Assembly: GCF_017377795.1 (NCBI RefSeq)
Contig: NZ_JAFRDR010000010.1
Coordinates: 1 to 64,000, forward strand
Length of the DNA: 64,000 nucleotides
From: Williamsia soli
GTDB lineage: Bacteria; Actinomycetota; Actinomycetes; Mycobacteriales; Mycobacteriaceae
Reading direction: 5' to 3'
Position numbers and translations under genes: made by a program
Notes under the pieces: model-generated
What the model was told of the DNA's origin: nothing
The model's database searches: none
The model's input: only the letters and a program-made list of their open reading frames with translations
Shown here: positions 1 to 64,000 of the stretch, piece after piece
How positions within the stretch are numbered: the first letter of the stretch is position 1
Layout: each line of letters opens with the position of its first letter

Positions 1-75
1 CTTCGTCGACACCCCGCCAGCCTTCAACTGCCAAAACATCCGAACCTTCATCACCGGAACAGGCGGTGTGCCCAT
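1..75 (-). CDS. IS30-type transposase, N-terminal fragment cut by window edge
   Basis: On the minus strand an ATG at 75 opens a 25-codon reading frame that runs off the window edge. It begins MGTPPVPV and continues with MFWQLKAGGVSTK. This pattern (a short Pro-rich start, then FW.L...GV.T) resembles the first helix-turn-helix of actinobacterial IS30 transposases as I remember them. The catalytic DDE domain lies outside the window, so I cannot tell whether the gene is intact. The alternative is an unrelated small protein. Confidence 0.5.
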   Translation of the reverse strand, partial: MGTPPVPVMKVRMFWQLKAGGVSTK

Positions 76-125
76 CGAATCACCCTCTTTTCTCAGGGTG
101 TTGCGACGTTCCCTTGAGCCCAAGA
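1..125 (-). mobile_element. probable end of an IS30-family insertion sequence
   Basis: The transposase-like fragment reads off the left edge. Just upstream of its start, positions 98-125 read ggtgttgcgacg followed by ttcccttgagcc, which resembles the terminal repeats of actinobacterial IS30 elements (GTGTTGC then CTTGA). The other terminus and the target duplication are outside the window, so the boundary at about 125 is an estimate. Confidence 0.4.
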
Positions 126-135
126 CGGGTGGTAG

Positions 136-259
136 GGCACGGTCGGCGGTAGCAAAGGCACGGTCGGCGCCTGAAAAGCGCGCGCCCACGGTATTCCCTA
201 GAATCTGAGAGATTCTAATTCGACACGCGGATGTCGATCCAGGTCAACGTCTTTGACGT
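136..259. promoter_or_regulatory. leader of the first methionine-type ABC operon: direct and inverted repeats
   Basis: No gene is seen between about 126 and 361. A 13-bp direct repeat GGCACGGTCGGCG occurs at 136-148 and 157-169, exactly 21 bp apart (two helical turns). A perfect inverted repeat AGAATC-N5-GATTCT lies at 200-216. A second one, ACGTC-TTT-GACGT, lies at 247-259. Any of these could bind a regulator of the downstream importer. No SAM-binding riboswitch consensus was recognised. Confidence 0.35.
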
Positions 260-361
260 CGGTAGTGAGCGGCCCGCGTGGCAGGGATCGCTGAAGGGGG
301 TCGTTACAGTTTTTAGGCGCCGGAGCCGATCCGGGGCGTGAAACGAAAGGTGACGGGTGTC

Positions 362-1231
362 ATGCGACTGAAGAGACTTGCCCTCCTGCTGGTGGTGCCG
401 CTGTTCGCACTGGGGGTGGCGGCCTGTGGCAGTGACGACTCGGACACCGTCAAGATCGGCGTCGCCGACGCGAGCGAGAGCTACTGGAACGTGTTCAAGG
501 AGAAGGCCTCTGACGAGGGCATCGACGTCGAACTGGTGAACTTCACGGACTACAACCAGCCCAACCCGGCTCTGGCCGAAGGCGAGCTGCAGCTCAACGA
601 GTTCCAGCACTTGCTCTACCTCGCGACCTACAACGCCAAGAACAACCAGAACCTGGTGCCCATCGGCGCCACGGCCGTCTACCCGCTGCCTCTCTACTCG
701 ACCAAGCACGCCTCGGTCGACGAGATCCCGCAGGGTGGCAGCGTTGTGATCCCGAACGACCCGACCAACCAGGCACGCGGACTTCTGGTCCTGCAGCAGG
801 CCGGACTCATCTCGCTGAAGAACGGCGGCAACGCGTTCTCGACTCTCGCCGATATCGACGAGGGCGCGTCGAAGGTGAAGGTCACCGCGGTCGACGCCGG
901 TCAGACCGCGCAGAGCCTCGACTCGGTGGACGCCGCGATCGTCAACAACAACTATGCGACCTCGGCCAACCTCGGTGCCGACAAGGTGATCGCGCAGGAC
1001 GACCCCAACAGCGATATCGCGAAGCCATACATCAACGCCTTTGTGGCACAGGACAAAGACAAGAACAACGCCGACTACCTCAAGCTCACCGAGATCTACC
1101 ACGATCCCGAGGTCGAGGCTGCTGCCAAGAAGGATCTCGGCGACAGTGGGGTGTTCAAGACGAACCCGCCGACCGAGCTCCAGGAGCTGACCAAGGAACT
1201 CGAAGCCCAGGTCAACACCAGCGGTGCCTGA
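362..1231 (+). CDS. metQ: MetQ-type substrate-binding lipoprotein
   Basis: This is a periplasmic-side binding lipoprotein of a methionine-type ABC importer (NlpA/MetQ family), 289 residues. The signal peptide starts MRLKRLALLLVV and ends in a lipobox with Cys22 (GVAAC), so the mature protein should be lipid-anchored. ATG 362 is preferred over an in-frame GTG at 338 because GAAAGGTGA at 346-354 is well spaced and the signal peptide then starts cleanly. The stop overlaps the start of metN by 8 nt, so MetQ, MetN and MetI form one operon. The ligand may be methionine, a methionine derivative or another organosulfur compound. The two downstream monooxygenases favour a non-standard sulfur substrate (inference). 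Confidence 0.9.
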   Translation: MRLKRLALLLVVPLFALGVAACGSDDSDTVKIGVADASESYWNVFKEKASDEGIDVELVNFTDYNQPNPALAEGELQLNEFQHLLYLATYNAKNNQNLVPIGATAVYPLPLYSTKHASVDEIPQGGSVVIPNDPTNQARGLLVLQQAGLISLKNGGNAFSTLADIDEGASKVKVTAVDAGQTAQSLDSVDAAIVNNNYATSANLGADKVIAQDDPNSDIAKPYINAFVAQDKDKNNADYLKLTEIYHDPEVEAAAKKDLGDSGVFKTNPPTELQELTKELEAQVNTSGA

Positions 1232-2315
1232 GAAGACACTCGTCGATGCGCCGGCGATCGCTCTGCGCGGGGTCACCAAGAAGTTCCGTAGCCGAAAAGG
1301 CAAGGAACTCGTCGCGGTCGACAACGTCTCGCTCGAGGTCGGAGCGGGGACCATCGCCGGTGTCATCGGGTACTCGGGCGCAGGTAAGAGCACACTGGTC
1401 CGGCTGATCAACGGTCTCGAGACGGTCGACGAGGGGCAGGTGCTCATCGACGGCGAGGACATCAGCCGGGCCGGTGAGCGGCAGCTGCGACGGGTCCGCG
1501 GCGAGATCGGCATGATCTTCCAGCAGTTCAACCTGTTCGGCTCACGCACCGTCGCGGGCAATGTCGAATACCCGCTGAAGGTCGCGGGTGTCCCGCGGGC
1601 CGAGCGGACTCAGCGCGTAGCCGAACTGCTCGAATTCGTTGGTATCAGCGATAAATCGAAGCAATACCCGCAGCAACTGTCCGGCGGACAGAAGCAGCGG
1701 GTGGGTATCGCCCGCGCCCTGGCGACCAACCCGAAGATCTTGCTCGCCGACGAGGCGACCAGCGCGCTCGACCCGGACACCACCACGGAGATCCTCGGAT
1801 TGCTCCGCCGGGTGAATCGTCAGTTCGGTACGACCATCGTGGTGATCACGCACGAGATGGACGTGGTGCGCGAAATCTGCGACCACGTGGCGGTTCTCGA
1901 TTCCGGCACGCTGGCCGAGCACGGGGCGGTGTACGACGTCTTCTCCTCACCGTCGTCACCGATCACCAGGCGCCTCGTCCGTTCGGCGATCGGTGACGTC
2001 CCGACAGACGCCGTCCTCGAGCGCCTTCGAAGTCGCCACCACGGTCGGTTACTGACCGTTGCGATTCGCGAATTCGCCGACTCCGCAGGCGATGTGACCG
2101 CCTACTTCGCGGTGCCGGGCGTCAACGCCTCGGTGATCTTCGGTGGTATCACCGAACTGTCGAGACGGCCCATCGGGTCGCTGACGTTCGCAGTGCAGGG
2201 ATCTGACGCCGACATCGATCGCGTCATCGAGCGGCTGCGCACCGTGACAACCGTGACCGAACACGAGCTGACCCAACACCAATCTGCCGAACACACTGTG
2301 ACAGGGGAGGTGTGA
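1224..2315 (+). CDS. metN: MetN-type ABC transporter ATPase
   Basis: This is the ATPase subunit of the methionine-type importer, 363 residues. Walker A (GYSGAGKS) is at residues 49-56, the ABC signature LSGGQ at 152-156, and Walker B with the catalytic Glu (LLADEA) near 173-178. The last 90 or so residues match the regulatory NIL domain, which in MetN binds methionine and causes transinhibition. The GTG start lies inside the end of metQ, which implies translational coupling. Length and domain order are normal for MetN. Confidence 0.92.
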   Translation: MPEKTLVDAPAIALRGVTKKFRSRKGKELVAVDNVSLEVGAGTIAGVIGYSGAGKSTLVRLINGLETVDEGQVLIDGEDISRAGERQLRRVRGEIGMIFQQFNLFGSRTVAGNVEYPLKVAGVPRAERTQRVAELLEFVGISDKSKQYPQQLSGGQKQRVGIARALATNPKILLADEATSALDPDTTTEILGLLRRVNRQFGTTIVVITHEMDVVREICDHVAVLDSGTLAEHGAVYDVFSSPSSPITRRLVRSAIGDVPTDAVLERLRSRHHGRLLTVAIREFADSAGDVTAYFAVPGVNASVIFGGITELSRRPIGSLTFAVQGSDADIDRVIERLRTVTTVTEHELTQHQSAEHTVTGEV

Positions 2316-2317
2316 GC

Positions 2318-2989
2318 ATGTTCCTCGGAGACATCATCACCCCGGAGCTGCGCCCGATCCTGTGGGAAGCGGTGATCCAGACCTTCCAACTGGTCGGGTT
2401 CACCCTCGTGATCGGCGGCGTGATCGGTCTCGGTCTCGGTGGCTTGCTGTACGCCACCAGGCCGGGCAACCTGCTCGCGAACGCGGCGGTCTATCACACG
2501 CTGAACATCGCCGTGAACATCGTGCGGCCCATCCCGTTCATCATCTTCATCACGGCCATGGCACCGCTGACGAAGGAGGTGATGGGTACCCGGATCGGAA
2601 CCGAGTCGGCGATTTTCCCGATGACGGTCATGGCGGTGTTCGTGATCGGTCGTGTCGTGGAGCAGAACCTGATTGCGGTGGACCCCGGTGTGGTCGAAGC
2701 CGCCCGGGCCATGGGCACCAGCCGTACCCGCACCCTGCTGACCGTGGTGATCCCGGAAGGACTGCCGCCGCTGATCCTGGGTTACGCCTTCGTCTTCGTG
2801 GCAATCGTCGACATGTCCGCGATGGCGGGGTACGTCGGCGGCGGCGGACTCGGCGATTTCGCCCAGCAGTACGGCTACCAGCAATTCAACTGGAAACTCA
2901 CGGTCGTCGTCATCGCCATGCTGATCATCTTGGTGCAGCTCGGCCAGCTGTTGGGCAACTGGCTGGCCAAGCGGGCCCTGCATCGGTGA
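2318..2989 (+). CDS. metI: MetI-type ABC transporter permease
   Basis: This is the membrane permease of the methionine-type importer, 223 residues with about five hydrophobic segments. The family EAA loop appears as EAARAMGTSRTRTL. A GTG at 2312 would overlap the metN stop, but AGGGGAGG at 2303-2310 is 7 nt from ATG 2318 and only 1 nt from that GTG, so ATG is preferred. It is the third gene of the metQNI operon. An 80-nt gap follows before a TetR gene. Confidence 0.9.
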   Translation: MFLGDIITPELRPILWEAVIQTFQLVGFTLVIGGVIGLGLGGLLYATRPGNLLANAAVYHTLNIAVNIVRPIPFIIFITAMAPLTKEVMGTRIGTESAIFPMTVMAVFVIGRVVEQNLIAVDPGVVEAARAMGTSRTRTLLTVVIPEGLPPLILGYAFVFVAIVDMSAMAGYVGGGGLGDFAQQYGYQQFNWKLTVVVIAMLIILVQLGQLLGNWLAKRALHR

Positions 2990-3068
2990 TCTCCGTGCCG
3001 GCGACTCGGGCACCGATGGCGCCGTTGCCGTAGGTGGCGGCCCGGGGCGCCGGTACTCTGACTCGACG

Positions 3069-3686
3069 ATGACCTCTGCAGCCGATACGCCGGAGCCGAC
3101 GTCGATGGCGACGCCGGTCACCCGTCGCGGTCTGGCGAAAGCGGCTCGTCGTCGCGAACTCCTGGCTGCCGCCGCGCGGCTGATGGCCGAGCGGGGTTTC
3201 GCCGGCGTGCGGCTCGAAGACATCGGTGCGGCCGTCGGTGTGAGTGGGCCCGCCATGTACCGACACTTCTCGGGCAAGGACGCCGTCCTGGCCGAGATGC
3301 TCGTCGGCATCTCGCAACGTCTGTACGCCGGTGGACAGGGCGTGCTGGAACGCTCCTTCGGTGACGCCGATGCCCTGGACGGTCTCATCGCCTTCCACGT
3401 CAGGTTCGCCACCACCGAGCCCGAACTGATCCGGGTGCAGGATCGGGACATGTCCTCGCTCACCCCCGAAGCCAGACGTGAGGTTCGTCGGCTGCAACGC
3501 AAATACGTCGAGTTGTGGACCGACGTCCTTCTCCGATTGCGTGATCCGATGCCCCGTCAAGAGGCCCAGACGAGGGTCCAGGCGGTGTTCGGATTGATCA
3601 ACTCCTCGCCGCGTCTGCCCGACCTCGAGACGTCGCGGCAGTCGAAATTGTTGACCCTGATGGCCCATTCGGCTTTGTTGAGCTGA
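3069..3686 (+). CDS. TetR-family transcriptional regulator
   Basis: This protein of 205 residues has a TetR helix-turn-helix at about residues 25-72 (RRRELLAAAARLMAERGF, then VSGPAMYRHFSGKD). The C-terminal ligand domain is of the acyl-CoA-metabolism regulator type. It sits on the same strand between metI and two monooxygenases, so it may control the sulfur genes. Alternatively it may be the regulator of the leucine operon starting at 10307, since in M. tuberculosis a TetR gene (Rv2506) borders the homologous cluster. The sequence does not decide between these. No matching operator is obvious just upstream of its own ATG. Confidence 0.85.
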   Translation: MTSAADTPEPTSMATPVTRRGLAKAARRRELLAAAARLMAERGFAGVRLEDIGAAVGVSGPAMYRHFSGKDAVLAEMLVGISQRLYAGGQGVLERSFGDADALDGLIAFHVRFATTEPELIRVQDRDMSSLTPEARREVRRLQRKYVELWTDVLLRLRDPMPRQEAQTRVQAVFGLINSSPRLPDLETSRQSKLLTLMAHSALLS

Positions 3687-3776
3687 CGGCTGACCTCAGA
3701 TATTCCCGGCGCGCCTGTTTCACCCAGTGCGCGCGCAAGGGTTTTGGTCGGCGCCCGGTGCCGACATGGTCGAGGC

Positions 3777-4898
3777 ATGGTTCGAAGTCGCAGCACGCTG
3801 CATGTTGCCGTCGAGATCGACGGAGCGGGCGCCCACCCCGCCGCCTGGCGCTTCTGGGGGCGCCCGCCCGCGGAAGTGGTGTCTGCGCAGGCGCTCCGGG
3901 ATTCGGTGGCGGTCGCCGAGACAGCGGGATTCGCGCTGGTGACCTTTGATGATCGGGTGGTGCCCGCGTCCTCTGTGGACGGCTCGTCCGCGGTCGCCGT
4001 GGGCCGCCTGGACAGCGGGACAAAAGCTGCGTTCGCGGCGACGACGACCACGACGGTCGGTCTCGGTCCCACCGTGCAGGCGCTGACCACCGAACCGTTC
4101 CACCTCGCCACGGCGCTCGCGAGCCTGGATCACGCCTCGCATGGCCGAGCGGCATGGGTCGTCGGTGTCGACAATTCGCCCGACGTCCACGCCGCCGTGG
4201 GCTCGGTGCCACGTGATCCGGCCGCGGCCGTGCGCGAGGCGCGCGACGTCGTCGAGGTCGCTCGCCGGCTGTGGGATTCCTGGGAGGACGACGCGGTGAT
4301 CCGGGATACCGCCACCGGCCGGTTCCTCGACCCGAACAAGGTGCACCACACCCGATTCGACGGTGAGTTCTTCTCCGTCGTCGGTCCGCTGATCACTCAG
4401 CGGCCGCCACAGGGACAGGTCGTCGTCCTCGCCGATGCCTCCCTGGGCATCTCCGCTCAGCTCGATATCGCCTTGGTCGCGGAATCCGATGTCCCGTCGA
4501 TCGCCGGCTCGGCCGTCGTCGCGGGGGATGCGGGAGCCGCCCTGGTCTTCGCAGAGGTCGAGGTCGTCCTCGACGCCGACGGGGTTTCGGCCGGCCGGCG
4601 GTCGGCGGAGCTCGGCGGACATGCGGACTGGCCGGACACCGGCCGGTTCCGTTTCGAGGGGTCGCCCACGGACCTCGTCGAGGCCCTGACCTCGCTGGCG
4701 GACGTGGTCGACGGGGTACGGCTGCACCCGGCGGTCACGACCACAGATCTCTATATCCTCGCCCGCGAGGTGATCCCCGCGCTCACCGCATCGGGGGTGC
4801 ACTCACCCCCGACCCCCGGCGCGACCCTGCGGGAGACGCTGGGTCTGCCGTGGACCGCGAGCCGCTATGTCGGACACCGACGAACTGGAGGCGCATAA
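3777..4898 (+). CDS. LLM-class flavin-dependent monooxygenase
   Basis: This is a bacterial-luciferase-like FMN-dependent oxidoreductase, 373 residues. It resembles the NtaA/SnaA/DszA group, with segments WDSWEDDAV and KVHHTRFDGEFFSVVGPL like those around the flavin and substrate loops of that group. Such enzymes use FMNH2 from a separate reductase to oxidise amines, thioethers, sulfones or sulfonates. No flavin reductase gene lies nearby. ATG 3777 is chosen because the protein then begins with a typical beta-strand (TLHVAVEIDG). It ends 3 nt before the next monooxygenase, so the two are co-transcribed. Confidence 0.8.
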   Translation: MVRSRSTLHVAVEIDGAGAHPAAWRFWGRPPAEVVSAQALRDSVAVAETAGFALVTFDDRVVPASSVDGSSAVAVGRLDSGTKAAFAATTTTTVGLGPTVQALTTEPFHLATALASLDHASHGRAAWVVGVDNSPDVHAAVGSVPRDPAAAVREARDVVEVARRLWDSWEDDAVIRDTATGRFLDPNKVHHTRFDGEFFSVVGPLITQRPPQGQVVVLADASLGISAQLDIALVAESDVPSIAGSAVVAGDAGAALVFAEVEVVLDADGVSAGRRSAELGGHADWPDTGRFRFEGSPTDLVEALTSLADVVDGVRLHPAVTTTDLYILAREVIPALTASGVHSPPTPGATLRETLGLPWTASRYVGHRRTGGA

Positions 4899-4901
4899 GC
4901 C

Positions 4902-6284
4902 ATGGTCGACCGCCACGCAACGCCTGACACCGGCGCCCCGTACGACGCCGACGCGCAGATCCACCTCGGTGTCTTCTATCCCGGGGTCGGGCCACAGACG
5001 GTCTGGGAAGACCCGAACGCCGCCGATCACGCATCTGCCGACACGTTCGTCGAGGTCGCGACGACCCTGGAACGCGGACTGTTCGACGCGTTCTTCCTCG
5101 GCGATGGCCAGCGGGTCCGCGAGAATCGCGGCGACATTCTCTCGACCGACGTCGCCGGGCGACCCGACGCCATCACACAACTATCGGCGCTGATCGCGGC
5201 CACCGACAAGATCGGCCTCGTCGCGACGCAGAACACGACCTACTCGCTGCCCACCGATCTGGTCCGGCGGCTGGCAAGTCTGGACATCCTGTCCGACGGA
5301 CGCGCCGGCTGGAACATCGTGACCACCGACAACGCCTGGACCGGGGAGAACTTCCGGCACGGCGGCTGGCTCGAGCACGAGCGTCGTTACGAGCGCGCCA
5401 CTCAACTCGTCGACTTCGCGAAGGAATACTGGTCCGCCTGGGGCAACGCCGACGTCGCGAACGACGGCGAGGCCGAGAGTTGGCTGTCGGCAGCACGATC
5501 GAGGATCGTCGAGCGTGACACCGACCTCCTTCGGGCCCGGGCGCTACCGACGGTGCCGTCGAGCCGCCAGGGTCGTCCCGTGCTGTTCCAGGCCGGCGAC
5601 TCCACCGGGGGCCGCGAACTGGCGGCTCGCCATGCCGATGTGGTGTTCTCTGCGAACGCGGAGTTCGATGCAGCAGTGACGTATGCCCGCGATCTGCGTA
5701 CGCGGCTCGCCGCGTACGGCAGGACACCGGACTCGCTGCGCATCCTTCCCGGGGTCACCCTGGTTCTCGGCGACACCGAGGCGGAGGCGGAAGAAAAGGG
5801 GCGGTGGCTGCACGCGAACACCTACAACCCACAACGTTCCCTGGCGTTCCTCGAGCACTACTGGGGCAAGGACTTGTCCGCCTACGACCCGGATGGCCCG
5901 CTGCCCGACATCGAACCGGTCGAGGACGAACTCGATCCGAGTCGTGGAACCCTGGCCATCGCTTCTCGGACCGGCAAGCTCGAGCAGATCGAGCAGTGGC
6001 GGCTTCTCTCCCAGGACAAGGGCCTGTCGATCCGAGAACTCGTCCTCGAAGTCGCGCCGTCACCGAAATATCACACGGGCACGGCGAGTTCCATCGCTGA
6101 TCGCTGGGCGGATCTGGTGCGCCATCGGGTTGTCGACGGCTTCAACATCAATCCCTACCACCTGCTCGATTCGGTCAACGACCTCGTCGACAAGCTGGTA
6201 CCCGCCCTGCAAGACCGGGGCGTGTACCGGACGGAGTACACGACCACGACCCTGCGCGAGCACCTCGCGTTGCCGCCCCTCTGA
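4902..6284 (+). CDS. NtaA/DszA-type FMN-dependent monooxygenase
   Basis: This protein of 460 residues belongs to the nitrilotriacetate/dibenzothiophene-sulfone monooxygenase family. Family segments are IHLGVFYPG near the N-terminus, FDAFFLGDG, DILSDGRAGWNIVTT and PVLFQAGDSTGGRELAARHA. It is a paralogue of the upstream enzyme but has the full family length. With metQNI upstream it suggests a module that imports and oxidatively opens a sulfur-containing compound. The exact substrate cannot be read from sequence. It ends 15 nt before the stop of the convergent oxidoreductase. Confidence 0.85.
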   Translation: MVDRHATPDTGAPYDADAQIHLGVFYPGVGPQTVWEDPNAADHASADTFVEVATTLERGLFDAFFLGDGQRVRENRGDILSTDVAGRPDAITQLSALIAATDKIGLVATQNTTYSLPTDLVRRLASLDILSDGRAGWNIVTTDNAWTGENFRHGGWLEHERRYERATQLVDFAKEYWSAWGNADVANDGEAESWLSAARSRIVERDTDLLRARALPTVPSSRQGRPVLFQAGDSTGGRELAARHADVVFSANAEFDAAVTYARDLRTRLAAYGRTPDSLRILPGVTLVLGDTEAEAEEKGRWLHANTYNPQRSLAFLEHYWGKDLSAYDPDGPLPDIEPVEDELDPSRGTLAIASRTGKLEQIEQWRLLSQDKGLSIRELVLEVAPSPKYHTGTASSIADRWADLVRHRVVDGFNINPYHLLDSVNDLVDKLVPALQDRGVYRTEYTTTTLREHLALPPL

Positions 6285-6299
6285 CCTCCGTTTGCGGGA

Positions 6300-9200
6300 T
6301 CAGATGCCCAGGGCCGCCGACTGTTCAGCGACCGCGGCCCGATAGCGCTCGACGTTGCCCATCTTGATGTCCTCGTAGCCCCGGACCATGTCCGGCAGAT
6401 CCGCGAGGGCGATGACGTTGCGGCGCTGGGGAGCACCGACTGTGCCGTCGGCCATGGCGGTGAGCACGCGGGTGATCATGTCCCGGTACTCACCGATGAG
6501 CGCACGTTCGGTCTGGCGCACCTCGGCGCGACCGAACGGATCGAGCTTGGTGCCGCGCAGGCGCTTTGCCTTGGCCAGCGCCGACATCGCGGGCACACCC
6601 CAGCGACCGATGGCGATCTTGTTCTTCATGCCCAGTGCCCGCAGCGTCGGTGGGTGCAGGCGTACCGCGACCTTGGCGTCGGGACCGAACTGCTCGGCGA
6701 CCTCGGTGGCGAATGCGGTGTCCTGGGTGAGCCGGGCAACCTCGTACTCATCCTTGTATGCCATGAGCTTGAACAGGTTCCGGGCCACGGTGTCGGTGAG
6801 CCCAGACGCCGTGGGATCACCCTCGGCGCGGGCGACCCGTTCGACGAACCGCGCGTAATCGGTCGCGTAGTCGAGATCCTGGTATTCGGCGAGTTCGTCG
6901 ATACGGCGTTGCACGGTGGCGATCACCTCAGGGCTCGCGGTCGAGATCGATGCTGTCAGAGCGACCGCCTGGGCACTGGGCCGCCAGGGCGGCGGTGCCG
7001 GGTGCGTTTCCGTGATGGCCGCGCTGACAGCGTCGCGGTCGGCGACGACCTGACGGCCACGACGGAATGCCTGCAGGTTGCGCTCGGTCGCGACACCGTT
7101 GAGGTCGATGGCCCGCTCGATCGAATCGGCTGAGATCGGCATCGCCCCGGACTGATAGGCCGCGCCGACCATCAGCATGTTCGCGAACTGCTCGTCACCG
7201 AACAGGTCGAGGGTGAGTGCTCCCGAGTCGATGTAGATGCCACGGCGAACGGATCGGTTGATCGACGACGAGATCTCCGAATCCGCCGGATACGAGACCG
7301 AGGTGTCGATGACCATGGCGCCGGTCGGGATCTTCGTGGTGGAGACGACCGCTGTCGTCTTGTCCGGTGAGGCGACCTTCAGGTTTGCCGGGTCGACCCC
7401 GACCAGACCGTCACACGAGAGGTAGAGGTCGCAATCGCCGGAGGCGACCTTGGCGGCCTGCTCGACGACGCGGGCGCTGACCTTCACATCGCTGACCACG
7501 GCACCGCCCTTCTGCGCGAGCCCGGTCATGTCGACGGTGCGGGAGACATGCCCGTCCAGGACTGCGGCGGTGGCGATGATCTGCGACACCGTCACCACGC
7601 CTGTCCCACCGATTCCGGTGACGCGCAACGTGAAACCGTCGTTGATGTCCTTCGTGACCGACGGGGCGGGCAGGACGCCGGCCGCTATGTCCGAGACGGT
7701 CTGGCGCACCCGTTCCTTCTCTGACGGGGTGACGGTGACAAATGACGGGCAGTCTCCCTTGAGGCACGAGAAGTCGAGATTGCACGAACTCTGGTCGATA
7801 TGGGTCTTGCGTCCGAAGTCCGTCTCCACCGGATGCACCGACAGACAGTTGCTCTTCTCGCCGCAATCGCCACAGCCCTCACAGATGCGCTCGTTGATCA
7901 TCACCCGCTGCTTCGGCGTCTCGGCTTTGCCGCGCTTGCGCTTACGGCGCTTCTCCGCCGCACAGGCCTGGTCATGGATGAGCACGGTGACACCGGGCGT
8001 GCTCGCGAGATCTTGCTGGATCCGCATCATCTCCTCCCGGGGCCGTACCTCGACGCCACCGGGCAGACCGAGAGAGCGTGTGCGGATGGGATCGTCGGAG
8101 GTGACGACCACCTTCTGGACCCGTTCGGCCAGCAGCAGATTGACGATCTGGGGCAGTGTCATCTGGCCGACGGGATCTTGCCCGCCCGTCATGGCCACGG
8201 TGCCGTTGAACAGCAGCTTGTAGGTGATGTTGGCGCCCGAGGCCACCGCGGACCGTACGGCCAGCGATCCCGAGTGCATGAAGGTGCCGTCACCGATGTT
8301 CTGGACGAAATGGTGTTCGTCCACGAACGGCGACATGCCGAGCCACTGTGCGCCCTCGCCGCCCATCTGGGTCACCCCGGCGATCTCACCCACCTGGGAG
8401 GGATCCATGAGCAGAACCATGGCGTGACAACCGATCCCGGCACCCACGAGCGTGCCATCGGCAACCTTGGTGGAGCTGTTGTGGGGACATCCCGAGCAGA
8501 AGTAGGGCGTTCGTACCGCCAGGGGCAGTTCGATGCGGCCACGGCCACGCCCCTTCGTCTCGAGCCAGTTCATGGCGGCCGGGACACGGTGCTGCTTGCC
8601 CAGCCGATTCGCGAGCCCGCGGGTGACCGAGTCGATGTCGAGTTCGCCGAACCGGGAGAACAGCGTCGAGCCGTCCTCGTTGGTCTTGCCCACGATGTTG
8701 GGTACGTCCGGGCGGCGGAAGAGGATGTCGCGCATCATCGTCTCGAGAAAGTCGCGCTTCTCCTCGACCACGATGACCTCGTCGAGACCGGAGATGAAGT
8801 CGTTCATGATCTCGCGCTCGAACGGGTAGACCATGCCCATCTTGAGGATGCGGATCCCGAGCCCGGCCAGTTCGTCATCGCTGATGCCGATGAGCCGCAG
8901 GGCTTCCCGGACATCCATGTAGGTCTTACCTGCCGCGACGATCCCGATGCGGTCGTCGGCGGTGCGAGCGGTGATCCGGTTGAGCCGGTTGACGCGGGCG
9001 TACTCCATGGCCCGCGGCAGGCGGGTGGTGAGCTGATTCTGCTCGAGTTCCATCAGGTTGGCGCCCAGCAATTTTCCGCTGGGAACGTGCGGGCTCGTGC
9101 CGAGATCTCCGTACACGGGGAGGATGCGATCGGGGTGCACGTCGGCGGTGGAGGCGCCGTCGGCGACATGGGCGGAGATCTTCAGCGACGTCCACAGGCC

Positions 9201-9851
9201 GGACACGCGGGACATAATGGCGGCGTGCACACCGAGATCGAGGATGTCCTGCGAATCGGCGGGGTACAAGATCGGCATGTACAGGTCGGCGAGAGCCATC
9301 TCGGACGCGCAGGGAACGGTCGAACTCTTCGCACCCGGGTCGTCGCCGACCAGCGCGACGGCACCACCCGTGGGGTGGGTGCCGATGATGTTGGCGTGCC
9401 GCAGGGCGTCGGTGGCGCGGTCGAGACCCGGCGCCTTCCCGTACCAGTAGCCGACGATGCCCTGGGTTGTTCCGGCAAGCGTGCCGACCTGGGCGGCCAC
9501 CTGTGAGCCCATCACCGACGTGGCGGCGATCTCCTCGTTGAGGCCGGGGCGGTGCACGACGTCGAAGGGTGCGAGGTACTGCGCTCGGCGGGCGATCTCC
9601 AGGTCATAACCCGCCAACGGCGAGCCCTCGTAGCCCGAGATGAACGAGGCGGTGTCGAGATTCTGGCGTCGATCTAGTTTCGCGCGGTCACGGACCATCC
9701 GGACCAGGGCCTGGATACCGGTGAGATACACGGTTCCGGTCTCTCTGGTGTACCGGTCATCGAGCGAGAAGGATTCCACGGGCGAAGCGTTGCCGCCGAG
9801 TGGATCGCGATCGTGATCGCCTTCGTTGTGGTGCTGCGTTGCGAGGGTCAT
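6300..9851 (-). CDS. fused indolepyruvate:ferredoxin oxidoreductase
   Basis: This protein of 1183 residues oxidatively decarboxylates aryl or branched 2-oxo acids to acyl-CoA with ferredoxin as acceptor. The N-terminal half carries thiamine-diphosphate domains (GYEGSPLAGYD; cluster-associated CSGCPHN; GIGCHAM). A cysteine-rich iron-sulfur segment (ICEGCGDCGEKSNC) lies near residue 660. It is followed by a gamma-type domain (GIGGTGVVTVSQ) and a C-terminal DUF6537-like region, so all subunits are fused. ATG 9851 (MTLATQHH) is preferred over an ATG 34 codons upstream because a GGGAA stretch precedes it and the upstream part has low complexity. It neighbours the leucine operon and may handle the keto acids of leucine or aromatic amino acids (inference). 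Confidence 0.88.
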   Translation of the reverse strand: MTLATQHHNEGDHDRDPLGGNASPVESFSLDDRYTRETGTVYLTGIQALVRMVRDRAKLDRRQNLDTASFISGYEGSPLAGYDLEIARRAQYLAPFDVVHRPGLNEEIAATSVMGSQVAAQVGTLAGTTQGIVGYWYGKAPGLDRATDALRHANIIGTHPTGGAVALVGDDPGAKSSTVPCASEMALADLYMPILYPADSQDILDLGVHAAIMSRVSGLWTSLKISAHVADGASTADVHPDRILPVYGDLGTSPHVPSGKLLGANLMELEQNQLTTRLPRAMEYARVNRLNRITARTADDRIGIVAAGKTYMDVREALRLIGISDDELAGLGIRILKMGMVYPFEREIMNDFISGLDEVIVVEEKRDFLETMMRDILFRRPDVPNIVGKTNEDGSTLFSRFGELDIDSVTRGLANRLGKQHRVPAAMNWLETKGRGRGRIELPLAVRTPYFCSGCPHNSSTKVADGTLVGAGIGCHAMVLLMDPSQVGEIAGVTQMGGEGAQWLGMSPFVDEHHFVQNIGDGTFMHSGSLAVRSAVASGANITYKLLFNGTVAMTGGQDPVGQMTLPQIVNLLLAERVQKVVVTSDDPIRTRSLGLPGGVEVRPREEMMRIQQDLASTPGVTVLIHDQACAAEKRRKRKRGKAETPKQRVMINERICEGCGDCGEKSNCLSVHPVETDFGRKTHIDQSSCNLDFSCLKGDCPSFVTVTPSEKERVRQTVSDIAAGVLPAPSVTKDINDGFTLRVTGIGGTGVVTVSQIIATAAVLDGHVSRTVDMTGLAQKGGAVVSDVKVSARVVEQAAKVASGDCDLYLSCDGLVGVDPANLKVASPDKTTAVVSTTKIPTGAMVIDTSVSYPADSEISSSINRSVRRGIYIDSGALTLDLFGDEQFANMLMVGAAYQSGAMPISADSIERAIDLNGVATERNLQAFRRGRQVVADRDAVSAAITETHPAPPPWRPSAQAVALTASISTASPEVIATVQRRIDELAEYQDLDYATDYARFVERVARAEGDPTASGLTDTVARNLFKLMAYKDEYEVARLTQDTAFATEVAEQFGPDAKVAVRLHPPTLRALGMKNKIAIGRWGVPAMSALAKAKRLRGTKLDPFGRAEVRQTERALIGEYRDMITRVLTAMADGTVGAPQRRNVIALADLPDMVRGYEDIKMGNVERYRAAVAEQSAALGI

Positions 9852-10054
9852 GGGTGTTTCCCGGCTCTCTATGTTGTTGTTCCGCCCCGGGGGTGGTGGG
9901 GCGAGGACGTGCTTTCGGTAGTGCCGATCGTACTGCACTGTGACCGTGGTCACGAGAGTGTGGGTTGGGTAGTGAGTGGGTCGGGTTTGTTTCTTCGTCT
10001 CACCAGCTGTGTTTTTTCGCTCCGCTTCGCTACGCGGGGCGTGCGGCCCTTTAT

Positions 10055-10117
10055 CGCGTGCTCTTCCTCAGTCGACTCAGTCGCTGCGCTCCCTCGCTCC
10101 CTCGTCCAGAGCACGCG
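10055..10117. repeat. long imperfect hairpin in the 455-nt gap before the leucine operon
   Basis: The gap 9852-10306 has no convincing gene. It contains a perfect 10-bp inverted repeat, CGCGTGCTCT at 10055-10064 and AGAGCACGCG at 10108-10117. Flanking sequence is partly complementary (GGGGCGTGCGGCCC on the left, GGGCCACACGC on the right). Between the arms is pyrimidine-rich sequence with repeated gctcc/tcgct units. There is no U tract. It could be an extragenic palindromic repeat or a structured transcript. Confidence 0.4.
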
Positions 10118-10267
10118 GGCCACACGCGGGCGGGGCGAGTTCGCCTTGCTCACCGCCCCGGTAAGCCGGCGTCCCGAGAACGCGCCTATCGAGTGTCAGG
10201 GCCGGGGCGTTCTGACCCCGGATTGTGACGAATCACGTGACAATGGACTTGCCAGCGCTTATGGTGA

Positions 10268-10293
10268 TTTCAGTTAATCGCTCCTAACTGAAA
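10268..10293. promoter_or_regulatory. perfect 9-bp inverted repeat over the ribosome-binding region of the leucine operon
   Basis: TTTCAGTTA at 10268-10276 and TAACTGAAA at 10285-10293 form perfect arms around an 8-nt spacer, a 26-bp site typical of TetR or GntR operators. It ends in the Shine-Dalgarno AAAGGAG (10291-10297) of the first gene. A possible -35 box TTGCCA lies at 10249-10254. A repressor bound here could block initiation or early elongation. The TetR protein at 3069 is one candidate, but nothing in the sequence proves the pairing. Confidence 0.6.
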
Positions 10294-10306
10294 GGAGTGG
10301 ACATTG

Positions 10307-11886
10307 GTGTCCACGACGGCAGCCACAGCCCAGTGGCGGCAGGCGCACGAGAGCAATCTCGTCGAACTGCGGCGCCGACTCGATCGCGTCGCTCTGGGTG
10401 GGGGCGACAAGGCGCGTGAGCGCCACCTCAGCCGCGGCAAGCTGCTCCCGCGGGATCGCATCGACACGCTGCTCGACGCCGGTAGCCCATTCCTCGAGAT
10501 AGCACCGCTCGCAGCCGAGGACATGTACGGCGGAAAGGTGCCTGCCGCCGGTGTGATCGCCGGCATCGGCCGCGTCGCCGGCCGCGAATGCCTGATCATC
10601 GCCAATGACGCCACCGTTTCCGGCGGCACCTACTACCCGGTGACGGTCAAAAAGCATCTCCGGGCGCAGGAGATCGCCGCCGCCAACAGGTTGCCCTGCA
10701 TCTACCTGGTCGACTCCGGCGGTGCGATGCTGCTCCAGCAGGACGAGGTGTTCCCCGATCGCGACCATTTCGGTCGGATCTTCTTCAGTCAGGCCAACAT
10801 GAGTGCCGCGGGCATTCCGCAGATCTCGGCTGTCCTGGGATCGTCTACCGCCGGCGGCGCCTACGTGCCTGCGATGAGCGACGAGACGGTGATCGTCCGC
10901 GATCAGGGCACGATCTTCCTGGCGGGTCCACCGCTGGTGAAAGCAGCCACCGGTGAAGATGTCACCGCCGAGGACCTCGGTGGGGGACTGATGCATTCGA
11001 CCGTCTCCGGCGTCACCGATCACCTCGCCGACAACGACGAGGACGCCCTCGAGCGGGTCCGGGGTATTGTCGCCACGCTCGGTCCCGTGGAACCGGCGCA
11101 GTGGGAGGTCGAGCCGATCCGCGAGCCACGTGTGCCGCAAACCGACCTCTACGATGTGGTCCCCACGGACGCACGAACACCATACGACGTGCGCGCGGTC
11201 ATCGAGATCATCTCCGACGGAGGCGAATACAACGAGTTCAAGGAGGGGTACGGCACCTCACTGGTGACCGCTTTCGCCCACATCCACGGTCATCCGGTCG
11301 GCATCATCGCCAACAACGGCGTCCTGTTCAGTGAGAGCGCACTCAAAGGAGCGCACTTCATCGAACTGTGTGACAAACGCAAGATCCCGCTCGTGTTCCT
11401 GCAGAACATCACCGGATTCATGGTGGGCAAAGAGTACGAGCAGGGTGGTATCGCGAAGAACGGCGCCAAGATGGTGACCGCGGTGGCCTGCGCGCGGGTG
11501 CCCAAGTTCACCGTGATGATCGGCGGATCTTTCGGGGCGGGTAACTATTCGATGTGTGGCAGGTCGTATTCGCCGCGTTTCCTGTGGATGTGGCCGAACG
11601 CCCGCATCTCGGTGATGGGTGGCCCACAGGCCGCCGACACCCTGGCCACCGTGCGTCGCAATCAGATCGAACGTGGCGGGGACGAATGGTCGAGCGAGGA
11701 CGAAGAACAGTTCAAATCGCCGATTCGCGAACAGTTCGAACGCCAATCCGACGCCTACTACTCGACCGCGCGACTCTGGGATGACGGTGTGATCGACCCC
11801 GCCGATACCCGTACTGTTCTCGGACTGGCACTCGCTGCAGCGCGTCACGCGCCGCTCGCGCCGGTCTCCTATGGCGTCTTCCGGAT

Positions 11887-11890
<4 letters not shown>
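10307..11890 (+). CDS. accD1: acyl-CoA carboxylase carboxyltransferase (beta) subunit, methylcrotonyl-CoA type
   Basis: This carboxyltransferase of 527 residues transfers carboxyl from biotin to an acyl-CoA, most likely 3-methylcrotonyl-CoA in leucine breakdown. The N- and C-terminal crotonase-like halves are complete; acyl-CoA/biotin pocket segments include [16 protein letters not shown] and [17 protein letters not shown] 10307 follows AAAGGAG by 9 nt; an adjacent TTG at 10304 is an alternative. It is the first gene of the operon and overlaps accA1 by 4 nt. Gene order matches M. tuberculosis Rv2502c and neighbours, which supports the methylcrotonyl-CoA assignment over propionyl- or acetyl-CoA. 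Confidence 0.92.
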
Positions 11891-13904
<2,014 letters not shown>

Positions 13905-13908
<4 letters not shown>

Positions 13909-15077
13909 GCGTGACCGATGACCTGACAACGGAATACGACGAACTCCGCAAGACCGTTGCTGATTTCGCGAAGTCCGTGGTGGCGCCGGTGTCGGCGAAG
14001 CACGATGCAGAACACAGTTTTCCGTACGACGTGGTGCGCCAGATGGGCGAGATGGGCTTGTTCGGGCTGCCTTTCCCGGAAGAGTACGGCGGCATGGGCG
14101 GCGACTATTTTGCGCTGTCCCTCGCTCTCGAGGAACTCGGGAAGGTCGATCAATCGGTGGCCATCACGCTGGAAGCCGGGGTAGGGCTGGGCGCGATGCC
14201 CATCTACCGATTCGGCAGTGAAGAGCAGAAGCAGACCTGGCTGCCTGATTTGACCGCTGGCCGTGCGCTGGCCGGCTTCGGACTGACAGAGCCCGGTGCG
14301 GGGTCGGATGCCGGAGCGACGGCCACGACCGCCAAAGAAGACGGTGATCACTGGATCATCAACGGCTCCAAACAGTTCATCACCAATTCCGGTACCGACA
14401 TCACCTCGCTGGTGACGGTCACCGCAGTCACCGGCGACCGTGCACCCGGTCCGGACGGACGACCGCGCAAGGAGCTCTCCACCATCATCGTGCCCAGCGG
14501 CACAACCGGATTCGTGGCCGAACCTGCCTACAACAAAGTCGGTTGGAATGCCTCCGACACACACCCACTGAGCTTCTCCGACGCCAGGGTTCCCCTGGAA
14601 AACCTGCTGGGCGAGCGCGGCCGTGGGTACGCGAATTTCTTGTCGATCCTCGACGAGGGTCGGATCGCCATCGCGGCGTTGGCGACGGGCGTGGCACAGG
14701 GCTGCGTCGATGAAAGCGTGAAGTACGCCAAGGAGCGGCAATCGTTCGGTAAGGCGATCGGCGAATACCAGTCGGTGGCGTTCACCATCGCGCGGATGGA
14801 AGCGAGGGCTCACACCGCGCGGACCGCGTACTATCACGCTGCCTCGAAAATGCTTGCCGGCAAGCCCTTCAAGAAGGAAGCGGCCATCGCCAAGATGGTG
14901 TCCAGTGAGGCCGCGATGGACAATGCCCGTGCGGCCACCCAGATTCACGGTGGCTACGGATTCATGAACGAGTACCCGGTTGCGCGCCATTATCGGGATT
15001 CGAAGATCCTCGAGATCGGCGAAGGAACCACTGAGGTGCAACTCATGCTGATCGCGCGGGAACTGGGGTTCTCATGA
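13905..15077 (+). CDS. fadE19: acyl-CoA dehydrogenase, isovaleryl-CoA type
   Basis: This FAD-dependent acyl-CoA dehydrogenase of 390 residues has the family signatures [14 protein letters not shown] and QIHGGYGF. By position in the operon it should oxidise isovaleryl-CoA to 3-methylcrotonyl-CoA, as proposed for FadE19 (Rv2500c). A Glu sits in the EGT motif near the C-terminus (LEIGEGTTE), the usual base position of short- and medium-chain dehydrogenases. Human isovaleryl-CoA dehydrogenase has its base elsewhere, so substrate preference should be treated with care. Both ends overlap neighbours by ATGA. Confidence 0.9.
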
Positions 15078-15574
15078 GCGACACCCCTCAGGCATCCGGA
15101 CAGCCCAGACGGGTGACTCAGCGCGGCTTGTGGTTCGACGAGTTCGAGGTCGACACGGTGTACGAGCACAGACCCGGGCGCACGGTGACCGAAGCCGACA
15201 ACGTACTGTTCACCACACTGACCATGAACTCCCAAGCGCTGCACCTCGATGCTGCTTTCGCCGCAACCCAGCCGGGATTCGGCGGGGAGCGCCTTGTGAA
15301 CTCGATGTTCACGCTCTCGACGATCGTCGGACTGTCGGTGAGCCAGTTGACGCAGGGAACGCTGGTTGCGAACCTGGGCTTTTCAGAGATCGCCTTCCCC
15401 AAACCGATGTTCCACGGCGACACCCTGTATGCCGAAACGGTCTGCACGGGAAAACGGGAAAGCAAATCGCGGCCGGGCGAAGGCGTGGTGTCATTGCGAC
15501 ATATCGGAAAGAACCAGCACGGCGATGTTGTGGCCATCGCACAGCGTTCGACTTTGATACGCAAGGAACCGTAA
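15074..15574 (+). CDS. MaoC-like (R)-specific enoyl-CoA hydratase
   Basis: This hot-dog-fold protein of 166 residues matches the MaoC dehydratase family, with the N-terminal strand-turn GLWFDEFEVDTVYEH and the central GTLVANLGFSEIAFPKPMFHGDTL. Its homologue in the M. tuberculosis cluster (Rv2499c) lies beside the CitE-type lyase, and the pair is thought to convert 3-methylglutaconyl-CoA to (R)-HMG-CoA and cleave it. It overlaps fadE19 by 4 nt and is 24 nt from the lyase gene. Confidence 0.88.
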   Translation: MSDTPQASGQPRRVTQRGLWFDEFEVDTVYEHRPGRTVTEADNVLFTTLTMNSQALHLDAAFAATQPGFGGERLVNSMFTLSTIVGLSVSQLTQGTLVANLGFSEIAFPKPMFHGDTLYAETVCTGKRESKSRPGEGVVSLRHIGKNQHGDVVAIAQRSTLIRKEP

Positions 15575-15598
15575 CAACACCACACAGGAGGAACCACG

Positions 15599-16435
15599 GT
15601 GACGAACTGGAGCCCACCCGGTCCGGCGATTTTGTTCTGCCCGGCCGACCGACCGGAGCGATACGCCAAGGCGGCCGAGCGGGCCGACGCCGTCATCATC
15701 GATCTCGAGGATGCCGTTCGCGCCGAGGCGCGTGACGGGGCCCGCGAAGCACTGATCAGCACGCCGATCGATCCGAACGTCACCATCGTGCGGATCAACT
15801 CCGCGGGCACCGGCGATCACTTCAGGGACATCAAAGCGCTCGCACAGACCGACTACCGCGTGGTCATGCTGGCCAAGGCGGAGAGCGCCGAGGAAGTCGC
15901 CGGCGTCGGGTACCAGGTGATCGCGCTGATCGAGACACCGACGGGTGCCATGCACGCCGACGAGATCGCGGCGGCGCCCAATTGCATCGGACTCATGTGG
16001 GGCGCCGAGGACCTGGTCGCCTCGATGGGTGGTCGCTCGAGTCGTTTCACCGCCGCGGAGGACAACACCGGGCGTTATCGCGATGTGGTGCGTCAGGTCC
16101 GGGCGATGGTTCGGTTGGCGTGCGCGACCCATGGCCGCTTCGCCATCGACGCAGTGCACATCGAGATCGCCGACACCGACGGTCTGCACGCCGAGGCGCT
16201 GGACGCGGTGAACCTGGGTTACGAGGCCACCGCGTGCATCCATCCGTCACAGGTGGAGATCGTGCGCTCCGCGTATCGCCCGACCGAGGGCGAGGTTAGT
16301 TGGGCCAGGGAAGTTCTCGAAGCCGCGGAGAACAACCCCGGGGGTGTTTTCAGGGTGGGGAATCAGATGATCGATTCGCCGTTGCTCGGTCAGGCGGAGG
16401 CGATCATGCGCCGAGCCGAGTCCATCGGCACATAG
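15599..16435 (+). CDS. citE: CitE-type beta-hydroxyacyl-CoA lyase
   Basis: This HpcH/HpaI-aldolase (citrate lyase beta-like) protein has 278 residues, with the barrel segments [16 protein letters not shown] and GLMWGAEDL. Magnesium-binding acidic residues are in place. Its M. tuberculosis counterpart Rv2498c has been described as a stereospecific lyase acting on (R)-HMG-CoA in leucine catabolism and on citramalyl-CoA in itaconate removal. The same role fits here because all partner genes are present. The GTG start follows GGAGGAACCAC by a short spacer. No other citrate lyase subunits are nearby. Confidence 0.88.
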
Positions 16436-16455
16436 AACAACCAGGAGCGTCGAAG

Positions 16456-18075
16456 ATGAGCGAGTTGTCGTACACCCAGGGCGAGGCCACCCCGCCGCTG
16501 CTGACCGTGACCATCGGAGAATCGCTGCGGGCGACCGCAGAGAAGTTCGCCGACAACGACGCCGTCATCGACGCGGCGACGGGACAGCGCTGGACCTACC
16601 GAGAGTTCCGGGAGCGGGTACGGGCGCTCGCCGCAGGGTTCGCACGCAGTGGACTCGTCCCGGGAGATCGGGTGGGGTTGTGGGCTCCCAACTGCGTCGA
16701 ATGGGTGCTGACCCAGTACGCCACCGCCGAACTCGGACTGATCCTGGTCAATCTGAACCCGGCCTACCGGCAGACCGAGATCGAGTTCGCCCTGAACCAG
16801 TCCGGCGCCCGCACCGTGATCGCTGCACGCGAGTTCCGGGGCGCCGACTACGCCGGTATGCTCGCCGCCGCGCTCGAGAAGTGCCCGCAGTTCTCCGCTG
16901 CGGTGCTCCTCGGTTCGCCGGAATGGACCGAACTCACCTCGACACCGGACGAATCGGAGCTCTCGGAGCTCGACGCCGCGGCGGCTGCACTGTCGCCGGA
17001 GGATCCGATCAACATCCAGTACACCTCTGGCACGACCGGAAACCCCAAGGGCGCCACGCTGTCCCACCGCAACATTCTGAACAACGGCTACCTTGTCGGT
17101 GAACTCTGTAATTACACCGACGCGGACCGCATCTGCATCCCGGTGCCGTTCTACCACTGCTTCGGGATGGTGATGGGCAACCTCGCGGCCACCACCCACG
17201 GTGCCGCAATCGTGATCCCGGCGCCGGGGTTTGACCCGGGACTCACTCTCAAAGCGGTTGCGACAGAGAAATGTACGAGTCTGTACGGCGTGCCGACGAT
17301 GTTCATCGCCGAACTCGCGCTCAGTGATTTCGATGACTACGACCTGAGCAGTCTGCGTACCGGGATCATGGCGGGCTCACCGTGTCCGGCCGAGGTCATG
17401 CGGCAGGTCATCAACAAGATGCACATGTCCGAGGTGTCGATCTGTTACGGCATGACCGAGACGTCGCCGGTCTCGACGCAGACCCGAGCCGACGACACCT
17501 TCGAGCGACGGGTGGGGACGGTCGGCCGGGTGGGTCCGCACCTGGAGATCAAGGTCGTCGATCCGATCACCGGCGAGACCGCACCACGGGGCGAGACGGG
17601 CGAGTTCTGCACCCGGGGCTACAGCGTGATGGTCGGTTACTGGAACCAGCCGGACAAGACCGCGGAGGCACTCGACACCGACGGCTGGATGCACACCGGT
17701 GATCTCGCGGTGATGGACGCGGACGGGTACGTGCAGATCACCGGACGGATCAAGGACATGGTCATCCGGGGCGGGGAGAACATCTACCCTCGCGAGATCG
17801 AGGAGTTCCTCTACACCCATCCCGACATTCTCGACGCCCAGGTGATCGGCGTCCCGGATGAGAAGTACGGCGAAGAGTTGATGGCCTGGATCAGGCTGCG
17901 TGACGGCGTCACCGGCTTCACGGCCGAAGATCTTCGAGAGTTCGCCGACGGCAAGGTGGCCCGGCACAAGATCCCGAAATACGTGCACGTCGTCGACGAG
18001 TTCCCGATGACGGTCACCGGCAAGGTCCGGAAAGTGCAGATGCGAGAGCAGGCTGTCGGCATACTCGGGGGGTGA
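16456..18075 (+). CDS. fadD35: acyl-CoA ligase (AMP-forming), FadD35-like
   Basis: This adenylate-forming ligase of 539 residues has the AMP-binding loop [12 protein letters not shown] near residue 190. It also carries [13 protein letters not shown], the hinge [20 protein letters not shown] and a C-terminal catalytic Lys in TVTGKVRK. It should activate a branched or medium-chain acid feeding the leucine or isovalerate pathway. ATG 16456 is selected because CAGGAG at 16442-16447 precedes it; the open frame extends back into citE but that part is not protein-like. Its stop overlaps the start of the next ligase. Confidence 0.88.
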
Positions 18076-20057
18076 CGACAAGCGCTATCGAAGATTTTGC
18101 CGCCCGCGTCGGCGCCGAGCGTGGCCTCGACCTCACCGGCTATGAGGCGTTGTGGCAGTGGTCGATCGAGCACCCAGAGCAGTTCTGGCGTGAGCTGTGG
18201 AACCGGTATGCGCTCACCCCGTCCGGTGGCACGGAGTTGGGGGAGTCCGACGAGGACGTCCTCGCAGACCCGACCATGCCGGGTGCTCGCTGGTTCCCGG
18301 GAGTGTCGCTGAACTATGTGGACCAGATCCTGAGGCACACCGGCCTCCCGCGCGCCGCCATCGTCGGGCTGACGGAGGACGGCGGGCGAACCGAAATTGC
18401 CTGGTCAGAGCTCGCTCCGCAGGTGGCGGGGGTCGCGGCGACGTTGCGGGAGTTCGGTGTCGGGCGCGGTGACCGGGTAGTCGCCTATCTGCCGCACGTG
18501 CCCGAAGCCGTGATCGCGTTCCTCGCGGCGGCGTCTCTCGGCGCTGTGTTCTCCGGCTGCGGCCAGGACTATGCGCCGGCGGGAGCCGCCGGCCGTCTCG
18601 CCCAGCTCGGGCCCAAGGTGCTGGTGTGGGCCGACGGCTATCGGTACGGCGGGAAATGGATCGACAAGCGCGGTGACAGCGCCGAGTTGGCAGCGTTGCT
18701 CCCCACGCTCGCGGGTCAGCTGGTGGTGAGGGTGGGCGACCAGCAGGCGCAGCGGAGCGCAGATCAACCCTCCGGCGGTGAACCGTTCACCACTGCAACC
18801 GAGTTCACCGCAGCGGCGAGCCGGCCGGCGGACTTGATCACCGAGCCGGTGCCCTTCGACCATCCGCTCTGGGTGCTGTTCAGCTCCGGCACGACCGGTA
18901 AACCCAAGGGCATCATGCACGGCCACGGTGGGGTGCTGCTCGAGCACCTCAAAGCCGTTGGCCTGCACGCCGACCTGGATTCCGACGACGTGTTCTTCTG
19001 GCAGACCGCGTTGAGCTGGATGATGTGGAACTATCAGATCGCGGGGCTTCTTGTCGGGGCCCGGATCGTCTGTTACAGCGGACATCCCCTGTACCCCGAT
19101 GCCGATCGGCTCTGGCAGGTCGTCGAGTCGGAGAAGGTCAGCTACTTCGGGACGAGCCCAGGGCAACTGCAGGCGTCTCGCAAGGCAAACCTGAACCCGG
19201 GGTCCGATCATGAGCTCGCTGCGCTCCGCACGATCGGCAGCACCGGTTCGACCCTGGCTGCCGACCTGTTCGTGTGGATCGACGAGCATGTGCGGCAGGG
19301 AATCCCGGTGTCGTCGATCAGTGGTGGTACCGACGTGGTCACCGCGTTCGCGGGCGGATCACCGGGGATCGCGGTCGTCGCGGGAGAATTGTCGGTCCGC
19401 TACCTCGGGGTGGAGTTGGAGAGCTGGAGTCCGGACTGCACGCCTCTGGTGGGGGAGGTGGGCGAGATGGTGATCACCACTGCGATGCCGTCGATGCCGG
19501 TGGGATTCTGGGACGACCCCGACGGCGAGCGCTACCGCGCGGCCTACTTCGATCATCAGTGGTCCGCCGGACCGAGGCCGCATGTGTGGCGCCACGGGGA
19601 TTGGGTGACGCTCACCGAGCGGGGCTCGATCGTCATCCATGGACGGAGCGACGCGACCCTGAATCGCAACGGCATCCGGATGGGGTCCGCGGACATCTAC
19701 GAGGTCGTCGAGGCGATCGACCAGGTCTCAGAGGGATTCGTGCTCGGTGTCGACGGCCCCGGCGGTGCCTACTGGATGCCGCTGTTCGTCACGCTGACAC
19801 CAGGGTCGAACCTGGACGACGCGCTGATCGCCGAGATCCGGTCCGAGATCCGGGCCCGGCTGTCACCGCGCCATGTGCCCGACGAGGTGATCGTCGCGCC
19901 CGGCATCCCGCACACCCGGACCGGGAAGAAGTTGGAGGTCCCGGTGACAGCCATCCTCGCCGGACGATCTGATGTCGCGGTCGATCCACGCTCGGTCGAC
20001 GACCCTGATCTGCTGGGGTGGTTCCGCGAGCGCGGTGCCGAACACAGCTGGGCCTGA
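18072..20057 (+). CDS. aacS: acetoacetyl-CoA synthetase
   Basis: This protein of 661 residues is an acetoacetate-CoA ligase of the ACS-like adenylating family. An N-terminal ACS-type cap contains the segment [13 protein letters not shown]. It also has [28 protein letters not shown] (aromatic-rich substrate region) and the C-terminal Lys in [10 protein letters not shown]. It converts the acetoacetate released by HMG-CoA cleavage to acetoacetyl-CoA. In M. tuberculosis the matching cluster encodes a CoA-transferase (scoA/scoB) instead, so this operon uses an ATP-dependent route. GTG 18072 overlaps the fadD35 stop. Confidence 0.88.
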
Positions 20058-20289
20058 ACCCTGCGGTTCGTTGCGTTCAGCGCGCGTCAAATCGTTCACA
20101 TGGTGCCGGCACACATGATCCGATGACTCGGCGTGACGCAGGACCGTGCCCCCTGCATCGTCCACACCGCCAACCGTAGTTCCGACAGATGACACGAGGA
20201 CCTCGGACGGACGACGTCGCAGCGAAATCGGACCTTGTCGCCACCGGAGCATGTACTAGCGTGGTGCCCGACGAACAACAGGTCCGTGA

Positions 20290-21591
<1,302 letters not shown>

Positions 21592-21626
21592 GGACACCTG
21601 ATGCGGTTCTGATCCGCACGCACGAT

Positions 21627-21667
21627 CCGGGCACTGTCACCGAGGAAACTCGGACGACGGTGCCCGG
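21627..21667. other. nested hairpin with GAAA tetraloop between DUF5336 gene and perM
   Basis: CCGGGCAC at 21627-21634 pairs perfectly with GTGCCCGG at 21660-21667. Inside, CCGAG (21640-21644) and CTCGG (21649-21653) close a GAAA loop. It lies 36 nt after the DUF5336 stop and 90 nt before perM. There is no U tract, so it may be a non-canonical terminator, a processing site or part of the perM leader. Confidence 0.45.
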
Positions 21668-21758
21668 ACTCGCGTGATTGCAGTTACGTTGCGGTGGATC
21701 GCGAATCGACCGGCGCGCCTGCACGGCCGTTCGCCGGGCGAATGACACCCTGACAAGG

Positions 21759-23315
21759 GTGGCCAGCTCTACAGCGGAAAATCCTTCTGGGGACAATCTC
21801 GCTGCGCGTCTGAGGGAGATGCGCCGATCGCGGCGCGCTGCCGAAGCCGGCGCGGCCGATTCGGCCCGCGCCCTGGTCCGGCTGGCATTCGGGACCACCG
21901 CCGCGACGCTACTGCTACTGGCGATCGTGGTTTCCATCATCTTGCTCGCCGTCGGAGACGGTCTCGGCAGCGTTCCCGCCACCGTCGCATCGATGTGGCT
22001 CGGCATCCATCAGGTCCCGCTGACCGTCGGCGACGTGACACTCGGTGTACTGCCTCTCGCCCCCACCTTCGTGATGGTCGGGATCACCGCCCGGGCCACG
22101 GCCCGCGCCACCGACATCGACCGCCCGCAATCCGAGGTCACGGCGGTGGTGTTGTCCGCTGTCGGTGGGCCACTGCTCGCGACGATTCTCTCGCTCGCCG
22201 TCCTGATGGACGCATCCACCGTGATGACCGTCCAGAGTCCTGACGCACTCCTGGCGTTCGCATGCACATTCGTCGTCCAATTGACCGGCGCGGTGATCGG
22301 TGTCGGATACAAGTGGTGGTCGACGATCGTGGTGCGGCTCGGGGTGCCGGCGTGGGTGCTCAAGGGTGTGCGTTGCGGCGTGATCGTCGTGGTCGCGCTG
22401 CTCAGCGTGGCAGCGATGCTCGTGGCCGTCCGCTTGGTGATCAACTGGTCGGTGGCCGGCGAACTGTTCGAGGCCGGTAACGGCTGGTTCGGCGCACTCG
22501 GTCTGACTTTGCTCTCGGTGCTCTACCTGCCCAACGTCCTGATCGGCACGGCGGCCGCGCTGATCGGGGCGCCGGTGCAGGTGGGCGGCGCCCTGGTGGA
22601 TCTGTTCGGTTCGCACGGCGGACAGGTGCCACCGCTTCCCGTGTTGGCGGTACTGCCCGACGGCGGCGCCGGCCGGTGGAGCGCGCTGCTGCTGGTTTTC
22701 GTCGCGGTGGTGTCCTTCGGCGTCGCGCGGCTGTGTCTCGATCTCTCGCTGCTGCGCAACATCCGCACGGTCGCCGTTGCCGCCGCGACATCGTCGCTGC
22801 TGGTCGTCGCGCTGGCGACGCTCGCCGGTGGGGATCTCGGCGTGCTGGGCGCAGTGGGGGTGAACCTTCCCCTGGTCGGCGTGTTCACCTTCGGCTGGGT
22901 TGCGGTGGTAGGTGCCGTGACGGCGCTCGGGTACAGCGCATTGCCGGGGACCAGGCGTGCGAGGGCCGCCCTGGTCGGCAACCTCTATTTCGACGACGAC
23001 CACGTCTCGGACGACGCATTCGAGGACGACTCCGATCACGACGAGGTGGATCTGCCGCCGGCGGAACCCGAGATCGAATACCGGCAGACCGCAGGCGACA
23101 TCCGCGACGCTGTCGGCGACGTGGACTCTGCTCCCGTCATCGACGGCTGGGACACCGACGACTGGGTTGTCGACCTCGAGTGGGAGGGGACAGCGGAGGA
23201 TTCGGTCGAGGGGTTCGCCGACTGGAGTACCACCGGCACCGCCCCGATCGCGCCTGCGGTCGAGGGGGAGGAACTGGTGTCCACCGACGACTTCGGTACC
23301 CGGCGAACCCGCTGA
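21759..23315 (+). CDS. perM: PerM-like polytopic membrane protein (DUF6350)
   Basis: This protein of 518 residues has about ten hydrophobic segments after a charged N-terminus (ARLREMRRSRRAAE). A highly acidic cytoplasmic tail follows (FDDDHVSDDAFEDDSDHDE and more). Position between the DUF5336 gene and purN matches Rv0955 (PerM), which is linked in M. tuberculosis to cell division and persistence under magnesium limitation. The GTG at 21759 is the best local start but its ribosome-binding site is weak; the open frame extends further upstream without protein-like character. Confidence 0.75.
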   Translation: MASSTAENPSGDNLAARLREMRRSRRAAEAGAADSARALVRLAFGTTAATLLLLAIVVSIILLAVGDGLGSVPATVASMWLGIHQVPLTVGDVTLGVLPLAPTFVMVGITARATARATDIDRPQSEVTAVVLSAVGGPLLATILSLAVLMDASTVMTVQSPDALLAFACTFVVQLTGAVIGVGYKWWSTIVVRLGVPAWVLKGVRCGVIVVVALLSVAAMLVAVRLVINWSVAGELFEAGNGWFGALGLTLLSVLYLPNVLIGTAAALIGAPVQVGGALVDLFGSHGGQVPPLPVLAVLPDGGAGRWSALLLVFVAVVSFGVARLCLDLSLLRNIRTVAVAAATSSLLVVALATLAGGDLGVLGAVGVNLPLVGVFTFGWVAVVGAVTALGYSALPGTRRARAALVGNLYFDDDHVSDDAFEDDSDHDEVDLPPAEPEIEYRQTAGDIRDAVGDVDSAPVIDGWDTDDWVVDLEWEGTAEDSVEGFADWSTTGTAPIAPAVEGEELVSTDDFGTRRTR

Positions 23316-23386
23316 AGTCGGGGCCATTAGGCTCGAATCTGCCTCACCGGCACTTCATCTCCGACCCGAGTTCGAGGAGCCCAGTC

Positions 23387-24000
23387 CTGGACGCCATCCC
23401 GTCTGCCGAATCGCTGACCGTCGTGATCCTCGCGTCGGGCACCGGGTCGTTGGCCTCGGCGCTGCTCGACGCCGTCGAGGACGACGAATATCCGGCGACC
23501 GTGGCGGCCGTCGTCTCCGATCGTGAATGCGCAGCGCTGAAATCGGCGGAGCGCCGCGGAGTGCCCACGACCGTCGTGCCCATGACCGACGACCGGGCAG
23601 AATGGGACCGCGCCCTGGCCGACACCGTCGCCGCTCATCGGCCCGACCTGGTGGTGTCTGCAGGTTTCATGAGGATTCTGGGTGCCGATTTCCTGGCCCG
23701 ATTCGGTGGCCGCATCATCAACGCGCACCCGGCGCTGCTGCCCTCGTTTCCCGGTGCTCACGCGGTGCCGGCCGCTTTGGCGCACGGCGTCAAGGTCACC
23801 GGCTCCACCATCCACCTGGTGGACGAGGGCGTCGACACCGGACCGATACTTGCACAGGCGCCCGTCGCGGTGAATCCCGCCGACGACGAGATCACGCTGC
23901 ACGAGCGAATCAAGATGGTCGAACGGGTGCTGCTCGTCGCAGTGGTGCGTTCGATCGCCATCAAAGGTGTTGTCATCGAAGGACGAAAGGCCTACATCCC

Positions 24001-24004
<4 letters not shown>
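23387..24004 (+). CDS. purN: phosphoribosylglycinamide formyltransferase
   Basis: PurN transfers a formyl group from 10-formyl-THF to GAR in purine synthesis, 205 residues. The nucleotide-binding start [10 protein letters not shown] and the catalytic-site segment [15 protein letters not shown] are present. No ATG, GTG or TTG lies at a sensible position: the first in-frame GTG (about 23423) would remove the first beta-strand. A CTG at 23387 lies 7 nt after a strong GAGGAG (23374-23379), so I assign a rare CTG start. The stop overlaps purH by 4 nt. Confidence 0.88.
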
Positions 24005-25578
<1,574 letters not shown>

Positions 25579-25582
25579 CCGC

Positions 25583-25647
25583 CCGGAAGTGGTGGGTTCT
25601 GGCAAGTAAAAGCCCAGGTGGGCCTCACCACAAGCCACCACTTCCGG
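25583..25647 (+). repeat. 65-nt palindromic element A (perfect 13-bp arms, shared core)
   Basis: CCGGAAGTGGTGG at 25583-25595 pairs perfectly with CCACCACTTCCGG at 25635-25647. The interior holds GTTCTGGC and a GC-rich CCCAGGTGGG. It fills the space between the convergent stops of purH and the second metQ, so it may act as a bidirectional terminator, although no U tract is present. A second element of exactly the same length and core, but with a different arm sequence, lies at 41087-41151. Confidence 0.75.
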
Positions 25648-25652
25648 TCGGG

Positions 25653-26558
25653 TCAGATGGGTAGCAGGATGTTCTTCACCTGCGGATCGGTCGCGAGGTA
25701 TTCCTGGACCGCGGGATCCCTGAAGACCTGGATGAGCTTCTTGATGTTCTCGGTGTCTTTCCATTTGCTGCCGATGGTGAGCTGGCCGGCGAACTCGTCC
25801 GGCGCCGGCGGGGCGAAGATCTGCTTGGTCACGTCGATTCCGGCGGCGAGGTAGTACTCGGTGTAACCCACGGCAGCATCGAGATCGGGCAGGGCTCGTG
25901 ACTGTGCTGCGAAATCGAGCAATGTGAACTGCAGGTTCTTGGGATTTAAGACGATGTCCTTCTGCGTCGCCGCCCACTTGTCGGCGGTCGGGTTCAGTCC
26001 GATGAGGCCGGCACGTTCGAGCAACCACAAACCCTGGGCCTCGTTGGCGGGGTCGGAGTACAGAGACACGGTGGCGCCGTCGGGTAGCTGAGCGGGATCG
26101 GAATACTTGTCGGACCAGATGCCGAATCCCCAGCGGAAGACCGGTGTTGCCGCTTCTTCTTTGAAGTCCGGGTTGGCTTCGAGCACCTGGCCGAGCCAGA
26201 GTTTGTGCTGGTAGATGGTGCCTGCGATCTCACCGTCACTGACGGCCCTGTTGATGGTGGTGCTGTCGGCGAGGCCCTTGAACTTGATCTTCAGGTCGTA
26301 GTTCGGCGCGACCTTCTCGGCAATGAAGTTCACGAGCGCCTCTTCGGCCGCATTGCCCTCCGCGGTGGCGATCTCGAGGGTGGCGCCGGCGGTCTCGTTG
26401 GGAGACTTGGAGTCCGAGCCGCCCCAGAATCGCCACCCGGCGAACGCCAGCACGACGACCACGATCACGCCGATCGCGATGTACACGGGCAGACGTTTGC
26501 GTGCCTTTATGTCGAAGCCGCCGGGGTCTCCGGTAGGTCGTGGCGTGGTGGTGGTCAT
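25653..26558 (-). CDS. metQ2: MetQ-type binding protein with membrane anchor instead of lipobox
   Basis: This is the substrate-binding component of the second methionine-type importer, 301 residues, NlpA family (SDKYSDPAQLPDGATVSLYSDPAN, read in two parts, is typical). Unlike the first MetQ it has no lipobox cysteine. An N-terminal cytoplasmic stretch is followed by one membrane segment (residues about 25-47, VYIAIGVIVVVVLAFAGW), which should anchor it. ATG 26558 follows AGAGGAG on the minus strand. It is last in the order metN-metI-metQ. The ligand is unknown and could be methionine or a related sulfur compound. Confidence 0.85.
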   Translation of the reverse strand: MTTTTPRPTGDPGGFDIKARKRLPVYIAIGVIVVVVLAFAGWRFWGGSDSKSPNETAGATLEIATAEGNAAEEALVNFIAEKVAPNYDLKIKFKGLADSTTINRAVSDGEIAGTIYQHKLWLGQVLEANPDFKEEAATPVFRWGFGIWSDKYSDPAQLPDGATVSLYSDPANEAQGLWLLERAGLIGLNPTADKWAATQKDIVLNPKNLQFTLLDFAAQSRALPDLDAAVGYTEYYLAAGIDVTKQIFAPPAPDEFAGQLTIGSKWKDTENIKKLIQVFRDPAVQEYLATDPQVKNILLPI

Positions 26559-26620
26559 GTTTCTCCTCTGGTGGACGAAAGTGGCAGAGCTGTGGCGTAT
26601 TCGGGAAAAGAGTGGCCTGA

Positions 26621-27337
26621 TCAGACGGTGGTGCGGGCGCGCAGACTTTGTCCCGGCGTCAGATGGCGGACGAGCGCGTCGCCGATGATCTGAATCAGCG
26701 CGACGGTGACCACCAGGGTGACGATGGTCGCGATCATGACGCCGTGATCGAACCGCTGATAGCCGTAGGTGACGGCGATGTACCCGAGACCGCCCGCGCC
26801 GATCGTGCCGGCAATGGCGGAGTACTCGATCATCGCGATGGTGTTGATCGTCAGTCCACCAACGATGTTGGGTAGGGCCTCCGGGATCTGGGTCTTCCAG
26901 ATCACCTGACTGTTCGAGGCGCCGGAAGCCCGGGCCACGTCGATCACCGAGGGAGGCACCGACCGCAGAGAGTTCTCCACGATCCGGGTGAAGAACGCCA
27001 CACCCGCGAGCGACATCGGAACCACGGCGGCCGGGATGCCGATGTTCGTACCGGTGATCCACCGGGTCAGCGGGATGATCGACGTCATGAGGACCAGAAA
27101 GGGTAGGGAACGTCCGATACTGATCACCCAGGACAGAGGGGAATGCAGGGCCTTGTTCTCATACAGACCACCAGGGGCCAGGTTGTGGATGGTCGCACCC
27201 AGAGGTACTCCGACGAGCAGCACGATGACCATCACGATGGACACCATGGTCAAGGTGTCGACGAACGCCGGAATCAACAGATCGGGGATCTCGTTGGTGG
27301 GAACCGTGATCGCCGCCAGATGGGCGGTGGTACTCAC
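26621..27337 (-). CDS. metI2: MetI-type ABC transporter permease
   Basis: This permease of the second methionine-type importer has 238 residues and about five membrane segments, with the EAA loop as DVARASGASNSQV. GTG 27337 overlaps the metN2 stop by 4 nt. It differs clearly from the first MetI of this window (for example the N-terminal 20 residues and the IGRSLPFLVL segment), so the two systems are old paralogues and not a recent duplication. Confidence 0.88.
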   Translation of the reverse strand: MSTTAHLAAITVPTNEIPDLLIPAFVDTLTMVSIVMVIVLLVGVPLGATIHNLAPGGLYENKALHSPLSWVISIGRSLPFLVLMTSIIPLTRWITGTNIGIPAAVVPMSLAGVAFFTRIVENSLRSVPPSVIDVARASGASNSQVIWKTQIPEALPNIVGGLTINTIAMIEYSAIAGTIGAGGLGYIAVTYGYQRFDHGVMIATIVTLVVTVALIQIIGDALVRHLTPGQSLRARTTV

Positions 27338-28338
27338 GCGGCCACCTCGACTTCAGACGAGGTCGTGACCGTACCGGCCAGCCCGTGGCGGGCGGCACTG
27401 TCGATGAATGCCGTAGCGACCTCGTCGGGGATCGACACCGTGACCGAGCCGACCGACACCCCATCGACGACCTGTACGGCGGCTCCGAGCACGGCGACGG
27501 GGATGGCGAGTTCGGTGCCTATGCGGGTGATCCAGTCGGTGGGTACGTTCGCGGAGTTGTAGGTCAACTCGACCGACCGCTGCCCGGGTCCTGGCTCTGC
27601 GGATGTCCCACGAGGCCGCAGTGATCGACCCAGCACCGACGTCGAATCAGTGAGAAGGTCCACGAGTGACCCTTTTTCGACGATCCGCCCAGAATTGAGC
27701 CTGCCGACGCTGTCGGCGACCTTCACGATGGTGTCCATCTCGTGCGTGATGAACACCACGGCGAGATCGAGCTCTAGTCGAACCTCACGGAGGAGTTCCA
27801 GGAACGAATCGGTGGTCTGCGGATCCAACCCGGACGTCGCTTCGTCGGACAACAACACCGATGGACGTAGCGCGAGGGCGCGGGCGATGCCGACTCGCTG
27901 GCGCTGACCGCCGGAGAGTTGATGCGGGTACAGGTGCGCGCGATCGGTGAGACCGACACGGTCGAGGAGTTCGGCCACCCTGCTCCGGGTCTGGACCTTG
28001 GTGACGCCCAGGAACTCCAGCGGCAAAGCCACGTTCTCGGCTGCCGTGCGGCGTGACAACAGACTCGACGACTGGAACACGGTCCCGATACGTCGGCGGG
28101 CGTCGCGCAACGCGCTGCTCCCGAGTTCGGTGAGGTTCTGGTTGTTCACCACCACCTTTCCGGACGTCGGCCGTTCCAGCAGGTTCAAACAGTGCGCGAG
28201 CGTGCTCTTTCCGGCTCCGCTGGGGCCGACGATGGCGAAAATCTCTCCCGGGTCGACTGTGAAGCTCACGTCGTCGAGGACGGTGGTCGCGGCGGGTCCG
28301 GAGCCATAGATCTTCCCGAGCTTTTCTACTTCGATCAC
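27334..28338 (-). CDS. metN2: MetN-type ABC transporter ATPase
   Basis: This ATPase of the second importer has 334 residues. Walker A is GPSGAGKST, the signature LSGGQRQRVG and Walker B VLLSDEATSGLD (Ser replaces the more usual Ala before Asp-Glu). A C-terminal NIL-type domain is present. GTG 28338 gives a normal N-terminus (MIEVEKLGKIYG); an in-frame TTG 7 codons upstream is the alternative. It is the first gene of the minus-strand operon. The 209-nt gap to the divergent acetyltransferase must hold its promoter. Confidence 0.88.
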   Translation of the reverse strand: MIEVEKLGKIYGSGPAATTVLDDVSFTVDPGEIFAIVGPSGAGKSTLAHCLNLLERPTSGKVVVNNQNLTELGSSALRDARRRIGTVFQSSSLLSRRTAAENVALPLEFLGVTKVQTRSRVAELLDRVGLTDRAHLYPHQLSGGQRQRVGIARALALRPSVLLSDEATSGLDPQTTDSFLELLREVRLELDLAVVFITHEMDTIVKVADSVGRLNSGRIVEKGSLVDLLTDSTSVLGRSLRPRGTSAEPGPGQRSVELTYNSANVPTDWITRIGTELAIPVAVLGAAVQVVDGVSVGSVTVSIPDEVATAFIDSAARHGLAGTVTTSSEVEVAA

Positions 28339-28547
28339 GGAGTGTGTCTTTCTCAGCAAAGTGGTCCGACGCCAGGCGCGCCGGTACGCGAGTCATCCTG
28401 GCCACCGGCTGCGGATCGGCACAGCTTTGCGATCAGCGTGACCCCAACTGGACAGACCCTTCTCCATGACAGAGGGTGTCCGGGCGGACTTTCGATCGCG
28501 ACAGTTGTAAGCGGTGATCCATCTGGTTGTGGTGACATAGTCGACCG

Positions 28548-29258
28548 GTGATCGATCTCGAACATGCACATCCACTCGACGACCCCGTCGGGTCGTCGTT
28601 GCGCGGTGCCCATCGGCGCTTCGCCCAGCAACGTGGTCGGATCCTGCGTTACCGACCCGACGTTGCCCGGTTCATCGCGTATCCGGCCCACCCAGATGCT
28701 CGGGACTGGCACGATCTGGCTGAATTGGTCGGTCCGGGCGTCGAGTTCACGTTGCGCAACTACACCGATGATCCGCCGGATCCGGTCCACCTGCTGCGCA
28801 GGTTCGAGGTCGTGCAGATGACCGGCGAGGACATCAGGGACGCCGACGCCGACGCCGACGCCGCCGGTGTCGAGGTCCTGGACGACGCTGACGTGCCGCA
28901 GATGCTGGACCTCGTCGAGAGGACCCGGCCCGGACCGTTCTTTGCTTCCACCATCGACATGGGCACCTATCTCGGAATCCGGCACGACGGCAGACTCGTC
29001 GCGATGGCGGGCGAGCGGATGCATCCGGCGGGCTGGACGGAGATCAGCGCTGTGTGCGTCGAAGCGGGCTTTCGGAACCGCGGGCTCGCGACGACGCTTG
29101 TCGGTGCCGTGGCCGAAATCATCTGCACTCGTGGGGATGTGCCGTTCCTCCATGCGTCATCGATCAACCACAATGCGATCGCGTTGTACGAGTCGATCGG
29201 TTTTCGCCACCGCGCGCGGCCGGTGCTGTCGGTCATGCGGTTCGGCGATCCCACCTGA
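28548..29258 (+). CDS. GNAT-family N-acetyltransferase
   Basis: This protein of 236 residues has a GNAT acetyl-CoA-binding fold in its C-terminal 130 residues. The pyrophosphate loop is FRNRGLATTLV, and the terminal motif is HNAIALYESIGF (FR47-like). The N-terminal 100 residues are a second, degenerate GNAT-like half. The substrate cannot be told from sequence. It diverges from metN2. The GTG start has a weak ribosome-binding site. Confidence 0.78.
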   Translation: MIDLEHAHPLDDPVGSSLRGAHRRFAQQRGRILRYRPDVARFIAYPAHPDARDWHDLAELVGPGVEFTLRNYTDDPPDPVHLLRRFEVVQMTGEDIRDADADADAAGVEVLDDADVPQMLDLVERTRPGPFFASTIDMGTYLGIRHDGRLVAMAGERMHPAGWTEISAVCVEAGFRNRGLATTLVGAVAEIICTRGDVPFLHASSINHNAIALYESIGFRHRARPVLSVMRFGDPT

Positions 29259-29348
29259 CTGAAGTGGACCCGACGTCATTTGTTCTGCGTTAGGGTTGCT
29301 CCACGGTGCGGATGGGCTCGGTAGTCGCCGGATACAGGGGAGCGCAGA

Positions 29349-31178
29349 GTGGTCAGCAAGGCAACGGGTGGGGTCGGCGAACGCGGCGCCGGGAAGTCAG
29401 GCCGTGGGGATATAGGCCACACCATCGGACTGCGCGAACTGCTTGCCGGGATCGCGGAGATGCGACACGATCTTCCGTCCATCGCGCGAAGTCTGCCCGC
29501 TCTGGCCGATCACCGCCGATCGCGGAAGATGACCATCGGCAAGCGGTTTCAGCAAGTCGCGGCCGCACACTCCGAGCGACCGTTCCTACGTTTCGAAGGT
29601 GAATCCATCTCGTACACGGAGGCCAACCGCACGGTCAACCGGTACGCGGCGTTGCTCACCGCCCGCGGGGTCGGGGCCGGTGATGTGGTGGCCATCTGCT
29701 CACAGAACCAGCCGGCCATCGTGCTCACGATGCTTGCCACCGTCAAGTTGGGCGCGACGGCGGGCATGCTCAACCACAACCAGCGCGGCGAGGTGCTGAC
29801 GCACAGTCTCGGCTTGCTGAAGGCGAAGATCTTGCTCGTGGATCCTGACGTCTGCGAGGTGTTCGATGCCGTGCCCGAGCATGCGATGCCGGCGACGACC
29901 CTGAGTTTTCTCGACCTGGCCGAGGAATCAATCGGCCTGTCCGACCGCGATCCTTCGATCACGGCGCAACTGCCCGCCTCGACCACAGCGTTCTACATCT
30001 TCACCTCAGGTACCACCGGGATGCCGAAAGCGAGCGTGATGTCCCATTCGCGGTGGCTGGCGGCGATGTCCGGAATCGGCGGTGTCGGAATACGTTTAAG
30101 GAAAGACGATACGATGTACGCATCGCTGCCGTTCTATCACAACAATGCGCTGACGGTGTCCCTTGCGGCGGTGCTGACCAGCGGTGCCTGCCTGGCCATC
30201 GGAAGAAGATTCTCCGCCTCCACCTTTTGGGACGACATCGCACTCAACAGGGCAACTGCCTTCTGCTACATCGGTGAGTTGTGCCGCTACCTGCTCGCCC
30301 AGCCGCCGGTGCCTGCGGATCGGGAACACACTGTTCGCCTGGTGGTGGGCAACGGTTTACGTCCGGGTATCTGGGATGAGTTCACTCAACGGTTCGGAAT
30401 CTCGCGGGTGGTTGAATTCTACTCGGCCAGCGAAGCGAACATCGGGTTCATCAACTTGTTCAACGTGGCGAAGACGGTTGGGTTCTGTCCGCTGCCCTAT
30501 GCGATCGTCGACTACGATCCGGATACCGGTGAGCCGCTGCGGGGCAGAGACCGCCGGTTGATCAAGCTCCCCAAAGGTTCTGCGGGACTGCTGGTGTCGC
30601 AGATCAGCAAGCGGGTTCCGTTCGACGGGTACACCGACCCCGCGGCATCGTCGAAGAAGATCGTCACCGACGCCTTCAAAGACGGGGACCGGTGGTTCAA
30701 CACCGGTGACCTCGTTCGCGGGCAGGGGTTTTCACACATCGCCTTCGTCGACCGGCTCGGTGACACCTTTCGGTGGAAAGGCGAGAACGTCGCCACCACG
30801 GAGGTCGAGAACGTGCTTGACGGTTCTGGGCAGGTGGCACAGTCGGTGGTGTTCGGTGTCGAGGTCCCCGGGACCGATGGACGCGCGGGCATGGCGGCCA
30901 TCATTCTCACCGGCGGAGAGTCGCTCGACACCCGAGTGTTGACCGACCACCTCGGCCGGCACCTGCCCGCCTACGCGATGCCCCTGTTTGTTCGTGTGGT
31001 GAGGGAACTGGCACACACCTCCACCTTCAAGAGCGTCAAGGTCGCGTTGCGGGACGAGGGTTACACCGACACCGGCGACGACGACGTCTACGTGTACGTC
31101 GGCGGTACCGACGGCTACGCGCCGTTCTATGACGGATACGCCACCGAGGTCGCGGCAGGCACCCTCCCGCGCAAGTAG
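29349..31178 (+). CDS. fatty acyl-CoA ligase, very-long-chain (FadD6-like)
   Basis: This adenylate-forming ligase of 609 residues has FTSGTTGMPKASV and the motif FRWKGENVATTEVEN, typical of the FATP/very-long-chain acyl-CoA synthetase group (FadD6/FadD17 type). It activates long-chain fatty acids to CoA thioesters, possibly coupled to uptake. GTG 29349 follows GGGGAGC. The protein keeps the full C-terminal subdomain including KSVKVALRDEGY. It stands alone between the acetyltransferase and a TauE/SafE exporter. Confidence 0.85.
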   Translation: MVSKATGGVGERGAGKSGRGDIGHTIGLRELLAGIAEMRHDLPSIARSLPALADHRRSRKMTIGKRFQQVAAAHSERPFLRFEGESISYTEANRTVNRYAALLTARGVGAGDVVAICSQNQPAIVLTMLATVKLGATAGMLNHNQRGEVLTHSLGLLKAKILLVDPDVCEVFDAVPEHAMPATTLSFLDLAEESIGLSDRDPSITAQLPASTTAFYIFTSGTTGMPKASVMSHSRWLAAMSGIGGVGIRLRKDDTMYASLPFYHNNALTVSLAAVLTSGACLAIGRRFSASTFWDDIALNRATAFCYIGELCRYLLAQPPVPADREHTVRLVVGNGLRPGIWDEFTQRFGISRVVEFYSASEANIGFINLFNVAKTVGFCPLPYAIVDYDPDTGEPLRGRDRRLIKLPKGSAGLLVSQISKRVPFDGYTDPAASSKKIVTDAFKDGDRWFNTGDLVRGQGFSHIAFVDRLGDTFRWKGENVATTEVENVLDGSGQVAQSVVFGVEVPGTDGRAGMAAIILTGGESLDTRVLTDHLGRHLPAYAMPLFVRVVRELAHTSTFKSVKVALRDEGYTDTGDDDVYVYVGGTDGYAPFYDGYATEVAAGTLPRK

Positions 31179-31274
31179 CTCGGCGCTGGGCCCTTTCGCC
31201 GAGGCTGAAGCAATCGGTGCTCACCTCACCGCCGGTGAGCGACCCATCCCACGGGTGGGGTAGGTTTCGGCGTT

Positions 31275-32003
31275 GTGGCAGAAGTGGCGTTCCTCGTTGT
31301 CGCCGGCTTCTTCTCCGGCGTGGTCGGGTACGTGACCGGTATCGCCTCACTCGTGAGCTATCCGGCTCTGCTGCTGGTGGGTCTACCGCCCATCACGGCC
31401 AACGTCACCAACACGGTCGCGTTGATCCCGGTCGGCATCGGGAGTGCGACACAGGCTCGTGCGTCGATCACCTTGGACCGCAGACTCGGTCTCCTTCTGG
31501 GCGCTGCCGCAGCGGGCGGTCTCGTCGGCTCGGTGGTCCTGCTGCTCACCCCGGCGACCACGTTCGAGGCCCTCGTCCCGTATCTCGTTGCATTCGCCGC
31601 ACTTGCGGTGCTGTGCCAACCGCTGATCAGGCGGCTCTCGGGCCACCGGGACGCGCCGACGGTGTTCGGGATCGGCGTCTTCGTCATCGGGATCTACGGC
31701 GGCTACTTCGGTGCCGGTGCCGGGATCATCTTCATGGCACTGGCGTTGTTGGCCACCGGTCAGACGATGTTCCAGGCGACGCTGCTCAAGTCGCTGCTGT
31801 TGTGCGCGTCGAATCTCGTTGCATCGGTGGCGTTCGCGTTCTTCTTCTCGATCGACTGGGTGGCGGCGGCGAGCATGGGAATCGGTTGCCTTGCGGGCGG
31901 GTGGATCGGACCACCTGTCGTAGCCCGGTTACCGGTCGCCGTGCTGCGCGTCGCCATCGCGTTCAGTGGCTTCGGGCTCGCGATCTGGCTGGCATTCCGT
32001 TAG
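31275..32003 (+). CDS. TauE/SafE-family anion exporter
   Basis: This membrane protein of 242 residues has about eight hydrophobic segments in two repeated halves (AGFFSGVVGYVTGIASL, then GIYGGYFGAGAGIIFM). This is the TauE/SafE family, which exports sulfite, sulfoacetate or related organic anions. With two methionine-type importers and two monooxygenases in the same window it could discharge excess sulfite (inference); the family also covers other substrates. GTG start. Confidence 0.82.
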   Translation: MAEVAFLVVAGFFSGVVGYVTGIASLVSYPALLLVGLPPITANVTNTVALIPVGIGSATQARASITLDRRLGLLLGAAAAGGLVGSVVLLLTPATTFEALVPYLVAFAALAVLCQPLIRRLSGHRDAPTVFGIGVFVIGIYGGYFGAGAGIIFMALALLATGQTMFQATLLKSLLLCASNLVASVAFAFFFSIDWVAAASMGIGCLAGGWIGPPVVARLPVAVLRVAIAFSGFGLAIWLAFR

Positions 32004-32041
32004 AGGGTCGACTTTCCCCCTGAGATCGGTCGCGATTCGGA

Positions 32042-32091
32042 CCTGGGATGGCAATACGCCATTCGCCCTCCCATACGGGGCTGATCCCAGG
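32042..32091. terminator. hairpin between convergent genes
   Basis: CCTGGGAT at 32042-32049 pairs with ATCCCAGG at 32084-32091, and ATGGC/GCCAT (5-nt loop) forms a second small stem inside. It lies between the stop of the exporter (32003) and that of the convergent CoA-transferase (32099). There is no clear U tract. A bidirectional terminator is the simplest reading. Confidence 0.45.
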
Positions 32092-32098
32092 GCGCGGC

Positions 32099-33349
32099 TC
32101 AGATGATCCCGTCTTCTGCCAGCGCGCCGAGTTCGTCCTCACTCAGATTCAGCAGCGAGCCATAGACTTCCGAGTTGTGCTGGCCAGGGGTGGCCGACCC
32201 GGCGTTCCGGATCCGGCCAGGGGTGCCCGTCAATTGCGGCACGATGCCCGGTCCGCGGACGTTCTCGCCGATCCTTTCGTCGAAGTGGTCGGCGATCATG
32301 CCCCGGGCGATCAGCTGGGGATCGTTGATCACCTCGGCGACGGTATTGATCGGTCCTACAACGACTCCGGCATCGCTGAGCCGCTCGATCAAACCGTCGT
32401 GCGGCTGTTCGGCGGTCCAGGCGGCGATGAGCTCGTCGAGTTCGTCCTGGTTCTCGCCGCGTGCGCTGTGGGTGGCGAACCGGGGATCGCTGCTCAACTC
32501 CGGCTGCCCCATCACCGCACACAACCGCGTGAAGACGGTGTCCTGGTTGGCGCCGATCACGACCATCCGGCCCTCCGCGGTGGGGTAGATGTTCGAGGGG
32601 GCGATACCCGCGAGCCGGGTACCGGAAGGGCCACGGACGATGCCGCCCTGGTCGTAATCAGGGATGGTGGATTCCTGGATCGCCAGGCAGGATTCATTCA
32701 GTGCGGTGTCGACGATCTGACCTTCTCCGGTGATCGTGCGCCGGTAGAGGGCGGCCAGCGCTCCGTGCACAGCGAACATGCCCGCCAGCGTGTCCCCGAG
32801 CGACAGCGCGAGTCGAGGCGGAGGCTGATCGGGATAGCCGTTGAGATGGCGCAGGCCGCTGACGGCCTCGGCGACGGACGCGTAACCGGCTCGACCCGCG
32901 TCTGGTCCGGTCTGTCCATATCCTGACACCCGCACCAGAATGATGCCCCGATTGCGTTCGCGGAGCACGTCGTAACCGAGTTCGAGCTTTTCGAGCGTCC
33001 CTGGCCGGAAGTTCTCCACGATGATGTCCGCCGAGTCGACGAGTTGGAGGAAGATCTCGCGGCCACGGTCGCTGCGCAGGTCCAGCGTGACCGCTCGTTT
33101 GTTGCGGGCGTAGACGGTCCACAAAAAACGATGTCCGTCGCGCTCGGCCTGGCCCCAGCCCCGCAGTGGGTCGGGCTTGCCTGGTGCCTCGATCTTGATG
33201 ACGTCCGCACCCAGGTCACCCATCAGGCGGGCGCCGAACGGGCCGGCGATCAGTGAGCCCAATTCCAGCACCCGAACTCCGTCGAGTGCGCCCGTCGGCA
33301 ACTGTGTGTTCTGCACCGTGTTCTCCACCATCGATCCAGTCTCACCCAT
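32099..33349 (-). CDS. family III CoA-transferase (CaiB/BaiF)
   Basis: This protein of 416 residues transfers CoA between carboxylic acids. Family features are the N-terminal GVRVLELGSLIAGPF, VIKIEAPGKPDPLR, and SLGDTLAGM, which holds the expected catalytic Asp. Substrates cannot be assigned; members act on carnitine, formyl-CoA, succinyl-benzylsuccinate and steroid acids. Two ATGs at 33349 and 33331 are possible starts. It diverges from the MoxR gene, leaving about 100 nt for both promoters. Confidence 0.85.
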   Translation of the reverse strand: MGETGSMVENTVQNTQLPTGALDGVRVLELGSLIAGPFGARLMGDLGADVIKIEAPGKPDPLRGWGQAERDGHRFLWTVYARNKRAVTLDLRSDRGREIFLQLVDSADIIVENFRPGTLEKLELGYDVLRERNRGIILVRVSGYGQTGPDAGRAGYASVAEAVSGLRHLNGYPDQPPPRLALSLGDTLAGMFAVHGALAALYRRTITGEGQIVDTALNESCLAIQESTIPDYDQGGIVRGPSGTRLAGIAPSNIYPTAEGRMVVIGANQDTVFTRLCAVMGQPELSSDPRFATHSARGENQDELDELIAAWTAEQPHDGLIERLSDAGVVVGPINTVAEVINDPQLIARGMIADHFDERIGENVRGPGIVPQLTGTPGRIRNAGSATPGQHNSEVYGSLLNLSEDELGALAEDGII

Positions 33350-33449
33350 CGACTCGCCGGGTCGATCGACACCCCTGGAACGGCGCCGACGGTTCCTCTG
33401 CAGGCGTAAAGGAGTGCGTTTCTGCGGTAGTGCTCGTAGCGTGGAAGGG

Positions 33450-34865
33450 GTGAGCACACCCCACACCGCGAATATCACCACTGCCCACCCCTCGCCGCGC
33501 ACCCTCGGGGAGCTGCGCGCGTCGGGTCATGTGCAGCGCAGCGTCAAAGACGAGATCCGCAACAACCTGCTGACGAAGCTCCGCGCGGGTGACGATCCAT
33601 GGCCCGGGATCCTCGGGTTCGAGGCCACCGTCATCCCGCAGCTCGAACGCGCCTTGCTGGCCGGGCACGACGTCGTCATGCTCGGCGAGCGCGGCCAGGG
33701 CAAGACCCGGCTGCTGCGCACCATCTCCGGACTCCTCGACGAGTGGACGCCCGTCATCGATGGCTCAGAACTGGCCGAGCACCCCTTCGAGCCCATCACC
33801 CCGGCATCCATCCGCAAAGCCGCGAACCTGCAGGAAGACCTGCCCATCAGCTGGTTGCACCGGAGCGAGCGGTACAGCGAGAAACTCGCGACCCCGGATA
33901 CCTCGGTGGGCGATCTCGTGGGCGACGTCGACCCGATGAAGGTGGCCGAGGGTCGCAGTCTCGGCGACCCCGAGACCATCCACTTCGGCCTGATCCCTAG
34001 GGCACATCGCGGCATCGTTGCCATCAACGAGCTGCCCGATCTCGCCGAGCGGATCCAGGTCGCGATGCTCAACGTGATGGAGGAACGCGACATCCAGGTC
34101 CGCGGCTACAGCCTGCGGCTGCCGCTCGACGTCGTCCTGATGGCCAGCGCGAACCCCGAGGACTACACGAACCGCGGTCGGATCATCACTCCGCTCAAGG
34201 ACCGTTTCGGCGCCGAGATCCGCACTCACTACCCGATCGAACTGGACGACGAGATCGCGGTCATCGAGCAGGAAGCCGACCTGATGGCGACCGTGCCGAC
34301 GTTCCTGATCGAGATCATCGCCCGGTTCACCCGGCACGTGCGTGATCATCCGGCGATCGATCAGCGCTCCGGTGTCTCGGCACGTTTCGCCATCGCCGGC
34401 GCCGAGACCGTCGCGGCCGCGGCGCTGCACCGGTCGGCGGTCCTCGGCGAGGAGTTCCCGGTGGCCCGCATCGTCGACCTCTCGTCGGTGATCGAGGTGC
34501 TGCGCGGCAAGGTGGAGTTCGAATCCGGGGAAGAGGGCCGCGAACTCGAGATCCTCGAGCACCTCCTTCGGAAGTCGACGGCAGACACGGTTCGAGCACA
34601 CCTCGGTGGGGTCGACCTGGCCACGCTCGTCACCGCGCTCGAGGCCAGCGAACCGATCGTCACCGGTGATCGGGTCTCGGCGTCGCAGCTGCTCGGTTCG
34701 ATGCCCGAGGGCACGGAGCCGGTCGTCAACAAGATCGCCGAACGCTTCGACATCACCGACGAAGGTGAGCGGGCCAGCGCATTGGAGCTCGCCCTCGAAG
34801 GGCTGTTCCTGGCGCGGCGGATCGGCAAAGAGGCCGACGAAGAAGGCCAGACCATTTATGGCTAG
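33450..34865 (+). CDS. MoxR/ChlI-type AAA+ ATPase
   Basis: This AAA+ protein of 471 residues resembles magnesium-chelatase subunit I and MoxR. Walker A is GERGQGKT, a Walker B region is GIVAINELPDL, and sensor segments include VVLMASANPEDYTNRGR. It matches Rv0958 by position and size. Together with the VWA-domain protein encoded 30 nt downstream it should form a MoxR-VWA chaperone-like pair, with unknown client. There are no chlorophyll genes, so a true magnesium chelatase is unlikely. GTG 33450 gives the best N-terminus. Confidence 0.85.
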   Translation: MSTPHTANITTAHPSPRTLGELRASGHVQRSVKDEIRNNLLTKLRAGDDPWPGILGFEATVIPQLERALLAGHDVVMLGERGQGKTRLLRTISGLLDEWTPVIDGSELAEHPFEPITPASIRKAANLQEDLPISWLHRSERYSEKLATPDTSVGDLVGDVDPMKVAEGRSLGDPETIHFGLIPRAHRGIVAINELPDLAERIQVAMLNVMEERDIQVRGYSLRLPLDVVLMASANPEDYTNRGRIITPLKDRFGAEIRTHYPIELDDEIAVIEQEADLMATVPTFLIEIIARFTRHVRDHPAIDQRSGVSARFAIAGAETVAAAALHRSAVLGEEFPVARIVDLSSVIEVLRGKVEFESGEEGRELEILEHLLRKSTADTVRAHLGGVDLATLVTALEASEPIVTGDRVSASQLLGSMPEGTEPVVNKIAERFDITDEGERASALELALEGLFLARRIGKEADEEGQTIYG

Positions 34866-34895
34866 ACACCACTAGATCTTTCGACGGGAAACAAC

Positions 34896-36899
34896 ATGGC
34901 CCGCAGTAATTTTCATCGCGCACGATATTTGCGCTACACCGGTGGACCCGATCCGCTCGCGCCGCCCGTCGACCTGCGTGACGCACTCGATGCCATCGGC
35001 GATGACGTGATGGCCGGTGGCTCACCGCAGGCCGCGATGAGGGAATACCTGCGCCGCGGCAGCGAGAACATGCGTGGACTCGACGAACTCCGCGAGATGG
35101 TGAACAAGCGGCGCGAAGAGATCCTGAAGTCGCGCAATCTGAACGGAACGTTCGAGGAGATTCGTCAGCTGCTCGACGACGCGGTACTCGATGAGCGCAA
35201 GCAACTCGCCCGCGACCTCGATGACGAGGCCCGGTTCGCCGAGATGCAGATACAGAACCTCCCGACGTCCACCGCGCAGGCGGTGCAGGACCTCGCCAAC
35301 TACGACTGGCGCAGTCCCGAGGCCAAGGAGAAGTACGACAAGATCAAAGATCTGCTGGGCAGGGAGCTGCTCGACCAGCGTTTTGCCGGGATGAAGGAGG
35401 CCCTCGAAGGGGCAACCGAAGAAGACCGGCAACGTATCGCGGACATGCTCAAAGACCTCAACGAGCTGTTGGCCGCCCATAACCGCGGCGAGGACACCTC
35501 CGAGCAGTTCGGGGAGTTCATGGAGAAGCACGGTGACTTCTTTCCGGAGAACCCGAAGAACACCGATGAGCTCATCGATTCGCTCGCCGCCCGTGCCGCT
35601 GCCGCGCAGCAGTTCTACAACTCTCTGTCGGACGAGCAGCGCGCCGAGCTCGATCAGTTGTCCCAGCAGGCCTTCGGATCACCGGATCTGATGAACCAGC
35701 TCGCCCAGATGGATTCGCAACTGCAGCAGGCCCGTCCGGGTATGGGCTGGGGCGAAGGCCAGGACTTCGAGGGCGGCCAGGGGATGGGGATGGGCGAAGG
35801 TGCCGGTGCCCTGCAAGATCTCGCTGAGTTGGAATCTCTGTCAGAGCAACTTTCGCAACAGTATTCGGGCGCCCATCTCGATGACGTCGACCTCGACGCG
35901 CTGGCCCGCCAGCTCGGTGCCGACGCGGCTGTGGACGCCAGGACCTTGTCCGAGCTGGAGAAGGCTCTCAAAGAACAGGGCCTGCTCGAAAAGGGCAGCG
36001 ACGGTCAATTGCGGCTGTCGCCCAAGGCGATGCGGCAACTGGGGCAGTCGATCTTCAAGGATGTGGCCGAGCAGCTCTCTGGCCGCGGCGGCGACCGTCA
36101 GACGCGACGGTCGGGACAGGCGGGGGAGCCCACGGGCTCTTCTCGTGAATGGGAGTTCGGCGACACCGAACCGTGGGATGTCACCCGAACGGTCTCGAAT
36201 GCGGTGTTGCGCACCATATCCGAAGATCCGGACAAGTTGCACGCCGGCAACGGCATGCTCCGCGACGGCGTGCGGATCAACGTCCGCGACGTGGAGGTCG
36301 GGGAGACCGAGGCGCGGAGCCAGGCCGCGGTCGCGCTGCTGGTGGACACCTCGTTCTCGATGTGGCTCGAGAATCGCTGGACGCCGATGAAGCGTACGGC
36401 GATGGCGCTCAACCACCTGATCTCCACCCGGTTCCGCTCCGATGAGCTCGAACTGATCTCGTTCGGGCACTACGCCCGCACCCTGGAGATGAGTGAGCTG
36501 ATCGGCCTCGACGGCATGCGGCAGCAGGGCACCAATCTGCATCACGCGCTGTTGCTGGCGCAGCGGCATTTTCGCAAGCATCCGAACGCCCAGCCGGTGG
36601 TGCTGATCGTCACCGACGGTGAGCCGACGGCTCATCTGCTCCCGGGTGGTGAGCCGTTCTTCTACTACCCGCCGCATCCTGCGACCCTCGGAGCGACCGT
36701 CCGGGAGTTGGACAACGTGGCCAGGATGGGCGCTCAGGTCAGTATTTTCCGGCTCGGCGACGACCCGGGCCTGGTGCAGTTCGTCGACCAGATGGCCCGC
36801 AGGGTGTCGGGGCGCGTGGTGGCCCCTGATCTCGACGGACTCGGTGCGGCCGTGGTGGGCGACTACCTGGGCGGCAAACGCCGTCGGGGCAGGCGCTGA
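34896..36899 (+). CDS. VWA-domain protein, MoxR partner (CoxE-like)
   Basis: This protein of 667 residues corresponds to Rv0959. The N-terminal two-thirds is helical and charged, with a Gly/Met/Gln-rich patch (GWGEGQDFEGGQGMGMGEG). The C-terminal 220 residues form a von Willebrand A domain with the metal-ion site DTSFSMW and later TDGEPTAH. VWA proteins of this type work with the neighbouring MoxR ATPase in assembling or activating other complexes. ATG 34896. Confidence 0.85.
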   Translation: MARSNFHRARYLRYTGGPDPLAPPVDLRDALDAIGDDVMAGGSPQAAMREYLRRGSENMRGLDELREMVNKRREEILKSRNLNGTFEEIRQLLDDAVLDERKQLARDLDDEARFAEMQIQNLPTSTAQAVQDLANYDWRSPEAKEKYDKIKDLLGRELLDQRFAGMKEALEGATEEDRQRIADMLKDLNELLAAHNRGEDTSEQFGEFMEKHGDFFPENPKNTDELIDSLAARAAAAQQFYNSLSDEQRAELDQLSQQAFGSPDLMNQLAQMDSQLQQARPGMGWGEGQDFEGGQGMGMGEGAGALQDLAELESLSEQLSQQYSGAHLDDVDLDALARQLGADAAVDARTLSELEKALKEQGLLEKGSDGQLRLSPKAMRQLGQSIFKDVAEQLSGRGGDRQTRRSGQAGEPTGSSREWEFGDTEPWDVTRTVSNAVLRTISEDPDKLHAGNGMLRDGVRINVRDVEVGETEARSQAAVALLVDTSFSMWLENRWTPMKRTAMALNHLISTRFRSDELELISFGHYARTLEMSELIGLDGMRQQGTNLHHALLLAQRHFRKHPNAQPVVLIVTDGEPTAHLLPGGEPFFYYPPHPATLGATVRELDNVARMGAQVSIFRLGDDPGLVQFVDQMARRVSGRVVAPDLDGLGAAVVGDYLGGKRRRGRR

Positions 36900-36920
36900 C
36901 CCGGCCACGCTCCGCCTGTG

Positions 36921-36960
36921 CGAGGACGCTCCACCGGTAAGTGGCGCGTCCTCGTATTTC
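36921..36960 (+). terminator. strong hairpin after the VWA gene
   Basis: CGAGGACGC at 36921-36929 pairs with GCGTCCTCG at 36946-36954. CCAC/GTGG continues the stem inside around a cggtaa loop, and TATTTC follows. It ends the MoxR-VWA operon 22 nt after the stop. Confidence 0.75.
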
Positions 36961-37062
36961 TGGCGCTCGGTGGGTGAGGACCGGTACTAGTCCTGAAGTA
37001 GGGGGTCCACACTCCGTCCGGAGTTGGATGCACGATCGGGCGCCACACCATACTGTTCAGGC

Positions 37063-38109
37063 ATGGATGCGACCCGGAACGATCAGGTTCGACTGTATGC
37101 CGACCTTCTTTCCGAGGTAAAAGCCCTTGGCCTGCTGGAACGCAGGATCGGCTGGTACGCGGGCAGGCTCGCGTTGCTGCTCGGCGCGTTTCTCGCCACG
37201 TTCGGTGTGGTCTTTGCGCTCGGTTCGAGTTGGTGGCAAATAGCCATTGCTCCAGTATTCGGAATCTTGTTCACCCAGACGGCATTTCTGTCGCACGACA
37301 GCGCCCACAAGCAGGTGTTCGCCTCGGGCAAGGCGAACGAGTGGGCTGCCCGACTCATCGGCAACCTGATCGTGGGTCTCGGATATGGCTGGTGGCAGGG
37401 CAAACACTCCAAGCATCACGCGAATCCGAACAAGATCGGCAAGGACGGCGACATCGCGACCGGTGCGCTGATGTTCGTGCCCGAAGATTTCGAGGACACC
37501 GGCGGCCTCAAGGGCTGGATTCGGGCCCACCAGGGCTGGCTGTTCTTCCCCATGCTCACCCTCGAAGGGGTGAACCTGCACTTCGAGTCGCTGAAAGTCC
37601 TTTTCGACGGCACCCGCCCGAGTCGGCGCCGCCTCGAGCTCGCGTTGCTCTCGATCCGGTTGATCGGTTTCCCGGTGCTCGTGTTCAGCGCGATGGGCTG
37701 GGGCGTCGGCGCGGTGTTCCTCATCGTGCAGTCGGTGGTCTTCGGGCTCTACATGGGCGCCAGTTTCGCACCCAATCACAAGGGGATGCCGATTGTGCCG
37801 AAAGACGTTCGGGTGAACTTTTTCGAGCGTCAGGTCCGTACCTCCCGCAACGTCCGCGGTGGTCGGGCGATGGACTGGGCGATGGGCGGATTGAATCTGC
37901 AGATCGAGCACCACCTGTTTCCCAGCATGCCGAGTGCGAGCCTGCGGCAGGCCCGGCCGCTCGTCCGCCGGTACTGCCTGGAGAACGATGTCCCTTACAC
38001 CGAAGCAGGCCTGGTCGAGTCCTACGGCATCGTCATCACGTACCTCAACCGGGTGGGCATGGGATTTGCGGATCCGTTCGAGTGCCCGTTCGTCGCGGCG
38101 TATCGCTGA
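37063..38109 (+). CDS. membrane fatty acid desaturase
   Basis: This di-iron fatty acid desaturase has 348 residues with membrane segments near residues 35-75 and 200-235. The three histidine boxes are HDSAH, HSKHH and a final QIEHH. It is of the acyl-lipid/acyl-CoA front-end type, as in mycobacterial DesA3-like enzymes. It needs a redox partner, which is not encoded nearby. ATG 37063 is preferred over one 13 codons upstream because the sequence before it is not conserved-looking. Confidence 0.88.
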   Translation: MDATRNDQVRLYADLLSEVKALGLLERRIGWYAGRLALLLGAFLATFGVVFALGSSWWQIAIAPVFGILFTQTAFLSHDSAHKQVFASGKANEWAARLIGNLIVGLGYGWWQGKHSKHHANPNKIGKDGDIATGALMFVPEDFEDTGGLKGWIRAHQGWLFFPMLTLEGVNLHFESLKVLFDGTRPSRRRLELALLSIRLIGFPVLVFSAMGWGVGAVFLIVQSVVFGLYMGASFAPNHKGMPIVPKDVRVNFFERQVRTSRNVRGGRAMDWAMGGLNLQIEHHLFPSMPSASLRQARPLVRRYCLENDVPYTEAGLVESYGIVITYLNRVGMGFADPFECPFVAAYR

Positions 38110-38145
38110 CACGCGCTGACACCCCGGGCGGTGCCGAGGGCGTCG

Positions 38146-38796
38146 TCACTTGTCGAGCGAGGTCTTCCCTTCACCCTGCGGACTTCGGCGTACCACTTCG
38201 ACGCCGCCCATGATGGCGAGGCCACTCACGGTGATCGTCGGGGCGCCGGGGACACCTTTGCCCTCGGCGTTACGGCTGCCGCTGAAGCCGCCCATGATGC
38301 CCATCCCGGTGATCCGCACCGTCGCATCGTGGGGCACGACGATCTCGATGCCGCCCATGATCGCGTTGGCGCGGATCGTCAGTTGATCGGACGTGAACTC
38401 GGCGTCGCGCAGATCGATCTCGACTCCGCCCATCAGAGCAAATGCGTTGAGATGCTCGCCGACGGCGACCCGACCCTTGAGTTCGGAACCACTCATCACG
38501 GCCACGCGACTGGTGATCACCTCGACACCGGCGGACGGTTGATTCACCCGGCGCGAGGTGGCGACCGCTGGTGTGGTCAGCTGGTTGACGGGCAGATCAT
38601 CGGTGAGCGAATCGAGTTCGCCGAATGTCTTGGCCGCGACGGCTTTACCGGCCCGCTCCTCGTATTCGACCGGACTCAGATGACCTTGGCTCATCGCGGA
38701 GGACAGGATCTGGTGAACCAAGTCTCGGTCGCTGTCGCTCGCTCGCAGGCGGCTGCGGCCCTGGTCAGGGTCTTCTGAAGGAATCAGGTCACTCAC
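38146..38796 (-). CDS. DUF1707 and cell-wall-active-antibiotic-response-type (LiaF-like) protein
   Basis: This protein of 216 residues has an N-terminal DUF1707 domain (SDSDRDLVHQILSSAMSQGHLSP, in parts: a short helical module seen in many actinobacterial regulators and membrane proteins). The C-terminal beta-rich domain has four repeats of the form (I/L)MGG(V/I/F) (ALMGGVEI, AIMGGIEI, GIMGGFSG, AIMGGVEV), as in LiaF C-terminal domains. No membrane segment is seen, so it is probably cytoplasmic. The GTG start is uncertain. Function unknown. Confidence 0.78.
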   Translation of the reverse strand: MSDLIPSEDPDQGRSRLRASDSDRDLVHQILSSAMSQGHLSPVEYEERAGKAVAAKTFGELDSLTDDLPVNQLTTPAVATSRRVNQPSAGVEVITSRVAVMSGSELKGRVAVGEHLNAFALMGGVEIDLRDAEFTSDQLTIRANAIMGGIEIVVPHDATVRITGMGIMGGFSGSRNAEGKGVPGAPTITVSGLAIMGGVEVVRRSPQGEGKTSLDK

Positions 38797-38945
38797 CCTT
38801 GTGAGGTTAGCCGCTGACGGTCGGTCGCGACCACAGGCCAGGACTACCCCACAGACCAGGGGCCGTGTCTCGAGTGTGGCGGTCGTTCGCGGTGCCCGGG
38901 AGTCGGCGCCGGGATATCGTTTCTCATCCGAGACCGGAGGACCCG

Positions 38946-40112
38946 ATGCCGTTGTTCCGCTTGCCCAGAGTCATGTCAGCCCTCGCCATCTCGGCCGCGA
39001 TGGCGGTCGGTCTGTCGATCACCGCCGCCCCGGCGGCAGCCGAACTCGACTTGCCCGCCGCGGTCGACGAGTTGATTCTCGACACCGTCGGCGACGGCAA
39101 TCTGCGTTCAGCGATCGTGCAGGTCCGGGTGAATGGCACGGTCGTCGCCGATCTCGCGTTCGGCGAGGCAGCGCCGGGTGTGCCTGCGACGACCCGGGAC
39201 CACTTCCGCAACGGGGCCATCGCGATCACCTACACGAGCGCGCTGCTGGTCGAACTGGACAAGAGGGGCATCGTCGGCTTCGACGAGCCGATCTCGACAT
39301 GGCGTCCCGATCTGCCGTACGCCGACAAGGTGACCCCACGCCAGCTCGCGTCGATGACCGCCGGCTACCCGGACTACGTCACCGATGAGTCGTTCACCGA
39401 GCAGAACCTGGCCGACGTCTACAAGAACTGGACCCCGGACGAGCTGCTGTCGTTCTCGTTCGCCCAGGAACGCATCTTCGAACCCGGAACGGAGTTCGGC
39501 TACTCGCACAGCAACTACGTGATCCTGGGTCTGGTACTCGAGAAGGCCACCGGCACGCCACTCGCCGACTTGTTGCGCACCTACATCTCGAATCCGCTCG
39601 GACTCAGCGAGACGGTGTCGAACCAGGGACCGGCGATCCCGGCGCCGGCGCTGCACGGGTTCAGCACCGATCGCGGTGCTTATGAGGACACCATCGACTG
39701 GAATCCTTCGTGGACCATCGCCAACGGGTCCGTACAGACGACCACCATCGACGACGCGGCTTCGAGTTTCGATGCGTTGCTGGGGTCCTCACGGTTCCTT
39801 GGCGAGGACGGCTACCGCGAGCTCACCGACCAGGGGTTGGCCGGTCTACCGTTCGGTGCCGGCACTCTGACCACCGCGCGTTCGTACGGGCTCGGCGTGT
39901 TCGTCAACAACGACTGGTTTTACGCGAATCCGTTCTTCAACGGATACACCTCGACGGTCCTGACGCTACCTGCCCACCGTTCGAAGATCGGCACCGTGAC
40001 CATCGCCGTCGCCGCGACGCCCACCGAAAAGGGGACGCAGGAGGGCAACATCGCGTACCCGCTTGCCACTGACATCGCGGCACTGATCGCACCGGACCAT
40101 CCGATCGCTTAG
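38946..40112 (+). CDS. secreted serine-hydrolase/beta-lactamase-fold protein lacking SxxK
   Basis: This protein of 388 residues has a signal peptide (MPLFRLPRVMSALAI, cleaved near APAAA-EL) and a class C beta-lactamase/DD-peptidase fold. Recognisable family segments are FDEPISTWRPDLP, TPRQLASMTAG and YSHSNYVILGLVLEKATG. The position that normally reads FRxGSxxK reads FRNGAIAI, so the nucleophilic Ser and general-base Lys are Ala and Ile. The second motif YSN reads YSH. It is therefore probably not a hydrolase but a binding or regulatory pseudo-enzyme. ATG 38946 is preceded by GGAGGA. Confidence 0.8.
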   Translation: MPLFRLPRVMSALAISAAMAVGLSITAAPAAAELDLPAAVDELILDTVGDGNLRSAIVQVRVNGTVVADLAFGEAAPGVPATTRDHFRNGAIAITYTSALLVELDKRGIVGFDEPISTWRPDLPYADKVTPRQLASMTAGYPDYVTDESFTEQNLADVYKNWTPDELLSFSFAQERIFEPGTEFGYSHSNYVILGLVLEKATGTPLADLLRTYISNPLGLSETVSNQGPAIPAPALHGFSTDRGAYEDTIDWNPSWTIANGSVQTTTIDDAASSFDALLGSSRFLGEDGYRELTDQGLAGLPFGAGTLTTARSYGLGVFVNNDWFYANPFFNGYTSTVLTLPAHRSKIGTVTIAVAATPTEKGTQEGNIAYPLATDIAALIAPDHPIA

Positions 40113-40116
40113 GGGC

Positions 40117-41067
40117 TCAGGCGAGTAGAAGGGCGATCAGGGCGATCGCCGGTATCGCGATCAGTGTCGTGACCAACGCCGAATCCCTCGCGAGCACCAC
40201 GCCGCGCTGATATCGCGTGGCGTAGACCAGGACGTTCTGAGCGGTCGGCAGCGCGGCGATCACGACAAGGGCGAACAGTTCGTGGCCGGTGGCACCGAAG
40301 GCGAATCGGGCGAGGAAGTACACCAGCACGGGCTGGACCACCATTTTCAGAAAGGCGGCGAGCGCGACGTCGCGGCGGGGGCTCTGCCCCTTCTGCAACA
40401 CGCTGACGCCGGTCAGCGACAACCCGAACACCAGGAGCGCCCCGGGAACCGACGCGTTGCCGAGCATGTCGAACGGCTCCATCACCGCCTCGGGCAGGGT
40501 GACCCCGATGATGGAGATCACCAGGCCGGCCGCTCCGCCCAGCACGATGGGGTTGGTGAACGGCGTCACGACGGTGTCGCGGAACGATATTCGACGGGTG
40601 ACGCCGTCGGAATCGGTACGTCCCACCGCGGTGAGATCGAGGGCGGTCAGCGCCAGCGGCGAGTAGACCATGATCTGAAACAACAGCAGCGGGGCCACGA
40701 ACGAGGCGTCGTCGAGAACGAAGATCGCGATCGGGATACCCAGGTTCGCACTGTTCACGTAGGACGCCGACAGCGCGCCGATGGTCGCCTCGGGGATCTG
40801 CCGTTTCAGCAGCCACCGGGCGATCACGAAATAGACCGCGCCGATCAGCAACGCGCTGCCCCCGGCGACCACCAGCGTCGTCGAGAAGACGTCGGCGAGG
40901 TCGGCTTTGGCGAGTGAGGAGAACAACAATGCGGGGGTGCAGACGAAAAACACCAAGCGTGACAACACTATTACTGCACCAGGGCCGAGAGCTTCGGTGC
41001 GGCCGAGGATGAATCCCACGAAGACGACGATGAAGATCACCGTGAAACCCTGGATTACGCCTGACAC
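40117..41067 (-). CDS. AEC-family (auxin efflux carrier-like) permease
   Basis: This protein of 316 residues has about ten membrane segments in two inverted halves. It matches the AEC family (SYVNSANLGIPIAIFVL and ALPTAQNVLVYATRY are typical), whose bacterial members move malate, malonate or amino acids. The substrate is unknown. The GTG start at 41067 lies 20 nt from palindromic element B. Its stop is 4 nt from that of the convergent serine-hydrolase-like gene. Confidence 0.85.
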   Translation of the reverse strand: MSGVIQGFTVIFIVVFVGFILGRTEALGPGAVIVLSRLVFFVCTPALLFSSLAKADLADVFSTTLVVAGGSALLIGAVYFVIARWLLKRQIPEATIGALSASYVNSANLGIPIAIFVLDDASFVAPLLLFQIMVYSPLALTALDLTAVGRTDSDGVTRRISFRDTVVTPFTNPIVLGGAAGLVISIIGVTLPEAVMEPFDMLGNASVPGALLVFGLSLTGVSVLQKGQSPRRDVALAAFLKMVVQPVLVYFLARFAFGATGHELFALVVIAALPTAQNVLVYATRYQRGVVLARDSALVTTLIAIPAIALIALLLA

Positions 41068-41086
41068 CTCAGCAGTCTAGGTACAC

Positions 41087-41151
41087 CCGATGATGGGTTG
41101 TTCTGGCGGGTCCCACCTGGGGTTTCGTTCGCCAGAACAACCCATCATCGG
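41087..41151 (-). repeat. 65-nt palindromic element B (perfect 22-bp arms, shared core)
   Basis: The 22-nt segment at 41087-41108 is the exact reverse complement of 41130-41151, around a 21-nt loop. Read on the minus strand it starts CCGATGATGG, contains GTTCTGGC at the same offset as element A and CCCAGGTGGG in the loop, and is 65 nt long like A. Its minus-strand start supplies the last Arg codon and the stop codon of the MarR-type gene. This suggests it was inserted at the 3' end of that gene. Confidence 0.75.
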
Positions 41152-41444
41152 AGGTCGGGGGCTCCGTCGAGGAGCGCGCGTAGGGCAGCGCGATGGGTCT
41201 CGTAGGCCTTTGTGCCCGCGGCGGTGGGTGTGTAGGTGGTCGACGCACCCCGCCCGTGACCATCTTTCGATGCGCGTACGTACCCCGCCGATTCCAGAGC
41301 CGACATCTGCTTCGACAGGTCGGAATCGGCCAGTCCCAGGTGTTCCTTGAGAAAACGGAAGGACGTCGACGAGCTGTTGACGAGAATCGCCATGGCTGCC
41401 AACCGCTTCGGGGCATGTATGACGGGATCGAGGCCGTCGATCAT
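41145..41444 (-). CDS. small winged-helix (MarR-type) transcriptional regulator
   Basis: This protein of 99 residues forms one winged-helix domain: IHAPKRLAAMAILVN, FRFLKEHLGLADSDLSKQMSALE (in parts) and the wing RGASTTYTPTAAG. It matches the family of short regulators (DUF/winged helix) that control an adjacent membrane protein. Its ATG overlaps the stop of the upstream membrane gene (ATGA). Its final residue and stop codon lie in palindromic element B, so the original C-terminus may have been different. Confidence 0.85.
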   Translation of the reverse strand: MIDGLDPVIHAPKRLAAMAILVNSSSTSFRFLKEHLGLADSDLSKQMSALESAGYVRASKDGHGRGASTTYTPTAAGTKAYETHRAALRALLDGAPDLR

Positions 41445-41905
41445 GTCAGGCGGGCGCGCGTCGCCGCGGCAGCGCGTTCGTAGCGCTTCTCGTAGATCAC
41501 CAGTCCGCCGGTGACCAACACGAATGCAACAGCGGCCGCGATGACCACGCCGCCCACCCACCACGCCGCCGCAACCAGCAGCGCGACCACGGGGAGTGCC
41601 GTGAAGTAACCACGCCACACCACGCCGATTTCCGCAGGCGGCTTCCCGCGGCCCGGCTGCGGCAGTGAGCCATGGCGACGCTGCATCCAGGTGATGAAGG
41701 CGATCTCGGCGATGATCAGGACGACGAGCGTTCCGACGAACAGCGGGATGCTCTCACGCCACCAGGCGAACGCGCCGATCATGCCTGCTACCCAGGCGCC
41801 GATGACCGGGTAGTACCACCACGGGGTGGGCGGGTAGTCGAGGTAGGGGGCAGCCTCGGCGCGCTCGGCCACCGTGAGCAGTTCGCGTGCCTCATCACTT
41901 TCCAT
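41441..41905 (-). CDS. hypothetical four-segment membrane protein
   Basis: This protein of 154 residues has a short acidic N-terminus (MESDEARELLTVAERAE), four hydrophobic segments and a basic C-terminus. It is not recognised beyond being the usual partner of small winged-helix regulators. ATG 41905 is chosen because the sequence upstream is a set of repeated operator-like motifs and not coding-like. With no Shine-Dalgarno sequence, a leaderless transcript is possible. Confidence 0.7.
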   Translation of the reverse strand: MESDEARELLTVAERAEAAPYLDYPPTPWWYYPVIGAWVAGMIGAFAWWRESIPLFVGTLVVLIIAEIAFITWMQRRHGSLPQPGRGKPPAEIGVVWRGYFTALPVVALLVAAAWWVGGVVIAAAVAFVLVTGGLVIYEKRYERAAAATRARLT

Positions 41906-41953
41906 AGGGGAAAGTTTAGGGATCACTTTCCACTTGTGCAAGCAGAAAGTGAT
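41894..41953. promoter_or_regulatory. cluster of ATCACTTTC operator-like repeats
   Basis: ATCACTTTCC occurs at 41894-41903 and 41922-41931. Its inverse GAAAGTGAT is at 41945-41953, and GGAAAGT is at 41909-41915. This gives one perfect inverted repeat ACTTTCC-N5-GGAAAGT (41897-41915) and one ATCACTTTC-N14-GAAAGTGAT (41922-41953) around the start of the membrane gene. This is the pattern expected for autoregulation by the winged-helix protein of the same operon (inference). Confidence 0.55.
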
Positions 41954-41956
41954 CGA

Positions 41957-42202
41957 TCAGCGGGACGAGCCGGGGTAGGGAAGGAGTGCCATCTCGCGGG
42001 CGTTGCGGATCGCGGTCGCGACCTGACGTTGCTGCTGCGGGTCGAGTCCGGTGATCGATCGGCTGCGGATCTTGCCTCGATCGGACAGGAACTGGCGCAG
42101 TAGGGCAGTGTCCTTGTAGTCCACGGTGGTGACGCCGGCCGTGAGCAGCATGTTCCGTTTGCGCTTGGCCGGGAGGTCGGGTTTGGCGGGGCGTTTGGCC
42201 AT
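41957..42202 (-). CDS. rpsR2: 30S ribosomal protein S18, zinc-independent paralogue
   Basis: This S18 protein of 81 residues ([37 protein letters not shown] in parts) lacks the cysteines of the zinc-binding form. In mycobacteria such C-minus paralogues replace zinc-containing proteins under zinc starvation. It is the last gene of the operon rpmB2-rpmG2-rpsN2-rpsR2. AAAGGA precedes the ATG. Confidence 0.92.
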
Positions 42203-42236
42203 GAGGGGGTCCTTTACTGGGGGTTGAATGCTGGTG

Positions 42237-42542
42237 TCACCAGCTGGATTTGGTGATTCCTGGGAGCTCGCCGTCGTGGGCCATCTGCCGCAGGCGGATG
42301 CGGGACAGTCCGACCTTGCCGACGTAGCCGCGCGGCCGCCCGTCGACGGCGTCGCGATTGCGGATGCGGGTGGCGCTCGAGTCGCGGGGGAGTCGCTGCA
42401 GGGCCAGTTGCGCCTCGCTGCGCTGCTCGTCGGACGAGTTGGGGCTGCGGATGGCCTCTTTGAGCGCCGCGCGGCGTTCGGCATACCGCGCGACGATCAG
42501 CTTGCGCTGCTCGTTCTTCTCGATCTTGGACTTCTTGGCCAT
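42237..42542 (-). CDS. rpsN2: 30S ribosomal protein S14, zinc-independent paralogue
   Basis: This S14 protein of 101 residues is of the long, cysteine-free type ([51 protein letters not shown]). The zinc-type S14 is about 61 residues with a CxxC pair; neither CxxC is present here. Its ATG overlaps the rpmG2 stop by one base. Part of the Zur-type alternative ribosomal operon. Confidence 0.93.
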
Positions 42543-42706
42543 CAGCGCTCCTCGCGGAAGTCGACGTGCCGGCGCGCGCGGGGGTCGAACTTGCGCAGCA
42601 CCATCCGATCGGGATCGTTGCGACGGTTCTTGCGGGTGACGTAGGTGTATCCCGTCCCTGCGGTCGACTTGAGTTTGATGATCGGGCGAATCTCGTTGCG
42701 TGCCAT
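42542..42706 (-). CDS. rpmG2: 50S ribosomal protein L33, zinc-independent paralogue
   Basis: This L33 protein of 54 residues ([33 protein letters not shown]) has no cysteine, so it belongs to the C-minus class. Start and stop are immediately adjacent to, or overlapping, neighbours, showing a tight operon. Confidence 0.92.
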
Positions 42707-42943
42707 TTAGATCTTGTCTCCTTGCGCGCGGATCTTGGCGACCGCGGCCTCGATGCCGATGCGGTCGATCGTCTTGATGCCCTTCGCCGAGACCGTCAGG
42801 GTGATGGTTCGGTGCTCGCTGGGCAGGTAGTACCGACGTCGCTGGATGTTGGGATTCCAGCGGCGACTGGTGCGCACATGTGAATGCGACACCTGTTTGC
42901 CGAAGCCGGGTTTGCGGCCGGTGACCTGGCAGTGCGCGGACAT
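42707..42943 (-). CDS. rpmB2: 50S ribosomal protein L28, zinc-independent paralogue
   Basis: This L28 protein of 78 residues begins [16 protein letters not shown] with a single Cys5. The C-terminal CxxC pair of the zinc form is missing, which marks it as the alternative paralogue. It is the first gene of the minus-strand operon. GAGGAGGG precedes the ATG, and a Zur-like site lies 18 nt upstream (42961-42978). Confidence 0.92.
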
Positions 42944-42960
42944 CGGGGCCCTCCTCGTTG

Positions 42961-42978
42961 TTAATGGGAATGGTTGTC
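42961..42978 (-). promoter_or_regulatory. Zur-like site for the alternative ribosomal protein operon
   Basis: Read on the minus strand the site is GACAACCATTCCCATTAA. It matches GAAAACGATTCCCGATAG on the plus strand at 43021-43038 at 13 of 18 positions. It lies just upstream of rpmB2. The related mycobacterial consensus is TGAAAATCATTTTCA-like; the left half is well kept. Confidence 0.55.
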
Positions 42979-43020
42979 GACAACCGACGATTCGGACTGT
43001 ACCTTCAACACTCAGCAAAT

Positions 43021-43038
43021 GAAAACGATTCCCGATAG
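43021..43038 (+). promoter_or_regulatory. Zur-like site for the Mrf-like/rpmE2 operon
   Basis: GAAAACGATTCCCGATAG lies at 43021-43038 and ends within the Shine-Dalgarno AGGAG (43037-43041) of the COG0523 gene. The same motif in opposite orientation precedes rpmB2. Two matching sites, each facing a zinc-response operon, support control by the zinc repressor Zur. Confidence 0.6.
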
Positions 43039-43049
43039 GAGTGTGTTCA

Positions 43050-44414
43050 GTGACCCGCCTGGTCAACAAGACCCCGCTGGTGATCGTCGCCGGTTTCGAT
43101 CGCGGGGCCACCATCCGCAGTGCCGAGGCCCTCGCGGTACCCGGCACCGCGGTGGTCCATCACGACCTGTCGCTCGTGGGGGTGGGAACGATCGTCCGAA
43201 CCGTGTCGACCACCGACTTCAACGGTCAAGCGGATTCCCGCACAACACAAAGCGCACTGGACCACGGTTGCCTGTCCTGCGCCATGCGCGAAGACGTGCT
43301 GCCGTTGCTCCGCGCCTTGCACCGCCGCGGCAACGTCGACCGCATCGTGCTCGCCCTCGACCCGGCGCTCGAACCCGAGCCGCTGTCCTGGGCGATCACC
43401 AACGTGGTCGTCGCCGACGTCCCGGGACAGGTGGACGGACCGGCCGGCCTGGATGTCCAGATCGAGGCGGTGATCGGCTGCATTCACGAGGGCACCTGGC
43501 TTGAGGACGCCACCGGGGACAGGATCCTCGCTGAAGACGACCGAGGTTCTGCTGAAGACGAAAGGACGGTGGCTCAGCTCGCTGTGGGCCACGTCGACTT
43601 CGCAGACGCGTTGGTGGTCCACGGTCAAGCGGCAGATGGCTGGTCGGGGGCAAAGTTGTTCGCTGTTCTCAAACGCCTGAACCCCACCGCGCCGATCATC
43701 ATGGAGCTCCCGCAACGCAAGCTCGGACCGACGATCATGCGGAATCTGATCGCCTCGATACCGGACGGGGCGCGCAGGGGGGTGATCACGGGCCCGCACG
43801 ATCCGTTGTTGCGCGGGCAGCCACCGCTGACCCCTGACTGCGGGGTTCAGGTGGTCGAGTTCGAGACCGACCGGCCCTTCCATCCTGAGCGTCTCCACGA
43901 CGCGATCGACGTCCTGCTCGACGGGGTGGTGGCGGCACGGGGTCGGCTCTGGTTGGCGACCCAGCCCGACGAGGCGCTCTGGCTCGAGAGCGCGGGCGGC
44001 GGTCTGCGCATTGCCACCGGCGGCACCTGGCTCTCCGCGATGACCGACGATCAGGTCGCCCAGGCCAACCCCGAGCGGCTCGCGATGGCGTCCTTGCGGT
44101 GGCATCCGCTCTATGGCGACCGCAGCAGTTCGATCGTCGCGGTCTCGGTCGACGCCGACCCGGGACACATCCGGCGAACCCTGGCCGCGGCCGTACTGAC
44201 CGACGACGAGCTCGCTGCAGGCCAGGCGGGCTGGCATGGATTGTCGGACCCGTTCGGTGTCACCCACGCCGATCCGTGTGACGACATGCTCGACGAACGA
44301 GCGCTTCTGGAGGGAACAGAACCACCCGCTGAATGGTTCGTAGAAGTACAGGATTTGGCTGGTCCAAAGCCTGACAACCCCGGGCAGAACCCGGAAAGAG
44401 AGGACAAGTCATGA
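43050..44414 (+). CDS. mrf: COG0523-family protein, Rv0106/Mrf-like
   Basis: This protein of 454 residues has the COG0523 (CobW/YciC-like) fold. The metal-site segment reads [16 protein letters not shown] in place of the usual CxCC, and the C-terminal CobW domain includes [22 protein letters not shown]. The Walker A motif is gone: the N-terminus reads [14 protein letters not shown]. The closest known relatives are M. tuberculosis Rv0106 and, as I recall, the mycobacterial ribosome-hibernation recruitment factor Mrf. Co-regulation with the C-minus ribosomal proteins fits that role. GTG 43050 is 8 nt from AGGAG. The stop overlaps rpmE2 by ATGA. Confidence 0.8.
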
Positions 44415-44677
44415 AGGCGAACATTCATCCCGACTACCAGCCGGTGATCTTCAAGGACGCGTCCACGGGCAAGGCATTCCTCACCCGGTCGACGCTCACT
44501 TCCGAGGTCTTTTTGGATTGGGAGGACGGTAACCGGTACCCTCTAGTGGTTGTCGATGTCACGTCCGACTCGCACCCCTTCTGGACCGGTGCGCAGCGGG
44601 TACTGGACACCGCAGGACGAGTGCAGAAGTTCGAGCGCCGCTACGGCAAACGGACACGCACAACCCCCGGAACGTAA
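44411..44677 (+). CDS. rpmE2: 50S ribosomal protein L31 type B, zinc-independent
   Basis: This L31 protein of 88 residues is of the cysteine-free type B ([31 protein letters not shown]). It is translationally coupled to the COG0523 gene through ATGA and belongs to the same zinc-starvation response. Confidence 0.93.
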
Positions 44678-44701
44678 ACGAAAGAAATGAAGGGCTGAAT
44701 C

Positions 44702-44875
44702 ATGGCTGTACCGAAGCGCCGGATGTCGCGGTCGAACACTCGTAGCCGCCGTTCGCAGTGGAAAGCGGACAACCCGGCTTTGCAAGAGGTCAAGGTCGGC
44801 GGTGTTGCACATCGCGTGCCGCGTCGCCTGGTCAAGGCCGTGAAGCTCGGCATCGTCGATCTCGACAAGCGCTGA
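44702..44875 (+). CDS. rpmF: 50S ribosomal protein L32
   Basis: This L32 protein of 57 residues ([37 protein letters not shown]) is cysteine-free, as is usual for Actinobacteria. In M. tuberculosis rpmF also lies shortly before mprA, so its place is conserved. It follows rpmE2 by 24 nt and is closed by a strong terminator. Confidence 0.93.
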
Positions 44876-44912
44876 GGGCCTCTAGCCCTTCACCAAATCT
44901 CTAAACGACAGA

Positions 44913-44945
44913 GACTGACCGTCAGCTGACGGTCAGTCTTTTGTT
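44913..44945 (+). terminator. Rho-independent terminator after rpmF
   Basis: A perfect stem at 44913-44938 (GACTGACCGTCAG then CTGACGGTCAGTC) is followed by TTTTGTT. It closes the COG0523-rpmE2-rpmF operon. Confidence 0.92.
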
Positions 44946-44967
44946 GTGCCTGGACGATTGCCCTGAC

Positions 44968-45028
44968 ATCGTCCCCCTGAGAGGACCCAAAGGGCATATA
45001 GCCCTCGGAAGCCGCTCACGGGGACGAT
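44968..45028. other. hairpin in the leader of the UPF0126 gene
   Basis: ATCGTCCCCCTGAG at 44968-44981 pairs with CTCACGGGGACGAT at 45015-45028 (one mismatch). The loop holds a second stem GGGC-ATATA-GCCC. CTGACAT (44963-44969) could pair instead with ATGTCAG (45040-45046), which offers an alternative fold ending just before the Shine-Dalgarno AGGAGG. It may be a terminator remnant or an attenuator-like leader. Confidence 0.45.
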
Positions 45029-45060
45029 CTCAGGGTGAAATGTCAGATAGGAGGCCCGTG

Positions 45061-45684
45061 GTGCTGCAAGACGTCCTCAACTTCGCCGGCATCGCCGTCT
45101 TCGCCTGTTCAGGCGCCCTCGTCGGGGTTCGCAAGGACTTCGACCTCTGGGGCATCCTGTCGATGGGTGCCGCAACCGGAGTCGGTGGCGGCATCGTCCG
45201 CGACCTCCTGCTCGGCATCACCCCGCCGACGTCGGTGCAGCACTGGCCCAACCTGACCATCGCGGTCGTGGCCGGCCTGCTCACGTTCTTCCTCCACCCG
45301 GCGTTCAAGCGGCTCTACCCGGCGGTCCTCTTCCTCGATGCCATCGGCATGGGGGTCTTCGCGGTCTCCGGTGCGTTGCTCGCCCTCGAGCACGCGTCGA
45401 GTGCGATCGCTGCCGTGTTGATCGGGATCACCACCGCTGTCGGCGGTGGCGTGATCCGTGATGTCCTTGCCGGTGAGGTGCCGCTGTTGCTCCGGCCGGC
45501 CGATCTCTACGCGGTCCCGGCGATGTGCGGCGCGGTCGCCGTGGTGGTCGTCGACGGAATCGGCTGGCCGGACTGGACCGGACTCGTGGTCGGCGCAACG
45601 GTCGCGACAGGACTCCGGCTGGCGAGCCTGCAATGGAACTGGAAGCTGCCGACCGCCCCGCAGCGGGCGCTTGGTCGGCGATAG
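45061..45684 (+). CDS. UPF0126/TRIC-channel family membrane protein
   Basis: This protein of 207 residues has about seven membrane segments and two repeats of the family motif (GAATGVGGGIVRDLLLG, then GITTAVGGGVIRDVLAG). Prokaryotic TRIC-like proteins conduct small ions; a role in glycine export has been proposed for some. GTG 45061 follows AGGAGG by 6 nt. A structured leader precedes it. It is 20 nt from bluB. Confidence 0.85.
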   Translation: MLQDVLNFAGIAVFACSGALVGVRKDFDLWGILSMGAATGVGGGIVRDLLLGITPPTSVQHWPNLTIAVVAGLLTFFLHPAFKRLYPAVLFLDAIGMGVFAVSGALLALEHASSAIAAVLIGITTAVGGGVIRDVLAGEVPLLLRPADLYAVPAMCGAVAVVVVDGIGWPDWTGLVVGATVATGLRLASLQWNWKLPTAPQRALGRR

Positions 45685-45704
45685 CCACGGGCGGGGGATT
45701 CGAC

Positions 45705-46328
45705 ATGGATGTCTACGAAGCGATCGCCGCGCGCCGCGACGTGCGTAACGAGTTCACGGGGAACGTCCTCACCGAGGAGCAGCTGCGTCGCGTTCTTTCT
45801 GCCGCCCATGCGGCGCCCAGCGTCGGCAACACCCAACCGTGGGACTTCGTCGTCATCCAGGATCGGGACCTCTTGCGGCGCTTTGCCGCCCACGTGGCGG
45901 AGCGACGAGAGGCATTCGCACAGTCGCTGCCCTCTGATCGGGCCGACATCTTCAGGCCGATCGTCGTCGACGGGGTCGAGAGTTCGGGCACCGGAGTGGT
46001 GGTGACCTACGACCGGGCACGTGGCGGACAACACATCCTCGGCCGTCACACGATCGACGAGACCGGACGATTGTCGGTCGGGCTCGCGATCCAGAACCTA
46101 TGGCTGGCGGCCACCGCCGAGGGTCTCGGGGTGGGGTGGGTGTCGTTCTACACCGAGCCGTTTCTGCGGGAACTGATCGGCATCCCCGACGGCATCGAGG
46201 TGGTGGCCTGGCTGTGTCTGGGGCCGGTCACCGAACTGCAGGCGGTTCCCGATCTGGAACGGTTCGGTTGGCGGGATCGACGCTCCCTGGGTGACGTGGT
46301 GCACCGGGAGTCGTTCGGCGCTCCCTGA
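45705..46328 (+). CDS. bluB: 5,6-dimethylbenzimidazole synthase (BluB)
   Basis: This nitroreductase-fold flavoenzyme of 207 residues splits FMNH2 with oxygen to make the lower ligand of vitamin B12. BluB features are RRDVRNEFTG at the N-terminus, SVGNTQPWDFVVI and GWVSFYTEPFLRELIGIP. No other cobalamin genes are in the window. ATG 45705 follows GCGGGGGA. A simple nitroreductase is the alternative, but the length and the GWVSFY motif favour BluB. Confidence 0.85.
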   Translation: MDVYEAIAARRDVRNEFTGNVLTEEQLRRVLSAAHAAPSVGNTQPWDFVVIQDRDLLRRFAAHVAERREAFAQSLPSDRADIFRPIVVDGVESSGTGVVVTYDRARGGQHILGRHTIDETGRLSVGLAIQNLWLAATAEGLGVGWVSFYTEPFLRELIGIPDGIEVVAWLCLGPVTELQAVPDLERFGWRDRRSLGDVVHRESFGAP

Positions 46329-46337
46329 CCAACCGCG

Positions 46338-47156
46338 TCAGTGCATCCCATTGTTGAGCGTGATGGATTCGCCTGACTGGCAACGCCCTTCATCGGAGAC
46401 CAGGAACAGCACCGCATTGGCCACATCCTCTGGTTCCAGCAGCCCCGGCCGTGGACGACCCTGCCGAAACATCTCTTCGACATCATCTCGGGTCGGGTTG
46501 TCCAGATCTGACCGGATCATCCGATAGGTCGTCGGGTTGTGGATCATCTGCGTGTTCACACCGGCCGGTAGGACGGCGTTGACGGTGATCCCGTGCTCGG
46601 CCACCTCGAACGCCACCGACTTCACCAGCGCCAGAACCCCGGCTTTTGCCGCGGCATAGTGCCCGGAGTTCGTGCCGCCGGTCGGGGCGACCGACGACGA
46701 GGTGGCGACGATCCGTCCTGACTTGCGCTCGATGAGATGCGGCAGGACTGCCCGGAATGTGTTGAAGACCCCGGTGAGGTTCACGTCGATCATCGTCTGC
46801 CAGCGCTCGGCGGACATCGTGGCGATAGGGGCAGCGCTCGCGATGCCGGCATTGGCTACGACGATGTCGATCTGCCCGAACGCCGCCACCGCTTTCGCCA
46901 CGACCTCGTGCATGGCCTCCAGGTCGCGGACGTCAGCTCTCAGCGCGAGGCATCGCCGGTCCAGCGTTTCGACCTCGCGCACGGTCTGTTCGAGGTCCGC
47001 CGGAGCCGGCAGGTCGTAGTCGACCTCTTCGATCTGGGTCACGGCGTCGCACACGATGATGTCGGCACCCGCGCGAGCGAGTGTCATCGCGTGTGCCCGG
47101 CCCTGTCCCCGCGCACCCCCGGTGATCAACGCAACCCTGCCTTCGAGTCCAGCCAT
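46338..47156 (-). CDS. short-chain dehydrogenase, mycofactocin-coupled type
   Basis: This SDR of 272 residues has the nucleotide loop [12 protein letters not shown] and the catalytic YAAAK with upstream Ser. It also has the insertion after strand 2 ([17 protein letters not shown], then [10 protein letters not shown]) that marks mycofactocin-associated SDRs with non-exchangeable NAD. The substrate alcohol is unknown. ATG 47156 follows GGAGG by a 5-nt spacer. It is convergent with bluB, whose stop is 9 nt away. Confidence 0.85.
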
Positions 47157-47256
47157 CGAATCCTCCATTCGGTGCAGTTCTGCTCCCAGGGAGTAGGACT
47201 GGAACTCTGCTCAGAACTCATCGTCCTCACACGTGCCTGTGCATTCGGACACGCCG

Positions 47257-47270
47257 GGAACAGGGGTTCC
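47257..47270. promoter_or_regulatory. inverted repeat upstream of mprA
   Basis: GGAAC-AGGG-GTTCC lies about 40 nt before the mprA ATG, in the gap between the SDR and mprA. It may bind a sigma factor or a response regulator. A weak TAAGAC at 47295-47300 is too close to the ATG for anything but a leaderless transcript. Confidence 0.3.
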
Positions 47271-47307
47271 TTAGCGCACTCTCAGTCGTGCACGTAAGAC
47301 TGTTGGC

Positions 47308-47994
47308 ATGCGCATTCTTGTTGTGGACGACGATCGTGCCGTTCGCGAGTCCCTGCGCCGGTCCCTGACATTCAACGGGTACACGGTGACCACCGCGGGT
47401 GACGGTGTCGAAGCACTCGAAAAGATCACGTCGGATCGGCCGGAGGCGGTGGTCCTCGACGTGATGATGCCGCGGCTGGACGGACTCGAAGTGTGCCGCC
47501 GGTTGCGCAGCACAGGCGACGACCTACCGATCCTCGTGCTCACCGCCCGGGACTCCGTGTCCGAGCGGGTGGCCGGGCTCGACGCCGGAGCCGACGACTA
47601 CCTCCCCAAGCCTTTTGCGCTCGAGGAGTTGCTCGCCCGACTGCGGGCGCTGATGCGTCGCGCGACTGCCGAGCCGCTGCCGGACTCGGAGGCGATGACA
47701 TTCGAGGATCTGACCATGGACCCGGTGACACGTGACGTCACCCGGGGCGAGCGGCCGATCAGCTTGACCCGCACCGAGTTCGCGCTGCTCGAGATGCTGA
47801 TGGCCAACCCGCGCCGGGTGCTCACCCGCAGCCGCATCCTCGAGGAGGTGTGGGGTTACGACTTCCCGACGTCGGGCAATGCGCTCGAGGTGTACGTGGG
47901 ATACCTGCGCCGCAAGACCGAGGCCGAAGGTGAGATTCGGTTGATCCACACCGTGCGGGGCGTGGGCTACGTCCTGCGGGAGACCCCGCCGTAA
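47308..47994 (+). CDS. mprA: response regulator MprA
   Basis: This OmpR-type response regulator of 228 residues has a receiver domain with the phospho-acceptor Asp51 ([12 protein letters not shown]) and a C-terminal winged helix ([28 protein letters not shown]). It matches MprA (Rv0981), which controls envelope-stress genes including sigB, sigE and pepD in mycobacteria. The order mprA-mprB-pepD-moaB2 is kept. The mprB start lies 3 nt downstream. Confidence 0.92.
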
Positions 47995-47997
47995 ACT

Positions 47998-49512
47998 GTG
48001 AGTTTCTATCATCGTCACGCCTCCCCGCCGGCCGATCAGTCGGCCGCTCCGGGCACGTTGACGCCTCAACGCCCCACGCAACTCGACGCCGCTGCGGCGC
48101 CGCGGGAGATGCGCGCGCCCACACCGGTCACACGGGTGATCTCGCTGCGCTGGCGCATCACCATCCTCGCCGCGACTGTGGTCGGTATCGCCGTCGCCGT
48201 GATGGCCGCCGCGGCCTTCGCGGTCGTGTACCGCGCCATGTACGCCGACGTCGACTCGCAGCTCAACAACCGCGCCAACGGTCTGACCGCTGTGGCGCAG
48301 CTCGGCATCCTCGACGATTCACCCGAGTCACTCGTCGCCGGAACGGTCTACTCGACCGACATCTCGGTGGCCTTGGTGATGCCCGGGGGCCGCGGATTCC
48401 AGCTCGGCAGCGTCCCCTTCGGGGCATCCGAACAGGAAGTGGTCGACGGGAAGTCCGAGTACTCGCTGCGCACCGCCAAGAATCAGCGGGTGCTGGCACG
48501 CAAGCTCGCCGACGGCAACACCATCATCATCTCGCAGGGTCTGGGCGACACCGACGACGTGCTCCATCGATTGGCGTGGGTGCTCGGCGTGATCGGAGGT
48601 TGCGGCGTCATCCTGGCTGCGGTGGCCGGAACGACGGTCGCCAGAGCTGGTCTGCGGCCGGTGGCCCGGTTGACCCGAGCCGCCGAACGGGTGGCCAGAA
48701 CTGACGACCTGACGCCGATCCCCGTCATCGGCAATGACGAACTGGCAAGGCTCACCGAGAGTTTCAACCTCATGCTGCGGGCGCTGGCCGAGTCGAGAGA
48801 CCGGCAGAGCCGGCTCGTGGCCGACGCCGGGCACGAGCTGCGGACCCCGCTGACGTCGCTGCGTACCAACCTCGAGTTGCTGATCGCCTCCAGCGAACCC
48901 GGCGCGCGCCCGATCCCGGACTCCGACATGGCCGAGCTGCGCACCGACGTGATGGCGCAGATCGGGGAGTTGTCGACGCTGGTGGGCGACCTGGTCGACC
49001 TCGCCCGAGAGGATGCTCCCGAGGTCGTGCACGAAGAGATCGATCTGGCAGAAGTGGTCGATCGCAGCCTCGAGCGGGTTCGCCGGCGCCGCAGCGACGT
49101 CGATTTCTCCGTACAGGTCACTCCGTGGTTCGTGTTCGGTGAAAGCGCCGGACTCTCGCGGGCGGTCCTCAACGTCCTGGACAACGCCGCGAAGTGGAGT
49201 CCGCCGAATCAGCCCGTGGTGGTGCGGTTGACGCAGGTCGAACCCGACAGGGCGGAACTGGCCATCGCCGACGCCGGTCCGGGTATCCCACCCGAGGATC
49301 GCCAACTCGTCTTCGAGCGCTTCTACCGGTCCACCGCGTCGCGGTCGATGCCCGGGTCGGGTCTCGGTCTGGCAATCGTGCGGCAGGTGGTGATCCGCCA
49401 CGGTGGGTCGGTGCGGGCCGAACAGTCCGAGTTCGGTGGCGCGCTGGTGACCATCAGCTTGCCCGGATCGCCGACGGCAGCGGAGATCGCACCGCGCGTC
49501 GTGCAGCAGTAG
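47998..49512 (+). CDS. mprB: sensor histidine kinase MprB
   Basis: This membrane sensor kinase of 504 residues has a Pro/Ala-rich cytoplasmic N-terminus, two membrane segments (about residues 52-80 and 193-215) and an extracytoplasmic sensor between them. A HAMP domain follows, then the phosphorylated His279 in DAGHELRTPLTSLR and the ATP-binding boxes (LDNAAKWS, ADAGPGIPPEDRQ, GSGLGLAIV). It pairs with MprA. The sensor domain is the part that detects envelope stress in mycobacteria. Confidence 0.92.
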   Translation: MSFYHRHASPPADQSAAPGTLTPQRPTQLDAAAAPREMRAPTPVTRVISLRWRITILAATVVGIAVAVMAAAAFAVVYRAMYADVDSQLNNRANGLTAVAQLGILDDSPESLVAGTVYSTDISVALVMPGGRGFQLGSVPFGASEQEVVDGKSEYSLRTAKNQRVLARKLADGNTIIISQGLGDTDDVLHRLAWVLGVIGGCGVILAAVAGTTVARAGLRPVARLTRAAERVARTDDLTPIPVIGNDELARLTESFNLMLRALAESRDRQSRLVADAGHELRTPLTSLRTNLELLIASSEPGARPIPDSDMAELRTDVMAQIGELSTLVGDLVDLAREDAPEVVHEEIDLAEVVDRSLERVRRRRSDVDFSVQVTPWFVFGESAGLSRAVLNVLDNAAKWSPPNQPVVVRLTQVEPDRAELAIADAGPGIPPEDRQLVFERFYRSTASRSMPGSGLGLAIVRQVVIRHGGSVRAEQSEFGGALVTISLPGSPTAAEIAPRVVQQ

Positions 49513-49716
49513 GCCTGCCGTGGACAGGTCCGCGGTCATTCGTTGAGCCGACCTCCCTTCCCCTCATAGTTACTGGTGGGAGAATTGAGGGGTAAACCAA
49601 CAGCGCTATCTCAGCCCCATCTCAGGACGACACAGCAAGGTATTCATCAGTGCCGAGAATTGTTGCGGCAGCGGAGAGCGCGCAATGGTGCGCATGGCAG
49701 AAAGCAAGCGGAGGAC

Positions 49717-51348
49717 ATGGTCGGCAACAACGACAACGAGCGCGGAACCGGTGACGGCGAAGGGTTCGGTGCACAAGCGGGACAGTCGGGACAAGCGGGA
49801 CAGCAGAATCCCGCAGAGCACTTCGGTAGGCACGATGATGCCGGCGAGTCTGTGCCCCAGAGCAACCCTTACGGCCGGACGTCGGCATTTGACCCTCGTT
49901 CGGCCGGCCAGCAACCCCAGGCCGGGGAGCCCACCACCAACCTGGGAACGCAGGGGTTCGGACAGTCGGCCCAGAACCCGTATGGGCGCCCGACCACCGG
50001 TCAGCAGCCCACCCCGGGCCAGGGTGGCGCAGGACAGCCCGCATCCGGCCAGCAGCCCGGTTACGCCTACGGCACGCAGGACCCGTACGCGGGCCGCTAC
50101 GGCCAGTCCACTCCTTACTCCGGATACGCCCAGCCATCGTCTGGGCCGGGCACCAACTCGTTCCCCAGCCCCGGCGCCGGTGAGGGCAACCCCTACGGCG
50201 GCGGACCCCAGACCTACGCACCGGCCCAGCCGAAGACCAAGTCGGGACGTTCAGGCGGAGCGAAAGCCGGATTAGCTGCTGCCGCAGTGGCATTGGTCCT
50301 CGTGGCCGGCGGTGTCGGTGGTGTCGTCGGCGCCAATGTGAGTGACAACGCCTCCAACCCGAGCTCCAACAGCGACAGCGTGCTCGGTGGCGACCGCAAC
50401 AACACCCAGCCGGTGCAGGCCCCCGCGGGTTCGACGCAGGCGGTGGCCCAGAAGGTCACGCCGTCGGTCGTGTCCATCGAGGTGCAGGGCAGTCAGGCTT
50501 CCGGCTCCGGTTCGGGCATCGTGCTCACCGAAGACGGCACCATTCTGACCAACAACCACGTGGTCTCGGGTGCGGGTGGTTCACCGAAGCTGACGGTCAC
50601 CTTCAGTGACGGCAGCACTGCCGACGCCGAAGTTGTTGGTGCGGACCAGATCTCTGACATCGCCGTGATCAAGGTGGACAAGACCGGGCTCACCCCGATC
50701 GAGGTCGGCACGTCCGACAACCTGACCGTCGGACAGGAAGTCATCGCGATCGGTTCGCCGCTCGGACTCAACGGAACCGTCACCACCGGCATCATCAGTG
50801 CGCTCAACCGTCCGGTGTCGACGCGCGGTGAAGGCGACGGACAGGCGTCTGTCATCGATGCCATCCAGACCGACGCGGCCATCAACCCGGGTAACTCCGG
50901 CGGCGCGCTGGTCAACGCCAACGGCGCGCTGATCGGCGTGAACTCGGCCATCGCCAGCCTCTCCGAAGGACAGACCGGCGGCAGCATCGGCCTCGGCTTC
51001 GCGATCCCGATCGACCAGGCAATGCGTATTGCCAACGAGCTCGAGCAGACCGGCAAGGCCACCCAGGCAGGTCTCGGGGTCTCGGTGCGCTCGGGTGCAC
51101 CGTCTGCCGACGATCCGGGTGCCCTCATCAGCGAGGTCACGGCTGGGGGCGCCGCATCCAAGGCCGGCATCCCGAACGGGGCGCTGGTCACCAAGCTCGA
51201 CGATCGGGTCATCCCTTCCGGTGACGCTCTCATCGCTGCCGTGCGTTCACACGCGCCTGGTGACAGTGTGGAGATCACCTACGAGGTGAACGGCCAGGAG
51301 AAGACCGCTCAAGTCACGCTCGACACCTTGGACACCGGAGGACGTTAG
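49717..51348 (+). CDS. pepD: HtrA-like serine protease PepD
   Basis: This membrane-anchored HtrA protease has 543 residues. A long Gly/Gln/Pro-rich cytoplasmic region (about 180 residues, repeats like QSNPYGR and NPYGRPT) precedes one membrane segment (183-205). The protease domain has the triad His281 (NNHVV), Asp314 (SDIAVI) and Ser394 (GNSGGAL), and one PDZ domain ends the protein. It degrades or chaperones misfolded envelope proteins in the MprAB pathway. ATG 49717 has GGAGG close by (2-nt spacing), so the start is a little uncertain. Confidence 0.9.
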   Translation: MVGNNDNERGTGDGEGFGAQAGQSGQAGQQNPAEHFGRHDDAGESVPQSNPYGRTSAFDPRSAGQQPQAGEPTTNLGTQGFGQSAQNPYGRPTTGQQPTPGQGGAGQPASGQQPGYAYGTQDPYAGRYGQSTPYSGYAQPSSGPGTNSFPSPGAGEGNPYGGGPQTYAPAQPKTKSGRSGGAKAGLAAAAVALVLVAGGVGGVVGANVSDNASNPSSNSDSVLGGDRNNTQPVQAPAGSTQAVAQKVTPSVVSIEVQGSQASGSGSGIVLTEDGTILTNNHVVSGAGGSPKLTVTFSDGSTADAEVVGADQISDIAVIKVDKTGLTPIEVGTSDNLTVGQEVIAIGSPLGLNGTVTTGIISALNRPVSTRGEGDGQASVIDAIQTDAAINPGNSGGALVNANGALIGVNSAIASLSEGQTGGSIGLGFAIPIDQAMRIANELEQTGKATQAGLGVSVRSGAPSADDPGALISEVTAGGAASKAGIPNGALVTKLDDRVIPSGDALIAAVRSHAPGDSVEITYEVNGQEKTAQVTLDTLDTGGR

Positions 51349-51351
51349 CCC

Positions 51352-52056
51352 GTGAAATCGCCAGACTTTGAAAAAGCTCCTGACAGCCTCGGTGCCCGAC
51401 TGAGGACCGTGACGATCACCCCGCCCGATACAGTTCCCTTCGGAGATGTAGACATCTCCGCGATGGTGATCGGGGAGGCGGATGTTGTGGCCGCAGATGC
51501 TGCGGCCGAGCAGCTCGCCGTCCGCGCCGAAGAGATCGAAGCGGAAGGACTGCGGATGAGGTCATTGAACCTGGCTGAAGAGGATCTGGGCCGGGCCCTG
51601 GTCGTGATCGTCGACGATCGTGCGGCACACGGCGAGGATCAGAGCCTGATCGGGCCGCTGGTGGGTGAGTTGCTCGAGGAAGCCGGCTTCCACGTCGATG
51701 CCGTCGTGGCGGTGGAGTCCGACGAGGTCGAGATCCGCAACGCTCTCAATACGGCGGTCATCGGTGGCGTTGATCTGGTGATCTCGGTCGGAGGTGTCGG
51801 CGTCGCCGGGCGTGACGTGACGCCGGAGGCAACTGCGGACCTCCTCGACCGCAAGTTGCCGGGCATCGAAGAAGCGTTGCGCAGTTCGGGGTTGGCAGCC
51901 GGCGCGATGGACGCGGGTCTTTCTCGCGGCCTCGCAGGTATTTCCGGGCAAACGATCGTGGTCAACTTGGCGAACTCCAGGGCTGCGGTCCGGGACGGGA
52001 TGGCCACCATCACCCCGATGGCCAAGCACCTCATCACCTCGATCAGCAACTTCTGA
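51352..52056 (+). CDS. moaB2: MoaB2-like molybdopterin-binding-fold protein
   Basis: This protein of 234 residues has about 55 extra residues at the N-terminus. A MogA/MoaB domain follows (ALVVIVDDRAAHGEDQS, then RDVTPEATADLLDRKLPG). It corresponds to Rv0984. The family GTG.T.RD loop reads GGVGVAGRD: both threonines of the usual molybdopterin-contact loop are missing, so adenylyl-transferase activity is doubtful. The GTG start lies 3 nt after pepD, in the same operon. Confidence 0.82.
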   Translation: MKSPDFEKAPDSLGARLRTVTITPPDTVPFGDVDISAMVIGEADVVAADAAAEQLAVRAEEIEAEGLRMRSLNLAEEDLGRALVVIVDDRAAHGEDQSLIGPLVGELLEEAGFHVDAVVAVESDEVEIRNALNTAVIGGVDLVISVGGVGVAGRDVTPEATADLLDRKLPGIEEALRSSGLAAGAMDAGLSRGLAGISGQTIVVNLANSRAAVRDGMATITPMAKHLITSISNF

Positions 52057-52063
52057 GGCCACC

Positions 52064-52249
52064 ATGCCGGACCCTTCCGTAGCCAAGCGAAGTAAAGAAC
52101 GCGCGGAGTTAGAGAAGATTTTCGGCGACGATCTGCCCACGACCACCCGCGATGAACGAACGCTCGGCTCCTGTGATGAAGGTCACAGAGGCGAGGATAT
52201 GCAAAGTGATGAATGGTTTCTGGAGAATCGCCCGCCCCATCACGACTGA
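52064..52249 (+). CDS. small conserved actinobacterial protein after moaB2
   Basis: This protein of 61 residues is charged and has no membrane segment. A helical KRSKERAELEKIFGDDLP and the terminal WFLENRPPHH resemble small proteins found after moaB2 or pepD in related genera, to my memory. Function unknown. It starts 7 nt after the moaB2 stop with a GAGG-type ribosome-binding site and is closed by a terminator. Confidence 0.7.
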   Translation: MPDPSVAKRSKERAELEKIFGDDLPTTTRDERTLGSCDEGHRGEDMQSDEWFLENRPPHHD

Positions 52250-52315
52250 ATAGCATTTCGGTCACAGGCCGGTGCTGGGGTTTTCCTGATAATTCACTGA
52301 ATTCGCTGCACTATC

Positions 52316-52347
52316 AAAGATCCGCTGTCCAGTACAGCGGATCTTTT
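52316..52347 (+). terminator. Rho-independent terminator of the mprAB-pepD-moaB2 operon
   Basis: AAAGATCCGCTGT at 52316-52328 pairs with ACAGCGGATCTTT at 52334-52346 around a 5-nt loop, with TTTTGTTT at its end. It separates the stress operon from the porin genes. Confidence 0.93.
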
Positions 52348-52632
52348 GTTTCCGAACACGCTCTCCTCTAACTGTTGCTTGCGGTGGGCAAGCACACTAA
52401 CGTTCCGCTCGATACTTCCAGTACCAGTGCGGGGGCTGGACGTATCCCGTGACCCGTCCCCAATGGCGATCGCGGTGTGGCCGAATGTTCGGCCGGAATT
52501 AACAAATGGGAAACCTCGGGCATACCCGCCCGTTAACTCTTCCCATAGAAGATTCCGACGAACCAGTTGGTCACTTCAAGCTCACGATTTGGTTGAGCTT
52601 GGATTACACAGCAATCCTGTGAGAGGGAACGA

Positions 52633-53238
52633 ATGAGCAAGATGAGCATGTTCGGCCTGCGCCGAGTCGTCGGTGTTGGCGCCATTACCGCCGTTGCGGC
52701 CCTTGGCCTGGCTAGCATGGGCGCCGGCAATGCCGCCGCCGGACCGCTGCCCAGTGGCAGCAAGGTGACCGAAGGCGTCGATGGCACCGTCATCAAGCTC
52801 GAGCGCACCAACGAGAGTGCCTACCCGGTCCCGTCGGTCGCCAACAATGGCGCCGGCCGCGCGGCTGAGGTCAACGGCAAAGTGAAGGTGTACTCGGGCG
52901 GCGCGGCTGGCGATTTGGTCACCGGCTACATCGTGGGTTGCCAGATCGACATCACCGGACTCGAAGGTGGCCTCAGTGGCAGCCTCGACATCCTGAACGT
53001 TGCCGGCAGCCTCGCGGGATCCATTTCTGTGCCCCTGAACCCCGGTGAGGCAGTCTTCGTGTCGCTGGGAAGTAAGTCGTTCGATGGCAACGACGTCTCG
53101 ATTCAGTACAAGAGCCAGGGCATCGACGTGCAGCAGTGCGGTGGTTACGCTTCGGCTCGTGCTTTCTCGACCGTGACAACCTCCGGCGATTACGTGATCA
53201 AGTCGACCCTGTACGGCGCTCCGTTCAGCTTGAACTGA
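52633..53238 (+). CDS. MspA-family outer-membrane porin
   Basis: This protein of 201 residues has a signal peptide (MSKMSMFGLRRVVGVGAIT, cleaved near GNAAA-GP) and an MspA-type beta-rich domain. MspA features are the GPLP start, VNGKVKV, GYIVGCQIDI and the C-terminal GAPFSLN. MspA porins form octameric channels through the mycolate outer membrane for small hydrophilic solutes. The 285-nt gap upstream carries an inverted repeat CTTGC-GGTGG-GCAAG (52378-52392) and should contain the promoter. GAGAGGG precedes the ATG. Confidence 0.9.
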   Translation: MSKMSMFGLRRVVGVGAITAVAALGLASMGAGNAAAGPLPSGSKVTEGVDGTVIKLERTNESAYPVPSVANNGAGRAAEVNGKVKVYSGGAAGDLVTGYIVGCQIDITGLEGGLSGSLDILNVAGSLAGSISVPLNPGEAVFVSLGSKSFDGNDVSIQYKSQGIDVQQCGGYASARAFSTVTTSGDYVIKSTLYGAPFSLN

Positions 53239-53314
53239 TTTCGGCAGATAACCCACCCTCAAATCTTTGAACTTTATCTGCCGCAAGCAGATTGATATTT
53301 CCGTAAGGGGAATC

Positions 53315-54070
53315 ATGAAGAACACCACTTCGCGTCGTGTCGCCGCCGCCGCCGCCATCAGCGGCGTCACGGCTGTAGCGCTCGCAACCATGGGAACCGG
53401 CGCCGCTGCTGCCGGTCCGCTGCCTGGTGGCAAGACCACCCAGGTCCTCGATGACGGCACCTCGGTAACCGTTTCGCTTTTCGGTGAGTCGGTTGACATC
53501 ACTCCGTCCGTCGCGAACATCCCGACCAGCCGCAACGTGTGGCTGAACGGCAAGATCAAGGTCGATGTCGCCGGTGGCGCCGAGGGTGGCAACATCGAAG
53601 CCGGTTACATCGTCGGCTGCCAGCTCAACTTTGGTGCCAACGCAGGTGGCGACACCGGCATTAGTGGCGGCTACAACCCAGGGTCCCCCGGTTCGCCCGC
53701 TGACGGTGGAGTCGCACCGGGTGGAACGCGCGATGGCGTCACGTACCCGGGTGGTCTGCCGGGCACCCCGCCGGTCGCCCCAGTTGAACCGGGCTTCGAG
53801 CTCGGTGCACCGGAAGTCGGTGTCGGAGGCGGATTCTCGCTTGCACCCGGTGAGGCCACCTACGTCGCGTTCTTCACCGACGAAAAGGGTAACAACACCG
53901 GTTTCGATTTTGAGGGCGCCACGGGCGGATTGGCTTACAGCCAGGAGACCTTCCAGATCGACAGCTGCGCAGGATTTGCAGAGGCCAAGGCCTTTGTGAA
54001 GGTGACCGTCGAGACCGAGTCGACCACCGGTATTGTGACTCTGTACGGTAAGCCCTTCAGCCTCGGCTGA
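53315..54070 (+). CDS. MspA-family porin with Pro/Gly-rich insertion
   Basis: This second MspA porin has 251 residues and a signal peptide ending near GAAAA-GP. The domain is as in its neighbour (VNGKIKVD.., GYIVGCQLNF, GKPFSLG at the end), but a 45-50-residue Pro/Gly-rich insertion follows GCQLNFGANAGG (NPGSPGSPADGG, PGGLPGTPPVAPVEPG). In MspA that region leads to the membrane-spanning hairpin, so the insertion could enlarge or gate the channel. ATG 53315 follows AAGGGG. It lies 76 nt after the first porin and may be co-transcribed. Confidence 0.88.
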   Translation: MKNTTSRRVAAAAAISGVTAVALATMGTGAAAAGPLPGGKTTQVLDDGTSVTVSLFGESVDITPSVANIPTSRNVWLNGKIKVDVAGGAEGGNIEAGYIVGCQLNFGANAGGDTGISGGYNPGSPGSPADGGVAPGGTRDGVTYPGGLPGTPPVAPVEPGFELGAPEVGVGGGFSLAPGEATYVAFFTDEKGNNTGFDFEGATGGLAYSQETFQIDSCAGFAEAKAFVKVTVETESTTGIVTLYGKPFSLG

Positions 54071-54105
54071 TAGCAGCATTGCTGTTGTAATCTCCGCATG
54101 ATTGG

Positions 54106-54149
54106 CGAAAGCCGGAACACCGCAAGGTGTTCCGGCTTTCGTCGTTTTT
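54106..54149 (+). terminator. Rho-independent terminator after the porins
   Basis: CGAAAGCCGGAACACC at 54106-54121 pairs with GGTGTTCCGGCTTTCG at 54126-54141 around a GCAA loop, then TCGTTTTT. Very strong. Confidence 0.95.
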
Positions 54150-54235
54150 GGGCTGCTTGGGCCGGCGGGGACATCCCCGACTCCTACGTTGCCGCCGACA
54201 CCGAGCTGAACGCGGCCTGCCATCAAGAGGCAGGT

Positions 54236-54251
54236 TCGAACAAACATTCGA
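54236..54251. promoter_or_regulatory. LexA (SOS) box upstream of the HNH gene
   Basis: TCGAAC-AAAC-ATTCGA differs at one position from the mycobacterial SOS consensus TCGAAC-N4-GTTCGA. It overlaps the -35 element of the promoter at 54248-54276, the expected position for LexA repression. Some 13E12-repeat genes of M. tuberculosis are damage-induced and carry such boxes. Confidence 0.8.
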
Positions 54252-54276
54252 CACATGCGGATTTTTGCGATACAGT
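54248..54276 (+). promoter_or_regulatory. promoter of the HNH gene
   Basis: TCGACA at 54248-54253 (-35, one mismatch to TTGACA), a 17-bp spacer and TACAGT at 54271-54276 (-10). Transcription should start near 54283, which rules out an ATG at 54255 as the translation start. Confidence 0.7.
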
Positions 54277-54356
54277 CAGTGGTAGAGAAACTCTCTGACG
54301 ACGAATCCTTTCTGGTTGTTGTTGTCCGCGTGTGTTTCTGGGGCTGGGGGGCCTGC

Positions 54357-56165
54357 ATGTCTGATGGTGTCGTCATCGATTCGCCGGTGGTGGGTGCGGT
54401 GTCGGAGCTGGATGCTGCGATCGCACGCTTGTCGAAGGTGGATCTGACTGCTCTGTCTGACGTGGATTGTGTGCGTGTGGTGGAACGGTTGGAGGTTGCG
54501 TCGCGTCGGTTGTCGGCGGCGGGGTTGCCGGTGTTGCGGGAAGTGGCTGTGCGGCGGGCGTATTCGAAGGTGGGATGTTCCTCTCCGGCGGCGGTGTTGA
54601 CGTCGGTGGCGCGGTTGCGTCCGGGGGCTGCGAAGGCGCGGGTGGAGGCGATGGATGCGTTGACGCCGTCGGTGACTCCGAGTGGTGTGGTGATCGAGCC
54701 TCGGTTCCCGGAGACCGCTGCCCTACTGGCCGAAGGTGTGATCGATCTGGATCATGTTGGTGCGGTGGTGAAGGTGATGGGGAAGATTCCACACAAGATC
54801 GATCCGGAGCAACGGGCGAATACTGAGGTGGCGCTGGCTGATCTGTGCCGCCGATACAACCCTGCTGCGGTCGAGACGATCGGTGAGCGGATCGTCGACT
54901 ACTTGGATCCCGACGGCAGGCTGGCTGATGATGTCGATCGGGCGAAGAAGCGCGGTGTGAGCGTGGGCGATCAGGCGGTGGACATGATGGCGAAGGTGGC
55001 GGGCCATCTGGATCCGTCGACCACGGCGTTGATGAAAGTGATGCTGGGGGTGTGGGCGGCGCCGGGGATGAACAATCCCGATGATGAGCTGTCCCCGTCC
55101 GGGGCCGCGGATGATCCCGCGTTGGACCCGGCGATTTTGCAGGCGGCCGCGGACAGGGACCTGCGTACTCAGGCGCAGCGCAATCATGATGCGCTCAAGG
55201 CGATGCTGTTGTACCTGTTGGAGTCGGGGCAGTTGGGTAAGACCCATCGCGGGTTGCCGGTGCAGTTGATCATCTCCATGACCAAAGACCAACTCGATGA
55301 GGCCCTGCGCAAGCAAGAATCAGACGCCGCCGACTCCGACGTACACGAGCCCGAATCCCAGCCCCAACCCGAATCCCAGCCCCAACCCGAGCCGGAGCCA
55401 GAACCGGAGCCTAAACCTGAGCCTGAGCCGGAGCCTAAACCCGAGCCTGAACCGGAGCCTGAACCGGAGCCTGAGCCCGATCCCGAACCTGAGCCCGAGT
55501 CAGAACCGGCGCCTGAGCCGGAGTATGCCGATCCACAGACGCACTGGGAGGACCCGAACTGGTTGCCCACGTTGACCGGTGGCCCGATGCGTCCGTACGG
55601 GCGCGATCTGGTGTACACCGCGACCGGGACTGCTCTCCCGATCAGCGATGCGATCAAGCTGCTCGCGCGTAGTGATAAGACGTTGGCGGTGTTCGCCAAC
55701 CACAGCAACGAACCGCTGTTCCTCGGCCGCGCGAAACGGTTGGCCAGCGAAGCCCAACGTCTGGCGATGTTCGCCGCGCACCGCGGGTGCTCAAGCCCGG
55801 GATGTTCGGCGCCGGCGATGTGGGCCGAAGCCCACCACACCGTGGAGTGGATGCTCGGTGGGCTCACCGACATCACGTACCTGGCCCCGGCGTGCCCGCA
55901 GCACCACAAGCTGATCGGACCGGGTGAGCATCAGTGGCAGACGATCATGATCACCGACGGCCCCGACGCCGGACGCTGCGCCTGGATACCGCCGGCATTC
56001 CTAGATCCCGAGCAGAGGCCGCGGGTCAACCGTGCCCACCATCCCGATGAGGCCCTCATCGAGGCTCGTCAGGCCATGCTCGCACGCCGCAACGCCCAAC
56101 TCGAACAACGCACCCGAGAACTCAGCGGACAACCACCAGACCCACCGGACCTGCTCTCAGATTGA
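54357..56165 (+). CDS. DUF222/13E12-type HNH endonuclease
   Basis: This protein of 602 residues has an N-terminal helical DUF222 domain (about residues 10-320). A Glu-Pro repeat linker follows (about 331-389), then a C-terminal HNH nuclease with zinc-type cysteines and the AEAHHTVEW segment ([25 protein letters not shown]). These 13E12-repeat proteins are abundant and variable in Mycobacteriales; their target is unknown, with links to DNA damage. ATG 54357 is downstream of the predicted transcription start. An SOS box and promoter precede it. The first 900 nt use more TTG/GTG-rich codons than neighbouring genes, consistent with horizontal spread. Confidence 0.85.
55347..55523 (+). repeat. tandem Glu-Pro codon repeat in the HNH gene
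   Basis: About 180 nt of imperfect 6- and 12-nt units (gagcctgagccg, gaaccggagcct) encode alternating Glu-Pro with occasional Lys, Asp, Ser or Gln. The run should form a stiff, extended linker between the DUF222 and HNH domains. Such repeats change length easily. Confidence 0.85.
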
Positions 56166-56202
56166 GACTCTCGGCACCTACGACCCGTGCCATGCTCGGG
56201 AG

Positions 56203-58062
56203 GTGCACTCCGACGCCGCGATCACCGCTGCGCGGCTCAGTGTTGTCGAAAACGGTGATCTCGGCCGATGGGTCGAGCAAGTCAGCCCAGAGGTCGCCAA
56301 CTCTTGGCTACGGTGCGTCGACAACGGGCAACTCGGCAAACAGCTCAGCTTCATCGGAGACGTGCCAGGAGACCCGCTGACCCGTGTTGCGCGCGCCGTG
56401 GTGACACGGTGGTCCGACACTGCGGGCCCGGTGCCGGCGACGATTCTCGTCCTCGACGCACGGGCGGTGGTCCGCTACCGCCACGACGGAACATCGGCAG
56501 TTGCGGCGGTCCTCGACACCTGGCCTGTGGCCGAGGGCTTTTCGATCACCGAACGTGAGTTCGGGACGTCCGCAGGCACACTCGCTCTCGGCTTGGGCAG
56601 GCCGGCAATGGTCTCCGGCCCCGAACATTTTCATCCTGACCTCGTAGGCCTTCACGAGTGCGCCGCCCCGGTCAACGACGATTCGGGAGCCGTGATCGGA
56701 GTGGTCGTTCTCATCTCCGACCAACCGGTCGCCGAGTTTGCCGCCGCCCTCACAAGGACGCTGGCGGCGCAGATCGAGGTTGACATCATGGCCGGGCCTT
56801 CTACCGCGTTGAGCGCCACCTCGGCGCACTTGGCCGCCCGGGTCCACGGATGCGGCACCTTCGCTATCGGTGCTGCAGGCGATCACACGATCTTCGACCC
56901 GCGCGCGAGTGCTCTCGACGGCTCCGACAGTGCAGTACTGATCGAGTCCGTGCGCGCCGCACTGGTCGACTGCCGCTTCCAACCGGCCTCCCTCACATTG
57001 CCGTCGGGTTCACCGGTCGAGGTCGAGTTCGAGTCCGTCGAGGTCGCCGGCGACGTCGTCGGCTGCGTGCTGGTGGGAACCTGGACGAAAACGCCTGCCG
57101 CGCAGTATTCATCGGCCCTGGCCAGGCAGGGCGCACATGTGGCACCGGTCGGTCCGCGGGACTACACCGCCGGGATGCCCTTCGTAGGAGCCGCAGGCGG
57201 TGAACTCGGTCGCTCCCGCAACAAGGCACTCCTGACACCGATGACGTCCACGAGAAGCGAACTGTCCCTGGGTATCAGCGAGCGCTCCAACCGGCTGCTG
57301 ACCGGGGAGAAGGGCGTCGGCAAGCGCACATTGGCGGTCGCGGAGTTCAGAGCGCAGCACCCGGACGGTGTCATTCACCCTGTCGACTGCTCTGTGCTCG
57401 ACATCGGTCGCGGGGACTCTCGATGGGGAGACACACAGCCGCTGGCCTCAGTGGTGCGATCACCCTCCGCTGCACCACAGTTGCTGTTGCTCGGCTCGCT
57501 GAACTCGCTCGATGCCGTGGGTGCACGGCAGGTCGACGCTGTACTGCGCAAGCTGGCCACGCGTGAGTCGTCGCCATTGGTGATCGGATGTGTGGACGCG
57601 ACGACGGTCGACCGAACCCGGCCTTACGCGATGCTCAGCAGACACTTCCACGGAGTGACCCGTATCCCGTCCTTGCGGTACCGCCCCGACGACATCGCCG
57701 ACCTGTGCCGGTCCATCCTCAGGACCATCTCGCCGCGACATTCGCTACGCCTGAGCCTGTCCGTCATCAGGGTCTTGGAAGGGTACTCTTGGCCGGGAAA
57801 CATCGATGAACTGGTCGATGTACTGGGCTACGTGGTGGCACACAAGCCGTTCGGGGAGATCACAGTTCGCGATCTGCCCGCCACCTACTTCCGCAGCGCG
57901 CCGCGCAAACTCACCCCTCTCGAGGTCGCGCAATGCGAGACCATCATCCACGCGCTCTACGAGGTCAACGGCAACCGTTACAAGGCTGCAGCGCTACTGG
58001 GCATCGGCCGGTCCTCGCTCTACCGCAAGATCGACTCGTTCGGTATCAGCTATATCGGCTGA
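56203..58062 (+). CDS. AcoR/MimR-type GAF activator without sigma-54 contact motif
   Basis: This protein of 619 residues has an N-terminal AcoR-like region with a GAF-type sensor (about residues 60-200; FGTSAGTLALGLGRPAMV, then HECAAPV). A degenerate AAA+ domain follows (Walker A GEKGVGKRT) and a Fis-type helix-turn-helix at the C-terminus (NRYKAAALLGIGRSSLYRKI). The GAFTGA loop that contacts sigma-54 is absent. The convergent alcohol dehydrogenase is its likely target, as in other actinobacterial clusters. GTG 56203 is the best start; GGGAGG immediately precedes it, so the true start is uncertain. Confidence 0.82.
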   Translation: MHSDAAITAARLSVVENGDLGRWVEQVSPEVANSWLRCVDNGQLGKQLSFIGDVPGDPLTRVARAVVTRWSDTAGPVPATILVLDARAVVRYRHDGTSAVAAVLDTWPVAEGFSITEREFGTSAGTLALGLGRPAMVSGPEHFHPDLVGLHECAAPVNDDSGAVIGVVVLISDQPVAEFAAALTRTLAAQIEVDIMAGPSTALSATSAHLAARVHGCGTFAIGAAGDHTIFDPRASALDGSDSAVLIESVRAALVDCRFQPASLTLPSGSPVEVEFESVEVAGDVVGCVLVGTWTKTPAAQYSSALARQGAHVAPVGPRDYTAGMPFVGAAGGELGRSRNKALLTPMTSTRSELSLGISERSNRLLTGEKGVGKRTLAVAEFRAQHPDGVIHPVDCSVLDIGRGDSRWGDTQPLASVVRSPSAAPQLLLLGSLNSLDAVGARQVDAVLRKLATRESSPLVIGCVDATTVDRTRPYAMLSRHFHGVTRIPSLRYRPDDIADLCRSILRTISPRHSLRLSLSVIRVLEGYSWPGNIDELVDVLGYVVAHKPFGEITVRDLPATYFRSAPRKLTPLEVAQCETIIHALYEVNGNRYKAAALLGIGRSSLYRKIDSFGISYIG

Positions 58063-58092
58063 ACCGTCGGGTGACGCTCCCGAGCCCATACC

Positions 58093-58132
58093 GCAGATCG
58101 ACCGGGAACAACATCGCTCCCGGTCAATCTGC
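58093..58132. terminator. hairpin between convergent regulator and alcohol dehydrogenase
   Basis: GCAGATCGACCGGGA at 58093-58107 pairs with TCCCGGTCAATCTGC at 58118-58132 with one mismatch around a 10-nt loop. It lies between the two convergent stops and has no U tract. Confidence 0.6.
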
Positions 58133-58146
58133 CGAAGACCTCAGCG

Positions 58147-59193
58147 TCAGCTCGGGCTGATGACCACCTTCAACGCCTGGTTGTCGGCGGCATGGGAGAA
58201 CACGTCATACGCTTCGTCGATCTGATCGAACGTGAAGTGATGGGTGCCCATCTTCTCGGCAGGTAGTCGGCCCGAAGCCACCATCTTCAGCAGCGTCGGG
58301 ATGGAGACGGTGTCCACCAGACCCATGGTCATGGTGAGGTTCTGAATCCACATGTCCTGCATGGGTAATTCGACCGGGGTGCCATGCACGCCGACGTTGG
58401 CGATGGTGCCGCCCGGGCGAACCAACGACGCTGCCGTCAGCAGAGTCTCGGGGTAGCCGACCGCCTCGATCGCGACGTCGACGCCAAGTCCATCGGTCAG
58501 GGCCAAGACGTCGGCCACGGTGTTGGGGCCCACCTCGACAACGTCCGTGGCGCCGAACTCGTAGGCCTTTTCCAATCGGAACTTGTTCGAGTCGATCGCG
58601 ATGGTGCGCGAGGCGCCCCACAGGCTCGTGGTCAAGATCGCCGACAGTCCGACCGCGCCCGATCCGACCACAGCCACCGTGCTCCCCGGACGGACGCCAC
58701 CGGCCAGGACTCCGACCTCGTACCCGGTGGGGAGTGAATCGGCGAGGAAGATGGCCTGATCGTTGGTGACACCGTCCGGCACCAGATAGAGCGAGGTGTC
58801 GGCGAAGGGCACTCGGACGAACTCGGCCTGTGTGCCATCGATCAGATGGCCGAAGATCCAGCCGATCCCGCCGACGGTCTGGCAGTGCGACGGCATCTGG
58901 GCCTGGCAGTAGTCGCATCTGCCACACTTGGTCACCGCCGGCACCAACACTCGGTCGCCCGACTTGAAACCGGTGACCGCCGAACCGATTTCGGTGACGA
59001 CACCGACGGCCTCATGACCCAGGATTCGTCCCTCGGTCACCGCCGGGACGTCGCCGGACAGGATGTGGAGGTCGGTTCCGCAGATGGTGGTGGTGTCGAC
59101 TCGGACGATGACATCAGTGGGGTCTTGGATTTGAGGATCAGGAACCTCTTCCCATTCCTTCTTTCCGGGTCCGTGGTAGACAAGTGCTTTCAT
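58147..59193 (-). CDS. adh: zinc-dependent alcohol dehydrogenase
   Basis: This medium-chain zinc dehydrogenase of 348 residues has catalytic-zinc residues in TICGTDLHI and GHEAVG. The structural-zinc cluster is CGRCDYCQAQMPSHC and the NAD-binding loop GSGAVGLSA. It oxidises an alcohol, perhaps a secondary or branched one; substrate unknown. ATG 59193 follows GAGGAG. Three inverted repeats in the 266-nt region upstream (59274-59389) are likely control sites, and the AcoR-type regulator is the adjacent gene. Confidence 0.88.
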   Translation of the reverse strand: MKALVYHGPGKKEWEEVPDPQIQDPTDVIVRVDTTTICGTDLHILSGDVPAVTEGRILGHEAVGVVTEIGSAVTGFKSGDRVLVPAVTKCGRCDYCQAQMPSHCQTVGGIGWIFGHLIDGTQAEFVRVPFADTSLYLVPDGVTNDQAIFLADSLPTGYEVGVLAGGVRPGSTVAVVGSGAVGLSAILTTSLWGASRTIAIDSNKFRLEKAYEFGATDVVEVGPNTVADVLALTDGLGVDVAIEAVGYPETLLTAASLVRPGGTIANVGVHGTPVELPMQDMWIQNLTMTMGLVDTVSIPTLLKMVASGRLPAEKMGTHHFTFDQIDEAYDVFSHAADNQALKVVISPS

Positions 59194-59273
59194 GAATGCC
59201 AACTCCTCGATCGGTACACGCGGCGGGTGATGCACCCTTGACGCTAGGTCGGTCGCGGTGTCATTCGTGCATA

Positions 59274-59290
59274 TGTCCGGAATCGGGACA
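59274..59290. promoter_or_regulatory. inverted repeat 1 upstream of alcohol dehydrogenase
   Basis: TGTCCGGAATCGGGACA: arms TGTCC/GGACA around 7 nt, 81 nt upstream of the dehydrogenase ATG. It is similar to repeat 2 at 59327-59344, whose centre is about 53 bp (five helical turns) away. This fits paired sites for an enhancer-type activator. Confidence 0.5.
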
Positions 59291-59326
59291 GACCTCTGGT
59301 GGTGCCCGGCGAGACCGTGAGGTTTG

Positions 59327-59344
59327 TGTCCCAGAAGTGGGAAC
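59327..59344. promoter_or_regulatory. inverted repeat 2 upstream of alcohol dehydrogenase
   Basis: TGTCCC-AGAAGT-GGGAAC, an imperfect dyad of the same TGTCC/GGGA type as repeat 1. It lies 134 nt upstream of the dehydrogenase ATG. Confidence 0.45.
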
Positions 59345-59366
59345 GGCCAAGGCTCGGAGCAGGCCG

Positions 59367-59389
59367 GATCGTTCGCTATGTGAACGATC
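59367..59389. promoter_or_regulatory. inverted repeat 3, different motif
   Basis: GATCGTTC-GCTATGT-GAACGATC, perfect 8-bp arms around 7 nt. It is a different sequence from repeats 1 and 2 and lies closer to the small gene at 59460, so it may serve that gene. Confidence 0.5.
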
Positions 59390-59459
59390 GACCAACAGGC
59401 GGCAAACAGCGTATGAACTAACTGGAGCCTGCCACTAGTTTCTGGCTACGTTGGTCTAC

Positions 59460-59702
59460 ATGACAACACAGATCGATAAGCAGCAGCAAGAAGAGCAGCA
59501 GCATATCGCGATGATCGCTGATGTCCTGCGGACGAAACACGACAGCATCCCTGCCGACACGGTCAACCGGGCTGTCGACGAGGCCTATCGGCGATTCGAC
59601 GGCCAGCCGATTCGTGACTTCGTGCCCCTGCTGGTGGAGCGTCGAGCCCAGGAGCGACTCGGTGGCACCCCGACCGCCGCACCGGCGTCGCTGGACGACT
59701 AG
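59460..59702 (+). CDS. small three-helix-bundle dimerisation-domain protein
   Basis: This all-helical protein of 80 residues (EEQQHIAMIADVLRTKH; DTVNRAVDEAYRRFDGQPIRD; VPLLVERRAQERLG) resembles an actinobacterial three-helix-bundle domain usually found as a short single-domain protein. Function unknown. Its stop codon overlaps the stop of the convergent hydrolase by 2 nt. ATG 59460 is preferred over a GTG-type start 3 codons earlier. Confidence 0.7.
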   Translation: MTTQIDKQQQEEQQHIAMIADVLRTKHDSIPADTVNRAVDEAYRRFDGQPIRDFVPLLVERRAQERLGGTPTAAPASLDD

Positions 59703-60565
59703 CTCATTACCGTCCGAAGCTTTGCGGCGAACTCGGCAGGCTGGCCGGTCTGCCCGAACTCGCCGCCCATGAAACCGGCGTGATGACTCGGGAACACCAC
59801 TGCCTCGGTACCCAGCGCTGCGGCGACTGCATACGCGGCGCGCCCGGCCATCTCTCCGTCTGTGGGGCCACCCGACTCTTCACCCACCGCGACAAACACT
59901 TTCGTTGACGCGGCGCGTAGTGCGTCCACGTCCGGCGTGAAAGCGGCGACTCCGCCCTGCATGTTCGTCATCATCGAGTCGGTGCGATCACCGTCGTCCT
60001 CGGTCGGCAAACCGAATGCAGCGGGGTCAGGTGCCGGCTGCGCCAGATAGTCGGCCGAGATCTCTCCTCGTTGCATCACGAAATTGATGAACTTCGCCGT
60101 CGCCGGACCCTGACCAGAGCTCTGATAGGTCGCCACCATGTCGTCGCACGCGGCGCGCACCGCATCTCGATCGGGAAGCACTCCGCCGGCGGGTGGTTCG
60201 TGCGCGACGAGGAGACGGATGTCGTCCGGGTAGCGCGCAACGAGCGCCAGCGAATTGATCGCACCGCCACTGGACGCGAACACGTCGACCGCCTCGGCGC
60301 CAACCGCGCCGATGACGGCATGCAGATCATCCGCGTGCTGCTCCGGGGTGACCGGTGATGTGGGATCGTCGCGGACGCTGCGGCCGCTGTTGCGCGGGTC
60401 GTAGGTCACGATCGTGCGGTCGGGGAAGTATGTCGACAACGTCGCAAACCCGGTTGCATCCATCGGTGACGCTACGAAGACGAGCGGAACGCCGCCCGGG
60501 GAGGAGCCGTCCCGGATGTCGTAGGTCAGGGTGGCGCCGGGAACGGAGACTGTGTGAGTTTTCAT
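59699..60565 (-). CDS. alpha/beta hydrolase
   Basis: This protein of 288 residues has an alpha/beta-hydrolase fold. The oxyanion region is VFVASPMDA, the nucleophile elbow FASSGGAINSL (a variant of GxSxG) and the C-terminal His in FPSHHAGFMG. The segment YDPRNSGRS is typical. Substrate unknown; these often act on esters or as epoxide hydrolases or haloperoxidase-like enzymes. ATG 60565. Confidence 0.85.
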   Translation of the reverse strand: MKTHTVSVPGATLTYDIRDGSSPGGVPLVFVASPMDATGFATLSTYFPDRTIVTYDPRNSGRSVRDDPTSPVTPEQHADDLHAVIGAVGAEAVDVFASSGGAINSLALVARYPDDIRLLVAHEPPAGGVLPDRDAVRAACDDMVATYQSSGQGPATAKFINFVMQRGEISADYLAQPAPDPAAFGLPTEDDGDRTDSMMTNMQGGVAAFTPDVDALRAASTKVFVAVGEESGGPTDGEMAGRAAYAVAAALGTEAVVFPSHHAGFMGGEFGQTGQPAEFAAKLRTVMS

Positions 60566-60616
60566 GATGTTCTGACTCGCGCCGGGCGGAAAAGTCGTCG
60601 GCGCGAGCCGGAAGAT

Positions 60617-61546
60617 CTACGGGCTGCTGTGCCTGCCGCCACCGTTGGTGTCCTCGGGGCGGCCCGGTGGGGGACCGTAGCCAGGCGGCGGACCGGTCAA
60701 CGGGTCGTAGGTCGGCGGCGGACCGGTGAGGGGGTCAGGACGGTAACCGGGACCCTGATCCGGCCCTCCGTATTGCGGCGCGTTCGGGCGCTGCGGCGGA
60801 GACGGGTTGTAGCCGGGAGGCGGGCCTGACGGTTGCTGGTAGCCGGAGGGTGGGCCGCCGAGCGGGGACTGGCCCTGCGGCGAACCACCTTGTGGCGGCT
60901 GTCCCTGCGGGGGCGCTCCGATCGGGCCCGATCCAGCTGTCGGAGGTCCCTGTTGCGGATAGGACTGGGGGCCATTGGCCGGTCCCGACGGCTGCGACGA
61001 GAACTGCTGGGTACCCGCGGAGGACCCACCGACGGCGCCACCTGCGGTCGGACCTGAGTAGAGAGGTCCGGACGGGGGACCCTCCTTCCGCCGACGGTCG
61101 ATCTCAGCCTGGTCCTTCTCGCTCTTCGCTGCGGCGATCTTGGCTTTTTCCTCGACCGGATCCTTGCCCTGCAAGATGTCGCGAATCTCGGTGAGCAGCT
61201 CCGATTCCGACAAAGCGGTCGCATCGTCGCCGTCTTTCGCCGCCAACGCCTTCAGTTTCTCGTACGGCATGACGATGACGAAGTAGACGATGGCCGCGAT
61301 GATCAGGAAGTTGATGATGGCGGTGATCAGCGCCCCGATGTTGACAAAGGTCTCGGGGTTGCCGGAGCGGATCGTGAAGCCGAGCCCCTCGGCCTGATCG
61401 GTGCCGCCGATGGAATTGATGAGCGGCTCAATGATGTTCGTGGTGAATGCGGTGACGATCGCGGTGAACGCCGCGCCGACCACAACCGCGGTCGCTAGAT
61501 CGATGACGTTTCCTCGCATGAGGAAGTCCTTGAAACCCTTTAACAT
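60617..61546 (-). CDS. mscL: large-conductance mechanosensitive channel with long Pro-rich tail
   Basis: This protein has 309 residues; typical MscL has 130-150. Residues 1-110 are a normal MscL with two membrane segments (FLMRGNVIDLATAVVVG, then NFLIIAAIVYFVIVM) and a helix bundle (SELLTEIRDIL). The remaining 160 residues are Pro/Gly/Gln-rich, with repeats such as DPLTGPPP and GPPPGYGPPPG. This tail is cytoplasmic. The channel opens under membrane tension to release solutes. ATG 61546 follows AAAGGGA. mscL lies next to Rv0990c-like genes, as in mycobacteria. Confidence 0.9.
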   Translation of the reverse strand: MLKGFKDFLMRGNVIDLATAVVVGAAFTAIVTAFTTNIIEPLINSIGGTDQAEGLGFTIRSGNPETFVNIGALITAIINFLIIAAIVYFVIVMPYEKLKALAAKDGDDATALSESELLTEIRDILQGKDPVEEKAKIAAAKSEKDQAEIDRRRKEGPPSGPLYSGPTAGGAVGGSSAGTQQFSSQPSGPANGPQSYPQQGPPTAGSGPIGAPPQGQPPQGGSPQGQSPLGGPPSGYQQPSGPPPGYNPSPPQRPNAPQYGGPDQGPGYRPDPLTGPPPTYDPLTGPPPGYGPPPGRPEDTNGGGRHSSP

Positions 61547-61645
61547 GAAGCGTCCCTTTCGACCTGGGAATACGTGCCTTTGCTCGACCACGGATTCGTC
61601 GATCCTAACCAGGCGAAGATCACATTGGTGGATTCAACATGCAAC

Positions 61646-62317
61646 TCAGTGGAAAACAACGGTGATGGGTGAGGCCAGCGTGGCGCTCGCGACGGTGTGC
61701 GCATCGCGCTCAGGCATGGCGAGCAGCGCGAGCCGAGACCCGTCGGTCCGGCGGACCTGGGTTGGTGCCGACACCAGGGCAACCACCGCGTTCTTCACCA
61801 AAACGGTTGCTGCTCGGGCGCTCTGATCGCCGCCCGATTCGTCGATACTCAGCACGTCGACCACGTCGCCTTCCCGTAGCAACTCGACAATCGCGGTGTC
61901 CGACAGTTTGACCGGCACCAGGCGCGCATCCGGCCGGCCCAGCAGGTCCATCGGCAGGCGACTCGAGAGCACCCGACTGTTCGTGAAGATCTCGCCCGTT
62001 CGGACAGGTCCGGTGACCGTCGAATCGGTGAGGGCTGACGGTTCGGTGATCGCGCCGGCGGGGATCACGGCGGGATCGACCTGGCGGGTGGTGACGTCGG
62101 CGGAGGTCAATCGGCTACCGGGCGTCAGATCGTGGTTGGCGATGACCACCGTCGACAGGTCGTTCTGCTCACCGCCTGACGCGGCCGCCACCACCGCGAC
62201 CACCAGCAACACGCCCGCGCACACTCTGCGCAGCAGCAGTGACCTGGTCCACCCCGGACGAAGAGCCTGGCGGATGCGGTCGAAAAAGGTCGGGGTCAGC
62301 GGGTTGCGGGCGGGCAT
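61646..62317 (-). CDS. SAF-domain membrane-anchored protein (Rv0990c-like)
   Basis: This protein of 223 residues has one N-terminal membrane segment (RRVCAGVLLVVAVVAAAS) and a SAF domain (VVIANHDLTPGSRLTSADV). Such domains occur in CpaB/RcpC pilus-assembly and antifreeze-like proteins. No other pilus genes are in the window. The gene order mscL, this gene, FmdB, formyl-THF cyclo-ligase, galU matches M. tuberculosis. Function unknown. Confidence 0.78.
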   Translation of the reverse strand: MPARNPLTPTFFDRIRQALRPGWTRSLLLRRVCAGVLLVVAVVAAASGGEQNDLSTVVIANHDLTPGSRLTSADVTTRQVDPAVIPAGAITEPSALTDSTVTGPVRTGEIFTNSRVLSSRLPMDLLGRPDARLVPVKLSDTAIVELLREGDVVDVLSIDESGGDQSARAATVLVKNAVVALVSAPTQVRRTDGSRLALLAMPERDAHTVASATLASPITVVFH

Positions 62318-62365
62318 GCGGAGAACGCTAAGAGCAGTGAGTGCCCGACCACCGGCTCAGAGCAC

Positions 62366-62395
62366 AAAAACCGGGCGCCTGGGGATGGCGCCCGG
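62366..62395 (-). terminator. Rho-independent terminator for the FmdB gene
   Basis: CCGGGCGCC at 62371-62379 pairs with GGCGCCCGG at 62387-62395 around 7 nt. On the minus strand the stem is followed by TTTTTG (62366-62370 as A on plus). It ends the minus-strand transcript that contains the FmdB gene. Confidence 0.85.
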
Positions 62396-62410
62396 AACTG
62401 TGGAGAACTT

Positions 62411-62773
62411 TCAGGAAGCTGCTTTGGCAGTCGAACTACTGCTTGACGACGAGCTACTGCTCGAGTCACTCGACTTCGAGGTGCTCGCGGCCTTGTCTTT
62501 GCTACCCGAGTCCTTGCTGCCGGAATCTTTGCTGCCCGAATCGGACTTCGACGACGAATCGCTGGAGCTGCTGCCGGCTTCGCTGCTCGAGGAGGCCGAG
62601 CGGCTGTCGTTGCGATAGAAGCCGCTGCCCTTGAAGACAATGCCGACGCTGTTGAAGAGTTTGCGCAGCTTACCGGCGCACTGCGGGCATTCCGTCAGCG
62701 AATCATCAGTGAACGACTGCACGATGTCGAAGCGGTTGTCGCACTGTGTGCAGGCATACGAATAAGTTGGCAC
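62411..62773 (-). CDS. ruc: FmdB-type zinc-ribbon protein with Ser-rich tail (Ruc-like)
   Basis: This protein of 120 residues has an N-terminal zinc ribbon with Cys8, Cys11, Cys29 and Cys32 (CTQC and CPQC). The tail from residue about 55 is mostly Ser, Lys, Asp and Gly and must be disordered. It matches Rv0991c, described as Ruc, a redox-regulated chaperone that needs its zinc cysteines. The neighbours are the same as in M. tuberculosis. Confidence 0.85.
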   Translation of the reverse strand: MPTYSYACTQCDNRFDIVQSFTDDSLTECPQCAGKLRKLFNSVGIVFKGSGFYRNDSRSASSSSEAGSSSSDSSSKSDSGSKDSGSKDSGSKDKAASTSKSSDSSSSSSSSSSSTAKAAS

Positions 62774-62853
62774 CGAGGACCTCCGGGGGTGTTAGCCGAG
62801 AACGTTGTGGATTCTACCGTCGAACTGGCACTCTACGTAAACGAGTGCCAGGG

Positions 62854-63501
62854 TCACGTTGTTCCCAGCCGGGTGAAGCCCAGTTTCGGGGTCAGCGCCC
62901 ACCCCATCGGGACATCGAATGGCCCCGCCGGCAGCTGGTCGACCAGCTCCTCGTCGTAGACGACCGCAACCAGCCGTTCCCGCGGAACGGCGGCGATGCT
63001 GCGGTCGTAATATCCGGCACCGCGCCCGAGTCGGACTCCGTGGCGGTCGACGGCGAGCGCCGGCACCAGGACGAGGTCACTGCGCTCGACAGCCGACGAT
63101 GGCTGAGTCGTTCCGGCGGGTTCGAGAAGGCCGAACCGACCGGTGCGTAGCGATGCGGGCCCGGAGTACCGAGCCCACCGCAGTGGCGCAGGCGGACCGG
63201 GGTCGACGACCGGCAGCAGCACCTCCCGTCCGGCATCGTTCAATACGTCGAGGACCGCGATCGAACCTGGCTCCGTGCCCACCGGGACATATGCGGCGAT
63301 GACCGAGCCCGGCGACGCGCTAAAGTGATCGTGAAGATCAGTATTGGCGAGCGAGATCACAAGCTGTTCGTCGGCATCGGCCTTCACCTGGGGAGACAGG
63401 ACGTCTCTTCGGGCACGAAAACGTTGGCGCAACGTGTTCTTCGCGGTATCGATGGGTACATCTTCCTCGTAAGGGGCGTTGTGCCGATAGGTTATCCACA
63501 C
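62854..63501 (-). CDS. 5-formyltetrahydrofolate cyclo-ligase
   Basis: This protein of 215 residues converts 5-formyl-THF to 5,10-methenyl-THF with ATP. Family segments are an N-terminal TLRQRFRARRDVL, YVPVGTEPG, LVLVPALAVDRHG and RLGRGAGYYDR. It corresponds to Rv0992c. The start is uncertain: GTG 63501 gives about 14 extra residues and has no clear ribosome-binding site, and the next in-frame candidate is a TTG at 63429. It is divergent from galU. Confidence 0.85.
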   Translation of the reverse strand: MWITYRHNAPYEEDVPIDTAKNTLRQRFRARRDVLSPQVKADADEQLVISLANTDLHDHFSASPGSVIAAYVPVGTEPGSIAVLDVLNDAGREVLLPVVDPGPPAPLRWARYSGPASLRTGRFGLLEPAGTTQPSSAVERSDLVLVPALAVDRHGVRLGRGAGYYDRSIAAVPRERLVAVVYDEELVDQLPAGPFDVPMGWALTPKLGFTRLGTT

Positions 63502-63530
63502 ACGTCAAAATGCAACTGAGGGTGGGATAG

Positions 63531-64000
63531 ATGACTGAAGCGCAGATCAGCCCGGCTGTTGAGGTCGAGTACGAATCGGTTCCGGGCACGCCTCCCATCC
63601 CGCGCACAGCGATCGTTCCCGCTGCCGGTTTGGGTACGCGATTTCTGCCGGCCACCAAGACGGTTCCGAAAGAATTGCTACCGGTCGTCGATACCCCCGG
63701 TATCGAGCTCGTGGCCGAGGAGGCCAAGTCCGCAGGCGCCGAACGGCTGTTGATCATCACCTCGCCGGGCAAGGACGGTGTGGTTGCCCACTTCGTCGAG
63801 GACCTGGTGCTCGAGCACACACTGGAGTCGCGTGGCAAGGACACCATGCTGGCGAAGGTTCGCAACGCGCCGTCGTTGCTCGAGGTTGCCTCGGTCATCC
63901 AGGAGAAGCCCCTGGGACTGGGTCACGCGGTGGGTTGCGTGGAAGCAAAACTCGACGACGACGAAGATGCCGTCGCCGTTCTGCTGCCCGACGACCTGGT
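63531..64000 (+). CDS. galU: UTP-glucose-1-phosphate uridylyltransferase, partial
   Basis: This is the first 156 residues of GalU, which makes UDP-glucose for cell-envelope sugars. The signature AIVPAAGLGTRFLPATK and KELLPVVDTPGIE are present, followed by a nucleotidyltransferase core. The gene is cut by the window end. The 30 nt between it and the divergent cyclo-ligase contains GAGGGTGGGAT before the ATG. The first 25 residues before the core are a normal actinobacterial extension. Confidence 0.92.
   Translation, partial: MTEAQISPAVEVEYESVPGTPPIPRTAIVPAAGLGTRFLPATKTVPKELLPVVDTPGIELVAEEAKSAGAERLLIITSPGKDGVVAHFVEDLVLEHTLESRGKDTMLAKVRNAPSLLEVASVIQEKPLGLGHAVGCVEAKLDDDEDAVAVLLPDDL

Follow-up and report, generated by a model that had tools for sequence, protein, structure and literature searches.

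The genome of Williamsia soli contains a dispersed family of at least 89 (about 90) palindromic elements, which were identified by a family-model search that scored no more than 150 candidates. Judging from their sequence and location, they are probably bidirectional transcription terminators of the U-tract-free (I-shaped) kind or hairpins at mRNA 3' ends, and we put the probability of this reading at roughly 0.6. The element consists of a stem of ~22 bp capped by an apical loop of 21 nt, in which a CAGGT motif is nearly constant. The sequence of the stem differs between copies and between genera, with its pairing retained.

Two members of the family are located in the window, i.e. the entire stretch of 64,000 nucleotides that was analysed. 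Element 1 occupies positions 25583..25647 of the plus strand (loop 25605-25625, CAGGT 25615-25619), has a stem of the GGTGGG type and is flanked by convergent genes on both sides. Element 2 occupies positions 41087..41151 of the minus strand (loop 41109-41129, CAGGT 41115-41119). Both are hairpins of 65 nt, as the original prediction of two palindromes of equal length had it. They also share the core that was proposed for them, with GTTCTGGC at offset 13 and CCCAGGTGGG at offset 30 in both, and their differing outer arms of 13 nt pair perfectly. The inner stem of element 1 is mismatched, which leaves it with 18 of 22 pairs, and element 2 forms all 22. The family model scores element 1 at 70.1 bits (MFE of -38.0 and -42.9 for the two strands) and element 2 at 86.7 bits (-45.2 and -48.5). 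A chance origin is excluded because the window contains the core pattern, with up to three mismatches allowed, two times (0.01 expected), because the genome contains it 40 times and the reversed pattern 0 times, and because the folding z-scores of both elements on both strands range from -5.9 to -9.7, values of a strong GC-rich hairpin. The window has no Rfam match at the gathering score.

Both elements are positioned directly behind gene ends, as predicted. A putative purH-like gene, named from its translation (24001..25578, plus strand), ends 4 nt before element 1, and a convergent gene of an NlpA-type lipoprotein (25653..26486, minus strand; PF03180) ends 5 nt from its other side. The lipoprotein probably serves as the substrate-binding component of a MetNIQ-like transporter. 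Element 2 supplies the stop codon of a winged-helix regulator-like gene (41145..41618, minus strand; HTH_34), because the end of this gene at 41145 falls inside the element (TGA at 41145-41147); this part of the prediction is borne out as well. The start of the regulator-like gene is placed at 41444 instead of 41618 by a simple gene finder. The downstream gene, which encodes a membrane transport protein (40117..41067, minus strand; Mem_trans, PF03547), starts 19 nt past element 2.

Of the 89 listed elements, 54 are flanked by convergent genes, 31 by co-directional genes and only 4 by divergent genes (convergent versus divergent, p = 3e-12). Both stop codons are found within 25 nt at 48 of the 54 convergent sites, the gap to the stop is 0-12 nt at 83 of the 108 convergent gene ends, and the distances on the two sides of convergent sites do not differ. 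At 29 of the 31 co-directional sites the upstream stop is at most 17 nt away, as would be the case behind a transcription unit. The proximity to a stop codon that characterizes I-shaped terminators (about 50 bp) is thus shared by the family, with the exception of the 4 divergent sites out of 89. At co-directional sites, the orientation relative to the upstream gene is sense in 19 and antisense in 12 cases (p = 0.28), and a strand bias was dropped as not significant. The count of 89 excludes C24:93, a duplicate of C6:347 at a contig end, in which the 160 nt around C6:347 recur. Of the listed copies, 82 fit a model of 69 columns (the 65-nt element plus 2 nt on each side) with their length unchanged, and column counts leave out the 7 copies of other length. 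Aligned copies mostly start with CCGA or CCGG and end with TCGG or CCGG.

The family is present in all nine Williamsia genomes examined. Furthermore, the same loop is found in two other genera of the taxonomic family, one of which uses a wholly different stem. Their 25 loci comprise 17 convergent, 8 co-directional and 0 divergent sites; this placement was assigned by a script, which judged a neighbouring second copy at L258 and L264 and placed L261 poorly. A wider search with model R2 matched a single genome out of 396 of the phylum, that of Williamsia soli itself, under stricter filters and with few candidates scored per genome, so that weak copies may escape it. Hence, the element is far from solitary: there are many copies in the genome, copies in relatives, and their arms are paired.

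The pairing of the stem is conserved with 86% of stem cells paired in the 82 Williamsia soli copies and 92% across the three genera. Stem covariation across the three genera is 0.511 versus 0.173 in shuffles (0 of 500 reach it), and shifted controls do not exceed 0.125; in one genome it is 0.220 versus 0.106 for the control. The number of further pair types shows no excess, being reached by 297 of 500 shuffles. Covariation counts are inflated by relatedness, and the arms change here in blocks. In orthologs that have not been exchanged, almost all changes of the stem are one-sided. Double changes that keep a pair account for only one of 41 pair events in the relative G006, one of 47 in G007 and one of 47 in G002, and stepwise compensation as the main source of the covariation is not borne out by these counts. 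The arms change mostly in whole blocks, via exchange of occupants at fixed sites. The original prediction needs to be divided: support was obtained for a family that is spread over the genome, has a fixed core and paired arms of varying sequence, and is selected as a folded element at gene ends, whereas arms that change together mainly by stepwise compensation are not supported.

Orthologous sites remain occupied in near relatives, of which five were sampled, while stems or whole elements have been swapped and loops inverted. In G006, the nearest relative, every one of the 24 recovered junctions is occupied, and in G002 this holds for 20 of 22. The occupied sites include several that were recognized by the model search or by reading: sites 7 (G006 and G007) and 23 (G006), site 3 in G006, where some 80 nt of additional distance separate the element from the gene and a different sequence precedes it, sites 2, 11 and 23 in G001 (long variants), and sites 2, 11 and 16 in G003 (35-49 bits). 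The ortholog table is without site 8, the flank of which matched several genes, and site 19 is left uncounted in relatives (flank match of only 76% in G007, which has no element there, and of 70% in G002); site 5 was located in G001 and G003, with its sequence left out. In G002, site 2 contains either a remnant or a pre-insertion sequence. At several junctions, among them sites 6 and 22 in G001 and G003, 4 in G002 and 16 in G001, the family member is absent and an unrelated strong hairpin is present. There are 16 junctions without a family member, 14 of which were folded, and only 7 of these reach the 5% level of coding DNA.

We propose that transcripts arriving from either side would form the same long hairpin, at which RNA polymerase would pause and release, or which would define and protect the 3' end. 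The orientation would be free because only the stem would be required from both sides. The family would have spread before the radiation of Williamsia. Its present renewal would come from copies that recombine with one another and from inversions mediated by the palindromes, and selection would maintain a hairpin at every address; an additional partner that reads the loop would keep CAGGT. In favor of termination we count the placement, the structure, the free orientation, the continued occupancy of sites, the unrelated hairpins at some vacant junctions and the precedent of I-shaped terminators in mycobacteria (PMC12288462). Against it we count the missing U-tract, the result of a terminator scan and the fact that only half of the folded vacant junctions reached the 5% level. 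Among the 8 bases that follow the element, no more than 3 are T in 87 of the 89 listed copies on one side and in 86 on the other, which excludes a canonical intrinsic terminator. The scan called neither of the long hairpins in the window; its single match, inside element 2, comprises an inner stem of 5 pairs and a T-rich stretch. The constant loop also speaks against simple termination, for which it is superfluous, and it reads differently from the two sides.

The loop contains a motif that is more constant than its surroundings. CAGGT shows 7 changes in 235 cells versus 94 in 752 elsewhere in the loop (p = 6e-6, for cells that are not independent), and the loop is found inverted in place between orthologs. 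A stable apical hairpin of 4 bp within the loop (CCCAGGTGGG) was considered and rejected. Its pairing is weak across genera, at 54% of cells, although 78% of cells are paired among the first 30 copies. The loop is therefore treated as open, with CAGGT in it. It is possible, though clearly less probable than termination as such, that the element is a modular 3'-end device, in which the constant loop (GA..., an A/T-rich stretch and CAGGT) sits on any long paired stem and is recognized by a protein or an RNA dedicated to it. The addresses would be fixed, stems would be exchanged between copies, the loop would be turned round, and each genus may have its own stem.

Alternatively, the elements could be non-autonomous mobile palindromes (MITE- or REP-like) that a transposase mobilized through their inverted repeat, and whose copies behind stop codons survived as the least harmful. 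This explanation accounts for the dispersal of the copies, with a median identity of 69%, and for the exchange of whole occupants at the same junction (sites 1, 11 and 14), in some cases with another spacer between stop codon and element. However, we consider it unlikely. The PF01797 (Y1_Tnp) profile, positive in 5 of 14 control genomes, has 0 matches in the Williamsia soli genome, and a REP/RAYT origin was rejected on the absence of a Y1_Tnp/RAYT gene. Limited queries found no copies on phages or plasmids: the exact core pattern had no match in viral contigs, and element 2, the only blastn query, had none in plasmids and phages. None of the five relatives yielded a clean empty site with a target duplication, and in G006 every recovered site is filled. 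The 0-12 nt gaps at most convergent gene ends are narrower than one would readily expect of surviving copies that had been inserted at random, and old copies conserve CAGGT. Hence, present mobility, the other origin suggested by the original prediction, is unsupported: the sites are old and common to several species, and a mobiliser was not found.

BIMEs, like REP elements, are repeated extragenic palindromes, and a somewhat less probable explanation is that the family acts at the DNA level in a BIME-like manner. Gyrase, a nucleoid protein or some other factor specific for the loop would bind the palindrome as duplex or cruciform, the palindrome would relieve or contain supercoils between convergent genes, and termination would be secondary. 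Positive supercoils accumulate at convergent gene ends, where most of the elements are placed, and an asymmetric constant loop that is used in either orientation and inverted in place fits DNA better than recognition of one RNA strand. On the other hand, 31 of the 89 listed sites lie between co-directional genes, and arms that stay paired across genera without a fixed sequence imply that pairing matters, which binding to linear duplex would not need. The least probable explanation, that a DNA process alone (template switching between arms or ectopic gene conversion) keeps the arms paired with no selection on the fold, finds its products in the block exchange of arms and the loop inversion and agrees with the rarity of double compensatory changes in place, but the placement at stop codons and the retention of CAGGT relative to the rest of the loop (p = 6e-6, cells not independent) both require selection.

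The terminator reading bears on the question of transcription termination between convergent genes of GC-rich actinobacteria. Each genome offers about 90 sites for comparison, and natural variants of stem, loop and orientation at the same address allow a direct test of the roles of stem and loop. In addition, covariation in a repeat family can stem from block exchange and inversion and not from stepwise compensation, which matters wherever covariation is taken as proof of RNA structure.

A search of titles and abstract openings, with subscription journals mostly outside its range, found no described family of such elements in Williamsia, Gordonia, Rhodococcus or actinobacteria. The closest structural parallel is the mycobacterial I-shaped terminator, described in the accessible text of PMC12288462 as having no U-tract and lying at most 50 bp from the stop codon; canonical terminators are reported there and in the accessible text of PMC10937400 to be rare in M. 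tuberculosis. Both are strong U-tract-free hairpins close behind a stop in a GC-rich actinobacterium. However, as presented in PMC12288462, I-shaped terminators are a structural type and not a repeated sequence, whereas the Williamsia family is one repeat with a constant apical loop at about 90 sites. REP elements, in the portion of PMC3733652 consulted, are likewise short genome-wide extragenic palindromes with proposed roles in termination, mRNA stability and supercoiling, but they measure 20-40 bp and carry a GTAG or CGTC tag; the Williamsia element is 65 nt long, has no such tag and no RAYT, and combines an exchangeable stem with a constant loop. Actinobacteria, Mycobacterium and Streptomyces do not occur in the main text of that paper. 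The SLS families of PMC2267715 are repeated stem-loops, some of them intergenic, and three high-GC actinobacteria are tabulated there; the accessible part of that source mentions neither Williamsia nor an exchange of stems in blocks or an inversion of loops at fixed sites. The paired DNA-uptake sequences of Neisseria and Pasteurellaceae, as described in the part of PMC1852404 consulted, are also a repeat that serves as a hairpin terminator and is enriched at tail-to-tail genes. There the repeat is the stem (about 9-11 nt), whereas the Williamsia family repeats the loop and leaves the stem free. In summary, U-tract-free hairpin terminators are known, and what appears to be new, as far as the literature search can tell, is a repeated family with a constant loop, an exchangeable stem and inversion of the loop in place.

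Re-reading of the sequence together with a palindrome scan bore out the original prediction that the window contains two palindromic elements of 65 nt (25583-25647 on the plus strand and 41087-41151 on the minus strand), both in their existence and in their description. Allowing up to three mismatches, a pattern taken from the core of both elements (TTCTGGC, then nine positions with three of them fixed, and CCCAGGTGGG) has 40 matches in the 6.07-Mb genome, whereas the reversed pattern has none. The first 30 copies could be aligned over 69 columns with zero gaps, and R1, a covariance model derived from these copies, gave at least 146 strand-wise matches in the same genome (E ≤ 0.01), which merged by place into at least 89 elements. 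No two of these are identical in sequence, their median identity being 69%, and 82 of the 89 occupy exactly 69 model columns. Four further long palindromes of the window (41921-41954, 44912-44939, 54106-54141 and 58062-58147), one of which lies between convergent genes, showed no membership in this family in the model search.

The element is a hairpin with a stem of 22 pairs (columns 3-24 with 46-67) and an apical loop of 21 nt. The consensus of the pre-loop column and the loop is approximately GA-R-N-R, an A/T-rich stretch and CAGGT-S-G, in which CAGGT is nearly invariant (C35 in 80, A36 in 73, G37 in 81, G38 in 77 and T39 in 81 of 82 own copies). A proposed inner CCC/GGG hairpin is weak, with 54% of its cells paired across genera. 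Of the stem cells in the 82 copies, 86% are paired; chimeras that combine the 5' arm from one copy with the 3' arm from a different copy reach 77%, and the corresponding values within columns 5-16 are 81% and 65%. The covariation in the alignment of the first 30 copies is 0.220 versus 0.106 in shuffled alignments, and none of 500 shuffles reaches it. Two of the five measures were weaker, as the number of pairs changed on both sides was reached by 42 of 500 shuffles and that of further pair types by 40.

The family was matched in all nine genomes of the genus that we examined. At the level of the taxonomic family, R1 matched 15 of 121 genomes in three of 31 genera (E ≤ 1e-6), and at the level of the order two of 200 genomes. 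The copies in the two other genera (g18 and g30) have the same loop as in Williamsia. The g18 stem still resembles one Williamsia type, whereas the g30 stem is wholly different. Columns 10 and 11, in Williamsia T (81 of 82 copies) and G (all 82), respectively, have changed in g30 jointly with their partners: of the 34 sequences in the alignment, 14 have A-T in place of T-A and 15 have A-T in place of G-C. In this three-genus alignment of 34 sequences, covariation is 0.511 versus 0.173 when shuffled, 17 of the 22 stem pairs have changed in both partners, and pairing holds in 92% of stem cells; the one measure not above the shuffled level was the number of further pair types. A second model built from it (R2) matched 28 of 301 genomes of the taxonomic family, in six of 31 genera (E ≤ 1e-4). 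Three of these six genera contributed one weak match apiece (genomes G018, G027 and G462 of genera g11, g20 and g6; E from 1.7e-5 to 3.4e-5), which may be due to chance. Across the phylum, R2 matched one of 396 genomes, namely the window's own. Hence, within the reach of these filtered searches, the family is essentially confined to three genera.

A core-pattern scan of named genomes gave 40 stretches. Of these, 38 come from Williamsia records, and the other two carry the label Kitasatospora arboriphila NRRL B-24581 (NZ_JNYV01000002.1 and NZ_JNYV01000003.1). One of the latter equals in length a contig of a genome placed in the window's genus (G005), so it is probably the label that is odd rather than the distribution of the element; either the naming or the culture may be in error.

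According to a simple codon-usage gene finder, 54 of the 89 elements lie between convergent, 31 between co-directional and four between divergent genes (convergent against divergent, p = 3e-12 for equality); the window's junctions overall comprise nine convergent and nine divergent ones. At 48 of the 54 convergent sites the element has a stop codon no more than 25 nt away on either side; over all 54, 83 of the 108 gaps measure 0-12 nt. At 29 of the 31 co-directional sites the upstream stop is at most 17 nt away, and the next gene starts 4-222 nt off. Fourteen genes end with a stop codon inside an element arm, for example at 41145. The 25 loci of the other two genera are distributed similarly (17 convergent, eight co-directional, none divergent).

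We then looked at orthologous sites. The sample comprised 24 random sites, whose gene ends were found in five relatives and most junctions read, plus the two window sites and minus site #8, 25 in total. A family member is present at all 24 sites recovered in Williamsia sp. 1135 (gene-end identity 84-98%, about 94% at the window sites); at site #3 its distance from the gene is greater by about 80 nt. The counts are 20 of 23 in Williamsia sp. 1138, with two more split by insertion sequences and one (#15) without an element; 20 of 22 in W. limnetica DSM 45521; nine of 16, three of them long variants, in W. faeni DSM 45372; and ten of 17, three with just 35-49 bits, in W. muralis NBRC 105860. The window site at 41087-41151 is occupied in all nine genomes. 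That at 25583-25647 carries the family type in four (the own genome, sp. 1135, sp. 1138 and W. limnetica), a hairpin with unlike arms and a weak model match (29-34 bits) in W. muralis, G005 and G008, a similar sequence under the threshold in G004 and an unrelated hairpin in W. faeni. Of 16 junctions without a family member, 14 were folded; seven of these are no higher than the 5% level for coding DNA, and the other seven are above it. Unrelated hairpins often occupy the place of the missing family member.

Several sites show further peculiarities. The insertion sequences in sp. 1138 (L275:15-1070, minus strand; L276:137-1240, plus strand) encode an IS110-type transposase in one case and rve and HTH_38 domains, presumably IS30-like, in the other; the elements may be insertion targets. 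The transporter operon behind the first window element (25649-28604) is absent in sp. 1135 (L167:2090-2100), where the break falls exactly at the element end and joins it to the next gene, GNAT-like by its translation. Long variants carry about 32-35 extra bases within the apical loop (L147:2060-2160, L227:55-157, L232:249-351 and L236:70-173); three of the four are from W. faeni, and the inserted sequence is largely common to them. A second, unrelated family of repeated palindromes, CGAGCCA....TACGAAGACGAGCCACAAATA, has 31 pattern matches in W. faeni versus 0-2 in the other eight genomes and sits (e.g. L277, L234) at gene ends where other genomes have the first family (the first window site and #22). 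At site #6 (L135; orthologs L175, L194 and L214) a second strong hairpin (CACGAGAAAGCCCCCCGG...) separates the family element from the stop codon; W. faeni and W. muralis have unrelated hairpins at that position.

The occupant of a site can change while the site persists. Between the own genome and sp. 1135, arm identity is 38-62% at sites #10, #11 and #14 and 83-100% at the 18 other sites compared. The loops at #1, #11, #14 and, in W. limnetica, #13 are closer to many other copies than to the ortholog, which makes it probable that the whole occupant was exchanged. At #10, the loop variant GACT, rare among own copies (1 of 82), is common to sp. 1135, sp. 1138 and W. limnetica but not W. muralis. 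This suggests that the arms alone were replaced there, despite the low rank of the ortholog by overall loop identity (4th, 11th and 4th, respectively). At #7, the loop in sp. 1135 is the reversed loop of the own genome (20 of 21 positions identical once inverted versus 4 of 21 uninverted), and at #16, #20 and #24 the loop is likewise inverted with the arms retained. In non-exchanged orthologs, two-sided pair events number only 2 of 41 (sp. 1135), 3 of 47 (sp. 1138) and 1 of 47 (W. limnetica), with one pair-keeping double change in each; the rest are one-sided. Hence, the covariation of the family is real but mostly generated in blocks. Loop changes fall in 7 of 235 CAGGT cells versus 94 of 752 in the remaining loop (p = 6e-6, the cells being not independent as the own genome enters all comparisons).

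We infer that the hairpin serves gene ends, given that it follows stop codons (those of both genes at convergent junctions), may face either way, stays paired although its sequence varies and is retained at its site; transcription presumably terminates at it. The own-genome copies checked have no U-tract, which rules out a canonical terminator; the mycobacterial I-shaped type (PMC12288462) would fit. A title in that paper's reference list states a U-tract requirement of the mycobacterial polymerase. Termination does not account for the constant loop. As loops occur in both orientations, a reader acting at the DNA level or in a strand-specific manner is possible.

We found no description of this family in the searched literature, as far as its text was accessible. 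A REP identity fails on tag, length and transposase. The nearest known systems are the mycobacterial I-shaped terminators, REP/BIME elements, SLS families and the uptake-sequence terminators of Neisseria. Among repeated palindromes at gene ends, what is new here is the combination of a constant loop, an exchangeable stem and inversion in place.
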